Source: Flavobacterium sp. (GTDB lineage: Bacteria > Bacteroidota > Bacteroidia > Flavobacteriales > Flavobacteriaceae). From it: a DNA stretch of 47,112 nt. Shown here in pieces: positions 1 through 47,112 of the stretch. Numbering within the stretch: the first letter of the stretch is position 1; every line of letters starts with the position of its first letter. Under the pieces are notes generated by a model. It worked only from the letters and a program-made list of their open reading frames with translations. It made no database searches and was not told the origin of the DNA. Both the position numbers and the translations under genes were made by a program. The DNA is taken from positions 1 to 47,112 of the forward strand of contig JAGORP010000004.1 of the NCBI GenBank assembly GCA_018062725.1, given 5' to 3'.

Positions 1-2290
1 ATAGAGCACCATGTAAGTCGCCGAAAAATTTAAATCGGAATTCAGCATTCATAGTAATTTTCATGTTCGCTTCGTTAAAATCGTTCAATCCGCCTGAATT
101 TCCTGGTCCTAAACTGTACGATTGCCAACCTCTGTTGTCGTTTGACCCACCCGCAAAATAACTTCGGGAAAAAGGAATCGATTTAGAGTTTCCATAGGGG
201 ATGGCAATGCCAAAAAAACTATGGACGGCAATGACTTTGTCTCTTTTTAAATCCCAATGTTTTATAAAATCAAATTCACCTTTTACATATTGGGAATATT
301 GCAATCCGAAAACATTTCTAGAGCCATCAAGGTTTTTAGGGCGATTACTTGCACCAGCTAATAGTGAAAGTGTGTTTCCGGCTAATTCTATTTTGCTTTT
401 ATAACTGTAAAATTGTTTGTCAAAAAAATCGGTTTGCGATGTTTTAGAATAGACAAAGTTAGAGGCGAAAATCAAGTTGTTTTCGGTTAATCGGTCTTTT
501 CGCTCTTTAATACTTTTGATGGTTTTGTAGTCGTTTCCATTTGTGTTTAAAGAAGGTAATAATCCGTTTAAAGCATAATCGATAAATAAATCAGCGCCTC
601 CTTCATCTTTAGTCAGATTGCCATTTTCATCCAAAATTAGTGGATCATCATTGTAGATTTTGGCTAAATCGTTCAAACGGTTATAAGTAGAAGTGTATAC
701 ATTGAAGTAATTGGCGATATTAATGTTTTTAACGTACTGAATATTCAGAAGGTCAAATTTTACATTAGTACTTTTACTTGGAACCCAATTGTAATTGATA
801 TAAGAGGTGAAGTTTTCTTTGTCTAAACCGATGTTTTGTTGTTTGGCAAAACCTGCACTGATAAGCGTGTTAGGAAACATTGATTTAGGAATGATTTTTT
901 CGGTTCTAAATGGCAAAAACAATCTAGGAAAAGTGAGACGTAAGTCAGAACCAATTTCAGTAATATTAAAAAAGCGATTGTCTGGATTAGCTAAATCTTT
1001 AGAAGAACCAATATTTCCTCTTATTCCCAATTCTAGAGTTTCGGCACCTCTGAAGATGTTTCGAATGGAAAGGGATGTATTCCCAGAAATACCAAAATCT
1101 TGTATGTTGGAATGGGTAAAATCGGCATTGGCTTTAAATCCGTATTTGTCTTTTGAAGTCAAATAAATGTTTGTTGTTAACGTTTCGTTTTCTGGATTTT
1201 CAACATAAAAGATATTGGGATAATTAAATACTCTTAAGTTGCTTAACGATCGAAGTGTTTGGGTTCTTCTGTCTTCGCTAAACAAGCTGTCTTTTTGAAT
1301 GAAAATCGCGTCAGTTATGGCTTTAGGGCGATAACGGAGTTTGTTCGTGCTGTAAATGTTGAAATTTTTATACGTAGTACTGTCTGTATAATATTTTTGA
1401 TTTTTGGTAGCCAAATCGTTCGTGTAAACATTTACTTTTCCAATTTTGTATATTTTAAACGGTTGGGTTACGGTTGTGTCACCTTGTTTTATTTTTCTGT
1501 TGTCAATTTGAACCACTACGGGCATTTTTTTTGTAGCAGTATCAATTACAAATAAAATGTTTTGAAGTTGAAAATGATACGCTCCTTTGTTTCGGAAGTA
1601 ACTTGTCAAACGAATTCGCTCGTTGTTAAAATTCGCTTCGTTATATTGGTCGTTTTGCTTGATCAAACTGTTTTTTCGAATGGACGAATACAGCGAGTCG
1701 ATTTCTGGGGTCTCAATATCAGTGGTAATCGAGTCTAAAAAGGATGCTTCACCTTTGGTTACGGTATAGTTTATGCTTCCTCTTTTGTTTTTTGAGTAGA
1801 TTGGGGTAGCGGTTACTTTTGCGCCAAAATAACCTTGATTGGAATAATAGGCTTTGAAGCGTTTGGCTGTTTTTTTTGTTTTTAATGAGTCAATAATGAC
1901 GGGAGCTTCTCCTGTTTTTCTTAAAAAATTATGCCAACCCGAATACCAAAATGATTTTCCTAATCGATGGACTTGCTTTTGTGATAACCATTTTGAGGCT
2001 CGTGCATATTTTTCAGGATTATTAATGTATTTCGCTTTAAAAATCGAGTCCATGTTTTCTTTAGCCAAGTTAAACATGTGTAAGCGAAGCTTGAATTTTA
2101 ATAAGCTTGAATTGGGTTGTTGAATGATTTGTGCTATTAAATCTTCATCTTTAATAATGGTACTGTCTACTTCAACCTTGTTTTTGGTAAGTAGGTATTG
2201 GTTTGTTGGAACTTTTTTTACCGCATCACAAGCCGAAAAAAAGAGGGTAAATAGCAGTATAGCTGTTATATTGAATTGATGTTTGCTCAA
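1..2290 (-). CDS. tamL: TamL-like BamA/TamA-family outer-membrane lipoprotein, 3' end outside window
   Basis: Open from a TTG at 2288-2290 to the window edge (763 codons visible); the C-terminus is missing. The N-terminus is a lipoprotein signal ending in LFFSAC followed by DAVKKVPTNQYLLTKNKV, so Cys20 should be lipidated. POTRA-like repeats follow, then a 16-strand-type barrel region containing a late segment FSRSYFAGGSNDNRGW, typical of the BamA/TamA superfamily where the RGW lies near the lid-lock loop. The TTG start is chosen because a promoter at 2308-2315 lies just upstream and no in-frame ATG precedes the signal peptide. In Bacteroidetes TamL replaces TamA as partner of TamB in inserting outer-membrane proteins. 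The family assignment is solid; the symbol is inferred from lipoprotein plus BamA-like barrel. Confidence 0.85.
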   Translation of the reverse strand, partial: MSKHQFNITAILLFTLFFSACDAVKKVPTNQYLLTKNKVEVDSTIIKDEDLIAQIIQQPNSSLLKFKLRLHMFNLAKENMDSIFKAKYINNPEKYARASKWLSQKQVHRLGKSFWYSGWHNFLRKTGEAPVIIDSLKTKKTAKRFKAYYSNQGYFGAKVTATPIYSKNKRGSINYTVTKGEASFLDSITTDIETPEIDSLYSSIRKNSLIKQNDQYNEANFNNERIRLTSYFRNKGAYHFQLQNILFVIDTATKKMPVVVQIDNRKIKQGDTTVTQPFKIYKIGKVNVYTNDLATKNQKYYTDSTTYKNFNIYSTNKLRYRPKAITDAIFIQKDSLFSEDRRTQTLRSLSNLRVFNYPNIFYVENPENETLTTNIYLTSKDKYGFKANADFTHSNIQDFGISGNTSLSIRNIFRGAETLELGIRGNIGSSKDLANPDNRFFNITEIGSDLRLTFPRLFLPFRTEKIIPKSMFPNTLISAGFAKQQNIGLDKENFTSYINYNWVPSKSTNVKFDLLNIQYVKNINIANYFNVYTSTYNRLNDLAKIYNDDPLILDENGNLTKDEGGADLFIDYALNGLLPSLNTNGNDYKTIKSIKERKDRLTENNLIFASNFVYSKTSQTDFFDKQFYSYKSKIELAGNTLSLLAGASNRPKNLDGSRNVFGLQYSQYVKGEFDFIKHWDLKRDKVIAVHSFFGIAIPYGNSKSIPFSRSYFAGGSNDNRGWQSYSLGPGNSGGLNDFNEANMKITMNAEFRFKFFGDLHGAL

Positions 2291-2307
2291 TCTGATGTAA
2301 TTTAATT

Positions 2308-2333
2308 CAAAAATACACTTTTTTATGATTAGC
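2308..2333 (-). promoter_or_regulatory. Promoter of the tamL-like gene
   Basis: On the minus strand TATTTTTG (2308-2315) matches TAnnTTTG, with TTG 17 bases upstream. It would start transcription roughly 10 bases before the TTG start codon, which supports that start. Confidence 0.6.
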
Positions 2334-2417
2334 AAAAATCAAATGAATTGTATTTTATTCAAAATATTAATTTTCACTTATATTGAAGTAAATATAGATT
2401 AACTAATATAAAATTTT

Positions 2418-2425
2418 TATTTTTG
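2418..2425 (+). promoter_or_regulatory. -7 element of the pdhB promoter
   Basis: TATTTTTG matches the Bacteroidetes -7 consensus 31 bases before the pdhB ATG. No convincing -33 TTG lies at the usual distance. This also argues that the in-frame TTG at 2423 is promoter, not a start codon. Confidence 0.5.
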
Positions 2426-2455
2426 CATTTCAATTTTACAGAAGAGACATATACT

Positions 2456-3433
2456 ATGAGAACGATACAGTTTAGAGAAGCAATAGCTGAAGCCATGAGC
2501 GAAGAAATGCGCCGTGACGAATCGGTGTATTTAATGGGTGAAGAAGTAGCCGAGTACAATGGAGCTTACAAAGCTTCAAAAGGAATGCTTGACGAATTTG
2601 GTCCAAAAAGAGTAATTGATACTCCTATTGCAGAGCTTGGTTTTGCCGGAATTGCGGTAGGTTCTGCTATGAATGGTTGTCGTCCTATTGTTGAATATAT
2701 GACGTTTAACTTCTCATTGGTTGGAATCGATCAAATTATAAATAACGCAGCAAAAATGCGTCAAATGTCGGCAGGACAATTCCCAATGCCGATGGTTTTT
2801 CGTGGACCAACAGCTTCGGCTGGACAATTAGGAGCAACGCACTCGCAAGCTTTCGAAAACTGGTTTGCCAATACTCCAGGTTTGAAAGTGGTGGTTCCAA
2901 GTACAGTTTACGATGCTAAAGGATTATTAAAAGCGGCTATTCGTGATAATGATCCAGTTATTTTCATGGAAAGTGAGCAAATGTACGGTGACAAAGGAGA
3001 AGTGCCAGAAGGAGAATATACCATTCCGTTAGGTGTAGCCGATATTAAAAGAGAAGGAACGGATGTCACGATCGTTTCTTTCGGAAAAATCATCAAAGAA
3101 GCGCATATTGCAGCAGATGAATTGGCAAAAGAAGGTATTTCTTGTGAAATCATCGATTTACGTACCGTTCGTCCAATGGATTATGATTGTATTATCAATT
3201 CGGTGAAAAAAACAAATAGATTAGTAGTTTTAGAAGAGGCTTGGCCGTTTGCTTCAGTAGCTTCAGAAATTACCTATATGGTACAAGAAAGAGCTTTCGA
3301 TTATTTAGATGCGCCTGTACAAAGAATCACTACTGCCGATACGCCAGCACCGTATTCTCCAACACTATTAAAAGAATGGTTGCCTAATGCGCAGGATGTA
3401 GTTAAAGCAGTTAAAAAAGTAATGTATAAATAA
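2456..3433 (+). CDS. pdhB: Pyruvate dehydrogenase E1 component subunit beta
   Basis: This 325-residue protein is the beta subunit of the thiamine-diphosphate E1 of the pyruvate dehydrogenase complex (pyruvate to acetyl-CoA, cytoplasm). It begins MRTIQFREAIAEAMSEEM, the normal family start. It carries GEEVAEYNGAYKASKG (29-43) and DTPIAELGFAGIAVG (55-69); E60 corresponds to the glutamate that activates the cofactor. The C-terminal transketolase-like domain contains DLRTVRPMD and ends in the usual AVKKVMYK. The length fits a separate beta chain; the alpha chain is not in this window. The gene is monocistronic here, divergent from the tamL-like gene and followed by a strong terminator. ATG 2456 is preferred over the in-frame TTG at 2423, which lies in the promoter. 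Confidence 0.96.
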   Translation: MRTIQFREAIAEAMSEEMRRDESVYLMGEEVAEYNGAYKASKGMLDEFGPKRVIDTPIAELGFAGIAVGSAMNGCRPIVEYMTFNFSLVGIDQIINNAAKMRQMSAGQFPMPMVFRGPTASAGQLGATHSQAFENWFANTPGLKVVVPSTVYDAKGLLKAAIRDNDPVIFMESEQMYGDKGEVPEGEYTIPLGVADIKREGTDVTIVSFGKIIKEAHIAADELAKEGISCEIIDLRTVRPMDYDCIINSVKKTNRLVVLEEAWPFASVASEITYMVQERAFDYLDAPVQRITTADTPAPYSPTLLKEWLPNAQDVVKAVKKVMYK

Positions 3434-3530
3434 GACTGATATAGACTTTTAGAAAATTAGATCGCTTGGATTTTAATAAAGTCTAATAATCTGAGAAGTC
3501 TAAATTGTCTAACAATCTAAAAAAAAACTA
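3434..3530. repeat. Degenerate AGTCTAA-type intergenic repeat
   Basis: The spacer after pdhB consists of variants of AGTCTAATAATCT / AGTCTAAATTGTCTAACAATCTA. It encodes nothing recognisable. Similar low-information repeat words fill several other spacers in the window. Confidence 0.4.
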
Positions 3531-3536
3531 TATTTG

Positions 3537-3567
3537 AAAACTCCATCTTTTTGATGGAGTTTTTGTT
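3537..3567 (+). terminator. Intrinsic terminator after pdhB
   Basis: An 11-bp perfect stem (AAAACTCCATC 3537-3547 with GATGGAGTTTT 3553-3563), 5-base loop and T-run. Confidence 0.85.
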
Positions 3568-3624
3568 TAAAAAATAAAAATGGAATAATTATTGTCTGTT
3601 TTGTTCCTGAATTAATTAAATGCC

Positions 3625-6093
3625 ATGAAAAAAATACTCTTTTTCTTCGTTATATTTTTTGTCAATTTTACTTTTTCGCAAACGAAAGTTAGTGGGGTAA
3701 TTTATGATGATACTAAGCAAACCGTTCCTTATGCGAACGTTTGTTTTAAAGGAACTCGTGAATGTGTGACTTCGGATGAAAACGGACGATTTTATATTCA
3801 ATCAGAAAATAATCATTCCGTTTTGGTGGTTTCCTATGTGGGTTTTACTACGACAGAAATCAAACTTAATAAATCGGTGACCTACGATTTGAAAGTGGTT
3901 TTTGGAGGTTCCAATTTGTTAGAAGAAGTTAAAGTTTACGGAGGGAAAACCTCAAAGAAAAACAACCCAGCATTAGATATATTGAGAAAAATTTGGGAGA
4001 AAAAACGCAGTAACGGACTGTATAAATTCAATCAATATGCGATGAAAAAATATGAAAAAGTAGAATTTGATATGAACACCATCGATTCTGCTTTTATGAA
4101 AAATCGTGTTTTTAGAGGATTGGAATTTATTTTCAAACAAGTAGATACTTCACGAATTACAGGAAAAACGTATTTGCCAATTTTTATAAACGAATCGCTG
4201 TATGATGTGTACGGAGACAATACCAACGGCAAGAAAAAAGAAGTGCTGAACGCGAACAAAAATTCTGGATTAGGTGAAGGTGCTGGTGTAGAAACGTTTA
4301 TCAAAGATTTGTATTCTGATTATGATATCTACAATAACTACCTGAATTTCTTTGATAAAAACTTCGTTAGTCCCTTGTCTAAAACCGGAATCAATACCTA
4401 TAATTATGTCTTGGCCGATAGTACTTTTATAGATAAAAAATGGTGTTACAATATTGTGTATTATCCAAGACGTAAAAACGAATTGACTTTTAAAGGAGAT
4501 TTTTGGGTTAATGACACCACTTTTGCCATCAAAAAAATTAATATGGCCGCTTCTAAAAGTGCCAATATTAACTGGGTAAAAGATATTTATATTGAGCAGG
4601 AATTTGATGTACTTAATGATTCTGTTTTCTTATTGAAAAGAGATTATATGATGTCTGATTTTGCACTGAGTAAAAAAGAAAAGTCTAAAGGTGTTTACGG
4701 AAAAAGAACGACTATTTTTAGCGATCATAAATTTAACGAGGTCAAGCCTGATAAATTTTACAAGGAAAGTGTGAACGAGTTTGATGCCGAAGTTTACAAA
4801 AAAGATGAAGCCTATTGGGAAGAAAACCGAATGGAAAATTTGAGTAAAGACGAACTCGGCGTTTATAAAATGCTCGATACTTTAAAAACGGTTGGAAAAT
4901 TCAAGCGATTGTACAATTTAACAACAATTTTAGCAAGTGGTTATATTCAAAAAGGGCATATCGATTTTGGGCCTATCTATTCTATTTTTGGTAATAATGA
5001 TGTAGAAGGACAACGTATTCGATTAGGAGGTAGAACCTATTTTACCGCTAACGATCAATGGCGTATCGAAGGGTATACAGCCTACGGATTTAAAGACAAT
5101 AAATTCAAATATGGCATTTCGGGTAAATGGATGGTGGATAAGAAAAACCGAATTATTCTTACCGCCGGAAATCGTCGTGATGTAGAGCAAATTGGAGTAA
5201 GTTTAACCACTTCTAATGATGTTTTGGGAAGAAGTTTTGCTTCCTCTTCGGTATTTGCGAGTGGTGATAACAGTAAATTAACGAATGTGAATCTTACCAC
5301 AGTTTCAGCCGAAATTGAGCCTGTGAAAAGCTTGGTTTTCAAAACTGGTTTTTCAGTAAGAACACTCGAATCGGCTTCGCCAACTTTTAGTCTCGACTAT
5401 ATAAAAAATGGAACTACTTTTTCTAAAATCAATCAATCCGAATTTTCGTTGGGAATCGACTATACTCCGAAAAGAAAAACGGTTGGCTATGGCGTAGAAC
5501 GTTTGGAGGTTGATAATAATTATTCAAGAGTTTTTGTAAATTATAGCCAAGGGGTTAAAGGTCTTTTAAATAGCGATTTCGATTATAGTAAATTACAATT
5601 GTACTATCGTCAACCTATTTATATGGGTGGAATGGGGCGCTTGTTTGCAACTTTCGAAACCGGAAAAATATTTGGAACGGTGCCGTTAGGTTTAATGGCG
5701 GTGGTACCTGGAAATCAATCGTATTTCGTAATAGATAATACGTATAATTTGATGAACTACTATGAATTTGTAACCGATCAATATACTTCACTTCATTTGG
5801 AGCAACATTTTAATGGCAGAATTTTCTCAAGAATTCCGTTTATGAAGAAGTTAAATTGGAGAGAAATTGTAGGGTTTAAAACTGTTTATGGAAGTGTTTC
5901 AGATGAAAATAAAGCCATTAACGCTTCTGGATTAAATTATTTGGCACCAACTAAGGGTTATTTTGAATACCATGCCGGAATTGCCAATATTTTCAAAGTG
6001 TTCCGAATCGATTTTGCATGGAGAGGCAATTATTTAGAATTACCTGATGCCAAAAAATTTACGGTTAAAGCTGGTTTTGGATTCTACTTTTAA
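3625..6093 (+). CDS. DUF5686 family outer-membrane protein with carboxypeptidase-regulatory-like domain
   Basis: An exported protein of 822 residues. The signal peptide is MKKILFFFVIFFVNFTFSQ. Residues about 20-105 form a carboxypeptidase D regulatory-like beta sandwich (VSGVIYDD...VPYANV...SYVGF), the N-terminal domain common to TonB-dependent receptors. The rest matches the Bacteroidetes DUF5686 layout: a mixed region followed by beta-rich sequence ending in aromatic residues (VKAGFGFYF), as in an outer-membrane barrel. There is no TonB plug, so it is probably not a classical receptor. Its function is unknown. Its stop codon shares one base with the next gene's ATG, so the two are translationally coupled. 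Confidence 0.85.
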   Translation: MKKILFFFVIFFVNFTFSQTKVSGVIYDDTKQTVPYANVCFKGTRECVTSDENGRFYIQSENNHSVLVVSYVGFTTTEIKLNKSVTYDLKVVFGGSNLLEEVKVYGGKTSKKNNPALDILRKIWEKKRSNGLYKFNQYAMKKYEKVEFDMNTIDSAFMKNRVFRGLEFIFKQVDTSRITGKTYLPIFINESLYDVYGDNTNGKKKEVLNANKNSGLGEGAGVETFIKDLYSDYDIYNNYLNFFDKNFVSPLSKTGINTYNYVLADSTFIDKKWCYNIVYYPRRKNELTFKGDFWVNDTTFAIKKINMAASKSANINWVKDIYIEQEFDVLNDSVFLLKRDYMMSDFALSKKEKSKGVYGKRTTIFSDHKFNEVKPDKFYKESVNEFDAEVYKKDEAYWEENRMENLSKDELGVYKMLDTLKTVGKFKRLYNLTTILASGYIQKGHIDFGPIYSIFGNNDVEGQRIRLGGRTYFTANDQWRIEGYTAYGFKDNKFKYGISGKWMVDKKNRIILTAGNRRDVEQIGVSLTTSNDVLGRSFASSSVFASGDNSKLTNVNLTTVSAEIEPVKSLVFKTGFSVRTLESASPTFSLDYIKNGTTFSKINQSEFSLGIDYTPKRKTVGYGVERLEVDNNYSRVFVNYSQGVKGLLNSDFDYSKLQLYYRQPIYMGGMGRLFATFETGKIFGTVPLGLMAVVPGNQSYFVIDNTYNLMNYYEFVTDQYTSLHLEQHFNGRIFSRIPFMKKLNWREIVGFKTVYGSVSDENKAINASGLNYLAPTKGYFEYHAGIANIFKVFRIDFAWRGNYLELPDAKKFTVKAGFGFYF

Positions 6094-6704
6094 TGGAAAA
6101 AGCGGTCCAATATCTTATTCAAAAAGACAAAATTTTTCAACAAATTATCGATCAATTTGGGTTTCCAGAAATCATTCCGTCACGTCCTCAAGGATTTGAA
6201 ACCTTGGTTTTATTGATTTTAGAACAGCAAGTTTCAATAGATTCGGCGAAAGCTACATTTTTGCGAATGCGAAATGCGGTAACTTCAATAGAACCTGTTA
6301 GGTTGGTTTGTCTAACAGAGGAAGACTTTAGAAGTTTCGGGGTAAGTCGACAAAAAGCAAAATACATCAAATGCTTGTCGGAAGCCGTTTTAGATAAAAG
6401 CATCGATTTAGAAGGTTTGTCTTTAAAATCTTCGGAAGAAATCCGTTCTGAGCTTATTAAAGTTAAAGGTATTGGAAATTGGACAATCGATGTCTATCTG
6501 ATGTTTTGTTTGCAACATCCAAATGTACTTCCGCTTGGTGACGTGGCCATTGTGACGACTATGAAAGAACTTCTGGATTTGCATGAAAAAGAGCCTATGG
6601 AAGAATACGCGCAGCTTTGGTCACCCTATAAAACCATGGCGTCTTTTCTACTTTGGCATTATTATCTTCAAAAAAGAGGTAGGAAAATCACCTATCAGTA
6701 TTAA
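6093..6704 (+). CDS. DNA-3-methyladenine glycosylase-type HhH-GPD base-excision enzyme
   Basis: 203 residues. It has the helix-hairpin-helix VKGIGNW (124-130) followed by PLGDVAIV, with Asp150 in the catalytic position of the HhH-GPD superfamily. The FETLVLLILEQQVSIDSAKATFLRM segment (35-59) is the AlkA-type helix bundle. No C-terminal iron-sulfur cysteines are present, which argues against endonuclease III or MutY. AlkA-like enzymes excise alkylated bases from DNA. The protein is shorter than E. coli AlkA, as in the compact bacterial AlkA2 forms. The start overlaps the upstream stop by one base. Confidence 0.88.
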   Translation: MEKAVQYLIQKDKIFQQIIDQFGFPEIIPSRPQGFETLVLLILEQQVSIDSAKATFLRMRNAVTSIEPVRLVCLTEEDFRSFGVSRQKAKYIKCLSEAVLDKSIDLEGLSLKSSEEIRSELIKVKGIGNWTIDVYLMFCLQHPNVLPLGDVAIVTTMKELLDLHEKEPMEEYAQLWSPYKTMASFLLWHYYLQKRGRKITYQY

Positions 6705-6719
6705 GTCGAAAAAAACTTT

Positions 6720-6761
6720 TAACTTTTAATATCTAACTTTTAACTTTTTACAGTACTTTTG
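6720..6761 (+). promoter_or_regulatory. ppa: Promoter of ppa, preceded by TAACTTTTAA repeats
   Basis: TACTTTTG (6754-6761) matches TAnnTTTG 29 bases before the ppa ATG. Just upstream are three near-copies of TAACTTTTAA. Confidence 0.55.
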
Positions 6762-6790
6762 CACCCTCAAAAAATGTAAAAGATTAAAAA

Positions 6791-7321
6791 ATGACAGCTG
6801 ATAAAGTAACCACTTTCGACGTTTTAGTTGAAATTCCAAGAGGAAGTAGAAATAAATACGAGTACGATTTTGATTTAAAAAGAATGCGTTTCGACCGTAT
6901 GTTATTTTCTTCAATGATGTATCCGGCAGACTACGGTTTTATTCCTGAAACCTTAGCTTTAGATGGTGATCCATTAGATGTATTAGTATTAGTAACAAAG
7001 CCAACTTTTCCTGGCTGTGTGATTGAAGTGAAACCAATTGGTGTTTTCCACATGGCAGATGATAAAGGTCCAGATGAAAAAATTATTTGTGTACCAGTTT
7101 CTGATCCGATTTGGAATTCTTTGAATGATTTATCAGATATCAACGACCACTTATTAAAAGAAATCGAGCACTTTTTCCAAGTGTATAAAGATTTAGAAAA
7201 CAAACAAGTAGATGTTGAAGGTTGGGGAGATGTAAAAGAAGCAAGAGAAATTATCAAACAATGTGTAGATCGTTTCGAAGCTATTGAAAACAAACCAGCT
7301 GGATTGTTTAGTATAAAATAG
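6791..7321 (+). CDS. ppa: Inorganic diphosphatase (soluble, family I)
   Basis: This cytosolic enzyme hydrolyses pyrophosphate to two phosphates and so pulls biosynthetic reactions forward. Its 176 residues match the bacterial family I size. The signature DGDPLD is at 58-63, with IPRGSRNKYEYD (15-26) and YPADYGFIPET (44-54) supplying the other active-site residues. It has its own promoter and terminator. The membrane pyrophosphatase hppA lies one gene downstream, so soluble and ion-pumping enzymes for the same substrate are close together. Confidence 0.96.
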   Translation: MTADKVTTFDVLVEIPRGSRNKYEYDFDLKRMRFDRMLFSSMMYPADYGFIPETLALDGDPLDVLVLVTKPTFPGCVIEVKPIGVFHMADDKGPDEKIICVPVSDPIWNSLNDLSDINDHLLKEIEHFFQVYKDLENKQVDVEGWGDVKEAREIIKQCVDRFEAIENKPAGLFSIK

Positions 7322-7344
7322 TTTTTTTATAACGTATTTAAGAT

Positions 7345-7384
7345 AAAGGTGTTAGATTTGTAAAATAATCCAACACCTTTTTTT
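7345..7384 (+). terminator. Terminator of ppa with an embedded promoter element
   Basis: Arms AAAGGTGTT (7345-7353) and AACACCTTT (7372-7380) are followed by a T-run that ends exactly at the next ATG (7385). The loop contains TAGATTTG (7353-7360), a match to TAnnTTTG, so the next gene's promoter may sit inside this hairpin. Confidence 0.7.
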
Positions 7385-8242
7385 ATGATGAAAAGATATA
7401 TGTACTTGTTAGCGGCAGTTTTAAATGTTTCCTTTGCTTTTGGACAGGCGCTTAGTTCAGCTCCAACTTTAACCTTTACAAACAATACAGGGATTTCTAC
7501 CGATAATATCGCTACCGACGGCGAAGGTGGTTCAGTTAATATTACGGATATTGATATTCAAATTTACAATATTTCAAACACAGCTGGAGCTTTTGTGACT
7601 CCGTTGTCATGGGAAAATACTGGTTTTTACACAGCAGGTACCTTTACTGGGATAACGGCGAATGTAGCTACAGGCACAAAAGGAATGCTTATTAAATCAG
7701 TCAGTGGTGCTGAGTTTAAACTTCATCAGTTTGCCTATTTAAATTGGGGGGAAAGTCAAACTGACGGCGCAGTAAATACAATTAAAGGATATAGAAATGG
7801 TGGCGAAGTGGCTTCGGCAACTTTTCAAGGCTATAACAACCCTTTTTTGGCTTCTACAATCACTTTAAGTGCGGCTTTTGAAAATGTAGACGAAGTTCGA
7901 TTTTATATTTCTTCTGGTGGATATCAAGGATCTCAGGCTTACACCAATCATGGCATTAATTCAATTCAAGTAGGCCAACCTGTTTTAAGTCTGAATGAGT
8001 CTGAAATGAATGCTAAAATTCAAATCTTCCCAAATCCTATGTCGACTAACGTAAAAATTGATTTTCAAGATTTAGCTGAGGTAAATGTGGATGTTTTAGA
8101 TGTAAACGGACGAATGTTACTGACTCAGAAATTAAATTATAATTCAAATAGTATAAATACAGAGAACTTGTCAACAGGAATCTATATTTTTAAAATAAAT
8201 TCAAATCAAGGTGTTTTAATTCGAAAAGTAATCAAAAGTTAA
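7385..8242 (+). CDS. Secreted protein with type IX secretion (type A) sorting domain
   Basis: 285 residues. The signal peptide MMKRYMYLLAAVLNVSFAFGQ is followed by a beta-rich region (about 25-195) that I do not recognise. The C-terminal 80 residues form a type A sorting domain: IQIFPNPMSTNVKIDF, VDVLDVNGRMLL and the ending STGIYIFKINSNQGVLIRKV. Such domains direct export across the outer membrane by the type IX system. The role of the mature protein is unknown. ATG 7388 is an equally possible start. The gene begins directly at the T-run of the ppa terminator. Confidence 0.85.
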   Translation: MMKRYMYLLAAVLNVSFAFGQALSSAPTLTFTNNTGISTDNIATDGEGGSVNITDIDIQIYNISNTAGAFVTPLSWENTGFYTAGTFTGITANVATGTKGMLIKSVSGAEFKLHQFAYLNWGESQTDGAVNTIKGYRNGGEVASATFQGYNNPFLASTITLSAAFENVDEVRFYISSGGYQGSQAYTNHGINSIQVGQPVLSLNESEMNAKIQIFPNPMSTNVKIDFQDLAEVNVDVLDVNGRMLLTQKLNYNSNSINTENLSTGIYIFKINSNQGVLIRKVIKS

Positions 8243-8263
8243 TACAGAATTATACCTAAATAG

Positions 8264-8297
8264 AAAAGCAATATTCTTAATGGAGTATTGCTTTTTT
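8264..8297 (+). terminator. Intrinsic terminator
   Basis: AAAAGCAATA (8264-8273) pairs perfectly with TATTGCTTTT (8286-8295), followed by T residues. Confidence 0.85.
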
Positions 8298-8353
8298 ATT
8301 TACATTCAATTTGTTACATTTACCATATTAACTAATTAACCAACAAACAAATT

Positions 8354-10936
8354 ATGAATTCAATGATGATTTATGTGCCAATTATTATGGCTCTTGTAGG
8401 GCTCGTTTTTATGGCAATGAAAAGAGCTTGGGTGCTCAAACAAGATGCTGGAGACGGCAAAATGAAAGAAATTTCAGATTACATCTATGAAGGTGCTTTG
8501 GCCTTTCTAAAAGCAGAATATCGTTTGCTGACTTTCTTCGTCATTGGAGCGAGTTTGGCTTTAGCAGGAATTTCATTCATTGTGCCAACAACTCATATTC
8601 TAATAGTAGTTGCTTTTATTTTTGGAGCTTTTTTTTCGGCTTTAGCTGGAAATATGGGTATGAAAATTGCAACCAAAACCAACGTAAGAACAACACAAGC
8701 CGCTCGTACTAGTTTACCTCAAGCCTTAAAGGTGTCTTTTGGAGGAGGAACAGTAATGGGGCTGGGTGTAGCGGGTTTAGCTGTATTAGGACTTACAGGA
8801 TTTTTTATTGTTTTCTTCAAAGTGTTTATGGGGGGTGTTTGGACTTCTACAGAAGATATGACTATTGTTTTGGAAACATTAGCGGGCTTCTCTCTTGGAG
8901 CGGAATCTATTGCTTTGTTTGCTCGTGTAGGTGGTGGTATTTATACCAAAGCTGCCGATGTAGGGGCTGACTTAGTAGGAAAAGTGGAAGCAGGAATTCC
9001 AGAGGACGATCCTCGTAATCCAGCGACTATTGCAGATAATGTTGGAGATAACGTAGGTGATGTTGCTGGTATGGGTGCCGATTTGTTTGGTTCGTATGTG
9101 GCAACTGTTTTAGCAGCAATGGTTCTTGGAAACTATGTAATTAAAGATATGGGTGGTGCTATTCAAGATGCTTTTGGCGGAATTGGACCTATCTTATTGC
9201 CAATGGCAATTGCTGGTTTCGGAATTTTATTTTCTATCGTTGGAACATTGTTAGTGAAAATTTCTAACGATGACGCTAAAGAAGCGGAAGTGCAAAAAGC
9301 ATTAAACATTGGAAACTGGGTTTCGATTGCGTTAACGGCTATTTGTTGTTTCTTTTTAGTACAACACATGTTACCTGAAGTAATGACTATGGAATTCTTC
9401 GGAGAAGGTTCTCAAAAAATTTCATCCATGCATGTGTTTTATGCCACTTTAATCGGACTTTTTGTTGGTGGGGCAATTTCTTCAGTAACTGAATATTATA
9501 CAGGTTTAGGGACAAAACCAGTATTGGCAATTGTTCAAAAATCTTCAACGGGTGCAGGTACAAACGTTATTGCAGGTTTGGCAACGGGTATGATTTCTAC
9601 GTTTCCAACCGTAATTTTATTTGCTGCTGCTATTTGGTCAACGTATGCATTGGCTGGATTTTATGGTGTGGCTCTAGCAGCTTCGGCAATGATGGCTACT
9701 ACAGCAATGCAATTAGCGATCGATGCTTTCGGGCCAATTTCTGATAACGCAGGTGGTATTGCTGAAATGAGCGAATTGCCAAAAGAAGTAAGAACAAGAA
9801 CTGATATTTTAGATTCTGTTGGAAATACAACTGCTGCAACGGGTAAAGGTTTTGCTATTGCTTCGGCAGCGTTAACTTCATTAGCGTTGTTTGCTGCGTA
9901 TGTAACGTTTACTGGAATTGATGGAATTAATATTTTTAAAGCGCCTGTTTTAGCCATGTTATTCGTGGGTGGAATGATTCCGGTGGTTTTCTCTGCTTTA
10001 GCGATGAATTCTGTTGGTAAAGCGGCTATGGATATGGTATATGAAGTGCGTCGTCAGTTTAAAGAAATTCCAGGAATCATGGAAGGAACTGGAAAGCCTG
10101 AATACGGTAAATGTGTGGAAATTTCTACGAAAGCTGCGTTACGCGAAATGATGTTGCCAGGAATTTTAACCATTGGTTTTCCTATTGCAATTGTTTTAAT
10201 TGGGAAATTAGTTTATGGCGATAACAACCAATTAATTGCCGAAATGCTAGGGGGTTATATGGCGGGAGTTACTGTTTCTGGAGTGCTTTGGGCGGTGTTT
10301 CAAAACAATGCCGGCGGTGCTTGGGATAATGCTAAAAAATCATTCGAAGCAGGTGTAATGATTAATGGAGAAATGACGTATAAAGGTTCTGATGCACACA
10401 AAGCAGCAGTAACTGGAGACACTGTGGGAGATCCTTTCAAAGATACTTCTGGTCCTTCTATGAATATTTTGATCAAATTGACTTGTTTGATTGGTTTAGT
10501 TATTGCGCCAATTTTAGGTGGACATTCAGCAGGAACAGCTAAAGAAGATTGTTGTGCCAAAACTGAAAAATGTGACATGAAAGAAATGAAATGTGACATG
10601 ACCAAATGTGCGACCATGACTAAAGAAGAATGCGCTAAAATGTGTGACGATAATGGTTGTTCACCAAAAGAAAAAGAAATGTGTTTGTCGCATTATGGTG
10701 CTGATGGGAAGTTTGCTAAAAAAGCCGATTGTAAAATGGCTTGTTGTGATGCTTCAGCGGCTGATGTGAAAATGGAAGTCAAAAAAGAAGTTTCTATTAA
10801 AAAAGAAATGATAAACGGTAAAGTGAAAGCTACCGTTACCACTACTACTACAAGTGGAGACAAAACAGCGGAAGCTGTTGAGGTTTTTGAAGGTACAGAA
10901 ACGGAAGTACAAGCAAAAATAGATGCACTAAAATAA
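8354..10936 (+). CDS. hppA: Membrane-bound ion-pumping pyrophosphatase with Cys-rich C-terminal extension
   Basis: An integral membrane pump of 860 residues that couples pyrophosphate hydrolysis to export of Na+ or H+. Catalytic motifs are present: [31 protein letters not shown] and, near the middle, [30 protein letters not shown] carries Ala where K+-independent enzymes have Lys, so a K+-dependent subfamily is expected. The ion pumped cannot be settled by eye. The pump core ends near residue 727 (LGGHSAG). A further 133 residues follow: about 66 with 12 cysteines and several Met/Asp/Lys repeats ([13 protein letters not shown]), then a Lys-rich and Thr-rich tail. I know of no such tail in the standard family. 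Intrinsic terminator downstream. Confidence 0.95.
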
Positions 10937-10956
10937 GAGTTGTGTAAATAAATGAT

Positions 10957-10985
10957 AAGCCCTCGATTTTTTGAGGGCTTTTTTA
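10957..10985 (+). terminator. Intrinsic terminator of hppA
   Basis: AAGCCCTC (10957-10964) pairs with GAGGGCTT (10973-10980), followed by a T-run. Confidence 0.9.
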
Positions 10986-11017
10986 TGTAATAATGCTAAA
11001 ATTATTTTTATAAAAAA

Positions 11018-11048
11018 TTTGTAAAAATTAAAAGTTATCCTATATTTG
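11018..11048 (+). promoter_or_regulatory. tRNA-Gly promoter
   Basis: TTTG (11018-11021) and TATATTTG (11041-11048) with a 19-base spacer: a textbook Bacteroidetes promoter 11 bases before the tRNA. Confidence 0.8.
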
Positions 11049-11059
11049 CACTCGCTAAT

Positions 11060-11132
<73 letters not shown>

Positions 11133-11137
11133 CATAA

Positions 11138-11167
11138 AAAACCTCAAAGTTTACTTTGAGGTTTTTT
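11138..11167. terminator. Bidirectional terminator between tRNA-Gly and the kinase gene
   Basis: AACCTCAAAGT and ACTTTGAGGTT form an 11-bp stem with a 2-base loop, flanked by A-run and T-run, so it can end both the tRNA (+) and the convergent kinase operon (-). Confidence 0.9.
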
Positions 11168-11182
11168 GTTTTTTAAAATAGA

Positions 11183-11797
11183 TTAAAATAATCCATTTAT
11201 TTCGGCGTCAATTCTGTTGATAATCATTCCTAAATCTTCTGGATTGTCAACAAAATTGATATTATCGACATCTATAATAAGTAATTTTCCTTTGTCATAA
11301 GTTTGAATCCAAGCTTCATAACGCTCGTTTAATCGGCTCAAATATTCAATAGAAATAGAATTTTCATAATCGCGACCACGTTTGTGAATTTGTCCAACCA
11401 AGTTCGGAATAGAACTTCTTAAATAAATTAATAAATCAGGTGGTGCTACTAAATTTTCCATCAATTCAAAAAGCGAGGAATAATTTTCGAAATCGCGATT
11501 GCTCATTAATCCCATTGCATGTAAATTCGGAGCGAAAATATGAGCATCTTCGTAAATAGTTCGGTCTTGAATGATTTTTTTACCACTTTCGCGGATCTTC
11601 AAAATTTGACGAAAACGACTGTTCAAGAAATAAATTTGTAGGTTAAATGACCATCTGTCCATTGTGTTATAGAAATCATCTAAATACGGATTGTCTACCA
11701 CGTCTTCAAAATGTGGTTCCCATTTAAAATGTTTTGCTAAAAGTCGGGTTAGTGTGGTTTTTCCTGCGCCTATGTTTCCTGCTACTGCTATATGCAT
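11183..11797 (-). CDS. Deoxynucleoside kinase (dCK/dGK family)
   Basis: Phosphorylates deoxynucleosides in salvage. 204 residues, the normal bacterial size. The P-loop GNIGAGKTT is at 7-15, FED (30-32) supplies the catalytic glutamate, and QDRTIYED (77-84) is the DR motif of the dNK family. RGRDYE (140-145) fits the lid region. Base specificity cannot be read from sequence. The ATG shares one base with the stop of the upstream gene (TAATG), so the pair is translationally coupled. Confidence 0.92.
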   Translation of the reverse strand: MHIAVAGNIGAGKTTLTRLLAKHFKWEPHFEDVVDNPYLDDFYNTMDRWSFNLQIYFLNSRFRQILKIRESGKKIIQDRTIYEDAHIFAPNLHAMGLMSNRDFENYSSLFELMENLVAPPDLLIYLRSSIPNLVGQIHKRGRDYENSISIEYLSRLNERYEAWIQTYDKGKLLIIDVDNINFVDNPEDLGMIINRIDAEINGLF

Positions 11798-12588
11798 TAT
11801 GGTAAATTGATTTTGTAATTGGTAATTCCTTCGGAAGTAAAAATAGCTAAATTTTGGTTTTTGTAGCTAAAACTAGTAAAGGTTTTTTGAATATTTTCTA
11901 CCGGGGTGGAAGTTTTCTTCAACACATCATACAAATAGAGTTGACCATTTTTTTGATAGGCAATAACACTTTCGTCTGACAAATGTATTTGATCAAAATC
12001 GGGGAGTGTGCCTAAACTTGATATTTTTCCGTAAATAGAACAAGAATAGAGTTGATTGTCAGTGTCTATCCAGTAAAAATGGGTGTACGTCGCTTTGTAA
12101 ATTTTAATTTCCTTTGTAAAAGAGTTGCTAATATATTTAAAGGATTCATTTGCGTAATTATACAAACCCAATCGCTGGGTAAGGGTGTTAAAAATCCAAT
12201 AATTGTTTTGAGAGGAAGTCCCAATAGCACTCGCGGTAATATTGAAATCGGTTTGAGAAAAGTTTATTTTTTCAATTTCATTGAGTTGATTGTCCAGGGC
12301 AATAATCATGTTGAAATTTTCATAAAAAAGTAAAATCCGTAAAGAGTTTTGAATATCAACCTTAGTAATTTTACCTAAACTTACGTTTTTGTATTGAAAT
12401 TTTTCAGCATTTTTAAGTTTGAAAAGGGTATTGTTTTTGATGAAATACTCATAATCCAAGGCATCACTTCCGATATATTCATCGGCTTCGATAAATTTTG
12501 TGCTCATTTGGGAAGCTACCGGATTATTGTATTGCGCCGAATACGATATCGAAATAAGTAGCGCAAAAAGCATAAGTTGTTTTTTCAT
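11797..12588 (-). CDS. Exported protein of unknown function, possibly beta-propeller-like
   Basis: 263 residues from the ATG at 12586-12588, which begins a clear signal peptide (MKKQLMLFALLISISYSAQ). An upstream in-frame start would put 20 polar residues before it and is rejected. The mature part is a series of short beta-strand-like units with aromatic and Asp/Asn turns (YWIFNTLTQRLGLYNY, FYWIDTDNQLYSCS, GQLYLYDVLKK), suggestive of a beta propeller; this is only an impression. Coupled to the downstream kinase gene by a one-base overlap, a neighbour with no obvious functional link. Confidence 0.75.
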   Translation of the reverse strand: MKKQLMLFALLISISYSAQYNNPVASQMSTKFIEADEYIGSDALDYEYFIKNNTLFKLKNAEKFQYKNVSLGKITKVDIQNSLRILLFYENFNMIIALDNQLNEIEKINFSQTDFNITASAIGTSSQNNYWIFNTLTQRLGLYNYANESFKYISNSFTKEIKIYKATYTHFYWIDTDNQLYSCSIYGKISSLGTLPDFDQIHLSDESVIAYQKNGQLYLYDVLKKTSTPVENIQKTFTSFSYKNQNLAIFTSEGITNYKINLP

Positions 12589-12709
12589 AAAAGCTAATTT
12601 ACAATTAAACTTTAATATTTTTTTACTGTCAAAGTGTTTATTTAACAAATCATTAGTAACAAATGTGGCACTTTATAGTCATATTTGATATCCTATTAAA
12701 CGTAAATGT

Positions 12710-13600
12710 ATGAAAACTATATTTTTTAGCTTTGCTGCTTTCTTAATTTCCAGTATGACCTTCGCGCAAGATTTTCAAGGCATGGCGGTATATGAATCGA
12801 AAACTTCTTCAGGTGATATGTCGGCCCGTTTTCAAGGAAATAGAGATATTACGCCTGAAATGCAAAAACGTATGGAGGAACGAATGAAAAATATGCTGGA
12901 AAAAACATTCACATTGCATTTCGATAAAAATACTTCAATCTACAAAGAAGAAGAAAAGTTAGATGCTCCCGGAACCAATTCTGGAAACATGCGTATGATA
13001 GGATCTTTTATGGGGGGCGGTGGAACGCATTATAAAAATGTAAAGGATAAAGTATATACTATCGATAAAGAAATGTTTGGTAAAGAGTTTTTGGTCAAAG
13101 ATACTTTAGAAACCATAAAATGGAATCTTACCCAAGAAACCAAACAAATAGGAGATTATCTGTGTTTTAAAGCGACTGCGAAAGTCAAAAATCCGGCTTC
13201 CGATTTTAGAAATTTCAAAATGCGTGAGGAAAGTAAAGAGGCCAAACCAAAAACAGAAGAAGAAAAGAAAAGGACCAACATGTTACCTGAAGGTGATGTG
13301 CCTAAAGAAATAGAAGTGGTTGCTTGGTATACACCTGATGTTCCGGTTAATAACGGACCTGAAAATTTTCAGGGGCTACCAGGGCTAATTTTGGAAGTAA
13401 CCAAAGGAAGAACAACAATTTTGTGTTCTAAAGTGGTGATGAATGTAAAGGATAAAAAAGAAATCAAAGCGCCAACGAATGGCAAGGTGGTGTCGCAAAA
13501 TGAGTATGATGAAATCATGAAGAAAAAAATGGAAGAAATGCGCGACATGTACCAATCAAGAGGAGCAAATGGCGGAATGCAAATTCGAATGGGAAATTAA
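12710..13600 (+). CDS. GLPGLI family protein
   Basis: 296 residues with signal peptide MKTIFFSFAAFLISSMTFAQ. It has the family motif NFQGLPGLILEV near residues 219-230, after WYTPDVPVNNGP, and ends in a charged, Met-rich tail. The family is restricted to Bacteroidetes, is exported, and has no established biochemical role. It is placed, as often seen, immediately before a TonB-dependent-receptor-like gene (1 base apart), so the two probably act together at the outer membrane. Confidence 0.92.
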   Translation: MKTIFFSFAAFLISSMTFAQDFQGMAVYESKTSSGDMSARFQGNRDITPEMQKRMEERMKNMLEKTFTLHFDKNTSIYKEEEKLDAPGTNSGNMRMIGSFMGGGGTHYKNVKDKVYTIDKEMFGKEFLVKDTLETIKWNLTQETKQIGDYLCFKATAKVKNPASDFRNFKMREESKEAKPKTEEEKKRTNMLPEGDVPKEIEVVAWYTPDVPVNNGPENFQGLPGLILEVTKGRTTILCSKVVMNVKDKKEIKAPTNGKVVSQNEYDEIMKKKMEEMRDMYQSRGANGGMQIRMGN

Positions 13601-13601
13601 A

Positions 13602-16307
13602 ATGAAGAAAATAATTCCTTTTTTTTTACTGTTGCTTTCAACTGCTTTTTATTCTCAATCCATTAAATTTGAGGGAATTGTTAAAGATACAACCAATGTT
13701 CCCTTGGAAATGGCAAATGTTATGGCGGTCAATCAAGTCACAAAAGCGGTTGATGCCTATTCAATTACCAATGATAAAGGGCGTTTTTTACTAAACCTTA
13801 AGCCAAACGCGAATTATAATGTCCGTTTTTCGTATTTGGGGTTAAAAACGAAAAGCATTTCTCTCACGACACAAGATAAAGATATTATCCAAAATGTTTC
13901 ACTGATTGCTGATGCAAGCCAGCTTTCAGAAATTGAAGTGGTGAAGCAAATGCCGGTTTCGGTGAAAGGTGATACGCTGATTTATAACGCCGATTCTTTT
14001 AAAACAGGAACCGAGCGAAAGCTGGAAGATGTGCTAAAAAAATTACCAGGCGTCGAAGTCAATGCTAATGGCGAAGTTGAGGTGGAAGGGAAAAAAGTGT
14101 CCAAATTAATGGTGGAAGGCAAAGATTTTTTTGATGGAGATACCAAACTCGGAGTAAAAAATATTCCCGCGGACGCCATTGATAAAGTGCAAGTCCTAAG
14201 AAATTATAACGAAGTTAGCGCGCTCAAAGGGGTCGAAAATAACGAAGATAATGTAGCAATGAATATCAAGCTTAAAAGCGGAAAGAAAAACTTTTGGTTT
14301 GGAGATGTTACTGCTGGTGCCGGAGTCGCTCACACAGATGAACGCTATTTGGTAAATCCGAAATTGTTTTATTACAGTCCGAAATACAGTTTGAATTTTA
14401 TCGGAAATTTGAATAATATCGGGGAATTACCCTTAACAATTCAAGATTATTTCAAGTTTACAGGCGGATTTAGAAATATGGCTCGCCGAAGTGGTACTAA
14501 TTTTTCGGTTGCTTCCAATGACTTAGGAATTTCATTACTTCGAAATAATCGCGCGAAAGAAATTGTATCCGAATTTGGAGCGACTAATTTTTCTTTTAAC
14601 CCTAATAAAAAACTTAGCTTTTCGGGATTTGCTATTTTGTCCGGAACGGAAACGGAATTGGAAACGAATAATAAAACCAGTTTTCTGGATGAAAATAAGC
14701 AAATCAAAACCACTGAAAACAGAGCAGAATTGTCGAAACAAAAAAGTAATTTAGGGTTGTTTAAGCTGTCTACGTCTTATAAACCTAATGAAAAATTACA
14801 ACTAGAATATGATGTGCTTGCTAAAACGTCTAAGCAAAATGAAGATAATACGGCTTTGCAACAAACCTTTGATAATACAAGTTCTTTTTTGAATTCGCAA
14901 ACGATTTTAACTACTAAAAAACAAGATCCGATAACTGTAAATCAAAATCTAAGTGCTTATTTTACTAAAAATGAAAAGAATATTTTTGCTTTGGAAATGC
15001 AGCATTTGTATCAAAATGAAGACCCATTTTACAAAGCTAATTTAGATTTTGTGCCGTTTAATTTTACCGGATACGATGGGTCTCAAAATCGAGATGTGGT
15101 AAATCAACAACGGTTTATCCGTACCAATAAAATCGACGGGAAACTGGATTATTATTATGTGTTAACACCAAAAAGTAATTTAAACTTTACTTTCGGAGCG
15201 GCAAATTCTAGTCAAAATTTCAATTCTTATATTTTTCAAACCTTAGATAATTCAAGTCAAAATGCAATTACGGATGTCGATTTTAATAATGATGTAAACT
15301 ACAATTTTACCGACTTGTACTTCGGATTTCATTATAAAATTCTGGCAGGGAAATATACTCTTACGCCAGGTTTTACGGCTCATAAATACAATACTTTTAA
15401 TACGCAATTAAACGAAAGAATCACGGATAATTTTTACCGTGTATTGCCTGATTTCTATGTTTTATATCAAATCAAAAAATCTGAAACCTTATCTTATAAT
15501 TATGCCATTACAAATGAATTTACCGATGTGAATAAGTTGGCACAAGGCGCTATTTTTACCAATTATAATTCATTGTTTAAAGGAAATCGAAATCTGGAAA
15601 ATGCTTTGTCTCAGACGCATACCTTGCGTTATTTCAAATACAATATGTTCAATTTTGAAAATATTTTCGGAAATATTTTGTATTCCAAACGAATGAATGC
15701 CGTGAAAAGTTCAGTGCTATTTAATCAGGAAAATCAAACGGCAACAGCTATTAATTCAAATTTTGCCGATGAATCCCTAAACGGATTGGCAGGTTACGGT
15801 CGAGGTTTTGCTAGATTTTACAAAGCTAGTTTAAATGCAAATGTCAATTGGTCAAAATTCAATAACTTACGAGGAACTCAAAATCAAGTTACCGAAAGTT
15901 TCTCGCAAACCTATTCGGTAAAAGCTTCCACAAATTATAAAGAATTGCCTAATGTCGAATTCGGTTTTAGCAAAGTAATCAATAAATATAATGGAGGAAC
16001 TTTTAGTACAGATAGGCCTTCAGTAAAATTGGATTATTATTTTTTAAATGCATTTTCATTCGTCGCAGAATACGAGTATAATCATTATTACAATAGTGAG
16101 AAAACCATTCAAAATGAATATGATTTTCTTGCAGCAAGTCTTATCTATCAGAAGAAAGGCGGGAAAATGGAATATAAAATATCGGGAACTAATTTGTTAA
16201 ATACAACTGCTTTAAATGATGATTCGTTCAATCAAACTTTTGTTAGGACTTCTCAGTATGTTGTACAACCACGGTATGTCATTCTTTCGTTGAAATATAA
16301 CTTATAA
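13602..16307 (+). CDS. TonB-dependent-receptor-like outer-membrane barrel with carboxypeptidase-regulatory domain
   Basis: 901 residues from ATG 13602, which starts a signal peptide (MKKIIPFFLLLLSTAFYSQ). A start at 13569 would put extra residues inside the upstream gene and is rejected. Residues about 20-105 are a carboxypeptidase-regulatory-like domain. About 110-220 form a plug-like region (VSVKGDTLIYNADSFK, LPGVEVNANGEVEVEGK). The remainder is a large beta barrel ending VILSLKYNL with a terminal hydrophobic residue. The outer-membrane beta-barrel family (PF14905-like) is the best description. The substrate is unknown. Partner of the GLPGLI gene. Confidence 0.88.
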   Translation: MKKIIPFFLLLLSTAFYSQSIKFEGIVKDTTNVPLEMANVMAVNQVTKAVDAYSITNDKGRFLLNLKPNANYNVRFSYLGLKTKSISLTTQDKDIIQNVSLIADASQLSEIEVVKQMPVSVKGDTLIYNADSFKTGTERKLEDVLKKLPGVEVNANGEVEVEGKKVSKLMVEGKDFFDGDTKLGVKNIPADAIDKVQVLRNYNEVSALKGVENNEDNVAMNIKLKSGKKNFWFGDVTAGAGVAHTDERYLVNPKLFYYSPKYSLNFIGNLNNIGELPLTIQDYFKFTGGFRNMARRSGTNFSVASNDLGISLLRNNRAKEIVSEFGATNFSFNPNKKLSFSGFAILSGTETELETNNKTSFLDENKQIKTTENRAELSKQKSNLGLFKLSTSYKPNEKLQLEYDVLAKTSKQNEDNTALQQTFDNTSSFLNSQTILTTKKQDPITVNQNLSAYFTKNEKNIFALEMQHLYQNEDPFYKANLDFVPFNFTGYDGSQNRDVVNQQRFIRTNKIDGKLDYYYVLTPKSNLNFTFGAANSSQNFNSYIFQTLDNSSQNAITDVDFNNDVNYNFTDLYFGFHYKILAGKYTLTPGFTAHKYNTFNTQLNERITDNFYRVLPDFYVLYQIKKSETLSYNYAITNEFTDVNKLAQGAIFTNYNSLFKGNRNLENALSQTHTLRYFKYNMFNFENIFGNILYSKRMNAVKSSVLFNQENQTATAINSNFADESLNGLAGYGRGFARFYKASLNANVNWSKFNNLRGTQNQVTESFSQTYSVKASTNYKELPNVEFGFSKVINKYNGGTFSTDRPSVKLDYYFLNAFSFVAEYEYNHYYNSEKTIQNEYDFLAASLIYQKKGGKMEYKISGTNLLNTTALNDDSFNQTFVRTSQYVVQPRYVILSLKYNL

Positions 16308-16336
16308 AAAAAGTCCCACAATTTGCGGGACTTTTT
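16307..16336. terminator. Bidirectional terminator between convergent genes
   Basis: AAAAAGTCCC pairs with GGGACTTTTT across a 9-base loop, with A-run and T-run on either side. Confidence 0.85.
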
Positions 16337-16351
16337 ATAGGGTATTCAATA

Positions 16352-17194
16352 TTAGAAATGATAACTAACTCCGAAATTTAATCCTAGACTGCTTGCGTTA
16401 AATGAAGGTCTTGGAGATTTGTGTGCCTCATTGTCCGATTCTGGTCCGCCGAAAGTATGGCTATCAACAAATTCTACATGTGAGTCGTTATAAGTCATGA
16501 ATGCTAATTGACTAACGCCATTAACGTTTGCTTTTGTGATTTCAGCTTCAGTTGGGCTAATATTGCCGGAAATAGAAGTCAGTTCAGCAAATAAAGCTAA
16601 TTTACTGTTGATGCTGAAGTTGATACCAGCAGAACCTCTAAAAGCAAGCATCATTCCGCCTGTTAATTCGGCTTCCATGTCAAATGTATCACCTGTTGAA
16701 GCGTCAAATTCAGTATTTGTGTAAGTTGTTTTACCCATTCCCATTACTAAACCAATTTTCGCATACGGATTGATTTTCTCGTATCCAGCTGCGATTACGA
16801 AAGCTGGTTTGATTTGAAGTTGATTGGTTTTAATAGAATTGTTTTGAGAATTCAATCCAAAGGAATCAATATCTGTTCTTGTGCTGTTGGTTTCACTACC
16901 TAGTAATAAACCAATACCCATTTCAGCTCCAATGTTTTTGTTAAACATGTATCCGAAATTTCCACCAACATTAACACCTTTTCCTAAAGATAGTTTTACG
17001 GTTTCAAAATTAACTCCAGTTGGAGAATCTGTTCCGTTGTAAAAAGTTACAAATTCACCGTACTGAAGGTTGCTGTTAGCGTTGCTGCAGAAATTATAAC
17101 CTGCGCTTACACCAGCATAAAATCCTTTTTTGATTTGAGCGTTTGTAGTGCAAGCAAATAAAGTAAGGGCTGCACCTAAAATTAGTTTTTTCAT
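16352..17194 (-). CDS. Outer-membrane beta-barrel protein (OmpW/porin-like)
   Basis: 280 residues from ATG 17192-17194, giving signal peptide MKKLILGAALTLFACTTNAQ. An in-frame TTG 15 codons upstream is rejected. The mature protein is a string of amphipathic strands (GFYAGVSAGYNF, VNVGGNFGYMF, PAFVIAAGYEKINPYAKIGLVMG) ending SLGLNFGVSYHF, with the terminal Phe needed for BAM recognition. It fits the small 8-to-10-strand barrel families (PF13505/PF13568). Function unknown. Confidence 0.85.
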   Translation of the reverse strand: MKKLILGAALTLFACTTNAQIKKGFYAGVSAGYNFCSNANSNLQYGEFVTFYNGTDSPTGVNFETVKLSLGKGVNVGGNFGYMFNKNIGAEMGIGLLLGSETNSTRTDIDSFGLNSQNNSIKTNQLQIKPAFVIAAGYEKINPYAKIGLVMGMGKTTYTNTEFDASTGDTFDMEAELTGGMMLAFRGSAGINFSINSKLALFAELTSISGNISPTEAEITKANVNGVSQLAFMTYNDSHVEFVDSHTFGGPESDNEAHKSPRPSFNASSLGLNFGVSYHF

Positions 17195-17294
17195 TTGTTT
17201 GTTTTTTAAATTTAAAGCAAAAATATACATTTTATGCAAATGATATAATTGTTTTGTTGCTGTTTTTGTTCGTACTTCAAAAGTAAGGGTAAAA

Positions 17295-17320
17295 AAAAAT
17301 CCCGAGTTATCGGGATTTTT
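17295..17320 (-). terminator. Terminator of metK
   Basis: AAAAATCCCGA (17295-17305) and TCGGGATTTTT (17310-17320) form an 11-bp stem with a 4-base loop, directly after the metK stop on the minus strand. Confidence 0.85.
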
Positions 17321-17340
17321 ATGGTATATTTATTTCAGAA

Positions 17341-18591
17341 TTAAATTCCGAAAGCCGCTTTTACTTTGTCTACGAAGTCTAATTTTTCCCAAGTGAATAA
17401 TTCAACTTCAACCGTTTTTGGTGAGCCATTTGGTAATTGGAACGTTTTGGTTACGGTTTCAGGTTTTCTACCCATGTGGCCGTATGCAGCGGTTTCACTG
17501 TATATCGGGTTTCTCAATTTTAAACGTTGTTCGATAAAGTACGGACGCATATCAAATACATTCTCTACTACTTTACTGATTTCTCCATCCGTTAAATTTA
17601 CTTTTGAAGTGCCATAAGTTACTACATTGATTGAAGTTGGTTTTGCCACTCCAATCGCATAGGAAACTTGTACTAAAACTTCATCACATAACCCGGCAGC
17701 CACTAAGTTTTTGGCAATATGACGCGTTGCATAAGCGGCCGAACGGTCTACTTTTGATGGGTCTTTTCCAGAGAAAGCACCACCACCGTGAGCTCCTTTT
17801 CCTCCATACGTATCTACAATAATTTTTCTTCCTGTTAATCCAGTATCTCCGTGTGGACCTCCAATTACGAATTTTCCAGTAGGGTTGATGTGGTAAGTAA
17901 TATTGTCGTTAAATAAGTGCGCGTATTGTGGGTATTTTGCTTTCACTCTTGGAATCAAAATTTCAATAATGTCTTTCTTGATTTTAGCTAACATTTCTGC
18001 TTCCGGACCGAAATCATCGTGTTGTGTTGATACGACAATAGCATCTATTCTAACAGGTTTGTTGTCGTCTGAATATTCTAAAGTTACTTGCGATTTGGCA
18101 TCTGGACGTAAATATTTGATCTCGTTGTTTTCCCTTCTTAAGTTGGCCAATTCAATCAAAATTGCGTGAGACAAGTCTAATGCTAGTGGCATATAATTTT
18201 CCGTTTCATTGGTAGCATAACCAAACATCATTCCTTGGTCGCCAGCTCCTTGCTCTTCTTTACTTGCTCTATCAACTCCTTGGTTAATATCTTGAGATTG
18301 CTCGTGAATAGCCGATAAAACGCCACAAGAATCCGCTTCAAACATGTATTCACTTTTAGTATATCCAATTTTTCGGATTACCTCACGTGCAATTTGTTGA
18401 ACGTCTAAGTATGTTTTTGATTTTACTTCGCCAGCAAGAATCACCTGACCTGTAGTTACCAAAGTTTCACATGCTACTTTTGAGTCTGCATCAAATGCCA
18501 AAAAGTTATCGATTAATGCATCACTAATTTGATCAGCCACTTTGTCTGGATGTCCTTCACTCACTGATTCTGACGTAAATAAATAAGCCAT
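17341..18591 (-). CDS. metK: S-adenosylmethionine synthetase
   Basis: Makes SAM from methionine and ATP in the cytoplasm. 416 residues, normal length. [16 protein letters not shown] (14-29) holds the ATP-binding His and metal-binding Asp. [12 protein letters not shown] and [19 protein letters not shown] are the two family signatures. It is divergent from the methionine gene block on the other side of a 360-base intergenic region, and its leader carries a SAM-II-type riboswitch, so the enzyme making SAM appears to be feedback-controlled by SAM. Confidence 0.97.
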
Positions 18592-18656
18592 AAAATTTAA
18601 TTTTAAATTTAATTAAGCGAGGAAATAATTGCAGGGATTGCCTAAAGAGTAGTAAT

Positions 18657-18714
18657 TACTGCTTTAGCATTTTTTTAATGAGGTTGCAATCAGTTCAAAT
18701 TTTTCCTCTCGATT
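18657..18714 (-). ncRNA. Probable SAM-II riboswitch upstream of metK
   Basis: Reading the minus strand: P1 arm GAGG (18705-18708), an L1 loop with AATTTGAACTGATTGCAA, P1 arm CCTC (18680-18683), then ATTAAA and the conserved TGCTAAA. A pseudoknot is formed by ACTG in the loop with CAGT (18658-18661). The order GAUUUG..UUGCA-G/A-CC-..UUAAA..GCUAAA agrees with the SAM-II (metA element) consensus as I remember it. P1 is short (4 bp). A competing hairpin can form between CTAAAG of the aptamer and CTTTAG just downstream. The position in the leader of metK fits SAM feedback. Confidence 0.72.
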
Positions 18715-18721
18715 TCGATTG

Positions 18722-18729
18722 CAAATGTA
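18722..18729 (-). promoter_or_regulatory. metK: -7 element of the metK promoter
   Basis: TACATTTG on the minus strand places the transcript start just before the SAM-II element, leaving a leader of about 120 bases. Confidence 0.6.
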
Positions 18730-18884
18730 TAAAAGGAAATTGAATTGTAAATCAATATTAACTTAAATTTTTATAACACATTGAAATTTAAGTCGGTGAA
18801 TTACTCTTTTTAAAGATTTAAATTTTATTAAAAATATTTTATTCAGAATAAAAATCATATGAAATCAAAATAAATAACAAAAAA
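18730..18884. other. AT-rich spacer between divergent metK and Met-leader promoters
   Basis: About 155 bases, very AT-rich. I find no gene or strong dyad in it. Confidence 0.5.
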
Positions 18885-18935
18885 AAGAAAAATAATCTAG
18901 TAATGTTTTTTTAAAAGAAAATATTTCTAATTTTG
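18885..18935 (+). promoter_or_regulatory. Met-leader promoter with paired 15-bp boxes
   Basis: Box 1 AAGAAAAATAATCTA (18885-18899) and box 2 AAGAAAATATTTCTA (18915-18929) start 30 bases apart. Box 2 ends in the TA of the -7 element TAATTTTG (18928-18935). There is no good -33 TTG. The same arrangement occurs at 21855 and 33685. Confidence 0.75.
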
Positions 18936-18954
18936 CCTTGTCGAAATAAGAATA

Positions 18955-19029
18955 ATGAAAAATACATTAAAAAATATGATGGCGTTCATGATGATGTGGA
19001 GGAATTCCGCAGAGGACGCTATTGTATAA
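18955..19029 (+). CDS. Methionine-rich leader peptide of a transcription attenuator
   Basis: A 24-codon ORF with six Met codons after the start... two in NMMAF and three in FMMMW are the critical run, followed by RNSAEDAIV and stop. It starts 19 bases after a -7 element and is followed 20 bases later by an intrinsic terminator. GCAGAGG (19009-19015), inside the AED codons, can pair with CCTCTGC (19051-19057), the 5' arm of that terminator. A ribosome waiting at the Met codons leaves this segment free, giving read-through into the methionine genes. One reaching the stop codon covers it, giving termination. A second small hairpin joins ATTGTATA (19021-19028) to TATACAAT (19035-19042). The role is inferred from structure and from two sister elements in the window. 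Confidence 0.85.
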   Translation: MKNTLKNMMAFMMMWRNSAEDAIV

Positions 19030-19049
19030 ACTAATATACAATACAAGTC

Positions 19050-19077
19050 ACCTCTGCTTTTGCAGAGGTTTTTTTTT
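19050..19077 (+). terminator. Attenuator terminator of the Met leader
   Basis: CCTCTGC-TTTT-GCAGAGG followed by nine T residues. The 5' arm has an alternative partner in the leader ORF at 19009-19015. Confidence 0.9.
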
Positions 19078-19099
19078 ACAACACCTAAACAATCTTAAA

Positions 19100-20278
19100 A
19101 TGCAACTGGAAACATTATTAGCCAATATTACGCAACACTGTAACACGATAGATGCTTACGGAGCAACGCATCTTCCTATTTATAATACAGCAACATTCGA
19201 TTTAAAACGACAATTGGGTTGCGATAAAGTCTATGATTATTCCCGAACCGATAATCCTACTCGTAATGCATTGGAGGAAATTTTTACACTGGCAGAAAAT
19301 GGTTCGGGAGGTGTTTGTACCAATACAGGAATTGCGGCGATTTCTTTATTGTTTGAAACCGTTTTGCAATCGGGTGATGCGGTTTTAGTCGAAAAAGATT
19401 GCTACGGAGGAACGTATCGTTTACTGAATGTGCTTTTTGAAAAAAATAATATCAAAACGTTTTATGCCGATTTCACCGAAGAAAATGAAGTGGAGGAAAT
19501 TCTGAAAAACAATAGTATTCGATTGGTATTGTGTGAATCGCCCACCAACCCCGGATTAAAAATCATTGATTTGGAAAGCATAGCCAAAAAAGTGAAAAAG
19601 TATAATTCCTTGTTTGCGGTTGATAACAGCATGGCGACATTTGCTTCGCAACGACCCTTAGATTTGGGGGCAGACTTCTCTTTGTTTTCGGCTACTAAAT
19701 TTATTTCCGGACATGGCAGTGTGGTGGCGGGTGCTATTATTGCGAAATCTCCCGAATGGGCCGAAAAATTACAATATTTCTCTAATGCACAGGGAAGAGC
19801 CCAAAGTCCGTTTGATGTTTTTTTAGTGTCATTAGGCCTGCCAACATTGGTGTACCGAATGAAAACACAGGAACAAAGCGCCTTGCATTTAGCCCAATCG
19901 CTATTAGAAATCCCCGAAGTAATTGAGGTAAAATTCCCAGGTTTGCCGTCGCATCCGCAATATGAGTTGGTGAAAAAACAAATGAAAATTGTGCCTTCGG
20001 TGTTAACAGTACAATTTGAAAATCAAGAATTGGCTGAAGCAGTAATCAAAAACACCAAATTATTTGGAGAAAAGGTATCCTTCGGAACGGCGGATTCTCG
20101 TGTGGAAATTCCGGCAAGAATGAGTCATGCTACGTATTCGGAAGAAGATTTGAAGAAAATTGGATTAACAAAAGCGACTGTGCGAATTTCTGTGGGCTTG
20201 GAAGATACAGATGATCTTATTCAAGATTTGAAACAGGCAATTGCATCGGTGGTTTTAAAATGTGTAATTAATGAGTGA
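19100..20278 (+). CDS. metB: Cystathionine gamma-synthase / O-acetylhomoserine sulfhydrylase-type PLP enzyme
   Basis: 392 residues of the Cys/Met-metabolism PLP family. YDYSRTDNPTRNALE, SGGVCTNTGIAAI, ESPTNPGLKIID, VDNSMATF and the PLP lysine in FSATKFISGHGSVVAGAI are all present, as is the C-terminal SHATYSEEDLKKIG..VRISVGLED. Family members join an activated homoserine to cysteine or sulfide. The neighbouring metX makes O-acetylhomoserine, the likely substrate. Acceptor (cysteine or sulfide) cannot be told from sequence. ATG 19100 gives the normal N-terminus; an open frame upstream to 19022 runs through the terminator and is rejected. Expression should depend on read-through of the Met attenuator. 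Overlaps the next gene by 8 bases. Confidence 0.9.
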   Translation: MQLETLLANITQHCNTIDAYGATHLPIYNTATFDLKRQLGCDKVYDYSRTDNPTRNALEEIFTLAENGSGGVCTNTGIAAISLLFETVLQSGDAVLVEKDCYGGTYRLLNVLFEKNNIKTFYADFTEENEVEEILKNNSIRLVLCESPTNPGLKIIDLESIAKKVKKYNSLFAVDNSMATFASQRPLDLGADFSLFSATKFISGHGSVVAGAIIAKSPEWAEKLQYFSNAQGRAQSPFDVFLVSLGLPTLVYRMKTQEQSALHLAQSLLEIPEVIEVKFPGLPSHPQYELVKKQMKIVPSVLTVQFENQELAEAVIKNTKLFGEKVSFGTADSRVEIPARMSHATYSEEDLKKIGLTKATVRISVGLEDTDDLIQDLKQAIASVVLKCVINE

Positions 20279-21758
20279 TTATTTGTGTCATATCCCGTGT
20301 GGTGAATCGATTCCGTTCAATAATCCGCATGCGGTTTCGGTGAGTTTGCCAACACTTGCCGATGTGGTTGGTTATGAAGAAGGGGATATTGCGGTGGTTG
20401 GGAAAATGAAATCAGGTTATCCAAGGTTTTTCAGAAATCAATTGGTACAAAAGTTGGTGGAGTATGTGACAAGTCGTTTCGAAATTGCTCAAGATGTAGT
20501 TCTGCTTCCTATTACTTCGTTGAAAGCGTATGAAGTGCTGACTTATCTGATTAAGGATCAATTGGATTATGTGGAGTTGAACGGAAATATTTTCGTATTG
20601 CTGCATCAAAACGATTCGAAAATCCAACCCATTAAAGATTATATCCGAAACGCCGGATTGATTATCAGTTCGCGTCAAGCGGAAGCTACGTTGTTCGAGT
20701 TTGGGCTTTTGGAAAATATTTTTGCAGAAGAAAAATTAGAATCCGATGCATACAATGCTGTTGTGTTGGTTTTGTCTGAAGCGTATAAAGCAAAATCTGA
20801 AAATGTCATTCTGACGAATTCCGGAGCAAATGCTTTTTTTGCAGTTTGCGAAGCGTTGGTTGCTATTGAAAAATCAAAAGAGAAAAATACGATTGTTCAG
20901 TTGGGTTGGTTGTATGTTGATACGATGGAAGTCATTCAAAAAAGAAGCGGACAAACCCATTTGCAATTAAAAGTCCATGATCTGCAACAATTAGAAAACT
21001 GGCTGAAGGATAATCATTCAGAAGTGTCGGTTGTTATTACGGAAGTAGTTTCCAATCCTAAAATTCAATGTGTTGATATTATTACGTTGTATGCTATTTG
21101 CCAAAAATACCAAGTAAAATTGGTGCTAGATGCTACTTTGATAATGCCTTTTAATGCGCCAGTGTTGCAATATTGTGATGTGGCGGTGGAGAGTTTGTCG
21201 AAATTTGCTTGTGGAAAAGGAGATGTATTGATGGGAGCCATTATTATTTCGGAATCTTCAGGAATTTCTCCGGAGTTTTTTGATGATTTTGTAGTGCCTC
21301 CTTATGAAGGTGATGCTAACCGATTGGGTTTTGAAATTGCAGCGTATGAAAAAAGGGTGTTGCAATCTTCTGAAAATACCAAGCGATTAATTGAGTTGCT
21401 TTCTCAGAAAAAAGGAATTAAAAAAGTGTGGAGCGTTTTGGAAAATACTTCGGTCGGAAATTATAAAAAACTGAATAAATCGGGAGTCATTCCTGGATTA
21501 TTGACTTTAGAATTGGAAGATGATATTGCGCCATATTATGATTCGCTGAAAGTGGCCAAAGGACCAAGTTTAGGAACGGAATTTACTTTGGTAATGCCTT
21601 ATGTGTATCTAGCGCATTATGATTTGACAAAGACCGAAGAAGGTATCAAAATATTAAACGAAAAAGGAATGAATCCTAATATTTTAAGGGTTTCTGTGGG
21701 AGTTGAAAACATTGAAGCTATTATAAGATCTTTTGATTCGGTTTTCGAAGATTGGTGA
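20271..21758 (+). CDS. Second, fungal-type cystathionine gamma-synthase-like PLP enzyme
   Basis: 495 residues, about 100 longer than its neighbour. The C-terminal half has the PLP-family fold: VLDATLIMPF, lysine in VESLSKFACGKGDVLMGAI, and the family ending NPNILRVSVGVENIE. The N-terminal 70 residues (HAVSVSLPTLADVVGYEEGD, MKSGYPRFFRNQLVQKL) resemble, from memory, fungal cystathionine gamma-synthases of the Met-3/STR2 kind rather than bacterial MetB. The middle is divergent (YVELNGNIFVLLHQND). Overlapping translation with the first enzyme suggests a joint role, perhaps as a hetero-oligomer or as the next transsulfuration step; that is inference. No metC is seen nearby. Confidence 0.8.
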   Translation: MSDYLCHIPCGESIPFNNPHAVSVSLPTLADVVGYEEGDIAVVGKMKSGYPRFFRNQLVQKLVEYVTSRFEIAQDVVLLPITSLKAYEVLTYLIKDQLDYVELNGNIFVLLHQNDSKIQPIKDYIRNAGLIISSRQAEATLFEFGLLENIFAEEKLESDAYNAVVLVLSEAYKAKSENVILTNSGANAFFAVCEALVAIEKSKEKNTIVQLGWLYVDTMEVIQKRSGQTHLQLKVHDLQQLENWLKDNHSEVSVVITEVVSNPKIQCVDIITLYAICQKYQVKLVLDATLIMPFNAPVLQYCDVAVESLSKFACGKGDVLMGAIIISESSGISPEFFDDFVVPPYEGDANRLGFEIAAYEKRVLQSSENTKRLIELLSQKKGIKKVWSVLENTSVGNYKKLNKSGVIPGLLTLELEDDIAPYYDSLKVAKGPSLGTEFTLVMPYVYLAHYDLTKTEEGIKILNEKGMNPNILRVSVGVENIEAIIRSFDSVFEDW

Positions 21759-21854
21759 AAGAAGGGTAATACGGCTTTTTTGTAAATTAATCTTCTGTTA
21801 AAAATTCACAATAACGAATAAAAATCTATAATAAAATCAAAAACAAATAAAATT
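21759..21854. other. Spacer after the second PLP enzyme gene
   Basis: AT-rich, with no convincing terminator after the gene. It leads into the boxed Cys-leader promoter. Confidence 0.4.
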
Positions 21855-21905
21855 TAGACAAATAATCTTTGAAATTTGGAATTAAAGAAAATTAATCTAC
21901 ATTTG
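21855..21905 (+). promoter_or_regulatory. Cys-leader promoter with paired 15-bp boxes
   Basis: Box 1 TAGACAAATAATCTT (21855-21869), box 2 AAGAAAATTAATCTA (21885-21899), starts 30 bases apart. TTG (21876-21878) and TACATTTG (21898-21905) form a full promoter with a 19-base spacer. Box 2 overlaps the -7 element. Confidence 0.8.
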
Positions 21906-21924
21906 CAGTGTTAAATAAAGAGAA

Positions 21925-21993
21925 ATGAATCAGACTATTTGCAATACTTGTTGTTTTATGTGGAAGACTTCCGCGGAGGACTGTATTGTATAA
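21925..21993 (+). CDS. Cysteine leader peptide of a transcription attenuator
   Basis: A 22-codon ORF with Cys codons in ICNTCCFMW and one more in the ending KTSAEDCIV. The last 11 codons align with the Met leaders at 18955 and 33753 (MW..[SA]AED.I). GCGGAGG (21973-21979) can pair, with one G-U, with the terminator arm CCTCTGC (22019-22025). GTATTGT near the stop can pair with ACAATAC (22002-22008). Stalling at Cys codons when charged tRNA-Cys is short would favour read-through into the sulfate-assimilation genes. Inferred from architecture; too short for usual gene finders. Confidence 0.85.
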   Translation: MNQTICNTCCFMWKTSAEDCIV

Positions 21994-22014
21994 AATAGCT
22001 GACAATACATATCT

Positions 22015-22043
22015 AAAACCTCTGCCTAAAGCAGAGGTTTTTT
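22015..22043 (+). terminator. Attenuator terminator of the first Cys leader
   Basis: CCTCTGC (22019-22025), loop CTAAA, GCAGAGG (22031-22037), six T residues, with an A-run before the stem. Confidence 0.9.
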
Positions 22044-22075
22044 GTTTAAAAAACTCAAATACCAGTTAAATAATA

Positions 22076-22165
22076 ATGTCAAAAATAAATCTAAATAAAA
22101 TGTCAAACTGTTGTTGCAAGTGCTGTAAGTGCTCCAGCCAACTATTGCCGTATAGGAAGACTTAA
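22076..22165 (+). CDS. Second, strongly cysteine-rich leader peptide directly before cysH
   Basis: A 29-codon ORF containing NCCCKCCKCSS: six Cys codons within eight positions. The ending is QLLPYRKT. It starts 33 bases after the preceding terminator, too close for a separate consensus promoter, so it should lie on the same transcript. AGGAAGACT (22154-22162) at its 3' end can pair with AGTCCTTTT (22188-22196), the 5' arm of the next terminator, with one mismatch and two G-U pairs. The composition and position argue for a second cysteine attenuator in series. An internal ATG (22100) would give a shorter peptide keeping all the Cys codons. Confidence 0.85.
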   Translation: MSKINLNKMSNCCCKCCKCSSQLLPYRKT

Positions 22166-22185
22166 TCTAGTTATGTTCAAACTGT

Positions 22186-22222
22186 AAAGTCCTTTTGGTA
22201 ATAGTTCCAAAAGGACTTTTTT
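22186..22222 (+). terminator. Attenuator terminator of the second Cys leader
   Basis: AAAGTCCTTTTGG (22186-22198) pairs over 13 bp with CCAAAAGGACTTT, followed by T residues, 26 bases before cysH. Confidence 0.9.
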
Positions 22223-22247
22223 ATTTTAAAACAACAAACAAAAACAA

Positions 22248-22943
22248 ATGAACAGTAATTTTTTAAATCAATTAGCACAAATAGAAAATCTGGAAGAAGG
22301 ATTGCGTTTTCTGTCAGAAAATACAGATGATAAAATCGTTTTTTCCACCAGTTTCGGTATCGAAGATCAGGTCGTCAGCCATGCCATTTTCAGTCAGCCA
22401 TTAAAAAATATTGAAACTTTTACACTGGATACGGGAAGGTTGTTTCCAGAAACCTATGCCGTTTGGGATAAAACATTGTTGCAATACAATCAGCCTATAA
22501 GAGTGTATTATCCGGATACTGATAATTTGGAAGCCTATGTAAACAAAAACGGAATCAACGGGTTTTACAATTCGGTAAATCTTAGAAAAGAATGCTGTCA
22601 CATTAGGAAAGTGGTTCCGTTACAAAAAGCACTAAAAGGTGCAAAAATATGGATCACGGGTTTAAGAGCTGAGCAGTCGGATAACCGCAACGGTTTGGAA
22701 ATAATCCAATGGGATGAGCAAAATCAACTGTACAAATACAATCCCTTGCTGCACTGGACGACAGACGAAGTAGTACAGTATTTAAAACAAAAAGGAGTGC
22801 CTTACAATACGCTGCACGATCAAAATTTCATCAGTATTGGTTGCGCGCCTTGTACAAGAGCGGTTAAAATCGGAGAAGATTTCAGAGCCGGACGCTGGTG
22901 GTGGGAAGACCAATCCAAAAAAGAATGTGGGTTACATCAATAA
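22248..22943 (+). CDS. cysH: Assimilatory adenylyl-sulfate (APS) reductase
   Basis: Reduces activated sulfate to sulfite with thioredoxin electrons. 231 residues. FSTSFGIED (32-40) is the nucleotide-binding loop and TLDTGRLFPET (59-69) the family motif. CC (116-117) and CAPC (199-202) are the four iron-sulfur-cluster cysteines, which mark APS rather than PAPS reductases. ECGLH (226-230) carries the catalytic Cys. No APS kinase is seen in this operon, which agrees with direct APS reduction. First gene after the tandem Cys attenuators. Confidence 0.95.
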   Translation: MNSNFLNQLAQIENLEEGLRFLSENTDDKIVFSTSFGIEDQVVSHAIFSQPLKNIETFTLDTGRLFPETYAVWDKTLLQYNQPIRVYYPDTDNLEAYVNKNGINGFYNSVNLRKECCHIRKVVPLQKALKGAKIWITGLRAEQSDNRNGLEIIQWDEQNQLYKYNPLLHWTTDEVVQYLKQKGVPYNTLHDQNFISIGCAPCTRAVKIGEDFRAGRWWWEDQSKKECGLHQ

Positions 22944-23047
22944 AAAAATAGAAAACAGAAAAGATTTGAATAGCGTGCTTTGCGCATGTCATCATGAACT
23001 TGCCGAATGACCTTGCGCTCTTTGCGGTTAAAAAAAACAAAAAACAT
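22944..23047 (+). repeat. Intergenic repeat of the CTTTGCG type (copy 1)
   Basis: The spacer contains TAGCGTGCTTTGCGCATG and CTTGCGCTCTTTGCGGTTAAA. A related string precedes metH at 37641-37682. It is probably a repeat family spread through spacers of this genome and does not encode a protein. Confidence 0.5.
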
Positions 23048-23953
23048 ATGTCAACATCAAATAATTATTTAGAACAATTAGAAAACGAAGCCATTTATAT
23101 CCTTCGCGAAACGGCAGCACAGTTTGAAAAACCAGCCTTGTTGTTTTCAGGCGGAAAAGATTCAATCGTACTGGTGCATTTAGCATTGAAAGCCTTCCGA
23201 CCTGGGAAATTTCCATTTCCGTTGGTACATATCGACACCGGACATAATTTTCCGGAAGCCATCGCATTCCGAGATCAACTGGTGAATGAAATCGGCGAAA
23301 AACTAATCGTGGGTAATGTAGAAGACAGCATCAAAAAATACAATTTAAAAGAAACCGCAGGGAAATTTCCATCACGTAACGCATTGCAGACGTATACTTT
23401 GTTGGATACCATTCAGGAAAATGAATTTGATGCCTGCATTGGTGGTGCCCGTCGCGATGAAGAAAAAGCCAGAGCCAAAGAACGTATTTTTTCAGTACGT
23501 GATGATTTTGGTGCTTGGGATCCCAAACTGCAACGACCTGAATTATGGGATATCTTAAACGGAAAAGTGCAAAAAGGACATAATGTACGGGTATTTCCAA
23601 TTAGCAATTGGACCGAATTAGATGTGTGGAATTACATTCAGAAATACAACATTGAATTGCCGAGTCTGTACTTCGCCCACAATAGAGAATGTATCGTACA
23701 TCAGGACAAACTGGTAGCTACCTCGCAATTTATCCAACCGCAGGAAGGTGATGAAGTAGTGGTTGAAAAAGTACGCTACAGGACAGTAGGAGATATGACC
23801 TGTACCGCCGCAGTTCCTTCGGAAGCGACGACCATTCAAGATATTATTGAAGATATTATCCAAACCAGAATCAGCGAAAGAGGCCAAACACGTTTAGACG
23901 ATCAGCTTTCTGAAGCCGCCATGGAAGACCGAAAAAAACAAGGATATTTTTAA
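23048..23953 (+). CDS. cysD: Sulfate adenylyltransferase subunit 2
   Basis: Catalytic small subunit of ATP sulfurylase, making APS from sulfate and ATP. 301 residues from ATG 23048. An open frame from 22994 runs through a spacer repeat and is rejected. LLFSGGKDSIV (31-41) is the PP-loop. GGARRDEEKARAKERIFS and the C-terminal RGQTRLDDQ..AMEDRKKQGYF are typical of CysD. It works with CysN, encoded 62 bases downstream. Confidence 0.96.
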   Translation: MSTSNNYLEQLENEAIYILRETAAQFEKPALLFSGGKDSIVLVHLALKAFRPGKFPFPLVHIDTGHNFPEAIAFRDQLVNEIGEKLIVGNVEDSIKKYNLKETAGKFPSRNALQTYTLLDTIQENEFDACIGGARRDEEKARAKERIFSVRDDFGAWDPKLQRPELWDILNGKVQKGHNVRVFPISNWTELDVWNYIQKYNIELPSLYFAHNRECIVHQDKLVATSQFIQPQEGDEVVVEKVRYRTVGDMTCTAAVPSEATTIQDIIEDIIQTRISERGQTRLDDQLSEAAMEDRKKQGYF

Positions 23954-24015
23954 GAGAAAAGAAGGTAGTTGAAGGACTTTCGACATTCGACTTTAAAACT
24001 TTAAGACATAAAACA

Positions 24016-25248
24016 ATGAACACATTACGATTTATAACAGCAGGAAACGTAGACGATGGTAAAAGTACCTTGATCGGACGATTACTTTACGATTCCGATA
24101 GCATACACACCGACCAGTTAGGAGTTTTGCAAAAACAAACCAAACAAGAAGGAGTTGATATCGATTTGTCTTTAATCACAGACGGATTAAGAGCAGAACG
24201 CGAACAAGGAATTACCATCGATGTAGCCTATAAATATTTCTCGACAAAAAACAGAAAATTCATTATTGCCGATGCTCCCGGACATGAACAATACACCAGA
24301 AACATGATTACCGGTGCTTCCAATTCGGATTTGATTATCATTTTAGTCGATGCTAGAAAAGGGATTACCGAACAAACCAAACGTCACGCCAGTGTAGGTT
24401 CGTTGATGGGAATCAAAAAAGCCATTATTGCCGTGAATAAAATTGACTTACTGAATTATTCGGAAGCAACATTCAATGATATTCAAGCTGATTTCGAGAA
24501 AATCAAAAGTGAATTGAACTACGATGAGATAATCTACATTCCAGTAAGCGCACTGGTTGGAGATAATATTGTTCGAAAATCGGAAAATACACCTTGGTAC
24601 AACGGAAAAGCTTTATTGGAAACGTTAGAGGCAGTTGAAATAAAATCGACTCAAGAACTAGAATCGCGTTTTCAGGTGCAATGGGTAATCCGACCAAAAG
24701 ATGAAGCGAATCATGACTATCGTGGTTATGCGGGACCTGTATTGAGCGGAAGTTATCAGGTAGGCGATAAAGTAACGATTTTGCCGGCCCGCATAGAGTC
24801 AACTATAGTTAAAATCGAAAGAAACCAACAAGAAGTAAATCAGGTGGTGGCTGGTGATAACGTGGTGTTTCATTTTGAGAACAACATCGACATCAGTCGT
24901 GGCGATACGGTAGTGCTTAGTCATCAGTTGCCGGTTGAATCCAACCAAATCACCACATGGGTTTCTTGGTTAGACAACGCTTCGTTACAGGTAGGAAAAA
25001 CCTATTTATTACAACACCGTTTTAAAAATGTTAGAGTAAAAGTGCAGGAGGTTAACCGTAAATGGAATATCAACCAATGGCAGTTTACCGAAGGAGATTC
25101 GATTCAGTTAAATGATATCGCACAGGTAACCCTGAAAACCAATCAGTCGTTGTTTTATGATGCTTTTGATAAAAATTCAAAATCAGGGAACGCGGTTTTA
25201 ATAGATGAAACAAGTTATAATACAGTAGGAGCTTTAATGTTTTTGTAA
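24016..25248 (+). CDS. cysN: Sulfate adenylyltransferase subunit 1 (GTPase)
   Basis: GTPase subunit that drives APS formation by CysD. 410 residues, so it lacks a fused CysC (APS kinase) domain. G1 loop GNVDDGKST (10-18), G3 DAPGHEQYTRNM, G4 NKID, followed by EF-Tu-like beta barrels. The stop codon is one base before the cysE ATG. Confidence 0.95.
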   Translation: MNTLRFITAGNVDDGKSTLIGRLLYDSDSIHTDQLGVLQKQTKQEGVDIDLSLITDGLRAEREQGITIDVAYKYFSTKNRKFIIADAPGHEQYTRNMITGASNSDLIIILVDARKGITEQTKRHASVGSLMGIKKAIIAVNKIDLLNYSEATFNDIQADFEKIKSELNYDEIIYIPVSALVGDNIVRKSENTPWYNGKALLETLEAVEIKSTQELESRFQVQWVIRPKDEANHDYRGYAGPVLSGSYQVGDKVTILPARIESTIVKIERNQQEVNQVVAGDNVVFHFENNIDISRGDTVVLSHQLPVESNQITTWVSWLDNASLQVGKTYLLQHRFKNVRVKVQEVNRKWNINQWQFTEGDSIQLNDIAQVTLKTNQSLFYDAFDKNSKSGNAVLIDETSYNTVGALMFL

Positions 25249-25249
25249 T

Positions 25250-26065
25250 ATGAGCTATTCAATTTACTTAAAAAATCAGGAAAGAGCCAGAAATCCAATC
25301 AACAAAAACAAAGTTGAAGAATGGGTTGACGAATTGATCAATTGGTTGTTTGATATCAATCAGGAGTATAACAATTATCGATTTTTTCAGAATAAAGAAA
25401 AAGTACTCCAAATCAAACTTCAGGATATTTTGGCCAAAACGGTGGAAGACACCAATCAAATAGTAGTGTATGCCAATTATTTTTTCGAACAAATTGAGCA
25501 ATTGCATTATGTATTGGATAATGATTTGGATACCCTACTCAATTTTGATCCGGCGGCCAAATCAAAAGAAGAAGTATTAATAGCATATCCAGGGTTTTTT
25601 GCCATTACGGCGTACCGTATTGCCAATGTATTTTGGAAATTAAACGTGCCAGTCATGCCTCGAATTATTACCGAATATGTGCATAGCAAAACAGGAATAG
25701 ACATTCATCCGGGAGCAGAAATAGGAGAAAATTTTTTCATAGACCACGGTACCGGAATTGTAATCGGAGAGACTTCAAAAATTGGTAATAATGTAAAAAT
25801 TTACCAAGGGGTAACATTAGGTGCTTTGTCGGTTTCGAAAGATAGTGCTTCCGAAAAACGTCATCCAACGATTGAAAATAATGTCACGATTTATGCCAAT
25901 GCGACCATTTTGGGTGGAAATACAACAATTGGTGAAAATTCAATAATAGGAGGAAATGTATGGTTGACACATTCGGTGCCACAAGATTCCTTGGTATATC
26001 ATAAAAGTGAAATCGAAATCAAGAAAAAAAGCGAATTCCCGGAACCTTTGAATTACGTGATTTAA
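25250..26065 (+). CDS. cysE: Serine O-acetyltransferase
   Basis: Makes O-acetylserine, the carbon acceptor for sulfide. 271 residues: an alpha-helical N-terminal half (AYPGFFAITAYRIAN, 119-133 region) and a left-handed beta-helix of hexapeptides (IDIHPGAEIGENFFIDHGTG, QGVTLGAL, KRHPTIENNVTIYANATILG). The catalytic HDxxxG-like block is carried by IDHGTGIVIGE. It resembles the EpsC/plant-type branch more than E. coli CysE. Directly follows cysN. Confidence 0.93.
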   Translation: MSYSIYLKNQERARNPINKNKVEEWVDELINWLFDINQEYNNYRFFQNKEKVLQIKLQDILAKTVEDTNQIVVYANYFFEQIEQLHYVLDNDLDTLLNFDPAAKSKEEVLIAYPGFFAITAYRIANVFWKLNVPVMPRIITEYVHSKTGIDIHPGAEIGENFFIDHGTGIVIGETSKIGNNVKIYQGVTLGALSVSKDSASEKRHPTIENNVTIYANATILGGNTTIGENSIIGGNVWLTHSVPQDSLVYHKSEIEIKKKSEFPEPLNYVI

Positions 26066-26219
26066 CAAAAATTAGAAACAACACAATTAAAAATAAATAA
26101 AAAAAATGACTCGAGCCTGACCCGAGCTATTGCGAATTGGCGAAGCAAAGGCGACAGCATTGAGCACACACGAGCGTCAGCGAACTGACGAAGTAAATAA
26201 CAAATAAACACATAGCGAA
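26066..26219 (+). repeat. Spacer with small GC-richer palindromes before cysK
   Basis: 154 bases without a gene. CGTCAG-CGAA-CTGACG (26175-26190) is a perfect 6-bp hairpin with a 4-base loop, and CTCG/CGAG (26110-26126) another. The stretch is more GC-rich than the flanks. No T-run follows, so it is not an intrinsic terminator. It may be a small repeat element. Confidence 0.4.
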
Positions 26220-27128
26220 ATGAAAGCAAATACAATTTTAGAAACCATAGGGAATACCCCGGTTGTCAGAATCAACAACTTGTACGAAAACAAAAATGTT
26301 TTTTTAAAACTAGAACGAAATAATCCTGGAAACAGTATCAAAGACCGAATTGCACTAGCCATGATTGAAGATGCCGAAGCCAAAGGAATTTTAACACCGG
26401 AAAGTGTGATTATCGAACCAACTTCTGGAAATACTGGAATCGGTCTGGCTTTGGTAGCAGCGGTGAAAGGATACAAAGTGGTTTTGGTAATGCCGGAATC
26501 AATGAGTGTAGAACGTAGAAAATTGATGGAGATTTACGGCGCCGAATTTGACTTAACACCTCGCGAAAAAGGAATGAAAGGAGCGATTGAGCGCGCTAAC
26601 GAATTGGTCAATCAAACACCAAATGCTTGGTCGCCCTCTCAATTTGCCAATCCAGCGAATGTGGAAGTACACCAACGAACAACGGCTCAGGAAATTTTGG
26701 CTGATTTCCCAGAAGGATTGGATTATATCATTACCGGTGTAGGTACAGGCGGACATATCACGGGTGTGGCTTCCGTTGTAAAAGAAAAATTTCCCAATCT
26801 GAAAGTGATAGCGGTAGAACCGGAATTATCACCGGTTTTAAGTGGTGGTGCTCCGTCTCCACACCCAATTCAAGGGATTGGAGCTGGTTTTATACCCGAA
26901 ATTTACCAAGGAAATTTAATCGATGAGGTAATTCAGGTGAGTAAAGACGAAGCTTTTGAGTATGCTAGAGCCGTGGCTAAAAAAGAAGGAATCTTGGTAG
27001 GGATTTCGACAGGAGCCTCATTAGCAGCAGTAGCTAAAAAAGCGGCAACATTACCGGAAGATGCCAGAATTTTAACGTTCAATTATGACACTGGAGAACG
27101 TTACCTTTCGATAGAAGGACTGTTCTAA
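26220..27128 (+). CDS. cysK: Cysteine synthase (O-acetylserine sulfhydrylase)
   Basis: Joins sulfide to O-acetylserine to give cysteine, using PLP. 302 residues. The PLP lysine is K41 in NSIKDR; TSGNTG (68-73) binds substrate; [11 protein letters not shown] binds the cofactor phosphate. [10 protein letters not shown] is the CysK-type segment near the active site. The protein ends LSIEGLF. CysM cannot be strictly excluded, but cysK is the better fit. Confidence 0.94.
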
Positions 27129-27233
27129 TCAATAAAACATAACGACATTACCTGACAGGTTTCGAAAACCTGTCAAGTGTAACTCTCAATCGAGTCAAAA
27201 CTGACCCGACAGGGACAACTCATACCTAAAACA
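27129..27233 (+). repeat. Spacer with a 10-bp palindrome before cobA
   Basis: TGACAGGTTT (27153-27162) and AAACCTGTCA (27166-27175) form a perfect stem with a 3-base loop and no T-run. A related ACTGACCCGACAGGG lies just after. Palindromes of this wording are, to my knowledge, common in Flavobacteriaceae spacers. Confidence 0.45.
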
Positions 27234-28055
27234 ATGGAAAGAAGTATAAAAAATATAGGAAAAGTAATCTTAGCGGGGGCAGGTCCGGGTGATCCCGATC
27301 TTATCAGTCTCAAAGCTTTGAAATACCTGCAAAAAGCAGATGTGGTCTTGACCGACCGATTGGTTTCGCCTCAACTTATTGAAAAATATGCTCGTAAAGA
27401 TGCCGAAATAATCTACGTAGGGAAACAGTGTTCTAAAGGAATCTGGACGCCTCAGCAGGATATTAACGAATTGATTGTGCTTTTCGCCCAACAAGGGAAA
27501 TTGGTACTCCGATTAAAAGGCGGCGATGCTACGTTGTTTTCCAATGTTTTGGATGAGTTACAGGTATTGGTTGAAAATAACATTCCGTATGAAATTATTC
27601 CAGGGATTTCGGCTGCTTTTGGGGCTGCTGCCTACACGGGAATTCCTTTAACGGCAAGAGAACATTCAAGAGGGGTGCGTTTTTTGACTTTGTATGATTT
27701 GAATACTGTGGCTCCAAATCAGTGGAACGATTGGGCAACTACCGAAGATACGTTGGTTTTTTATATGAGCGGTCAAAGGTTGAATACGTTGAGTCAACAA
27801 CTGCTTCATCATGGAATTGATTTGCAAAAGAGCATTGCAGTGGTACAACAAGCAACGACTCCTGATCAAAAAACAAGAGTATTTTCTTTTGAAGAAATTC
27901 AAAACGCAGCATTACCTGAATTTGAATACGTACCCACACTGCTGATTATCGGAAAAGTAGTCAATCTACACCATCAGTTTCAGTGGTTTACAGAAAAAAA
28001 TACAACAGAATCTTACTTCGATAATCATAAAACAATATATCAAAATGCTATCTGA
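27234..28055 (+). CDS. cobA: Uroporphyrinogen-III C-methyltransferase
   Basis: Methylates uroporphyrinogen III twice with SAM to precorrin-2, the first step to siroheme. 273 residues, a single SUMT domain: VILAGAGPGDPDLISLKAL (11-29) with the SAM-binding loop, DRLVSP, VGKQ, RLKGGDATLF and PGISAAFGAAAYTGIPLTAR. It sits between cysK and the sulfite reductase genes, whose beta subunit needs siroheme; the next enzyme of the route is the fusion protein at 32140. Overlaps cysJ by 11 bases. Confidence 0.95.
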   Translation: MERSIKNIGKVILAGAGPGDPDLISLKALKYLQKADVVLTDRLVSPQLIEKYARKDAEIIYVGKQCSKGIWTPQQDINELIVLFAQQGKLVLRLKGGDATLFSNVLDELQVLVENNIPYEIIPGISAAFGAAAYTGIPLTAREHSRGVRFLTLYDLNTVAPNQWNDWATTEDTLVFYMSGQRLNTLSQQLLHHGIDLQKSIAVVQQATTPDQKTRVFSFEEIQNAALPEFEYVPTLLIIGKVVNLHHQFQWFTEKNTTESYFDNHKTIYQNAI

Positions 28056-29709
28056 AACAAAACATAATTTATTGGAACAATTGGTGCAAAACGCCACCAA
28101 TGAAGAACTTATCTACACCAAAGGATATTTGGCAGGATATTTAGCCGGGAATTTCGGAATCAAAACGAATGTGCCTGCCATTCAAAATAATGTCCCCGCA
28201 GTAGCAGTAAAACCGTTAATTGTGTATGGTACGGAAACAGGAAATTCTAAAAAAGTAGCATCACAAATTCAGGCGACTTTCAAGAAAAATAAAATTCAGG
28301 CAAAAAGTGTCGATGTCGCACAATTCGATTTGGCTAAACTGCAAAAAGAAACGCTGGTTTTATTTGTTGTAAGCACGCAAGGCGAAGGCGAATTTCCGCA
28401 AAATGCCGTCGGTTTTTACGAGGCGTTAAAAGCATTTGAGGGGAATTTAGATAAAATATCGTTTGCCGTTTTTGGCTTAGGCGATTCCTCTTATCCATTG
28501 TTCTGTAATGCGGGAGTGTTGTTAGATGAAGTTTTAGCCGATAAGGGCGCAAAACGTTTGTTGCCGTTGGTGAAAGCCGATGTAGATTATGCGAGTTTAA
28601 TTTCGATATGGGAAAGTGACTTGCAAAATACTTTTAGTACTTCAGGTACAACTGTTTCTTCTGAAGCAAAAAAGACTGTGGCAAGTACTTCGCACAAGCA
28701 AAATTTTACAGGACAAATCAGTCATAAAATCGTCTTGAATGACAGAGGTTCCAACAAAGAAACCTACCATATCGAAATTACGCCAAACGAAGAAGTAATA
28801 TATGAACCGGGAGATGCTTTAGGGTTGATTCCGAAAAATAACGAAAGCGAATTGACAACAATAGCGGCTCATTTTGGTCAAACTGATTTTTCAGAATTGA
28901 AAGATAAAAATGTTCGCGGATTGTCTAAAAAATCATTAGAATCTTTAGAAGAAGTATTCGAAATTGAAATCAAAGAAGAAAAAGCCGATTTGGTGGATGT
29001 GATTCAAAAATACCACCCTAAAAAAGGTACTTTTAATGAAGTTGTAGCTTTATTACATCCCATCGCACCAAGGTTGTATTCTATTTCATCTGCTTCAGAA
29101 GCACACGACGGACAAGTGCATCTCACGGTAAATTTGAATGAATTTAAAGTAGGTGAAGCCGTAAAAACCGGTTTGACTTCTCAGTTTTTGGCGGATTATC
29201 CTTTGGATGCCGATTATGATTTCTATATCCACAAAAACAACAATTTCCGATTGCCTTCTGATGAAACGGATATAATTCTGATTGGTCCCGGAACCGGTAT
29301 TGCACCTTTTAGAAGTTTCTTGGCGCAGCGCGACACAGCAGGTGCCGAAGGTAAAAATTGGTTGTTTTTTGGTGAACAGCATTTTGCTTTAGATTTTTAC
29401 TACCAAACCGAAATTCAGGAATGGCTTTCAACAGGTGTGTTAACCAAATTGAGTACGGCTTTTTCAAGAGATCAGGAGCGTAAAATTTATGTTCAGGACC
29501 GCATCAAAGAAAACGCCACCGAGTTTAATGCATGGCTGGAAAACGGCGCAAGTATTTACATCTGCGGTCAAAAAGATCCAATGAGCAAAGATGTTGAAAA
29601 TACAATTGTTGAAGTCATTGCTCAACAACGAAATATTTCAACAGCCCAAGCAAAAGAAGTTTTAGAAGCACTCGAAAATCAAGGAAAGTATCAGAAGGAT
29701 GTATATTAA
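28045..29709 (+). CDS. cysJ: Sulfite reductase flavoprotein (CysJ-like, diflavin reductase)
   Basis: Passes electrons from NADPH via FAD and FMN to the sulfite reductase hemoprotein. 554 residues. The flavodoxin domain starts at VYGTETGNSKKVA (60-72). The FAD motif RLYSIS begins at 343, the NADPH-binding GPGTGIAPFR at 414, and YICGQKDPMSKDVENTI lies near the end. It has a short N-terminal helical segment and ends with KYQKDVY, as CysJ proteins do. Confidence 0.93.
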   Translation: MLSETKHNLLEQLVQNATNEELIYTKGYLAGYLAGNFGIKTNVPAIQNNVPAVAVKPLIVYGTETGNSKKVASQIQATFKKNKIQAKSVDVAQFDLAKLQKETLVLFVVSTQGEGEFPQNAVGFYEALKAFEGNLDKISFAVFGLGDSSYPLFCNAGVLLDEVLADKGAKRLLPLVKADVDYASLISIWESDLQNTFSTSGTTVSSEAKKTVASTSHKQNFTGQISHKIVLNDRGSNKETYHIEITPNEEVIYEPGDALGLIPKNNESELTTIAAHFGQTDFSELKDKNVRGLSKKSLESLEEVFEIEIKEEKADLVDVIQKYHPKKGTFNEVVALLHPIAPRLYSISSASEAHDGQVHLTVNLNEFKVGEAVKTGLTSQFLADYPLDADYDFYIHKNNNFRLPSDETDIILIGPGTGIAPFRSFLAQRDTAGAEGKNWLFFGEQHFALDFYYQTEIQEWLSTGVLTKLSTAFSRDQERKIYVQDRIKENATEFNAWLENGASIYICGQKDPMSKDVENTIVEVIAQQRNISTAQAKEVLEALENQGKYQKDVY

Positions 29710-29756
29710 TAATTAAGCTAATAGCTAAATGCTAATAGCTGAAAGCTAAAAATAAA
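29710..29756 (+). repeat. GCTAATAGCT-type spacer repeat
   Basis: AGCTAATAGCTAAATGCTAATAGCTGAAAGCT fills the 47-base spacer as imperfect tandem words of about 8 bases. Confidence 0.5.
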
Positions 29757-31400
29757 ATGAGCGAAAAATTATCAGCAGTAGAATATATCAAGACCAAAAG
29801 TGATGGTCTTAGAGGGACTTTAAAGGAAAGTATCGATGTAGATAACCACACCGGAAATGTACGTCCGGATGATGAAACGTTGGTGAAGTTCCACGGAATG
29901 TACGTGCAAGACGACCGTGATCGTCGCGCCGAAAGAGCGGCAAAAAAATTAGACAAACTGTATTCGTTTATGATTCGTTTGCGAATTCCAGGTGGCGTAA
30001 TTAATGCTGATCAATGGTTGGCCACACACGAAATTTCAGAACAATACGGAACAGGAACGTTAAAAATCACAACCCGACAAACGGTGCAATTACACGGCTT
30101 GTTGAAACATCAATTGCGACCAACAATTCAGGCTTTCAATACCGCTAAACTGGATTCGATTGCGGCGTGTGGGGACGTGAATCGGAATGTGATTGTGAGT
30201 TCGCATCCTCAAATTTCGCCTATTCATCAGCAGATTTATGAATATGCCGATAAAATTTCAACCTTGCTTTTGCCTAAAACGCAATCGTATTATGAAGTGT
30301 TTATTGATGGAGAAAAGATTTACGAACGTTCTTCCGAAGCTGATCCGTTGTATGAAGATCGATATCTGCCAAGGAAATTCAAAATCGGTATCGCGATTCC
30401 GCCAAGTAATGATGTGGATGTGTTTACCAATGATATCGGACTGATTGCGATTCTTGAAAATGATGAGCTTAAAGGATTCAATATTGCTATTGGCGGCGGA
30501 TTGGCAACGACTCACGGTAACCCAAATACGTATTCGCGATTGGGAAGTATCATCGGATTTACCGATACGGAAGAAAAAACATTAAAAGCAGTATATGAAA
30601 TTTTAACAGTGCAACGTGACTTTGGAAATCGTGTCGACAGAAAATTATCACGTTTGAAATATACAGTCGATAAATTAACGGTAGAAGGTTTCAAAAAAGA
30701 GTTGGAAAACCGAATCGGATTCGAACTGGAGCCAGAAAGACCTTACAAGTTCACCGAAAGAAGCGACCGTTTTGGTTGGGAGCAAAACCATCAAGGAAAA
30801 TGGTTTTATACTTTGTTTGTCGAACACGGAGTGGTACAGCCGCAGCAGAAACAGTTTTTGTACGAATTGGCGCTATTGAATATCAGTAATTTCATATTCT
30901 CAGGAAATCAAAACCTGATTTTGGGAGAAATTAAGGAAAGCGATAAGGCAAAAGTGGAAACTTTATTGAAGGAACATAATATCGAAAAACAAGTGAGCGC
31001 ATTGCGTCAAAATTCGATGGCGTGTGTGGCCTTGCCGACTTGTCCGTTAGCCTTGGCAGAAGCACAACGTTATTTGCCAGAATTGGTGACGAAAATAGAG
31101 CCATTGTTGGAAAAATACAGTTTAACAAACGATGAAATTACCATTCGTATGACGGGCTGTCCAAATGGATGTGGCCGTCCGTATGTGGCCGAATTAGGTT
31201 TTGTAGGTACCGGTCCCGAACAATATAATTTCATGTTGGGTGGTGATCGTTTCGGAGAAAGACTGAATAAAATCTACAAGGAAAAACAAACAGAATCCCA
31301 GATTTTAGAAGAAATAGATGTTTTATTAGGAAGATATGTCAACGAAAAGTTCGAAAAAGAAACATTTGGTGACTACGCTTACCGCGCAATTTTACAGTAA
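29757..31400 (+). CDS. cysI: Sulfite reductase hemoprotein (nitrite/sulfite reductase family)
   Basis: Reduces sulfite to sulfide by six electrons on a coupled siroheme and 4Fe-4S centre. 547 residues with two ferredoxin-like/hemoprotein repeats. Cluster cysteines are C423 and C429 (CVALPTC) and C468 and C472 (TGCPNGCGRP). TLKITTRQTVQLHG (101-114) is the siroheme/substrate region. Neighbouring cysJ and siroheme genes favour sulfite over nitrite as substrate. The stop shares one base with the next ATG. Confidence 0.94.
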   Translation: MSEKLSAVEYIKTKSDGLRGTLKESIDVDNHTGNVRPDDETLVKFHGMYVQDDRDRRAERAAKKLDKLYSFMIRLRIPGGVINADQWLATHEISEQYGTGTLKITTRQTVQLHGLLKHQLRPTIQAFNTAKLDSIAACGDVNRNVIVSSHPQISPIHQQIYEYADKISTLLLPKTQSYYEVFIDGEKIYERSSEADPLYEDRYLPRKFKIGIAIPPSNDVDVFTNDIGLIAILENDELKGFNIAIGGGLATTHGNPNTYSRLGSIIGFTDTEEKTLKAVYEILTVQRDFGNRVDRKLSRLKYTVDKLTVEGFKKELENRIGFELEPERPYKFTERSDRFGWEQNHQGKWFYTLFVEHGVVQPQQKQFLYELALLNISNFIFSGNQNLILGEIKESDKAKVETLLKEHNIEKQVSALRQNSMACVALPTCPLALAEAQRYLPELVTKIEPLLEKYSLTNDEITIRMTGCPNGCGRPYVAELGFVGTGPEQYNFMLGGDRFGERLNKIYKEKQTESQILEEIDVLLGRYVNEKFEKETFGDYAYRAILQ

Positions 31401-32147
31401 TGAGAAGAATTGTTTTAGTGGCTTTTTTCTTGTTTCCAAAATTTCTTTCGGCACAAAAAAAAAGTAGAACATCAGCAGTTGATTTGGTACGGCTATTACA
31501 ACATAGTAAAATTTAATGAAAATTGGTCGTTGTTAAGCGAAATTCAAGAGCGTCAGTTTTACAATCCAACGGCCCAACACCAGTTGGTTTTTCGATCGAA
31601 TTTGGAACGAAAATTAGCAGCAAATTGGAGTGCTTCGGGCGGATTGACGCTGTTTTTGCAAAATCCAAATAATCCTGAATCAGAAAACAATCTAACAGTT
31701 CCCGAATTGCGCCCCGATATCGGATTCAATAGTAAACAGAAGCTAGATTTTTTAACGATAACGCATCGCTATAAAGCGGAGGCCCGATTTTTTCATGATG
31801 TGGAAAATAATCAGTTATCAGGCGGTTTTCGGTTTTCAAATTTCCGATTGAGATACCAGTTAGGGTTTGATTTTCCACTTTGGAAAAAAGAAGAAAAAGA
31901 AAAGTTGAGTCTTAAACTGAAAGATGAAATAATGTTTAATATCGGAAAAAAAGTGGTTAAAAACAATTTCGATCAAAACAGAATCTATCTCGGGTTGCAT
32001 TATAAATTAAATGATTCCTATGCAGTAGAAATGGGTTATATGAACTGGTTTCAACAACAAAAGACAGGTGTTGATTTTTACAATAGAGATATTTTACGAT
32101 TCTCACTATTTCACACCATCGATTTAAAAAAGAAAAACAATGACTAA
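31400..32147 (+). CDS. DUF2490 family outer-membrane protein, apparent frameshift at an A9 run
   Basis: ATG 31400 overlaps the cysI stop and opens a signal peptide (MRRIVLVAFFLFPKFLSAQ), but this frame closes soon after 31500. A second frame, shifted by one base, then encodes a normal DUF2490 body (VEHQQLIWYGYYNIVKFNENW to the end at 32147). The switch point is a run of nine A at 31455-31463; eight A would give one continuous protein of about 248 residues. A sequencing error, a real mutation or slippage on the A-run would each explain it. DUF2490 proteins are predicted small barrels of unknown function. Overlaps the next gene by 8 bases. If the signal peptide is ignored, translation from ATG 31479 would give a cytoplasmic fragment. 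Confidence 0.75.
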
Positions 32148-33594
32148 TACACTTTTCCCAGTTTTTTTAAAAACAGAAACGGCTCATTTTTTAATTGTAG
32201 GCGGAGGCAATGTGGGTTTGGAAAAAACCGAAACCTTATTACGACAAAATCCTACTATTCGAATTACGTTGGTGGCGACCTATTTTCATCCGAAAGTGAT
32301 TGAAATTGGTGCTCAAAACAATAATGTAGTGCTTTTGGAAAGACCGTTCGAGAGCACAGATGTTTTAGAAAAGGATTTTGTCATTATCGCAACCGATGTA
32401 CCTATTCTAAATGCTAGAATCAGGGAATTGGCCAAAGCCGAAGGAATCAAAGTCAACGCTGCCGATCAGCCTGATTTATGTGATTTTTACTTAGGGTCAA
32501 TTGTGAATAAAGGCAGCTTGAAAATTGCCATATCAACCAATGGGAAATCGCCGGTTTTAGCCAAAAGAATGCGGGAATATTTTACCGATGTCATCCCGGA
32601 TGGAATTGATAAAAGTATTGATCAGTTAAATCAGTACAGAAGGGAACATAAAGGTGATTTTGGTCAAAAATTAGCTGATTTAAACAAAGCAACAGCAAGT
32701 CTTTCTTCTAAAAAAAGAGAAAAAACAGCCGCTAAAAAATACCAGAAATTGGTCTTTGAAATTACGCTTTTGTTCATGGTTTTCTTTATCGGTTTTGGAC
32801 TTTCTAAGTTTATTACCTTTGATGAAGCGAGTTCTTATTTTCAGCAAATTCCTAGTGTTTTCTTCGGAATGCTTTTGGTTGGTTTTTTTGCGCAATTAGT
32901 TGATGGCGCTTTAGGTTTGGGCTATGGAGTGACGTGTTCTACGAGCATGATGTTACTCGGAATCAAATTGCCGGCCATCAGTGGAAGTATTCACACTGCC
33001 GAAATGTTTTCCAGCGGAATCAGCGGTTTTTCGCATTATAAATTCGGAAATGTCAACAAGAAGTTGTTTTTCTGGATTGCCATTCCAGGTGTCGTTGGTG
33101 CGGTGGCAGGGGCTTTATTGCTGATTTATCTCGGTAATAAATTCGAAGCCATTACCTATGGAATCTTGGCAAGTTATACCTTATTGATTGGAATACGTTT
33201 GGTTATTTTGGCTTTCAGAAAGAAAATCGAAAAGAAAAAACTGAAAAACACTGGCTTTCTTGGTTTCTCAGGAGGTTTTTTCGATGCTTTCGGCGGTGGC
33301 GGTTGGGGACCTATTGTGACGTCAACGTTACTATCCAAAGGAAGAAAATCCAACTATGTGATTGGGACGGTAAGTTTAGCCGAATTTTTTGTCACACTCG
33401 CGGCATCTGTTACTTTTTTTACCGCCTTGGGAATAAGTCATTGGTATATTATTTTAGGATTGATTTTGGGAGGTGCTGCCGCTGCACCTATCGGAGCAAG
33501 ATTGTCAGGCAAGTTGCCTCAAAAAACAGCCTTACTTTTAGTGGCTTTCTTGGTAATTGTCTTCAGTATAAGAATGTTGCTAAAAATATTTTAA
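32140..33594 (+). CDS. Fusion of siroheme-synthase (precorrin-2 dehydrogenase) domain and TSUP/TauE-SafE membrane transporter
   Basis: 484 residues in two parts. Residues 1-200 are a CysG N-terminal-like domain: FLIVGGGNVGLEK (17-29) binds NAD, Asp109 in NAADQPDLCDF matches the catalytic Asp of CysG/Met8p, and ISTNGKSPVLAKRMRE (131-146) completes the active site. This part should oxidise precorrin-2 and perhaps insert iron. After a Lys-rich linker (190-203), about 204-484 form some eight membrane helices of the TSUP family (DGALGLGYGV, GGFFDAFGGGGWGPI), which move sulfite, sulfonates or sulfur anions. Siroheme formation and sulfur transport are joined in one chain, last in the cys operon. Transport substrate and direction are inferred only from context. 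Confidence 0.92.
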   Translation: MTNTLFPVFLKTETAHFLIVGGGNVGLEKTETLLRQNPTIRITLVATYFHPKVIEIGAQNNNVVLLERPFESTDVLEKDFVIIATDVPILNARIRELAKAEGIKVNAADQPDLCDFYLGSIVNKGSLKIAISTNGKSPVLAKRMREYFTDVIPDGIDKSIDQLNQYRREHKGDFGQKLADLNKATASLSSKKREKTAAKKYQKLVFEITLLFMVFFIGFGLSKFITFDEASSYFQQIPSVFFGMLLVGFFAQLVDGALGLGYGVTCSTSMMLLGIKLPAISGSIHTAEMFSSGISGFSHYKFGNVNKKLFFWIAIPGVVGAVAGALLLIYLGNKFEAITYGILASYTLLIGIRLVILAFRKKIEKKKLKNTGFLGFSGGFFDAFGGGGWGPIVTSTLLSKGRKSNYVIGTVSLAEFFVTLAASVTFFTALGISHWYIILGLILGGAAAAPIGARLSGKLPQKTALLLVAFLVIVFSIRMLLKIF

Positions 33595-33684
33595 CGTGAA
33601 AAGGACCGATGTTAGAATTATTTCAATTTGAAATAAATTTAAATAGACAAATAAACTAATATAAATAAAATAACAAGCAAAATT
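33595..33684. other. AT-rich spacer after the cys operon
   Basis: About 90 bases with no gene and no clear terminator stem, ending at the boxed promoter of the second Met leader. Confidence 0.4.
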
Positions 33685-33735
33685 TAGAAAAATAATCTAC
33701 AATATTTTTTTAATTAGAAAAACATTCTACATTTG
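33685..33735 (+). promoter_or_regulatory. Second Met-leader promoter with paired 15-bp boxes
   Basis: Box 1 TAGAAAAATAATCTA (33685-33699) and box 2 TAGAAAAACATTCTA (33715-33729), both perfect TAGA-N7-TCTA, have starts 30 bases apart. Box 2 runs into TACATTTG (33728-33735). No good -33 TTG. Confidence 0.8.
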
Positions 33736-33752
33736 CCCTGTAAATAAATGAC

Positions 33753-33821
33753 ATGAGAACAATGTTTTGCAATATGACAATGATGATGTGGCTGTATGCC
33801 GCAGAGGATGCTATTGCCTAA
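33753..33821 (+). CDS. Second methionine-rich leader peptide of a transcription attenuator
   Basis: A 22-codon ORF with Met codons in TMFCNMTMMMW, then LYAAEDAIA and stop. It has the MW..[SA]AED.I ending of the leaders at 18955 and 21925. GCAGAGG (33801-33807) can pair with CCTCTGT (33847-33853), the 5' arm of the following terminator. The genes that follow are metX and the aspartokinase/homoserine dehydrogenase, so methionine shortage would raise synthesis of acetylhomoserine. One Cys codon is also present. Confidence 0.85.
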   Translation: MRTMFCNMTMMMWLYAAEDAIA

Positions 33822-33844
33822 TTTTAAGTATAAAATTTCAATAC

Positions 33845-33872
33845 AACCTCTGTTACTAACAGGGGTTTTTTT
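33845..33872 (+). terminator. Attenuator terminator of the second Met leader
   Basis: AACCTCTGTT (33845-33854) and AACAGGGGTT (33858-33867) pair over 10 bp with one U-G, followed by T residues. Confidence 0.88.
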
Positions 33873-33915
33873 ATAGCCATAATAGTAGATTTTAAAAATT
33901 TGTTTTTTGTTTGTT

Positions 33916-33953
33916 AAGACTGTCTTTGGCATTAGTTTCAAAGGCAGTCTTTT
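33916..33953 (+). terminator. Second terminator-like hairpin directly before metX
   Basis: AAGACTGTCTTTG (33916-33928) and CAAAGGCAGTCTT (33939-33951) form 13 bp with one G-U and a 10-base loop, ending in TTTT eight bases before the metX ATG. It resembles in size and place the second hairpin before cysH, but no ATG-initiated leader ORF lies between the two hairpins here. Confidence 0.7.
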
Positions 33954-33961
33954 AAAAGAGT

Positions 33962-34948
33962 ATGGAAGATTTGTGTAACATAGTCCAAAATGATGCCCTT
34001 CAGTCGGTAACCGTGAATGATGGTGTTGAGCTGACCTATCAGGTGTTTGGTCAACCCATTGCAACGGCTCCTGTGGTTTTGGTGAATCATGCGCTGACAG
34101 GAAACTCCAAAGTGGCTGGTGAAAAAGGCTGGTGGAAAAGTCTGATTGGCGAAAATGAAGTAATAGATACCGAAAAATTTACCATCATCTGTTTTAATAT
34201 ACCCGGAAACGGTTTTGACGGGATTCAGGAAAATCTGATTGAAAATTATAAAGAGTACACAACAAAAGATATTGCCATTCTTTTTTGGGAAGGGTTAAAA
34301 CAAATAGGAGTTGAAGAACTCTTTGCAGTCATTGGTGGAAGTTTAGGTGGTGGAATCGCCTGGGAAATGGGCTTTTTAAAACCGAAAGCAATTCAACATA
34401 TTATTCCTATTGCGACCAATTACAAAGCGACCGATTGGCTCATTGGAAATGTTTTAGTGCAAGATCAAATTCTGAATAATTCAAGACAGCCCATACACGA
34501 CGCTCGTTTGCACGCCATGTTGTTATACAGAACGCCACAATCTTTACAAGTGAAATTCAATACCGAAAAAAATGATGAGGTATTTCAGGTTGAATCCTGG
34601 TTGTTGCATCACGGAACTCAATTGGAAAATAGGTTTTCGTTAGCGGCTTACAAGCTGATGAATCATTTATTAAAAACGATTGGTGAAGCTATTTCGGAAG
34701 AAAATTTGATCGAATTTGCCAAAGAAACAACAGCTGAAATCCATCAAATAGCCATCACAACCGATTATTTTTTTACGCCAGATGAAAATCGAAAAACGCA
34801 TCAAAAACTAAAAGAAATCAATACTAAAATAAAATATTCAGAAATCGATTCCATTCACGGCCACGATGCTTTTTTAATCGAATACGAACAATTGAATACA
34901 CTACTAAAACCCATATTTAAAAACACAACACAAACGATAGAAGTATGA
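33962..34948 (+). CDS. metX: Homoserine O-acetyltransferase (MetX family)
   Basis: Acetylates homoserine to O-acetylhomoserine, the activated precursor of methionine. 328 residues, alpha/beta-hydrolase fold. NHALTGNS (42-49) forms the oxyanion side, Ser127 in GGSLGGGIAWEMG is the nucleophile, Asp268 in TTDYFF and His301 in GHDAF complete the triad. Slightly shorter than the usual 350-380 residues. Overlaps the next gene by 4 bases (ATGA). Strict substrate (acetyl or succinyl donor) not proven by sequence. Confidence 0.92.
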   Translation: MEDLCNIVQNDALQSVTVNDGVELTYQVFGQPIATAPVVLVNHALTGNSKVAGEKGWWKSLIGENEVIDTEKFTIICFNIPGNGFDGIQENLIENYKEYTTKDIAILFWEGLKQIGVEELFAVIGGSLGGGIAWEMGFLKPKAIQHIIPIATNYKATDWLIGNVLVQDQILNNSRQPIHDARLHAMLLYRTPQSLQVKFNTEKNDEVFQVESWLLHHGTQLENRFSLAAYKLMNHLLKTIGEAISEENLIEFAKETTAEIHQIAITTDYFFTPDENRKTHQKLKEINTKIKYSEIDSIHGHDAFLIEYEQLNTLLKPIFKNTTQTIEV

Positions 34949-37353
34949 AAATATTAAAATTTGGAGGAAAATCCCTCGCAAACGGTGCAGGCATCAATCA
35001 GGTAATCAACATTATTGCCAAGAAATATTTTGATGGAGAAAAAATCGCTGTAGTGGTTTCCGCAAGAGGAAATGCGACCGATCAACTTCTGGATATATTG
35101 GAAGAAGCAAAAAACAACAACAATTATGTTGCCGCTTTAGCTGCATTTAAAAAGTATCAGACAGAAAATATTGCTGCCGATTTGTTGGAGTCTGAATTTA
35201 CCATCCTTGAAAAATTATTTGAAGGCGTGAAGCTTTTAGGAGATTACAGCGAAAAAATAAAAGATCAAGTGGTGTCTTTTGGTGAAATTCTTTCGGCAAA
35301 ATATGTGACTTCGGTTTTAAATGAAAAAGGATTGAAAGCTCGTTTTGTTGATGCCAGAGCATTGATAAAAACCGATAGCAATTTCGGAAATGCACAGCCT
35401 ATCGATGCCGAAACAGAGAAAAATATCCTTAAAGCATTTGAAAATTATGACGGAATTTCTGTCGTAACCGGATTTATTGCCTCTACTTTACAAGGTGAAA
35501 CCACCACATTGGGGCGCAACGGAAGCAATTACACGGCTTCGTTATTGGCGAATTATCTAGATGCGGAAGAGTTTCAGAATTTCACTCACGTCGATGGTAT
35601 TTACACCGCGAATCCGGATTTGGTTTCGGATGCCAAGAAAATAGAGCGATTATCCTTCAATGAAGCTAATGAGTTGGCGAATTTTGGAGCCAATATTCTG
35701 CATGCCAAAACGATTATTCCGCTAGTGGAAAAAAACATTCCGCTGCGTATTTTAAATGTGTTCAACCCCGAAAGTCACGGTACATTAATCACTTCGGAAC
35801 AAACGGATGAAGGAATCAAATCGTTGTCTATTTTAGATAATGTTTCTTTGATTAATCTGGAAGGAAGAGGGTTGCTGGGCAAAACCGGCGTCGATGCCCG
35901 AATTTTCAAAGTGATGGCAGATAACGGCATCAGTGTGAGTATCATTTCACAAGGTTCTTCGGAAAGAGGAATCGGAATTGTCGTGAATACCGAAAGAGCT
36001 TCTGATGCGTTAATTGGTTTGGAAAAAGAATTTGAAATCGATTTTTATACTCGCGATGTAAATAAAATTACGGTAGATGATAATATTTCGGTGATTTCAA
36101 TCATCGGGCAAGATTTGAGTACGTTTCACAAACCTTACACGGCTTTAATCCGAAATAAAATTGTTCCGATTTTGTTCAACAATACAAGTACAGGCAGAAA
36201 CATAAGTTTGGTGATTAAAAAACCGGATTTGAAAAGAGCGCTGAATGTAATTCACGGAGAAATTTTCGGAGTGTCCAAAAAAATCAATATTGCTATTTTC
36301 GGTCATGGTACTGTAGGTGGAACGTTAATCGATCAAATTCTATCTTCGGCTAAAACTATTGAAGAGAAAAAAGGAGTGAAATTGAATGTTTTTGCCATCG
36401 CAAATTCGACAAAAATTCTTTTAAATAGGAAAGGACTGACCGAAAATTGGAAATCAGAAATTACTGAAAAAGGGCTTTCCTATTCGATTCAGGATATTAT
36501 TCAATTTGCCAATGACAATCATTTGGAGAATTTAATCGCGGTAGATAATACGGCAAGTAAAGATTTTGTGACGAATTATGTCGAGTTGATAGAGAACGGT
36601 TTTGATGTGGTTTCCTCCAATAAAGTCGCCAATACTTTGAGCTATGATTTCTATAAAAAGCTAAGAAATGCCTTAGAAAAAAATCAGAAGAACTATTTAT
36701 ACGAAACGAATGTGGGTGCTGGTTTGCCGCTAATTGATACGATTAAATTATTGCATCTTTCGGGTGAAAATATTACAAAAATCAAAGGTGTTTTTTCTGG
36801 TTCGTTGAGTTTTATTTTCAATCATTTTTCGGTGGAAGACAAGCCTTTTAGCGAAGTGTTGAAAGGTGCTATTTCCAATGGATATACCGAGCCGGATCCA
36901 CGGGAAGATTTATGTGGTAATGATGTGGCTCGAAAATTATTGATTTTGGCAAGAGAATTGGATTTGCAGAATGAGTTGGAGGAAATCAATATTCAAAACC
37001 TAATTCCGGAAGCATTACAGCAAATTTCAACAGATGAGTTTTTGTCTAATTTAGAAAAATTAGATGGCTATTACGAAACGGTCAAATTATCCCAAAAACA
37101 AGGAAATGTGCTGCGTTATGTAGGAGAATTGTCGGGAGATTTACAACAAGACAAAGGGAATTTAGAAGTGAAATTGGTTTCCGTGCCCGAAAGTTCGGCG
37201 CTGGGACAATTAAAAGGTTCCGATTCTATCTTTGAAATTTATACTGAATCCTACGGGGAACGTCCTATTGTGATTCAAGGTGCCGGTGCCGGAGCGTCGG
37301 TAACAGCGCGTGGCGTCTTCGGAGATATTTTAAGAATTGTAGATAAAAATTAG
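34945..37353 (+). CDS. thrA: Bifunctional aspartate kinase / homoserine dehydrogenase
   Basis: 802 residues catalysing the first and third steps from aspartate to homoserine. The kinase half begins KILKFGGKSLANG (2-14) and contains TLGRNGSNYTA and HVDGIYTANPD, followed by ACT regulatory domains (VSLINLEGRGLLGKTGVDARIF). The dehydrogenase half begins near residue 446 with IAIFGHGTVGG and has GLPLIDTIKLL, KGVFSGSLSFIF and GYTEPDPREDLCGNDVARK. Coupling to metX and the Met attenuator suggests an isoenzyme committed to methionine; the metL/thrA distinction is therefore a matter of context. The threonine genes thrB and thrC are absent here. Confidence 0.94.
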   Translation: MKILKFGGKSLANGAGINQVINIIAKKYFDGEKIAVVVSARGNATDQLLDILEEAKNNNNYVAALAAFKKYQTENIAADLLESEFTILEKLFEGVKLLGDYSEKIKDQVVSFGEILSAKYVTSVLNEKGLKARFVDARALIKTDSNFGNAQPIDAETEKNILKAFENYDGISVVTGFIASTLQGETTTLGRNGSNYTASLLANYLDAEEFQNFTHVDGIYTANPDLVSDAKKIERLSFNEANELANFGANILHAKTIIPLVEKNIPLRILNVFNPESHGTLITSEQTDEGIKSLSILDNVSLINLEGRGLLGKTGVDARIFKVMADNGISVSIISQGSSERGIGIVVNTERASDALIGLEKEFEIDFYTRDVNKITVDDNISVISIIGQDLSTFHKPYTALIRNKIVPILFNNTSTGRNISLVIKKPDLKRALNVIHGEIFGVSKKINIAIFGHGTVGGTLIDQILSSAKTIEEKKGVKLNVFAIANSTKILLNRKGLTENWKSEITEKGLSYSIQDIIQFANDNHLENLIAVDNTASKDFVTNYVELIENGFDVVSSNKVANTLSYDFYKKLRNALEKNQKNYLYETNVGAGLPLIDTIKLLHLSGENITKIKGVFSGSLSFIFNHFSVEDKPFSEVLKGAISNGYTEPDPREDLCGNDVARKLLILARELDLQNELEEINIQNLIPEALQQISTDEFLSNLEKLDGYYETVKLSQKQGNVLRYVGELSGDLQQDKGNLEVKLVSVPESSALGQLKGSDSIFEIYTESYGERPIVIQGAGAGASVTARGVFGDILRIVDKN

Positions 37354-37454
37354 ATTTATAAACTGTATAATTTGTTTTTTGCAGAAAAATAAATTGATAT
37401 TTAATAAATATAAAGTAGATTTCAGATAAATTTTCAATTTCAAAAAATTAGTAA

Positions 37455-37462
37455 TACATTTG
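37455..37462 (+). promoter_or_regulatory. -7 element of the metH promoter
   Basis: TACATTTG, followed by GCCCTGT as in the 33728 promoter. The 15-bp paired boxes are not present here. Confidence 0.6.
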
Positions 37463-37485
37463 CCCTGTTCATAAACATATTGTTT

Positions 37486-37588
37486 GTTATCACGAAAGGT
37501 GGAGGGAATAGACCCTGTGAAACCTTAGCAACCCTACTCTTGTAGAAGGTGCTACATTCTATTCCGATATTTTTTGGAAAAAGATAAC
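37486..37588 (+). ncRNA. SAM-I (S-box) riboswitch upstream of metH and metF
   Basis: Closing helix GTTATC (37486-37491) with GATAAC (37583-37588). Core elements in order: AAGGTGGAGGGA, TGTGAAACCTTAGCAACC, AAGGTGCTA, TTCC and AAAAAGATAA. These match the SAM-I consensus closely. SAM binding should reduce expression of the split methionine synthase and metF. A second GATAAC lies at 37614-37619 and could compete for the P1 strand. No intrinsic terminator is obvious before the ATG. Confidence 0.95.
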
Positions 37589-37640
37589 TTAAGGAAATTT
37601 CCCCCAATTTCTTGATAACGTATTTAATAAATTAAAACAT

Positions 37641-37682
37641 AGCGTGCCTTGCGAAAACTCTTTGCGAGGTTTGCAGTTAAAA
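37641..37682 (+). repeat. Intergenic repeat of the CTTTGCG type (copy 2)
   Basis: TAGCGTGCCTTGCG, ACTCTTTGCGAG and TTTGCAGTTAAAAT resemble the string at 22974-23030 before cysD, again just before a start codon. Confidence 0.5.
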
Positions 37683-37686
37683 TTAT

Positions 37687-38676
37687 ATGTCAAAAATTCA
37701 AGAAGAAATTCAAAAACGTATTCTCGTGCTCGACGGAGCCATGGGGACCATGTTGCAACGTTACAAATTTGAAGAAGAAGATTTTCGAGGCGAACGTTTT
37801 CGAGATTTTCCCCATCCGTTAAAAGGGAACAACGATTTGCTTTCCATCACGCAACCCGAAGCCGTAAAAGAAGTACATCGTTTGTATTTTCAAGCAGGTG
37901 CCGATATTGTGGAAACGAACACGTTTTCGGGAACTACTATTGGTATGGCCGATTATCATATGGAAGATTTGGTCTACGAACTCAATTTCCAATCGGCTAA
38001 AATTGCTCGTGAAGTTGCCGATGAATTTACTGATAAGCCTCGTTTTGTTGCTGGTTCCATCGGACCTACCAATAGAACTGCATCAATGTCACCCGATGTT
38101 AATGACCCAGGTTTTCGTGCGGTCACTTTTGATGATTTGAAAGTAGCGTATCGCCAACAAGTAGAAGCGTTAATCGATGGTGGTTGTGACTTACTTTTGG
38201 TAGAAACGATTTTCGATACCTTGAATGCTAAAGCTGCTTTGTTCGCTATTGAAGAAGTCAAAGAAGAACGCAATCTCGATATACCAGTCATGGTTTCTGG
38301 TACGATTACGGATGCTTCCGGAAGAACTTTGTCAGGACAAACAGTGGAAGCTTTTTTGATATCAATTCAACACATTCCATTATTGAGTGTCGGATTTAAT
38401 TGCGCATTGGGTGCTGATCAGTTAAAGCCCTATTTGAAGCGATTAGCTCACAATACTCAATTGAATATTTCTGCCCATCCTAATGCGGGATTGCCCAATG
38501 CGTTTGGACAATACGACCAAACTCCAGAGGAAATGCAGGAATTAATCCGCGACTATCTAAAAGATAATTTAATCAATATTATTGGAGGGTGCTGCGGTAC
38601 CACCCCAGAACACATCAAACTAATTGCTGAAGTTGCAGCAGAGTTTAAACCACGTGTTGCAGAAGTTTTTGCTTAA
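37687..38676 (+). CDS. metH: Homocysteine-binding half of cobalamin-dependent methionine synthase
   Basis: 329 residues equal to the N-terminal module of MetH (about 1-340 of 1200). It starts [22 protein letters not shown]. The zinc site for homocysteine is C239 (GFNCALG) and C302-C303 ([10 protein letters not shown]). It has no folate, cobalamin or activation domains; these are encoded in the next gene, so the enzyme is split. The two products must associate for methyl transfer from methyl-cobalamin to homocysteine. Confidence 0.94.
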
Positions 38677-38708
38677 AAATTCGTGTATTCGTGGCTAATA
38701 AAATAAAA

Positions 38709-41384
38709 ATGTCAAGAACAAATAAAATTAATTTACAGCTCTCGGGTTTAGAACCGCTTTTCGTTACCGAAGAGTCTATTTTTGTGAACGTCGGTGAACG
38801 TACCAATGTGACCGGTTCGCGTAAATTCCTTCGTTTAATTAAAGAAGAAAAATACGATGAAGCTTTAGATATTGCCCGAGCTCAAGTCGAAGGTGGAGCT
38901 CAAATCATTGATGTCAACATGGACGAAGGAATGTTGGACGGGGTGTATGCCATGACCAAATTCTTAAATCTGATTGCTGCCGAACCCGATATTGCCCGAG
39001 TTCCCGTAATGATTGATAGTTCGAAATGGGAAATCATCGAAGCGGGACTGAAAGTTATACAAGGAAAAGGAGTCGTAAATTCGATTTCGTTAAAGGAAGG
39101 GGAAGCCACATTTATTCATCATGCCAAATTAATCAAACGCTATGGTGCGGCTGTAATTGTAATGGCATTTGATGAAAAGGGTCAGGCAGATACCTATGAA
39201 CGTCGTATTGAAATTTGCAAACGTTCCTATGATATTTTGGTGGATCAAGTAGGATTTCCTGCAGAAGATATCATTTTCGATCCGAATATATTTCCGGTGG
39301 CAACTGGAATGGAGGAACATAAATTGAATGCTGTCGACTTTTTTAAAGCCACCGAATGGATTCGTGAAAACCTGCCGTATGCGAACATTTCGGGTGGTGT
39401 AAGTAACGTATCGTTTTCGTTCCGTGGTAACGATAAAGTGCGTGAAGCCATGCATTCGGCCTTTTTGTACCATGCCATCCAAAACGGAATGACTATGGGA
39501 ATCGTAAATCCCGAAATGTTAGAAATTTACGACGAAATCGATCCTGTTTTGTTGGAACATGTGGAAGATGTTTTATTAAACCGTCGTGACGATGCTACGG
39601 AGCGTTTATTAGATTTAGCCGAAAGTTTTAAAGGCGATGTCAAACTGAATGAGAAAGTAATTGCCGAATGGCGAAATGGTTCGGTACAAGAGCGATTAAC
39701 ACATTCTTTGGTTAAAGGTATAGATGAGTTTATCGAAATAGATATTGAAGAAGCCCGTGAATTGGCTTCCAAACCGATTGAAGTCATCGAAATCAATTTG
39801 ATGGCAGGAATGAATGTAGTGGGTGACTTATTCGGAAGCGGAAAAATGTTCTTACCGCAAGTAGTAAAATCGGCGCGTGTGATGAAAAAAGCCGTGGCCT
39901 ATTTGTTGCCCTATATCGAAGCACAAAAAGATGGAAAATCGTCTAGTGCCGGTAAAGTCTTAATGGCAACCGTAAAAGGGGACGTACACGATATCGGAAA
40001 AAATATTGTGTCGGTGGTCTTGGCCTGTAATAATTTCGAAATTATCGATTTGGGAGTGATGGTGCCTCCTGAAAAAATTATCGAAACGGCGGTAAAAGAA
40101 AACGTCGATATTATTGGTTTGAGTGGTTTGATTACGCCTTCGTTAGATGAAATGGTCTATTTAGCGAAAGAAATGGATAAATTGAACATCAAAATTCCAG
40201 TGATGATTGGTGGGGCTACAACTTCCCGTGCGCATACTGCTGTGAAAATCGCACCCGAATACCAATCGACGGTCGTACATGTCAACGATGCGTCGAGAGC
40301 AGTTACTGTGGCTTCCAATTTATTGCAAAGTGAAACCAAAACTGCTTTTTCGAAATCGTTACGAGAAGAATATGATACGTTACGTGAAGGCTATTTGAAT
40401 CGAAGCCGAGAAAAGAATTTTCTTTCCATTGCCGAAGCACGTCAAAATAAATTCAAAATTGATTGGAAGAATTTCGAACCGGTGAAACCTAATTTTATTG
40501 GAACCAAAACCATCGAAGTGGATTTATCGGAATTGGTGGATTTTATCGATTGGACGCCGTTTTTTCAATCGTGGGAATTGTACGGGAAATATCCGGCCAT
40601 TTTAACCGATGAGGTTGTGGGAGAACAAGCCACTTCCTTATTTGAAGATGCTCAAAAAATGCTTTCGCAAATTATTTCCGAAAAGTGGTTTGTTGCCAAA
40701 GGAATTCTCGGAATTTTTCCTGCGAATACGGTTAATGATGATGATATCGAGGTGAGTCATCCATCATCCATCATCCATCATCTAACCTTACGTCAACAAT
40801 CCCAAAAAACTGCAGGTGTTCCCAACATTGCTTTGGCCGATTTTATTGCTCCAAAGGAATCTGGAAAACAAGATTATATCGGCTGTTTTTGCGTGTCGAC
40901 AGGTTTTGGAGTGGAAGAAAAAGCCATCGAATTTGAAAAACAATTGGACGATTACAATTCCATTTTAGTGAAGGCTTTAGGTGATCGTTTGGCAGAAGCC
41001 TTTGCCGAATATTTGCACCTAAAAGTCCGTAAAGAAATTTGGGGTTATGCTTCTGATGAGAATCTAAGCAACGAAGAATTGATTAAAGAAAATTATAAAG
41101 GGATTCGTCCTGCGCCAGGTTATCCCGCGTGTCCCGATCATTTGGAAAAACCAACCATTTGGAAGTTGTTACAAGTAGAAGAAAAAATCGGAGTTAAACT
41201 AACCGAAAGTATGGCGATGTGGCCGGCTTCCTCGGTTTCGGGCTATTATTTTGCTAATCCACAATGTAAGTATTTCGGATTGGGGAAAATAAAGCAAGAC
41301 CAAGTAGAAAATTACGCCAAAAGGAGAAACATAAGTATAGCAGAAGCCACGAAATGGCTCGCTCCCAATATAAGCCCCTCCTAA
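38709..41384 (+). CDS. metH: Folate-, cobalamin- and SAM-binding part of methionine synthase
   Basis: 891 residues from ATG 38709. A GTG at 38691 is in frame but lies in a spacer repeat and is rejected. Order of domains: pterin-binding (about 20-290, [14 protein letters not shown]), cobalamin cap (about 320-410), B12-binding (about 415-550) with GDVHDIGKN, where His427 ligates cobalt, and the reactivation domain (about 570-891) with [15 protein letters not shown]. Inside the last domain, residues 683-692 are encoded by 3.6 tandem copies of the heptamer TCATCCA. The final residues ISPS and the stop come from a repeat element. Confidence 0.95.
40757..40782 (+). repeat. Heptanucleotide tandem repeat inside metH
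   Basis: TCATCCA repeated 3.6 times. The unit is not a multiple of three, so loss or gain of one unit would shift the metH frame. Confidence 0.9.
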
Positions 41385-41487
41385 CCTCCCCAAAAGGAGA
41401 GGAGACAGAGGTCATAAAATGTATTAACAGAAAAACTGATTACCCACTTCAGTCACCCCTCCTTTGGAGGGGACGGGGGAGGCTCTT
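41376..41487. mobile_element. MITE-like palindromic element between metH and metF
   Basis: The ends are inverted relatives: AGCCCCTCCTAACCTCCCC at the left and, on the other strand, AGCCTCCCCCGTCCCCTCC at the right. Each end forms its own hairpin (CTCCCCAAAAGGAGAG; CCCCTCC-TTT-GGAGGGG). The roughly 60 bases between are AT-rich and non-coding. It supplies the stop codon of metH and abuts the metF ATG. Similar CCCCTCC-rich units are, to my knowledge, common between flavobacterial genes. Confidence 0.6.
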
Positions 41488-42444
41488 ATGAAAGTAACTC
41501 AACATATCGAAAACGCCAACGGAAAACCTTTGTTTTCCTTCGAAATTTTACCGCCTTTAAAAGGACAAAATATCCAATCTATTTATGATGGAATTGATCC
41601 GTTAATGGAATTCAAACCACCATTTATAGATGTGACGTACCACCGTGAGGAATACGAATTCAAGGAGTTGGAAAATGGTTTGTTGCAAAAGAAAATTGTC
41701 AAAAAACGTCCGGGAACGGTCGGAATTTGCGCCGGAATTCAAAACAAATATGATGTTGATGCTATTCCGCATATTCTGTGTGGTGGTTTTACCAAAGAAG
41801 ATACTGAAAATTTATTAATCGATTTGGATTTCCTTGGAATTGACAACGTTGTGGCACTTCGTGGTGATGCGGTGAAAAGCGAAATTTATTTCAAACCAGA
41901 TAAAGAAGGACATGCGTATGCATCCGAATTGGTGTCGCAAATCAGTAATTTAAATAACGGAATTTATCTTGATGCCGACTTGCAAAATACCAACCAAACC
42001 AATTTTTGTATTGGGGTTGCCGGTTATCCCGAGAAACATATGGAAGCGCCAAGTGTAGATAGCGACATTCACTTTTTGAAGCAAAAAATTAAAAACGGTG
42101 CCGAGTATATCATTACGCAAATGTTTTTTGACAACCAACGTTTCTTTGATTACGTGGCCAAATGCCGAGCGGCAGGAATTACCGTGCCGATTATTCCGGG
42201 ATTAAAACCGATTGCCACCAAAAAACAATTGAACTTGATTCCGCACCGATTCAAAGTCGATTTACCCGATGATTTAATCATGGCAGTAGTCAAAGCCAAA
42301 GACAACGAAGCCGTCAAACAAATTGGGATCGAGTGGTGCATTGCCCAAAGTAAGAAATTAGTAAAAGCTGGAATTCCCGTATTGCATTATTATTCAATGG
42401 GGAAAGCAGAGAATATTAAGGCGATAGCCGGAGAGGTGTTTTAA
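41488..42444 (+). CDS. metF: Methylenetetrahydrofolate reductase
   Basis: Makes 5-methyltetrahydrofolate, the methyl donor for MetH, using FAD. 318 residues, normal for the prokaryotic enzyme. FSFEILPPLKG (15-25) carries the active-site Glu, DVTYHREE follows, then VALRGDA (FAD and folate contacts) and YIITQMFFDNQRFFDY. The MKVTQHIENANGKPLFSFE start is used; an upstream frame through the repeat element is rejected. It probably shares the SAM-I-controlled transcript with metH. Confidence 0.95.
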   Translation: MKVTQHIENANGKPLFSFEILPPLKGQNIQSIYDGIDPLMEFKPPFIDVTYHREEYEFKELENGLLQKKIVKKRPGTVGICAGIQNKYDVDAIPHILCGGFTKEDTENLLIDLDFLGIDNVVALRGDAVKSEIYFKPDKEGHAYASELVSQISNLNNGIYLDADLQNTNQTNFCIGVAGYPEKHMEAPSVDSDIHFLKQKIKNGAEYIITQMFFDNQRFFDYVAKCRAAGITVPIIPGLKPIATKKQLNLIPHRFKVDLPDDLIMAVVKAKDNEAVKQIGIEWCIAQSKKLVKAGIPVLHYYSMGKAENIKAIAGEVF

Positions 42445-42510
42445 TTATCGTTCCACCGGCTTTATGAAGTGTTTAACTTCGGGACTAATTTTCCACTAAA
42501 ATAAAATTTA

Positions 42511-42554
42511 ATGGCGAAAGAAAAATATGATTTATCATATTTTTCTTTCGCCAT
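42511..42554. repeat. Perfect 20-bp inverted repeat downstream of metF
   Basis: Arms 42511-42530 and 42535-42554, each 20 bases and fully complementary, with loop TTTA. It lies between convergent genes. No long T-run follows on either strand, so termination is possible but not textbook. Confidence 0.85.
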
Positions 42555-42583
42555 TTCGTGAAACCGCTTTTGCGCGTTCGTTT

Positions 42584-42952
42584 TTATACATTTCGTTTAT
42601 AAGCAATTTTTAGTTCAAACAACGCAAGTAAAACTATAATAAAAATTTCAACAACAAAATAGGTAATTCCTAAATTTTTAAGTGAATCAAGATTTGTCAA
42701 TGTTAAGTATAAAGTCAAACAACAATAGAATAAATTTGCTGTCGCAATAATTTTCAATAGCTTTTTCCAATTTTCGTTGTCTAACTTATACGATAAAAAG
42801 GAAAAAATAGAAAATATTATAGGTAATGGAATTAATATTAAAGTCAGATTTCTAGAAATTCCGAATTGTCTCTCAAATAGAGGTATAATCAGTAAAATAA
42901 TGACTGATATTATTGCACCCAAACTGTCAATTAGAAATATTCTCTTTGTCAT
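42584..42952 (-). CDS. Small membrane protein of unknown function, four helices
   Basis: 122 residues with four predicted membrane segments: about 8-25 (LGAIISVIILLIIPLF), 37-54 (LILIPLPIIFSIFSFLSY), 66-85 (LKIIATANLFYCCLTLYLTL) and 96-115 (YFVVEIFIIVLLALFELKI). N- and C-termini are basic. No family motif is recognised. It stands alone between metF and gldA, and its AT content is as high as in the spacers. Confidence 0.7.
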   Translation of the reverse strand: MTKRIFLIDSLGAIISVIILLIIPLFERQFGISRNLTLILIPLPIIFSIFSFLSYKLDNENWKKLLKIIATANLFYCCLTLYLTLTNLDSLKNLGITYFVVEIFIIVLLALFELKIAYKRNV

Positions 42953-43154
42953 TTACCTTGTTTAAATTTTATAATTGCCGAAAATTTGAAAACCATATAA
43001 TTTATAATTTGTTTGTCAAACAATAGATTAGAAAAGTCGTCATTACTTCAATTTGTTTGTCAGTTCCGTAATGTAATGTGTTTTTTTATTTTCATATTTT
43101 TTCTGTCAGTTTGGGGACGTTCTAAAATGACACACAACTCATATATCCAAACCA
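42953..43154. other. Spacer between the membrane protein gene and gldA
   Basis: About 200 AT-rich bases. No gene or clear structure seen. Confidence 0.4.
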
Positions 43155-44048
43155 CTACTTCGTCTTTTCTCTAAAAACACTTTCCAAATTTTTACTTTTC
43201 AAGGAGAGTTGTAGTGTTTTCAAACCATTGCTTTGCGCAAAGTCAAAAACCACAGAACGCATATCCTCATCGGTGGTGAAAACCAATTCCCACGTAGCAC
43301 CGTTTTGAGTATGCGATTTTAAATGCGGAAGTTGCAAAAGTAATTCGGGAGTTATGGTTTTATCAAATTCAACTTCTAAGATTTGTTCTGTAATTTCTTG
43401 TACCAAGTTTTCGATGTTGTTGTCGGCTACAATTTTTCCTTTGTTGATGATAATCACACGGTCACAAATCGCTTCTACTTCTTGCATAATGTGCGTCGAT
43501 AGAAAAACGGTCTTGTCCTTGCCAATATTTTTGATCAAATCGCGAATTTCCACCAACTGGTTCGGGTCTAAACCGGTAGTAGGTTCGTCTAAAATCAACA
43601 CAGCCGGATTGTGTAATAAAGCGGTGGCCAATCCCACACGTTGGCGGTAGCCTTTCGATAATTGCCCTATTTTTTTATGACTTTCCGGAGTTAAGCCAGT
43701 TAGCGCGATGACTTCTTCAATACGGGTTTTGGCTACTTTATAGACATCAGCGTTAAAAGTCAAATATTCAAGCACATACAAGTCCAAGTACAACGGATTG
43801 TGCTCGGGTAAATAGCCTACCGATTTTTGAACCTCTAAAGTAGTAGTGCTGACATCAAATCCATTCACTTTGGCAGTCCCTTCATCAGCACTGATATAGG
43901 TCGTTAGAATTTTCATTAAGGTCGATTTTCCAGCGCCATTAGGACCTAAAAAACCTACGATTTCACCTTTGTTGACCGTAAAAGAAATGTTGTCCAATGC
44001 TTTTTGGGTGCCGTAACTTTTAGAGATCTGGGTAACTTCAATTGACAT
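43155..44048 (-). CDS. gldA: ABC transporter ATP-binding protein, GldA type
   Basis: 297 residues. Walker A GPNGAGKS (35-42), signature LSKGYRQRVGLA (130-141), Walker B VLILDEPTTGLD (150-161) and switch His in STHIMQEV are intact. The C-terminal 80 residues are the extra domain of the ABC-2 export ATPases. The opening SIEVTQISKSYGTQKALDNISFTV.. and the EHNPLYLDLYVLEYL segment look like GldA of Flavobacterium, an ATPase associated with gliding motility together with GldF and GldG, which are not here. The symbol rests on remembered similarity. Confidence 0.85.
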   Translation of the reverse strand: MSIEVTQISKSYGTQKALDNISFTVNKGEIVGFLGPNGAGKSTLMKILTTYISADEGTAKVNGFDVSTTTLEVQKSVGYLPEHNPLYLDLYVLEYLTFNADVYKVAKTRIEEVIALTGLTPESHKKIGQLSKGYRQRVGLATALLHNPAVLILDEPTTGLDPNQLVEIRDLIKNIGKDKTVFLSTHIMQEVEAICDRVIIINKGKIVADNNIENLVQEITEQILEVEFDKTITPELLLQLPHLKSHTQNGATWELVFTTDEDMRSVVFDFAQSNGLKTLQLSLKSKNLESVFREKTK

Positions 44049-44064
44049 AACTCTCGATTTGTAG

Positions 44065-44072
44065 CAAAAATA
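44065..44072 (-). promoter_or_regulatory. gldA: -7 element of the gldA promoter
   Basis: TATTTTTG on the minus strand, 17 bases before the gldA ATG. Confidence 0.5.
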
Positions 44073-44101
44073 ACAAATAACCCGAATCGGAAAGCTATAA
44101 T

Positions 44102-44147
44102 TTTACGTTAAATAAATATTTTATTGTTTAAACATAACGTAAATTTG
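44102..44147 (+). promoter_or_regulatory. Candidate operator and promoter of the TetR-type gene
   Basis: TTTACGTTA (44102-44110) and TAACGTAAA (44135-44143) are a perfect 9-bp inverted repeat with 24 bases between. The right arm overlaps TAAATTTG (44140-44147), a -7 element, as expected for an autorepressor site. The left arm is about 30 bases upstream of the gldA -7 element. Confidence 0.6.
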
Positions 44148-44165
44148 TTGAACAAAATGAATAAT

Positions 44166-44846
44166 ATGGCAACGCAACGAAAAAAGAAAGAAACGACACA
44201 AGAAGACATCGTGACTTGGTATACTGATTATTGTCTTTCGCATGGTAAAAAACCGAATTCAATCTATGAATTTAGCAAGCAAAACGGATTTGAAGAAACG
44301 CATTTTTACAAGTATTTTGCGTCTTTCGAAGAGTTAGAATCCGATTATTTTTCAAAAATGTTCTATTACACTTTAGACCTGTTAAAAGAGAACAAAGAAT
44401 ATGCACAGTATGACAGTGCTCAAAAACTAATTGGGTTCTATTTTACTTTTATGGAAATGGCTACGGCCAACAGAAGTTTTGTAAAATTTTTATTGGAAGA
44501 AGGGAAGTTACCTCTTAAAAACATTACCAAGTTAAAAGTGTTGCGCCAAGATTTTTTAGCTTTTGTTAAAACAATTTTAGAAGCACCACTAAAGATAGAA
44601 AACGAAAAAATTACCAATATTCAAAACAAATTGGTTCATGAAGGGACTTGGCTTCAATTTATGTCAATTATTAGTTTTTGGATGCACGATACTTCTGCCT
44701 CTTTTGAGAAAACAGACATTTACATCGAAAAATCAGTAAAAGCGAGTTTTGACATGGTGTATAATGTGCCTATTGAAAGCATCGTGGATTTCGCAAAATT
44801 TATTTGGAAAGAAAAAATGGGTTCTGGATTTACCTATAAAAATTAA
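44166..44846 (+). CDS. TetR-type transcriptional regulator
   Basis: 226 residues from ATG 44166; ATG 44157 is in frame and possible but would leave almost no leader after the promoter at 44140. Residues 8-60 form the helix-turn-helix region (TQEDIVTWYTDYCLSHGKKPNSIYEFSKQNGFEETHFYKYFASFEELE), an unusual TetR variant without the common YYHF wording. The rest is helical, as in TetR C-terminal ligand domains. Stop and next ATG are one base apart, so it is cotranscribed with the ABC1 kinase-like gene, which may be its target. Confidence 0.85.
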   Translation: MATQRKKKETTQEDIVTWYTDYCLSHGKKPNSIYEFSKQNGFEETHFYKYFASFEELESDYFSKMFYYTLDLLKENKEYAQYDSAQKLIGFYFTFMEMATANRSFVKFLLEEGKLPLKNITKLKVLRQDFLAFVKTILEAPLKIENEKITNIQNKLVHEGTWLQFMSIISFWMHDTSASFEKTDIYIEKSVKASFDMVYNVPIESIVDFAKFIWKEKMGSGFTYKN

Positions 44847-44847
44847 A

Positions 44848-46155
44848 ATGAAAAAAATAGACAGTATTCCTACCAGTAAAATGGATCGTGTGGCGAAATT
44901 AGTAACCACAGGAGTCAAAGTAGGAGGCAATTACCTCAAATATTATGGCGAGAAAGTGGTGAATCCAAGTTTGACAAAGGATAAATTACACGAAGAAAAT
45001 GCTACAGATATTTATGATGGATTAAAAGAACTGAAAGGGAGCGCCTTGAAAGTAGCACAGATGTTGAGCATGGAAAAAAATCTTTTGCCGCAATCGTATG
45101 TGGAGAAGTTTTCCTTGTCTCAATTTTCGGTACCCCCATTGTCGGCGCCATTAGTCCGTAAAACGTTTAAAAATTATTTTAACGAATATCCTGAAGATTT
45201 GTTTGATGAATTTTCACCCAATTCTATCAATGCGGCCAGTATTGGTCAGGTACACAAAGCGAAAAAAGGCGATAAAAATTTAGCTGTTAAAATCCAATAT
45301 CCAGGCATCCGAGAAAGCATTAGTTCGGATATTGCGATGGTAAAACCCATTGCGATTCGAATGTTTAATTTGCAAGGAACTTCCGATGAATATTTTCAAG
45401 AAGTGGAAGACAAATTAACCGAAGAAACCGATTATAAACTCGAACTCGCACAAAGCGAAAGCATTCGCTTAGATTGTCAACCGATTCAAAAATTACTTTT
45501 CCCAAAATACTATCCGCAGTGGTCTTCCGATAAAATCATTACCATGGATTGGATGAATGGTATTCATCTCTCCGAATATTGTTCGACCGAAACGAATCAA
45601 GAGAAACGAGACATAGTAGGTCAAACACTTTGGAATTTTTACATGTTTCAAATTCATCAATTGAAAAAGTTTCATGCCGATCCACACCCAGGTAATTTCT
45701 TGGTTGACGCAGAGGACAATCTGATTGCGATCGATTTCGGTTGTATGAAAGAAATTCCACAATCGTTTTATACGCCTTATTTTGAAATTTCTGCTCCGGA
45801 AACGTTAGCGAATCCAACGCTGTTTTTGGCCAAATTATATGAATTAGAAATCTTAAAAAAGTCAGATACACCGCAAGAAATTGAATATTTTACGACATTG
45901 TTTTACGAATTATTGTCGGTGTTTACCAAACCCATTCATCAAGACTATTTTGATTTTTCCGACACCGTTTTTTCCGATGAAATAGCACAATTAAGTGAGA
46001 AATTTTCCAACGATAAAACCTTGCGAAAAATGAATGGAAATAGAGGGTCCAAACATTTTATTTATGTGAATAGAACCTTCTTCGGATTGTATAGTTTACT
46101 CTTCGATTTGAAGGCTAAAATTAAAATAAATGATTTTGAAAAGTACCTTAAGTAA
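44848..46155 (+). CDS. ABC1/UbiB (ADCK/Coq8) family protein-kinase-like ATPase
   Basis: 435 residues from ATG 44848, one base after the regulator's stop; a longer in-frame start inside that gene is rejected. GSALKVAQMLSMEKNLLP (64-81) is the family's KxGQ helix, here with Ala in place of Gly. NAASIGQVHKA (128-138) is the Ala-rich loop, Lys148 in AVKIQ the ATP lysine, DPHPGNF (278-284) the catalytic loop and DFG (296-298) the metal motif. These proteins act as ATPases in isoprenoid-lipid or quinone metabolism. The best relatives seem to be ADCK3/Coq8-type; the substrate here is unknown. Confidence 0.9.
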   Translation: MKKIDSIPTSKMDRVAKLVTTGVKVGGNYLKYYGEKVVNPSLTKDKLHEENATDIYDGLKELKGSALKVAQMLSMEKNLLPQSYVEKFSLSQFSVPPLSAPLVRKTFKNYFNEYPEDLFDEFSPNSINAASIGQVHKAKKGDKNLAVKIQYPGIRESISSDIAMVKPIAIRMFNLQGTSDEYFQEVEDKLTEETDYKLELAQSESIRLDCQPIQKLLFPKYYPQWSSDKIITMDWMNGIHLSEYCSTETNQEKRDIVGQTLWNFYMFQIHQLKKFHADPHPGNFLVDAEDNLIAIDFGCMKEIPQSFYTPYFEISAPETLANPTLFLAKLYELEILKKSDTPQEIEYFTTLFYELLSVFTKPIHQDYFDFSDTVFSDEIAQLSEKFSNDKTLRKMNGNRGSKHFIYVNRTFFGLYSLLFDLKAKIKINDFEKYLK

Positions 46156-46280
46156 ATTATAATTCTAGAGCAGTTTTGTTTGTATTTAATTGGTTTGAAG
46201 TTCTTAAAGTCGATTTTCTGATAGTATTGAACATCAAATGAGAAAGGGTTTAATCCAAAGAAATAATTTTAAGATTTAAA
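46156..46280. other. Spacer before the Trp leader promoter
   Basis: About 125 bases with no gene and no clear terminator. Confidence 0.4.
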
Positions 46281-46307
46281 TTGTTATATAAAAATTCAAT
46301 ACATTTG
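46281..46307 (+). promoter_or_regulatory. Promoter of the Trp leader / DAHP synthase transcript
   Basis: TTG (46281-46283) and TACATTTG (46300-46307), 16-base spacer. Confidence 0.65.
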
Positions 46308-46312
46308 TCAAT

Positions 46313-46372
46313 ATGTTAAAAAGAAACGAAAATATGGTGGCAACTTGGTGGAATACATTTCCTCAGGGATAA
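46313..46372 (+). CDS. Tryptophan leader peptide of a transcription attenuator
   Basis: A 19-codon ORF ending MVATWWNTFPQG with tandem Trp codons at 46346-46351 and one Phe. GGGATAACTA (46366-46375), which spans the stop codon, can pair with TAGTTAATCCC (46393-46403) with one bulged base. That sequence contains the 5' arm of the following terminator. Stalling at the Trp codons would free it and allow read-through into DAHP synthase. This is the classical trp-type logic with a single antiterminator helix. Confidence 0.88.
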   Translation: MLKRNENMVATWWNTFPQG

Positions 46373-46397
46373 CTATGTTTGATAATATAAATTAGTT

Positions 46398-46422
46398 AAT
46401 CCCGAGTATTCGGGATTTTTTT
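46398..46422 (+). terminator. Attenuator terminator before DAHP synthase
   Basis: AATCCCGA (46398-46405), loop GTAT, TCGGGATT (46410-46417), then T residues, 14 bases before the ATG. Confidence 0.9.
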
Positions 46423-46435
46423 ATTTTTATAGGTT

Positions 46436-47112
46436 ATGAAGATTACAAAAGAAAATAAAGCGTGGTTAGCCGATTTTAAATTAAATCACCCATTAGTAAT
46501 TGCGGGACCTTGTAGTGCCGAAACGGAAGAACAAGTCCTAGCCATTGCGCATCAATTGAAAAATAGTGATGTGAGTATTTTTCGTGCTGGCATTTGGAAA
46601 CCCAGAACGCGTCCAGGTGGTTTTGAAGGGGTAGGCGAAATCGGACTAAAATGGCTCCAAAAGGCCAAAGCCGAAACCGGACTCTTAATGGCAACTGAAG
46701 TAGCCAATGCCGCCCATGTGAAATTAGCCATCGCACACAATATTGATGTGTTATGGATTGGCGCTCGAACCACTGTAAATCCCTTTGCGGTGCAAGAAAT
46801 AGCCGATGCGTTACAAAATACCGATAAAATTGTCTTAGTCAAAAACCCTGTGAATCCCGATTTGTCTTTATGGATTGGTGGCGTTGAACGTTTGTATAAT
46901 GCCGGAATTAAAAAATTAGGCGTGATTCACCGTGGATTTTCGACCTATGAAAAAACAAAATACCGTAACAATCCCGAATGGCAAATTGCCATCGATTTGC
47001 AAAATAAATTTCCCGATCTAGCGCTTATTTGTGATCCGTCACACATTACCGGAAAACGAAGCATGATTCAGGAAGTGTCGCAACAAGCATTAGATTTGAA
47101 TTATGACGGATT
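46436..47112 (+). CDS. 3-deoxy-7-phosphoheptulonate (DAHP) synthase, probably with chorismate mutase domain; C-terminus outside window
   Basis: 225 codons visible from ATG 46436, open at the right edge. It commits phosphoenolpyruvate and erythrose 4-phosphate to aromatic amino acids. HPLVIAGPCSAETEEQV (19-35), FRAGIWKPRTRPGGFEG and WIGARTTVNPFAVQEIAD are the class I-beta (KDO8P-synthase-like) motifs; LICDPSHITGKRSMI holds metal ligands. In Bacteroidetes this form usually continues into a type II chorismate mutase domain, which cannot be seen here. Controlled by the Trp leader attenuator just upstream. Confidence 0.93.
   Translation, partial: MKITKENKAWLADFKLNHPLVIAGPCSAETEEQVLAIAHQLKNSDVSIFRAGIWKPRTRPGGFEGVGEIGLKWLQKAKAETGLLMATEVANAAHVKLAIAHNIDVLWIGARTTVNPFAVQEIADALQNTDKIVLVKNPVNPDLSLWIGGVERLYNAGIKKLGVIHRGFSTYEKTKYRNNPEWQIAIDLQNKFPDLALICDPSHITGKRSMIQEVSQQALDLNYDG

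Follow-up and report, generated by a model that had tools for sequence, protein, structure and literature searches.

The trp and his operons of Escherichia coli are controlled by ribosome-mediated attenuators. The elements that we describe here resemble such trp/his-type attenuators in combining a leader ORF containing regulatory codons with a terminator, but differ in that their sensor codons specify methionine, cysteine or both, their pairing arms have other sequences, one module (module A) recurs with different sensors in a single genome, and two modules often stand in series. The Rfam family Bacteroid-trp (RF01692) belongs, to judge by its name, with the trp attenuators. In mycobacteria, polycysteine leader ORFs are reportedly the subject of a 2020 study by Canestrari, and are leaderless by its title.

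Such ORFs had been predicted in mycobacteria earlier (PMC1262725); in the available part of this literature they appear, like some of our elements, as a short ORF with a Cys run ahead of cys genes, yet are described without a conserved terminator, whereas module A has clear terminators and antiterminators. In Streptomyces lividans a Met leader peptide, metL, has been proposed before metNIQ; the accessible portion of that paper describes it as lacking a typical Rho-independent terminator, and it concerns another gene and phylum (PMC8079986). Structured 5' regions in Flavobacterium psychrophilum provide strong clues for leader-peptide attenuation before amino acid operons (PMC9723704); the main text of that paper, in the portion available, does not contain the word 'methionine', and its supplement may list some of the elements discussed here. 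Our literature search returned no described Met/Cys attenuator family in Bacteroidetes.

Three leader ORFs and their genes in the window

In the 47,112-nucleotide stretch of Flavobacterium sp. DNA analysed here (the window), three short leader ORFs begin at 18955, 21925 and 33753, as originally predicted: A1 (18955..19029; MKNTLKNMMAFMMMWRNSAEDAIV) with a Met sensor, A2 (21925..21993; MNQTICNTCCFMWKTSAEDCIV) with a Cys sensor, and A3 (33753..33821; MRTMFCNMTMMMWLYAAEDAIA) with a Met sensor, each read as an open frame on the forward strand, on which all features below also lie. All three share the predicted ending MW..[SA]AED.I., which is encoded by GCrGAGG-containing RNA and is followed by the expected CCUCUG(C/U) arm; A3 has the Met codons ascribed to it and one Cys codon as well. 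The motif CCGCRGAGGAYNNTATTGN{12,42}CCTCTG matches three times in the window and never in 100 dinucleotide shuffles of it.

Each element can be divided into four regions. Region 1, UGUGG, lies directly 3' of the sensor codons; region 2, CCGCrGAGG, falls within the final third of the leader's coding sequence; region 3, CCUCUGC, lies 3' of the stop codon; and region 4 closes the terminator and is followed by a T run. Region 1, placed by its helix with region 2, lies at 18995..18999 in A1, 21959..21963 in A2 and 33787..33791 in A3. Region 2, placed by motif match and covariation, is CCGCAGAGG in A1 (19007..19015) and A3 (33799..33807) and CCGCGGAGG in A2 (21971..21979). Terminator and covariation together define region 3 of A1 (ACCUCUGC, 19050..19057), its region 4 with T run, the terminator 3' arm (19062..19077), and the combined regions 3 and 4 that form the terminators of A2 (22015..22041) and A3 (33845..33867).

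Upstream of each leader we find a putative promoter box of the form TAnnTTTG: TAATTTTG for A1 (18928..18935, read from the sequence) and TACATTTG for both A2 (21898..21905) and A3 (33728..33735), these two by box search. Among relatives the exact box precedes 47 of 87 leaders, at a median of 27 nt before the ATG, versus 4% of shuffled upstreams, and is absent from the other 40. Together with the terminators, this predicted box, where present, speaks against membership in the class of the mycobacterial polycysteine leaders: module A has conserved terminators and, by the position of the box, would not be leaderless. The original prediction, sound on the leaders and the terminator arm, had overlooked these boxes, the UGUGG:CCGCA hairpin and an AU-rich inner antiterminator helix.

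Behind A1 lies a metB-like gene (19100..20278; Cys_Met_Meta_PP, every NCBIfam match under cut-off). Behind A2, gene calls and profile matches identify cysH, cysD, cysN, a cysE-like gene, cysK, cobA, a cysJ-like gene, cysI, a DUF2490 gene and a gene like the N-terminal part of cysG (22248..33594), co-directional cysteine and sulfate genes that appear to form one operon. A3 is followed by a metX-like gene, whose best match, NF001209 MetX, is under cut-off, and by thrA, over cut-off (33962..37353).

Pairing anatomy and a proposed attenuation mechanism

Three helices can form in module A: 1:2 (UGUGG with CCGCA), 2:3 (GCrGAGG with CCUCUGC) and 3:4 (CCUCUG with CAGRGG), the last being the terminator. 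Helix 2:3 is incompatible with both of the others, as expected of an antiterminator. In an alignment of 50 elements, compensatory changes occur in all three helices, as judged against shuffles that leave shared ancestry in place. Helix 2:3, which lies outside the encoding of covariance model R1, is paired in 92.8% of cells with 14 double-change cells and has a covariation score of 0.170 versus 0.066, both values being equalled in 0 of 500 shuffles, with slid registers scoring 0.017-0.124. Helix 1:2 is paired in 90.8% of cells with 10 double-change cells, nine of them G-C to U-A, and helix 3:4 in 99.5% with 44, each with 0 of 500 shuffles as high. Coarser measures are equalled in 67 to 178 of 500 shuffles over the three helices (for 2:3, 105 for pairs with a double change and 178 for further pair types), which shows the signal to be concentrated in a small number of pairs that have changed in many sequences. 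It stems from 31 of the sequences, since the other 19, the seeds, all match a pattern that fixes the arms. Within 2:3, the outer pair 27-102 is broken in 8 of 50 sequences and the inner pair 33-96 in 12 of 49.

Predicted folds agree with this anatomy. At least six of the 2:3 pairs form in 48 of 50 elements, and the mean fold energy is -14.4 kcal/mol versus -8.0 kcal/mol with region 2 shuffled, the native sequence being lower in 50 of 50; in 49 of the 50 elements the 1:2 hairpin is predicted at -1 kcal/mol or below. In 61 of the 88 leaders the end of the stop codon lies 36 nt past the initial A of AUGUGG. Judged by sequence, module A has a leader ORF, an intrinsic terminator, a mutually exclusive antiterminator and a 1:2 hairpin; the leader carries codons of the regulated amino acid except at OsmC-like loci, and the sensed amino acid is made by the downstream genes, OsmC-like and TonB-receptor loci apart.

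We therefore propose that each of the three elements is, very probably, a ribosome-mediated transcription attenuator that senses stalling at Met or Cys codons. When charged tRNA is ample, the ribosome would reach the stop codon and partly cover region 2, and helix 3:4 would end transcription. When it is scarce, the ribosome would halt at the Met/Cys codons over region 1, allowing 2:3 to form; the terminator would thus be prevented and RNA polymerase would read into the gene. If the leader were not translated, 1:2 would form and 3:4 would terminate. This scheme assumes that ribosome and polymerase are coupled in Bacteroidetes. If correct, it would provide a Met-codon attenuator with covariation support for all three helices, and a case in which a single genome employs the same switch module repeatedly, each time with a sensor of its own choice of codons.

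Alternatively, the leaders might act mainly on downstream translation or through Rho, the hairpins being ordinary terminators or processing sites. There is precedent in the cysteine genes of Mycobacterium smegmatis, which the available part of one source places under translation attenuation (PMC13236596). We nevertheless consider this improbable here, given a 3:4 stem kept almost without exception across the 50 elements and followed by a T run, and given that many genes lie far from the leader, often beyond a second terminator: gene starts fall 1 to 865 nt past the element across loci and 22, 201 and 87 nt past it in the window, under a mechanical choice of start.

Relatives, leader endings and sensor codons

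An exact-pattern search of the genome collection gave 16 sites in 15 stretches, all titled Flavobacterium, Kordia, Saonia or Flavobacteriaceae; Kordia and Saonia we take to be members of Flavobacteriaceae. The same pattern had no match in viral contigs, a single 2 kb query had none in plasmids and a single 201-base query none in phages. Leader ORFs and compensatory pairing, on whose conservation in related genomes the original prediction depended, are both found there, and the covariance-model search that it proposed recovered leaders in relatives whose sensors largely track the pathway. In part of Flavobacteriaceae, sulfur amino-acid genes are preceded by module A, whose sensor is Met, Cys or a mixture of the two.

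Our counts rest on the following selection. Eight R1 matches below about 41 bits were inspected and discarded as chance matches or as lacking a leader; L026 (36.5 bits), with a CMMMMCC leader before cysH, was retained, and the others, including L041, L030, L025, L029 and L033, were left out, as were L100/L128 (G435, 45 bits). The gene-wise set of 106 matches fell to 103 without 3 duplicates and to 89 once 14 were dropped because the next gene was neither a reference sulfur gene, nor OsmC-like, nor a TonB receptor; the 14 comprise L111 (53 bits), an asnA case, and others at 41-49 bits. The 89 are thus selected by downstream gene, with L054, beside a transposase-like ORF, retained by hand. An ATG leader is present in 88 of them (L099 has none); automatic leader picking was wrong for L071, where a better ORF exists, and too short for L026.

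The endings of these 88 leaders bear on why the last codons are conserved. Were MW..SAED a functional peptide, such as an arrest peptide, with RNA pairing secondary, one could point to the shared ending of the three window leaders and to AED-like endings in 56 of 88. Another 17, however, end in PQR, PQS, PQG or TQR and keep the CGCAG(A)G arm in a different reading frame (15 have other endings), and nine sequences replace Trp with Cys (UGG to UGU) together with a C to A change in the facing arm. On the frame-shifted relatives we rejected peptide-level conservation of the leader end; they support the original view that it is conserved at the RNA level, and a functional peptide is very hard to credit.

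The sensor regions are strongly biased. Met or Cys makes up 348 of 917 sensor residues versus 1.9% in 11 window proteins, and at least three Met/Cys codons occur in 74 of 88 leaders versus 50 of 1702 other short ORFs. Sensors largely follow the downstream pathway, as predicted: Met only before metB, mostly Cys before cysH and mixed before metY. Met outnumbers Cys in 49 of the 66 leaders that precede met genes, versus 1 of the 7 at cys genes (p=0.003). This Cys class is small: its seven members include four close orthologues, and three of the seven have mixed sensors. To call the family Met- and Cys-specific is right for metB and for cysH in the window but not in general, because many relatives' sensors mix the two, chiefly before metY. 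At OsmC-like genes, 0 of 10 leaders reach three Met/Cys codons. Where gene function is poorly understood, as for the TonB-receptor genes found behind some leaders, sensor codons may give a clue to the pathway.

Serial modules, riboswitches and other amino acids

In many loci a second attenuator, module B, unrelated in sequence to module A, lies downstream of it. The original account of the cysH region was accurate for A2 and incomplete beyond it, having overlooked a further leader at 22076-22219, likewise rich in Cys and followed by a terminator of its own. Leader ORF B, with a Cys sensor (MSKINLNKMSNCCCKCCKCSSQLLPYRKT, 22076..22165), scores 75.2 bits with model R3, in whose building it was used. 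Complementarity and covariation place its region 2 (AACUAUUGCCG, 22140..22150) and region 3 (UGGUAAUAGUU, 22196..22206), the latter partly in the loop of a terminator (22186..22219) that was identified by a terminator call and covariation. Many relatives show the A-then-B order too, at metY, at OsmC-like genes and at cysH. Of 55 module B candidates, 52 remain after L080, L082 and L084, which show no terminator; 39 have the core for a flank test and 41 enter alignment A4, whose covariation figures lean to better candidates since the 11 left out are mostly more diverged. Helix 2:3 of module B shows 28 double-change cells there (0 of 500 shuffles as high), and flank pairing reaches 91 versus 58.4 shuffled (0 of 10000 as high); whole-tail complementarity, weaker than the flank test, favors the own partner over the mean of swapped ones in 38 of 52. 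Before cysH, modules A and B would act as two unrelated attenuators in series, an arrangement that the proposal, if correct, would exemplify.

The gene metY offers a natural comparison, as it is preceded in some related genomes by a SAM-I (S-box) riboswitch (RF00162), which senses SAM directly, and in others by module A, whose predicted signal is tRNA charging. Among 76 metY loci, 12 have a leader only, 53 SAM-I only, none both and 11 neither, so that 0 of 12 leader-bearing loci carry SAM-I upstream (p=4e-8, uncorrected for ancestry); the loci come from 77 genomes with metY, leaving out G042, where the gene is split over contigs, and a second copy in G023. With the same gene under different switches in different relatives, the reason for a lineage's choice between them becomes directly testable.

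The prevalence of SAM-I at metY, and the SAM-I and SAM-II riboswitches that an Rfam search finds elsewhere in the window, raise the question of whether a metabolite riboswitch, for SAM or another ligand, is at work in our elements, with the ORFs incidental. The elements themselves, however, match no known leader family and no SAM aptamer model in Rfam at gathering score (weaker matches are to unrelated families, except Phe_leader at 24.1 of 55 bits), and their Met/Cys codon runs far exceed the control; we rejected the riboswitch reading on the Rfam results and give it very little credence. That the hairpins merely terminate upstream genes, with short ORFs arising by chance, might be suggested by model R2, which also matches plain terminators at about 41-49 bits, but is a negligible prospect given the promoter box before 47 of 87 leaders and the joint conservation of leader, pairing and sensor.

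Extending the attenuator model, we tentatively suggest that Flavobacteriaceae may control sulfur amino acids through a switchboard that reads tRNA charging, in which modules A and B in series carry exchangeable Met, Cys or combined runs (Asn runs before asnA), take the place of the relatives' SAM-I at metY, and give the Met versions a band-pass response. The last would follow because methionine also starts every peptide: mild shortage would stall the ribosome and open the gene, and severe shortage would block leader initiation and close it.

Leaders for other amino acids occur in the same family. Among 12 hand-picked flavobacterial genomes, a His-run leader precedes hisG at each of the 10 loci; at trpE, 9 of 10 loci have a leader with three Trp codons and the remaining one has a leader with two. 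Upstream of ilvD, the five loci examined out of seven held no convincing leader. In some relatives an Asn-rich leader of similar design lies upstream of asnA, at loci located by tblastn after a text pattern had given no match.

Architecture and conservation of the Met/Cys leader module

The three leader ORFs of the window (leaders 1, 2 and 3, at 18955-19029, 21925-21993 and 33753-33821) lie, with their endings and terminators, at the positions that the original prediction had read from the sequence, and their shared core has three matches in the window versus none in 100 shuffles. Each belongs to what we call module A: a Met/Cys leader ORF with four regions that can pair as a 1:2 hairpin, a 2:3 antiterminator or a 3:4 terminator, with a sensor codon run upstream of region 1. 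The predicted GCrGAGG:CCUCUGC pairing is present, and is joined by an additional UGUGG:CCGCA hairpin, which explains the MW ahead of the conserved leader end. The antiterminator includes an AU-rich inner helix (in leader 1, UAUUGUAU pairing with AUACAAUA). In leaders 1, 2 and 3, respectively, the antiterminator has a predicted energy of -18.9, -14.4 and -16.7 kcal/mol, the terminator of -13.6, -12.4 and -10.0 kcal/mol, and the 1:2 hairpin of -6.0, -6.1 and -8.6 kcal/mol. A TAnnTTTG box, the sigma-A consensus according to PMC9723704, starts 27, 27 and 25 nt ahead of the respective ATG; its exact form is found in 47 of 87 upstream regions of relatives' leaders versus 4% of shuffled ones, and the 12 bases upstream of the leader ATG are A-rich.

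A search of a genome collection with a pattern that fixed the arms and left the sensor and MW free returned 15 stretches with 16 sites, all in Flavobacteriaceae. At every site the reading frame is open, has an ATG and contains Met or Cys codons. These sites and the three window copies were aligned (A1) to build covariance model R1, which encodes the 1:2 and 3:4 helices, leaves out 2:3, and starts at AUGUGG, with the remaining sensor codons outside the model. R1 matches at E<=1e-4 in 34 of 397 family genomes from an even draw, likely an undercount with 10 candidates scored per genome. Within the genus, model R2, built on 50 matches (alignment A3), has a match at E<=0.001 in 30 of 41 genomes. 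On reading 29 of these 30, all but G435, we took an ATG leader as real in 27; G418 has the arms and metY and no ATG leader, and G428 has neither. In an even draw across the class, 5 of 395 genomes matched at E<=1e-5, again with 10 candidates scored per genome.

In A3, each of the 1:2, 2:3 and 3:4 helices has more double-change cells and a higher covariation score than any of 500 shuffles. Two coarser measures, how many pairs show a double change and how many further pair types occur, are reached by 67 to 178 of the 500. The most telling changes are GCAGCG with CCGCUGC and GCAGCGG, GCAAGGG with CCCUUGC and GCAAGGG (L067), GCGAAGG with CCUUUGC (L061), and UGUGG/CCGCA versus UGUGU/ACGCA in the 1:2 helix. 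Two loci, L093 and L094, have different arms, CAGGA/UCCUG with CUGUGGG and CCUCCCAC, to which those of L097, L110 and L112 are related. Moreover, 17 of 88 leaders read the arm in another frame (CGCAGAGG RNA in L012, L069, L072, L074, L075, L080 and others), so it is the RNA rather than the peptide that is kept. Judged from these sequences, conservation of the module A end is at the RNA level, as had been proposed.

Sequence comparison establishes the ORFs, the pairing options, their covariation, the sensor bias, the gene context and, in our sample, the exclusion of SAM-I riboswitches. We propose that ribosomes would stall at the Met or Cys sensor codons. Given the footprint sizes of ribosomes, a ribosome whose A site holds the last Met codon would extend only as far as the border of region 2, and a ribosome that has run on to the leader stop codon would shield part of that region; coupling of transcription and translation would have to be sufficient. 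From the double role of Met, one may conjecture that Met leaders behave as a band-pass.

Sensor codons, downstream genes and SAM riboswitches

Between start codon and region 1, the 88 leaders hold 230 Met and 118 Cys among 917 codons, and 74 of the 88 have at least 3 Met/Cys. In the control set, 1702 other short ORFs of these loci, 50 reach this number within residues 2-11. Leaders before metB (n=6) average 4.0 Met and 0 Cys, with at least 3 Met/Cys in 6/6; those before metX (n=10) 2.6 and 0.6 (7/10); and those before metY, here O-acetylhomoserine sulfhydrylase (the L058 copy scores above the TIGR01326 cut-off; n=50), 3.1 and 1.5 (49/50). For cysH (n=5) the means are 1.0 Met and 2.8 Cys (5/5), and for cysE (n=2) 1.5 and 3.0 (2/2). 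Few leaders make up the cys class, and some of them are orthologues, so the match of gene to sensor rests on few independent cases.

Leaders before TonB-dependent receptor genes (n=4) average 2.0 Met and 1.75 Cys (4/4). They read ..NMMSCKMPE[FY]SAE[TI]LL in L053, L089, L091 and L092 (from around position 1500); the L053 receptor has a Plug domain, and the others were recognized via a common sequence stretch. This placement suggests that the receptor is tied to Met/Cys or B12 supply. Leaders before OsmC-like genes (n=10; L005, L007, L012, L079, L102 and others) have few such codons (means 0.5 Met and 1.0 Cys; 0/10), and several of these loci also carry module B, the probable second attenuator described below. 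In L005, L007 and L012 metX lies downstream of the OsmC-like gene, which hints at a link of this protein to methionine synthesis.

By domain and family profile matches, the window leaders sit in a sulfur amino-acid island of metK (minus strand), a metB-like gene, a second Cys_Met_Meta_PP gene, a cys run (cysH, cysD, cysN, cysE-like, cysK, cobA, cysJ-like, cysI, DUF2490 and a cysG N-terminal-domain gene), metX-like, thrA, metH in two parts and metF, where '-like' marks a best named model under its cut-off. Rfam places a SAM-II riboswitch before metK (18654-18714, minus strand) and a SAM-I riboswitch before metH (37484-37590, plus strand), and the leaders precede metB, the cys run and metX-thrA. 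Thus, in this island SAM-cycle genes have SAM riboswitches and other parts of the pathway have codon-rich leaders. The second Cys_Met_Meta_PP protein (20271-21758, 495 aa; Pfam match at residues 175-492) has BesB as its top NCBIfam match (residues 19-493; 313.9 bits against a cut-off of 800).

Of 120 family genomes, 77 carry metY. Among 76 metY upstream regions compared (30 + 46 loci), 12 have an R2 leader (one at only 43.5 bits), 53 have a SAM-I riboswitch (Rfam; within 600 nt, same strand), none has both and 11 lack the two alike (Fisher p=4.4e-8; p=2.4e-7 when the 43.5-bit leader is set aside; uncorrected for shared ancestry). By eye, seven of the 11 have just upstream what we take to be the end of metK, L201 presumably has a diverged leader, and one begins at what we assume to be a transposase-like stretch; one has a SAM-II riboswitch. 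Genome G012 holds both L054 and L135. At L054, leaders of modules A and B are followed by an ORF that we take to be transposase-like, and metY starts near the end of another G012 contig, as if an insertion element had parted leaders and gene.

A probable second attenuator behind module A

At many loci a second ORF with at least 4 Met/Cys codons and a second terminator lie 3' of the leader-A terminator. This module B ORF is found at 41/51 metY loci (3 of these without a visible terminator), 6/10 OsmC-like, 3/10 metX, 3/5 cysH, 1/2 cysE, 0/6 metB, 0/4 TonB receptor and 1/1 other loci. As a rough control, we scanned the 900 nt before metY for ORFs of 13 to 45 residues with at least 4 Met/Cys: 12/12 leader loci have one (some being leader A) versus 6/64 other metY loci, and none of these six is followed by a terminator. 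Examples are MKKAMNNMMMRDMMMSMMMRHMNRYCQNRI before metY (L055) and MSKINLNKMSNCCCKCCKCSSQLLPYRKT before cysH in the window (22076-22165).

The leader tail, cUAUURCCaaa, can pair with uuuGGYAAUAg in the arm and loop of the terminator. Across 41 aligned sequences, 83.5% of cells in this helix are paired, and its 28 double-change cells are attained by 0/500 shuffles; the number of pairs that show a double change is reached in 10/500 and that of further types in 58/500. Breaks are frequent in the outer pairs (22, 16 and 14 of ~40). The terminator itself has 99.0% of cells paired and 36 double-change cells. The loop partners, which are dispensable for the terminator, fit their own leader better than in any of 10000 shuffles, a test that covered the 39 usable loci out of 52.

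Within the genus, model R3, built for module B, has a match at E<=0.001 in 24 of 40 genomes. Of the matched sites, 17 were read: 7 precede metY, 4 metX and 2 an OsmC-like gene, and 4 resemble plain terminators; at 4 of the 13 gene-linked sites (L263, L265, L268 and L273) the best ORF has fewer than 4 Met/Cys. The modules are separable, since in G403, G405, G407 and G414 module A precedes a TonB-receptor gene and module B lies ~3 kb on, before metY. Where they adjoin, they would act in series.

A second hairpin before metX in the window (33916-33951; 13 pairs and a T run) has a module-B-like loop (UUUGGCAUUAG) and an R3 score of 28 bits; by eye, we saw no leader ORF ahead of it in the window. 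In the relatives L106 and L001 a hairpin is kept at this position with a changed stem.

Leaders for other amino acids

In the literature listed, mostly without subscription journals, we found no paper, by title or start of abstract, on Met/Cys leader attenuators in Bacteroidetes. Related papers state in general terms that leader-peptide attenuation is observed ahead of amino acid operons in F. psychrophilum (PMC9723704), propose a Met leader without a typical terminator for Streptomyces metNIQ (PMC8079986), and touch on mycobacterial Cys leaders (PMC1262725, PMC13236596).

One R2 match, L111, has asnA (above the TIGR00669 cut-off) behind the leader MILRSNNFSANNNLNNSIRSGRLLH (L111:587-678). asnA is matched in 5 of 60 family genomes, and at 3 of these 5 loci (L129, L130 and L131) Asn-rich leaders with terminators lie upstream, in tandem in L129 and L130, where the first leader ends ..IV before the stop, like many module A leaders. 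No Asn-rich leader was seen upstream of asnA in L132, and L133 was outside this comparison. From these sequences we read the asnA leaders as probably sharing the module A design with Asn codons as the sensor, whether or not they are homologous to it. In flavobacterial genomes, leaders with a His run precede hisG at 10/10 loci (L210-L219) and leaders with 3 Trp precede trpE at 9/10 (L220-L229), each with arms of their own; in some of these loci a UAUUGU-like stretch lies past region 2, as in module A.
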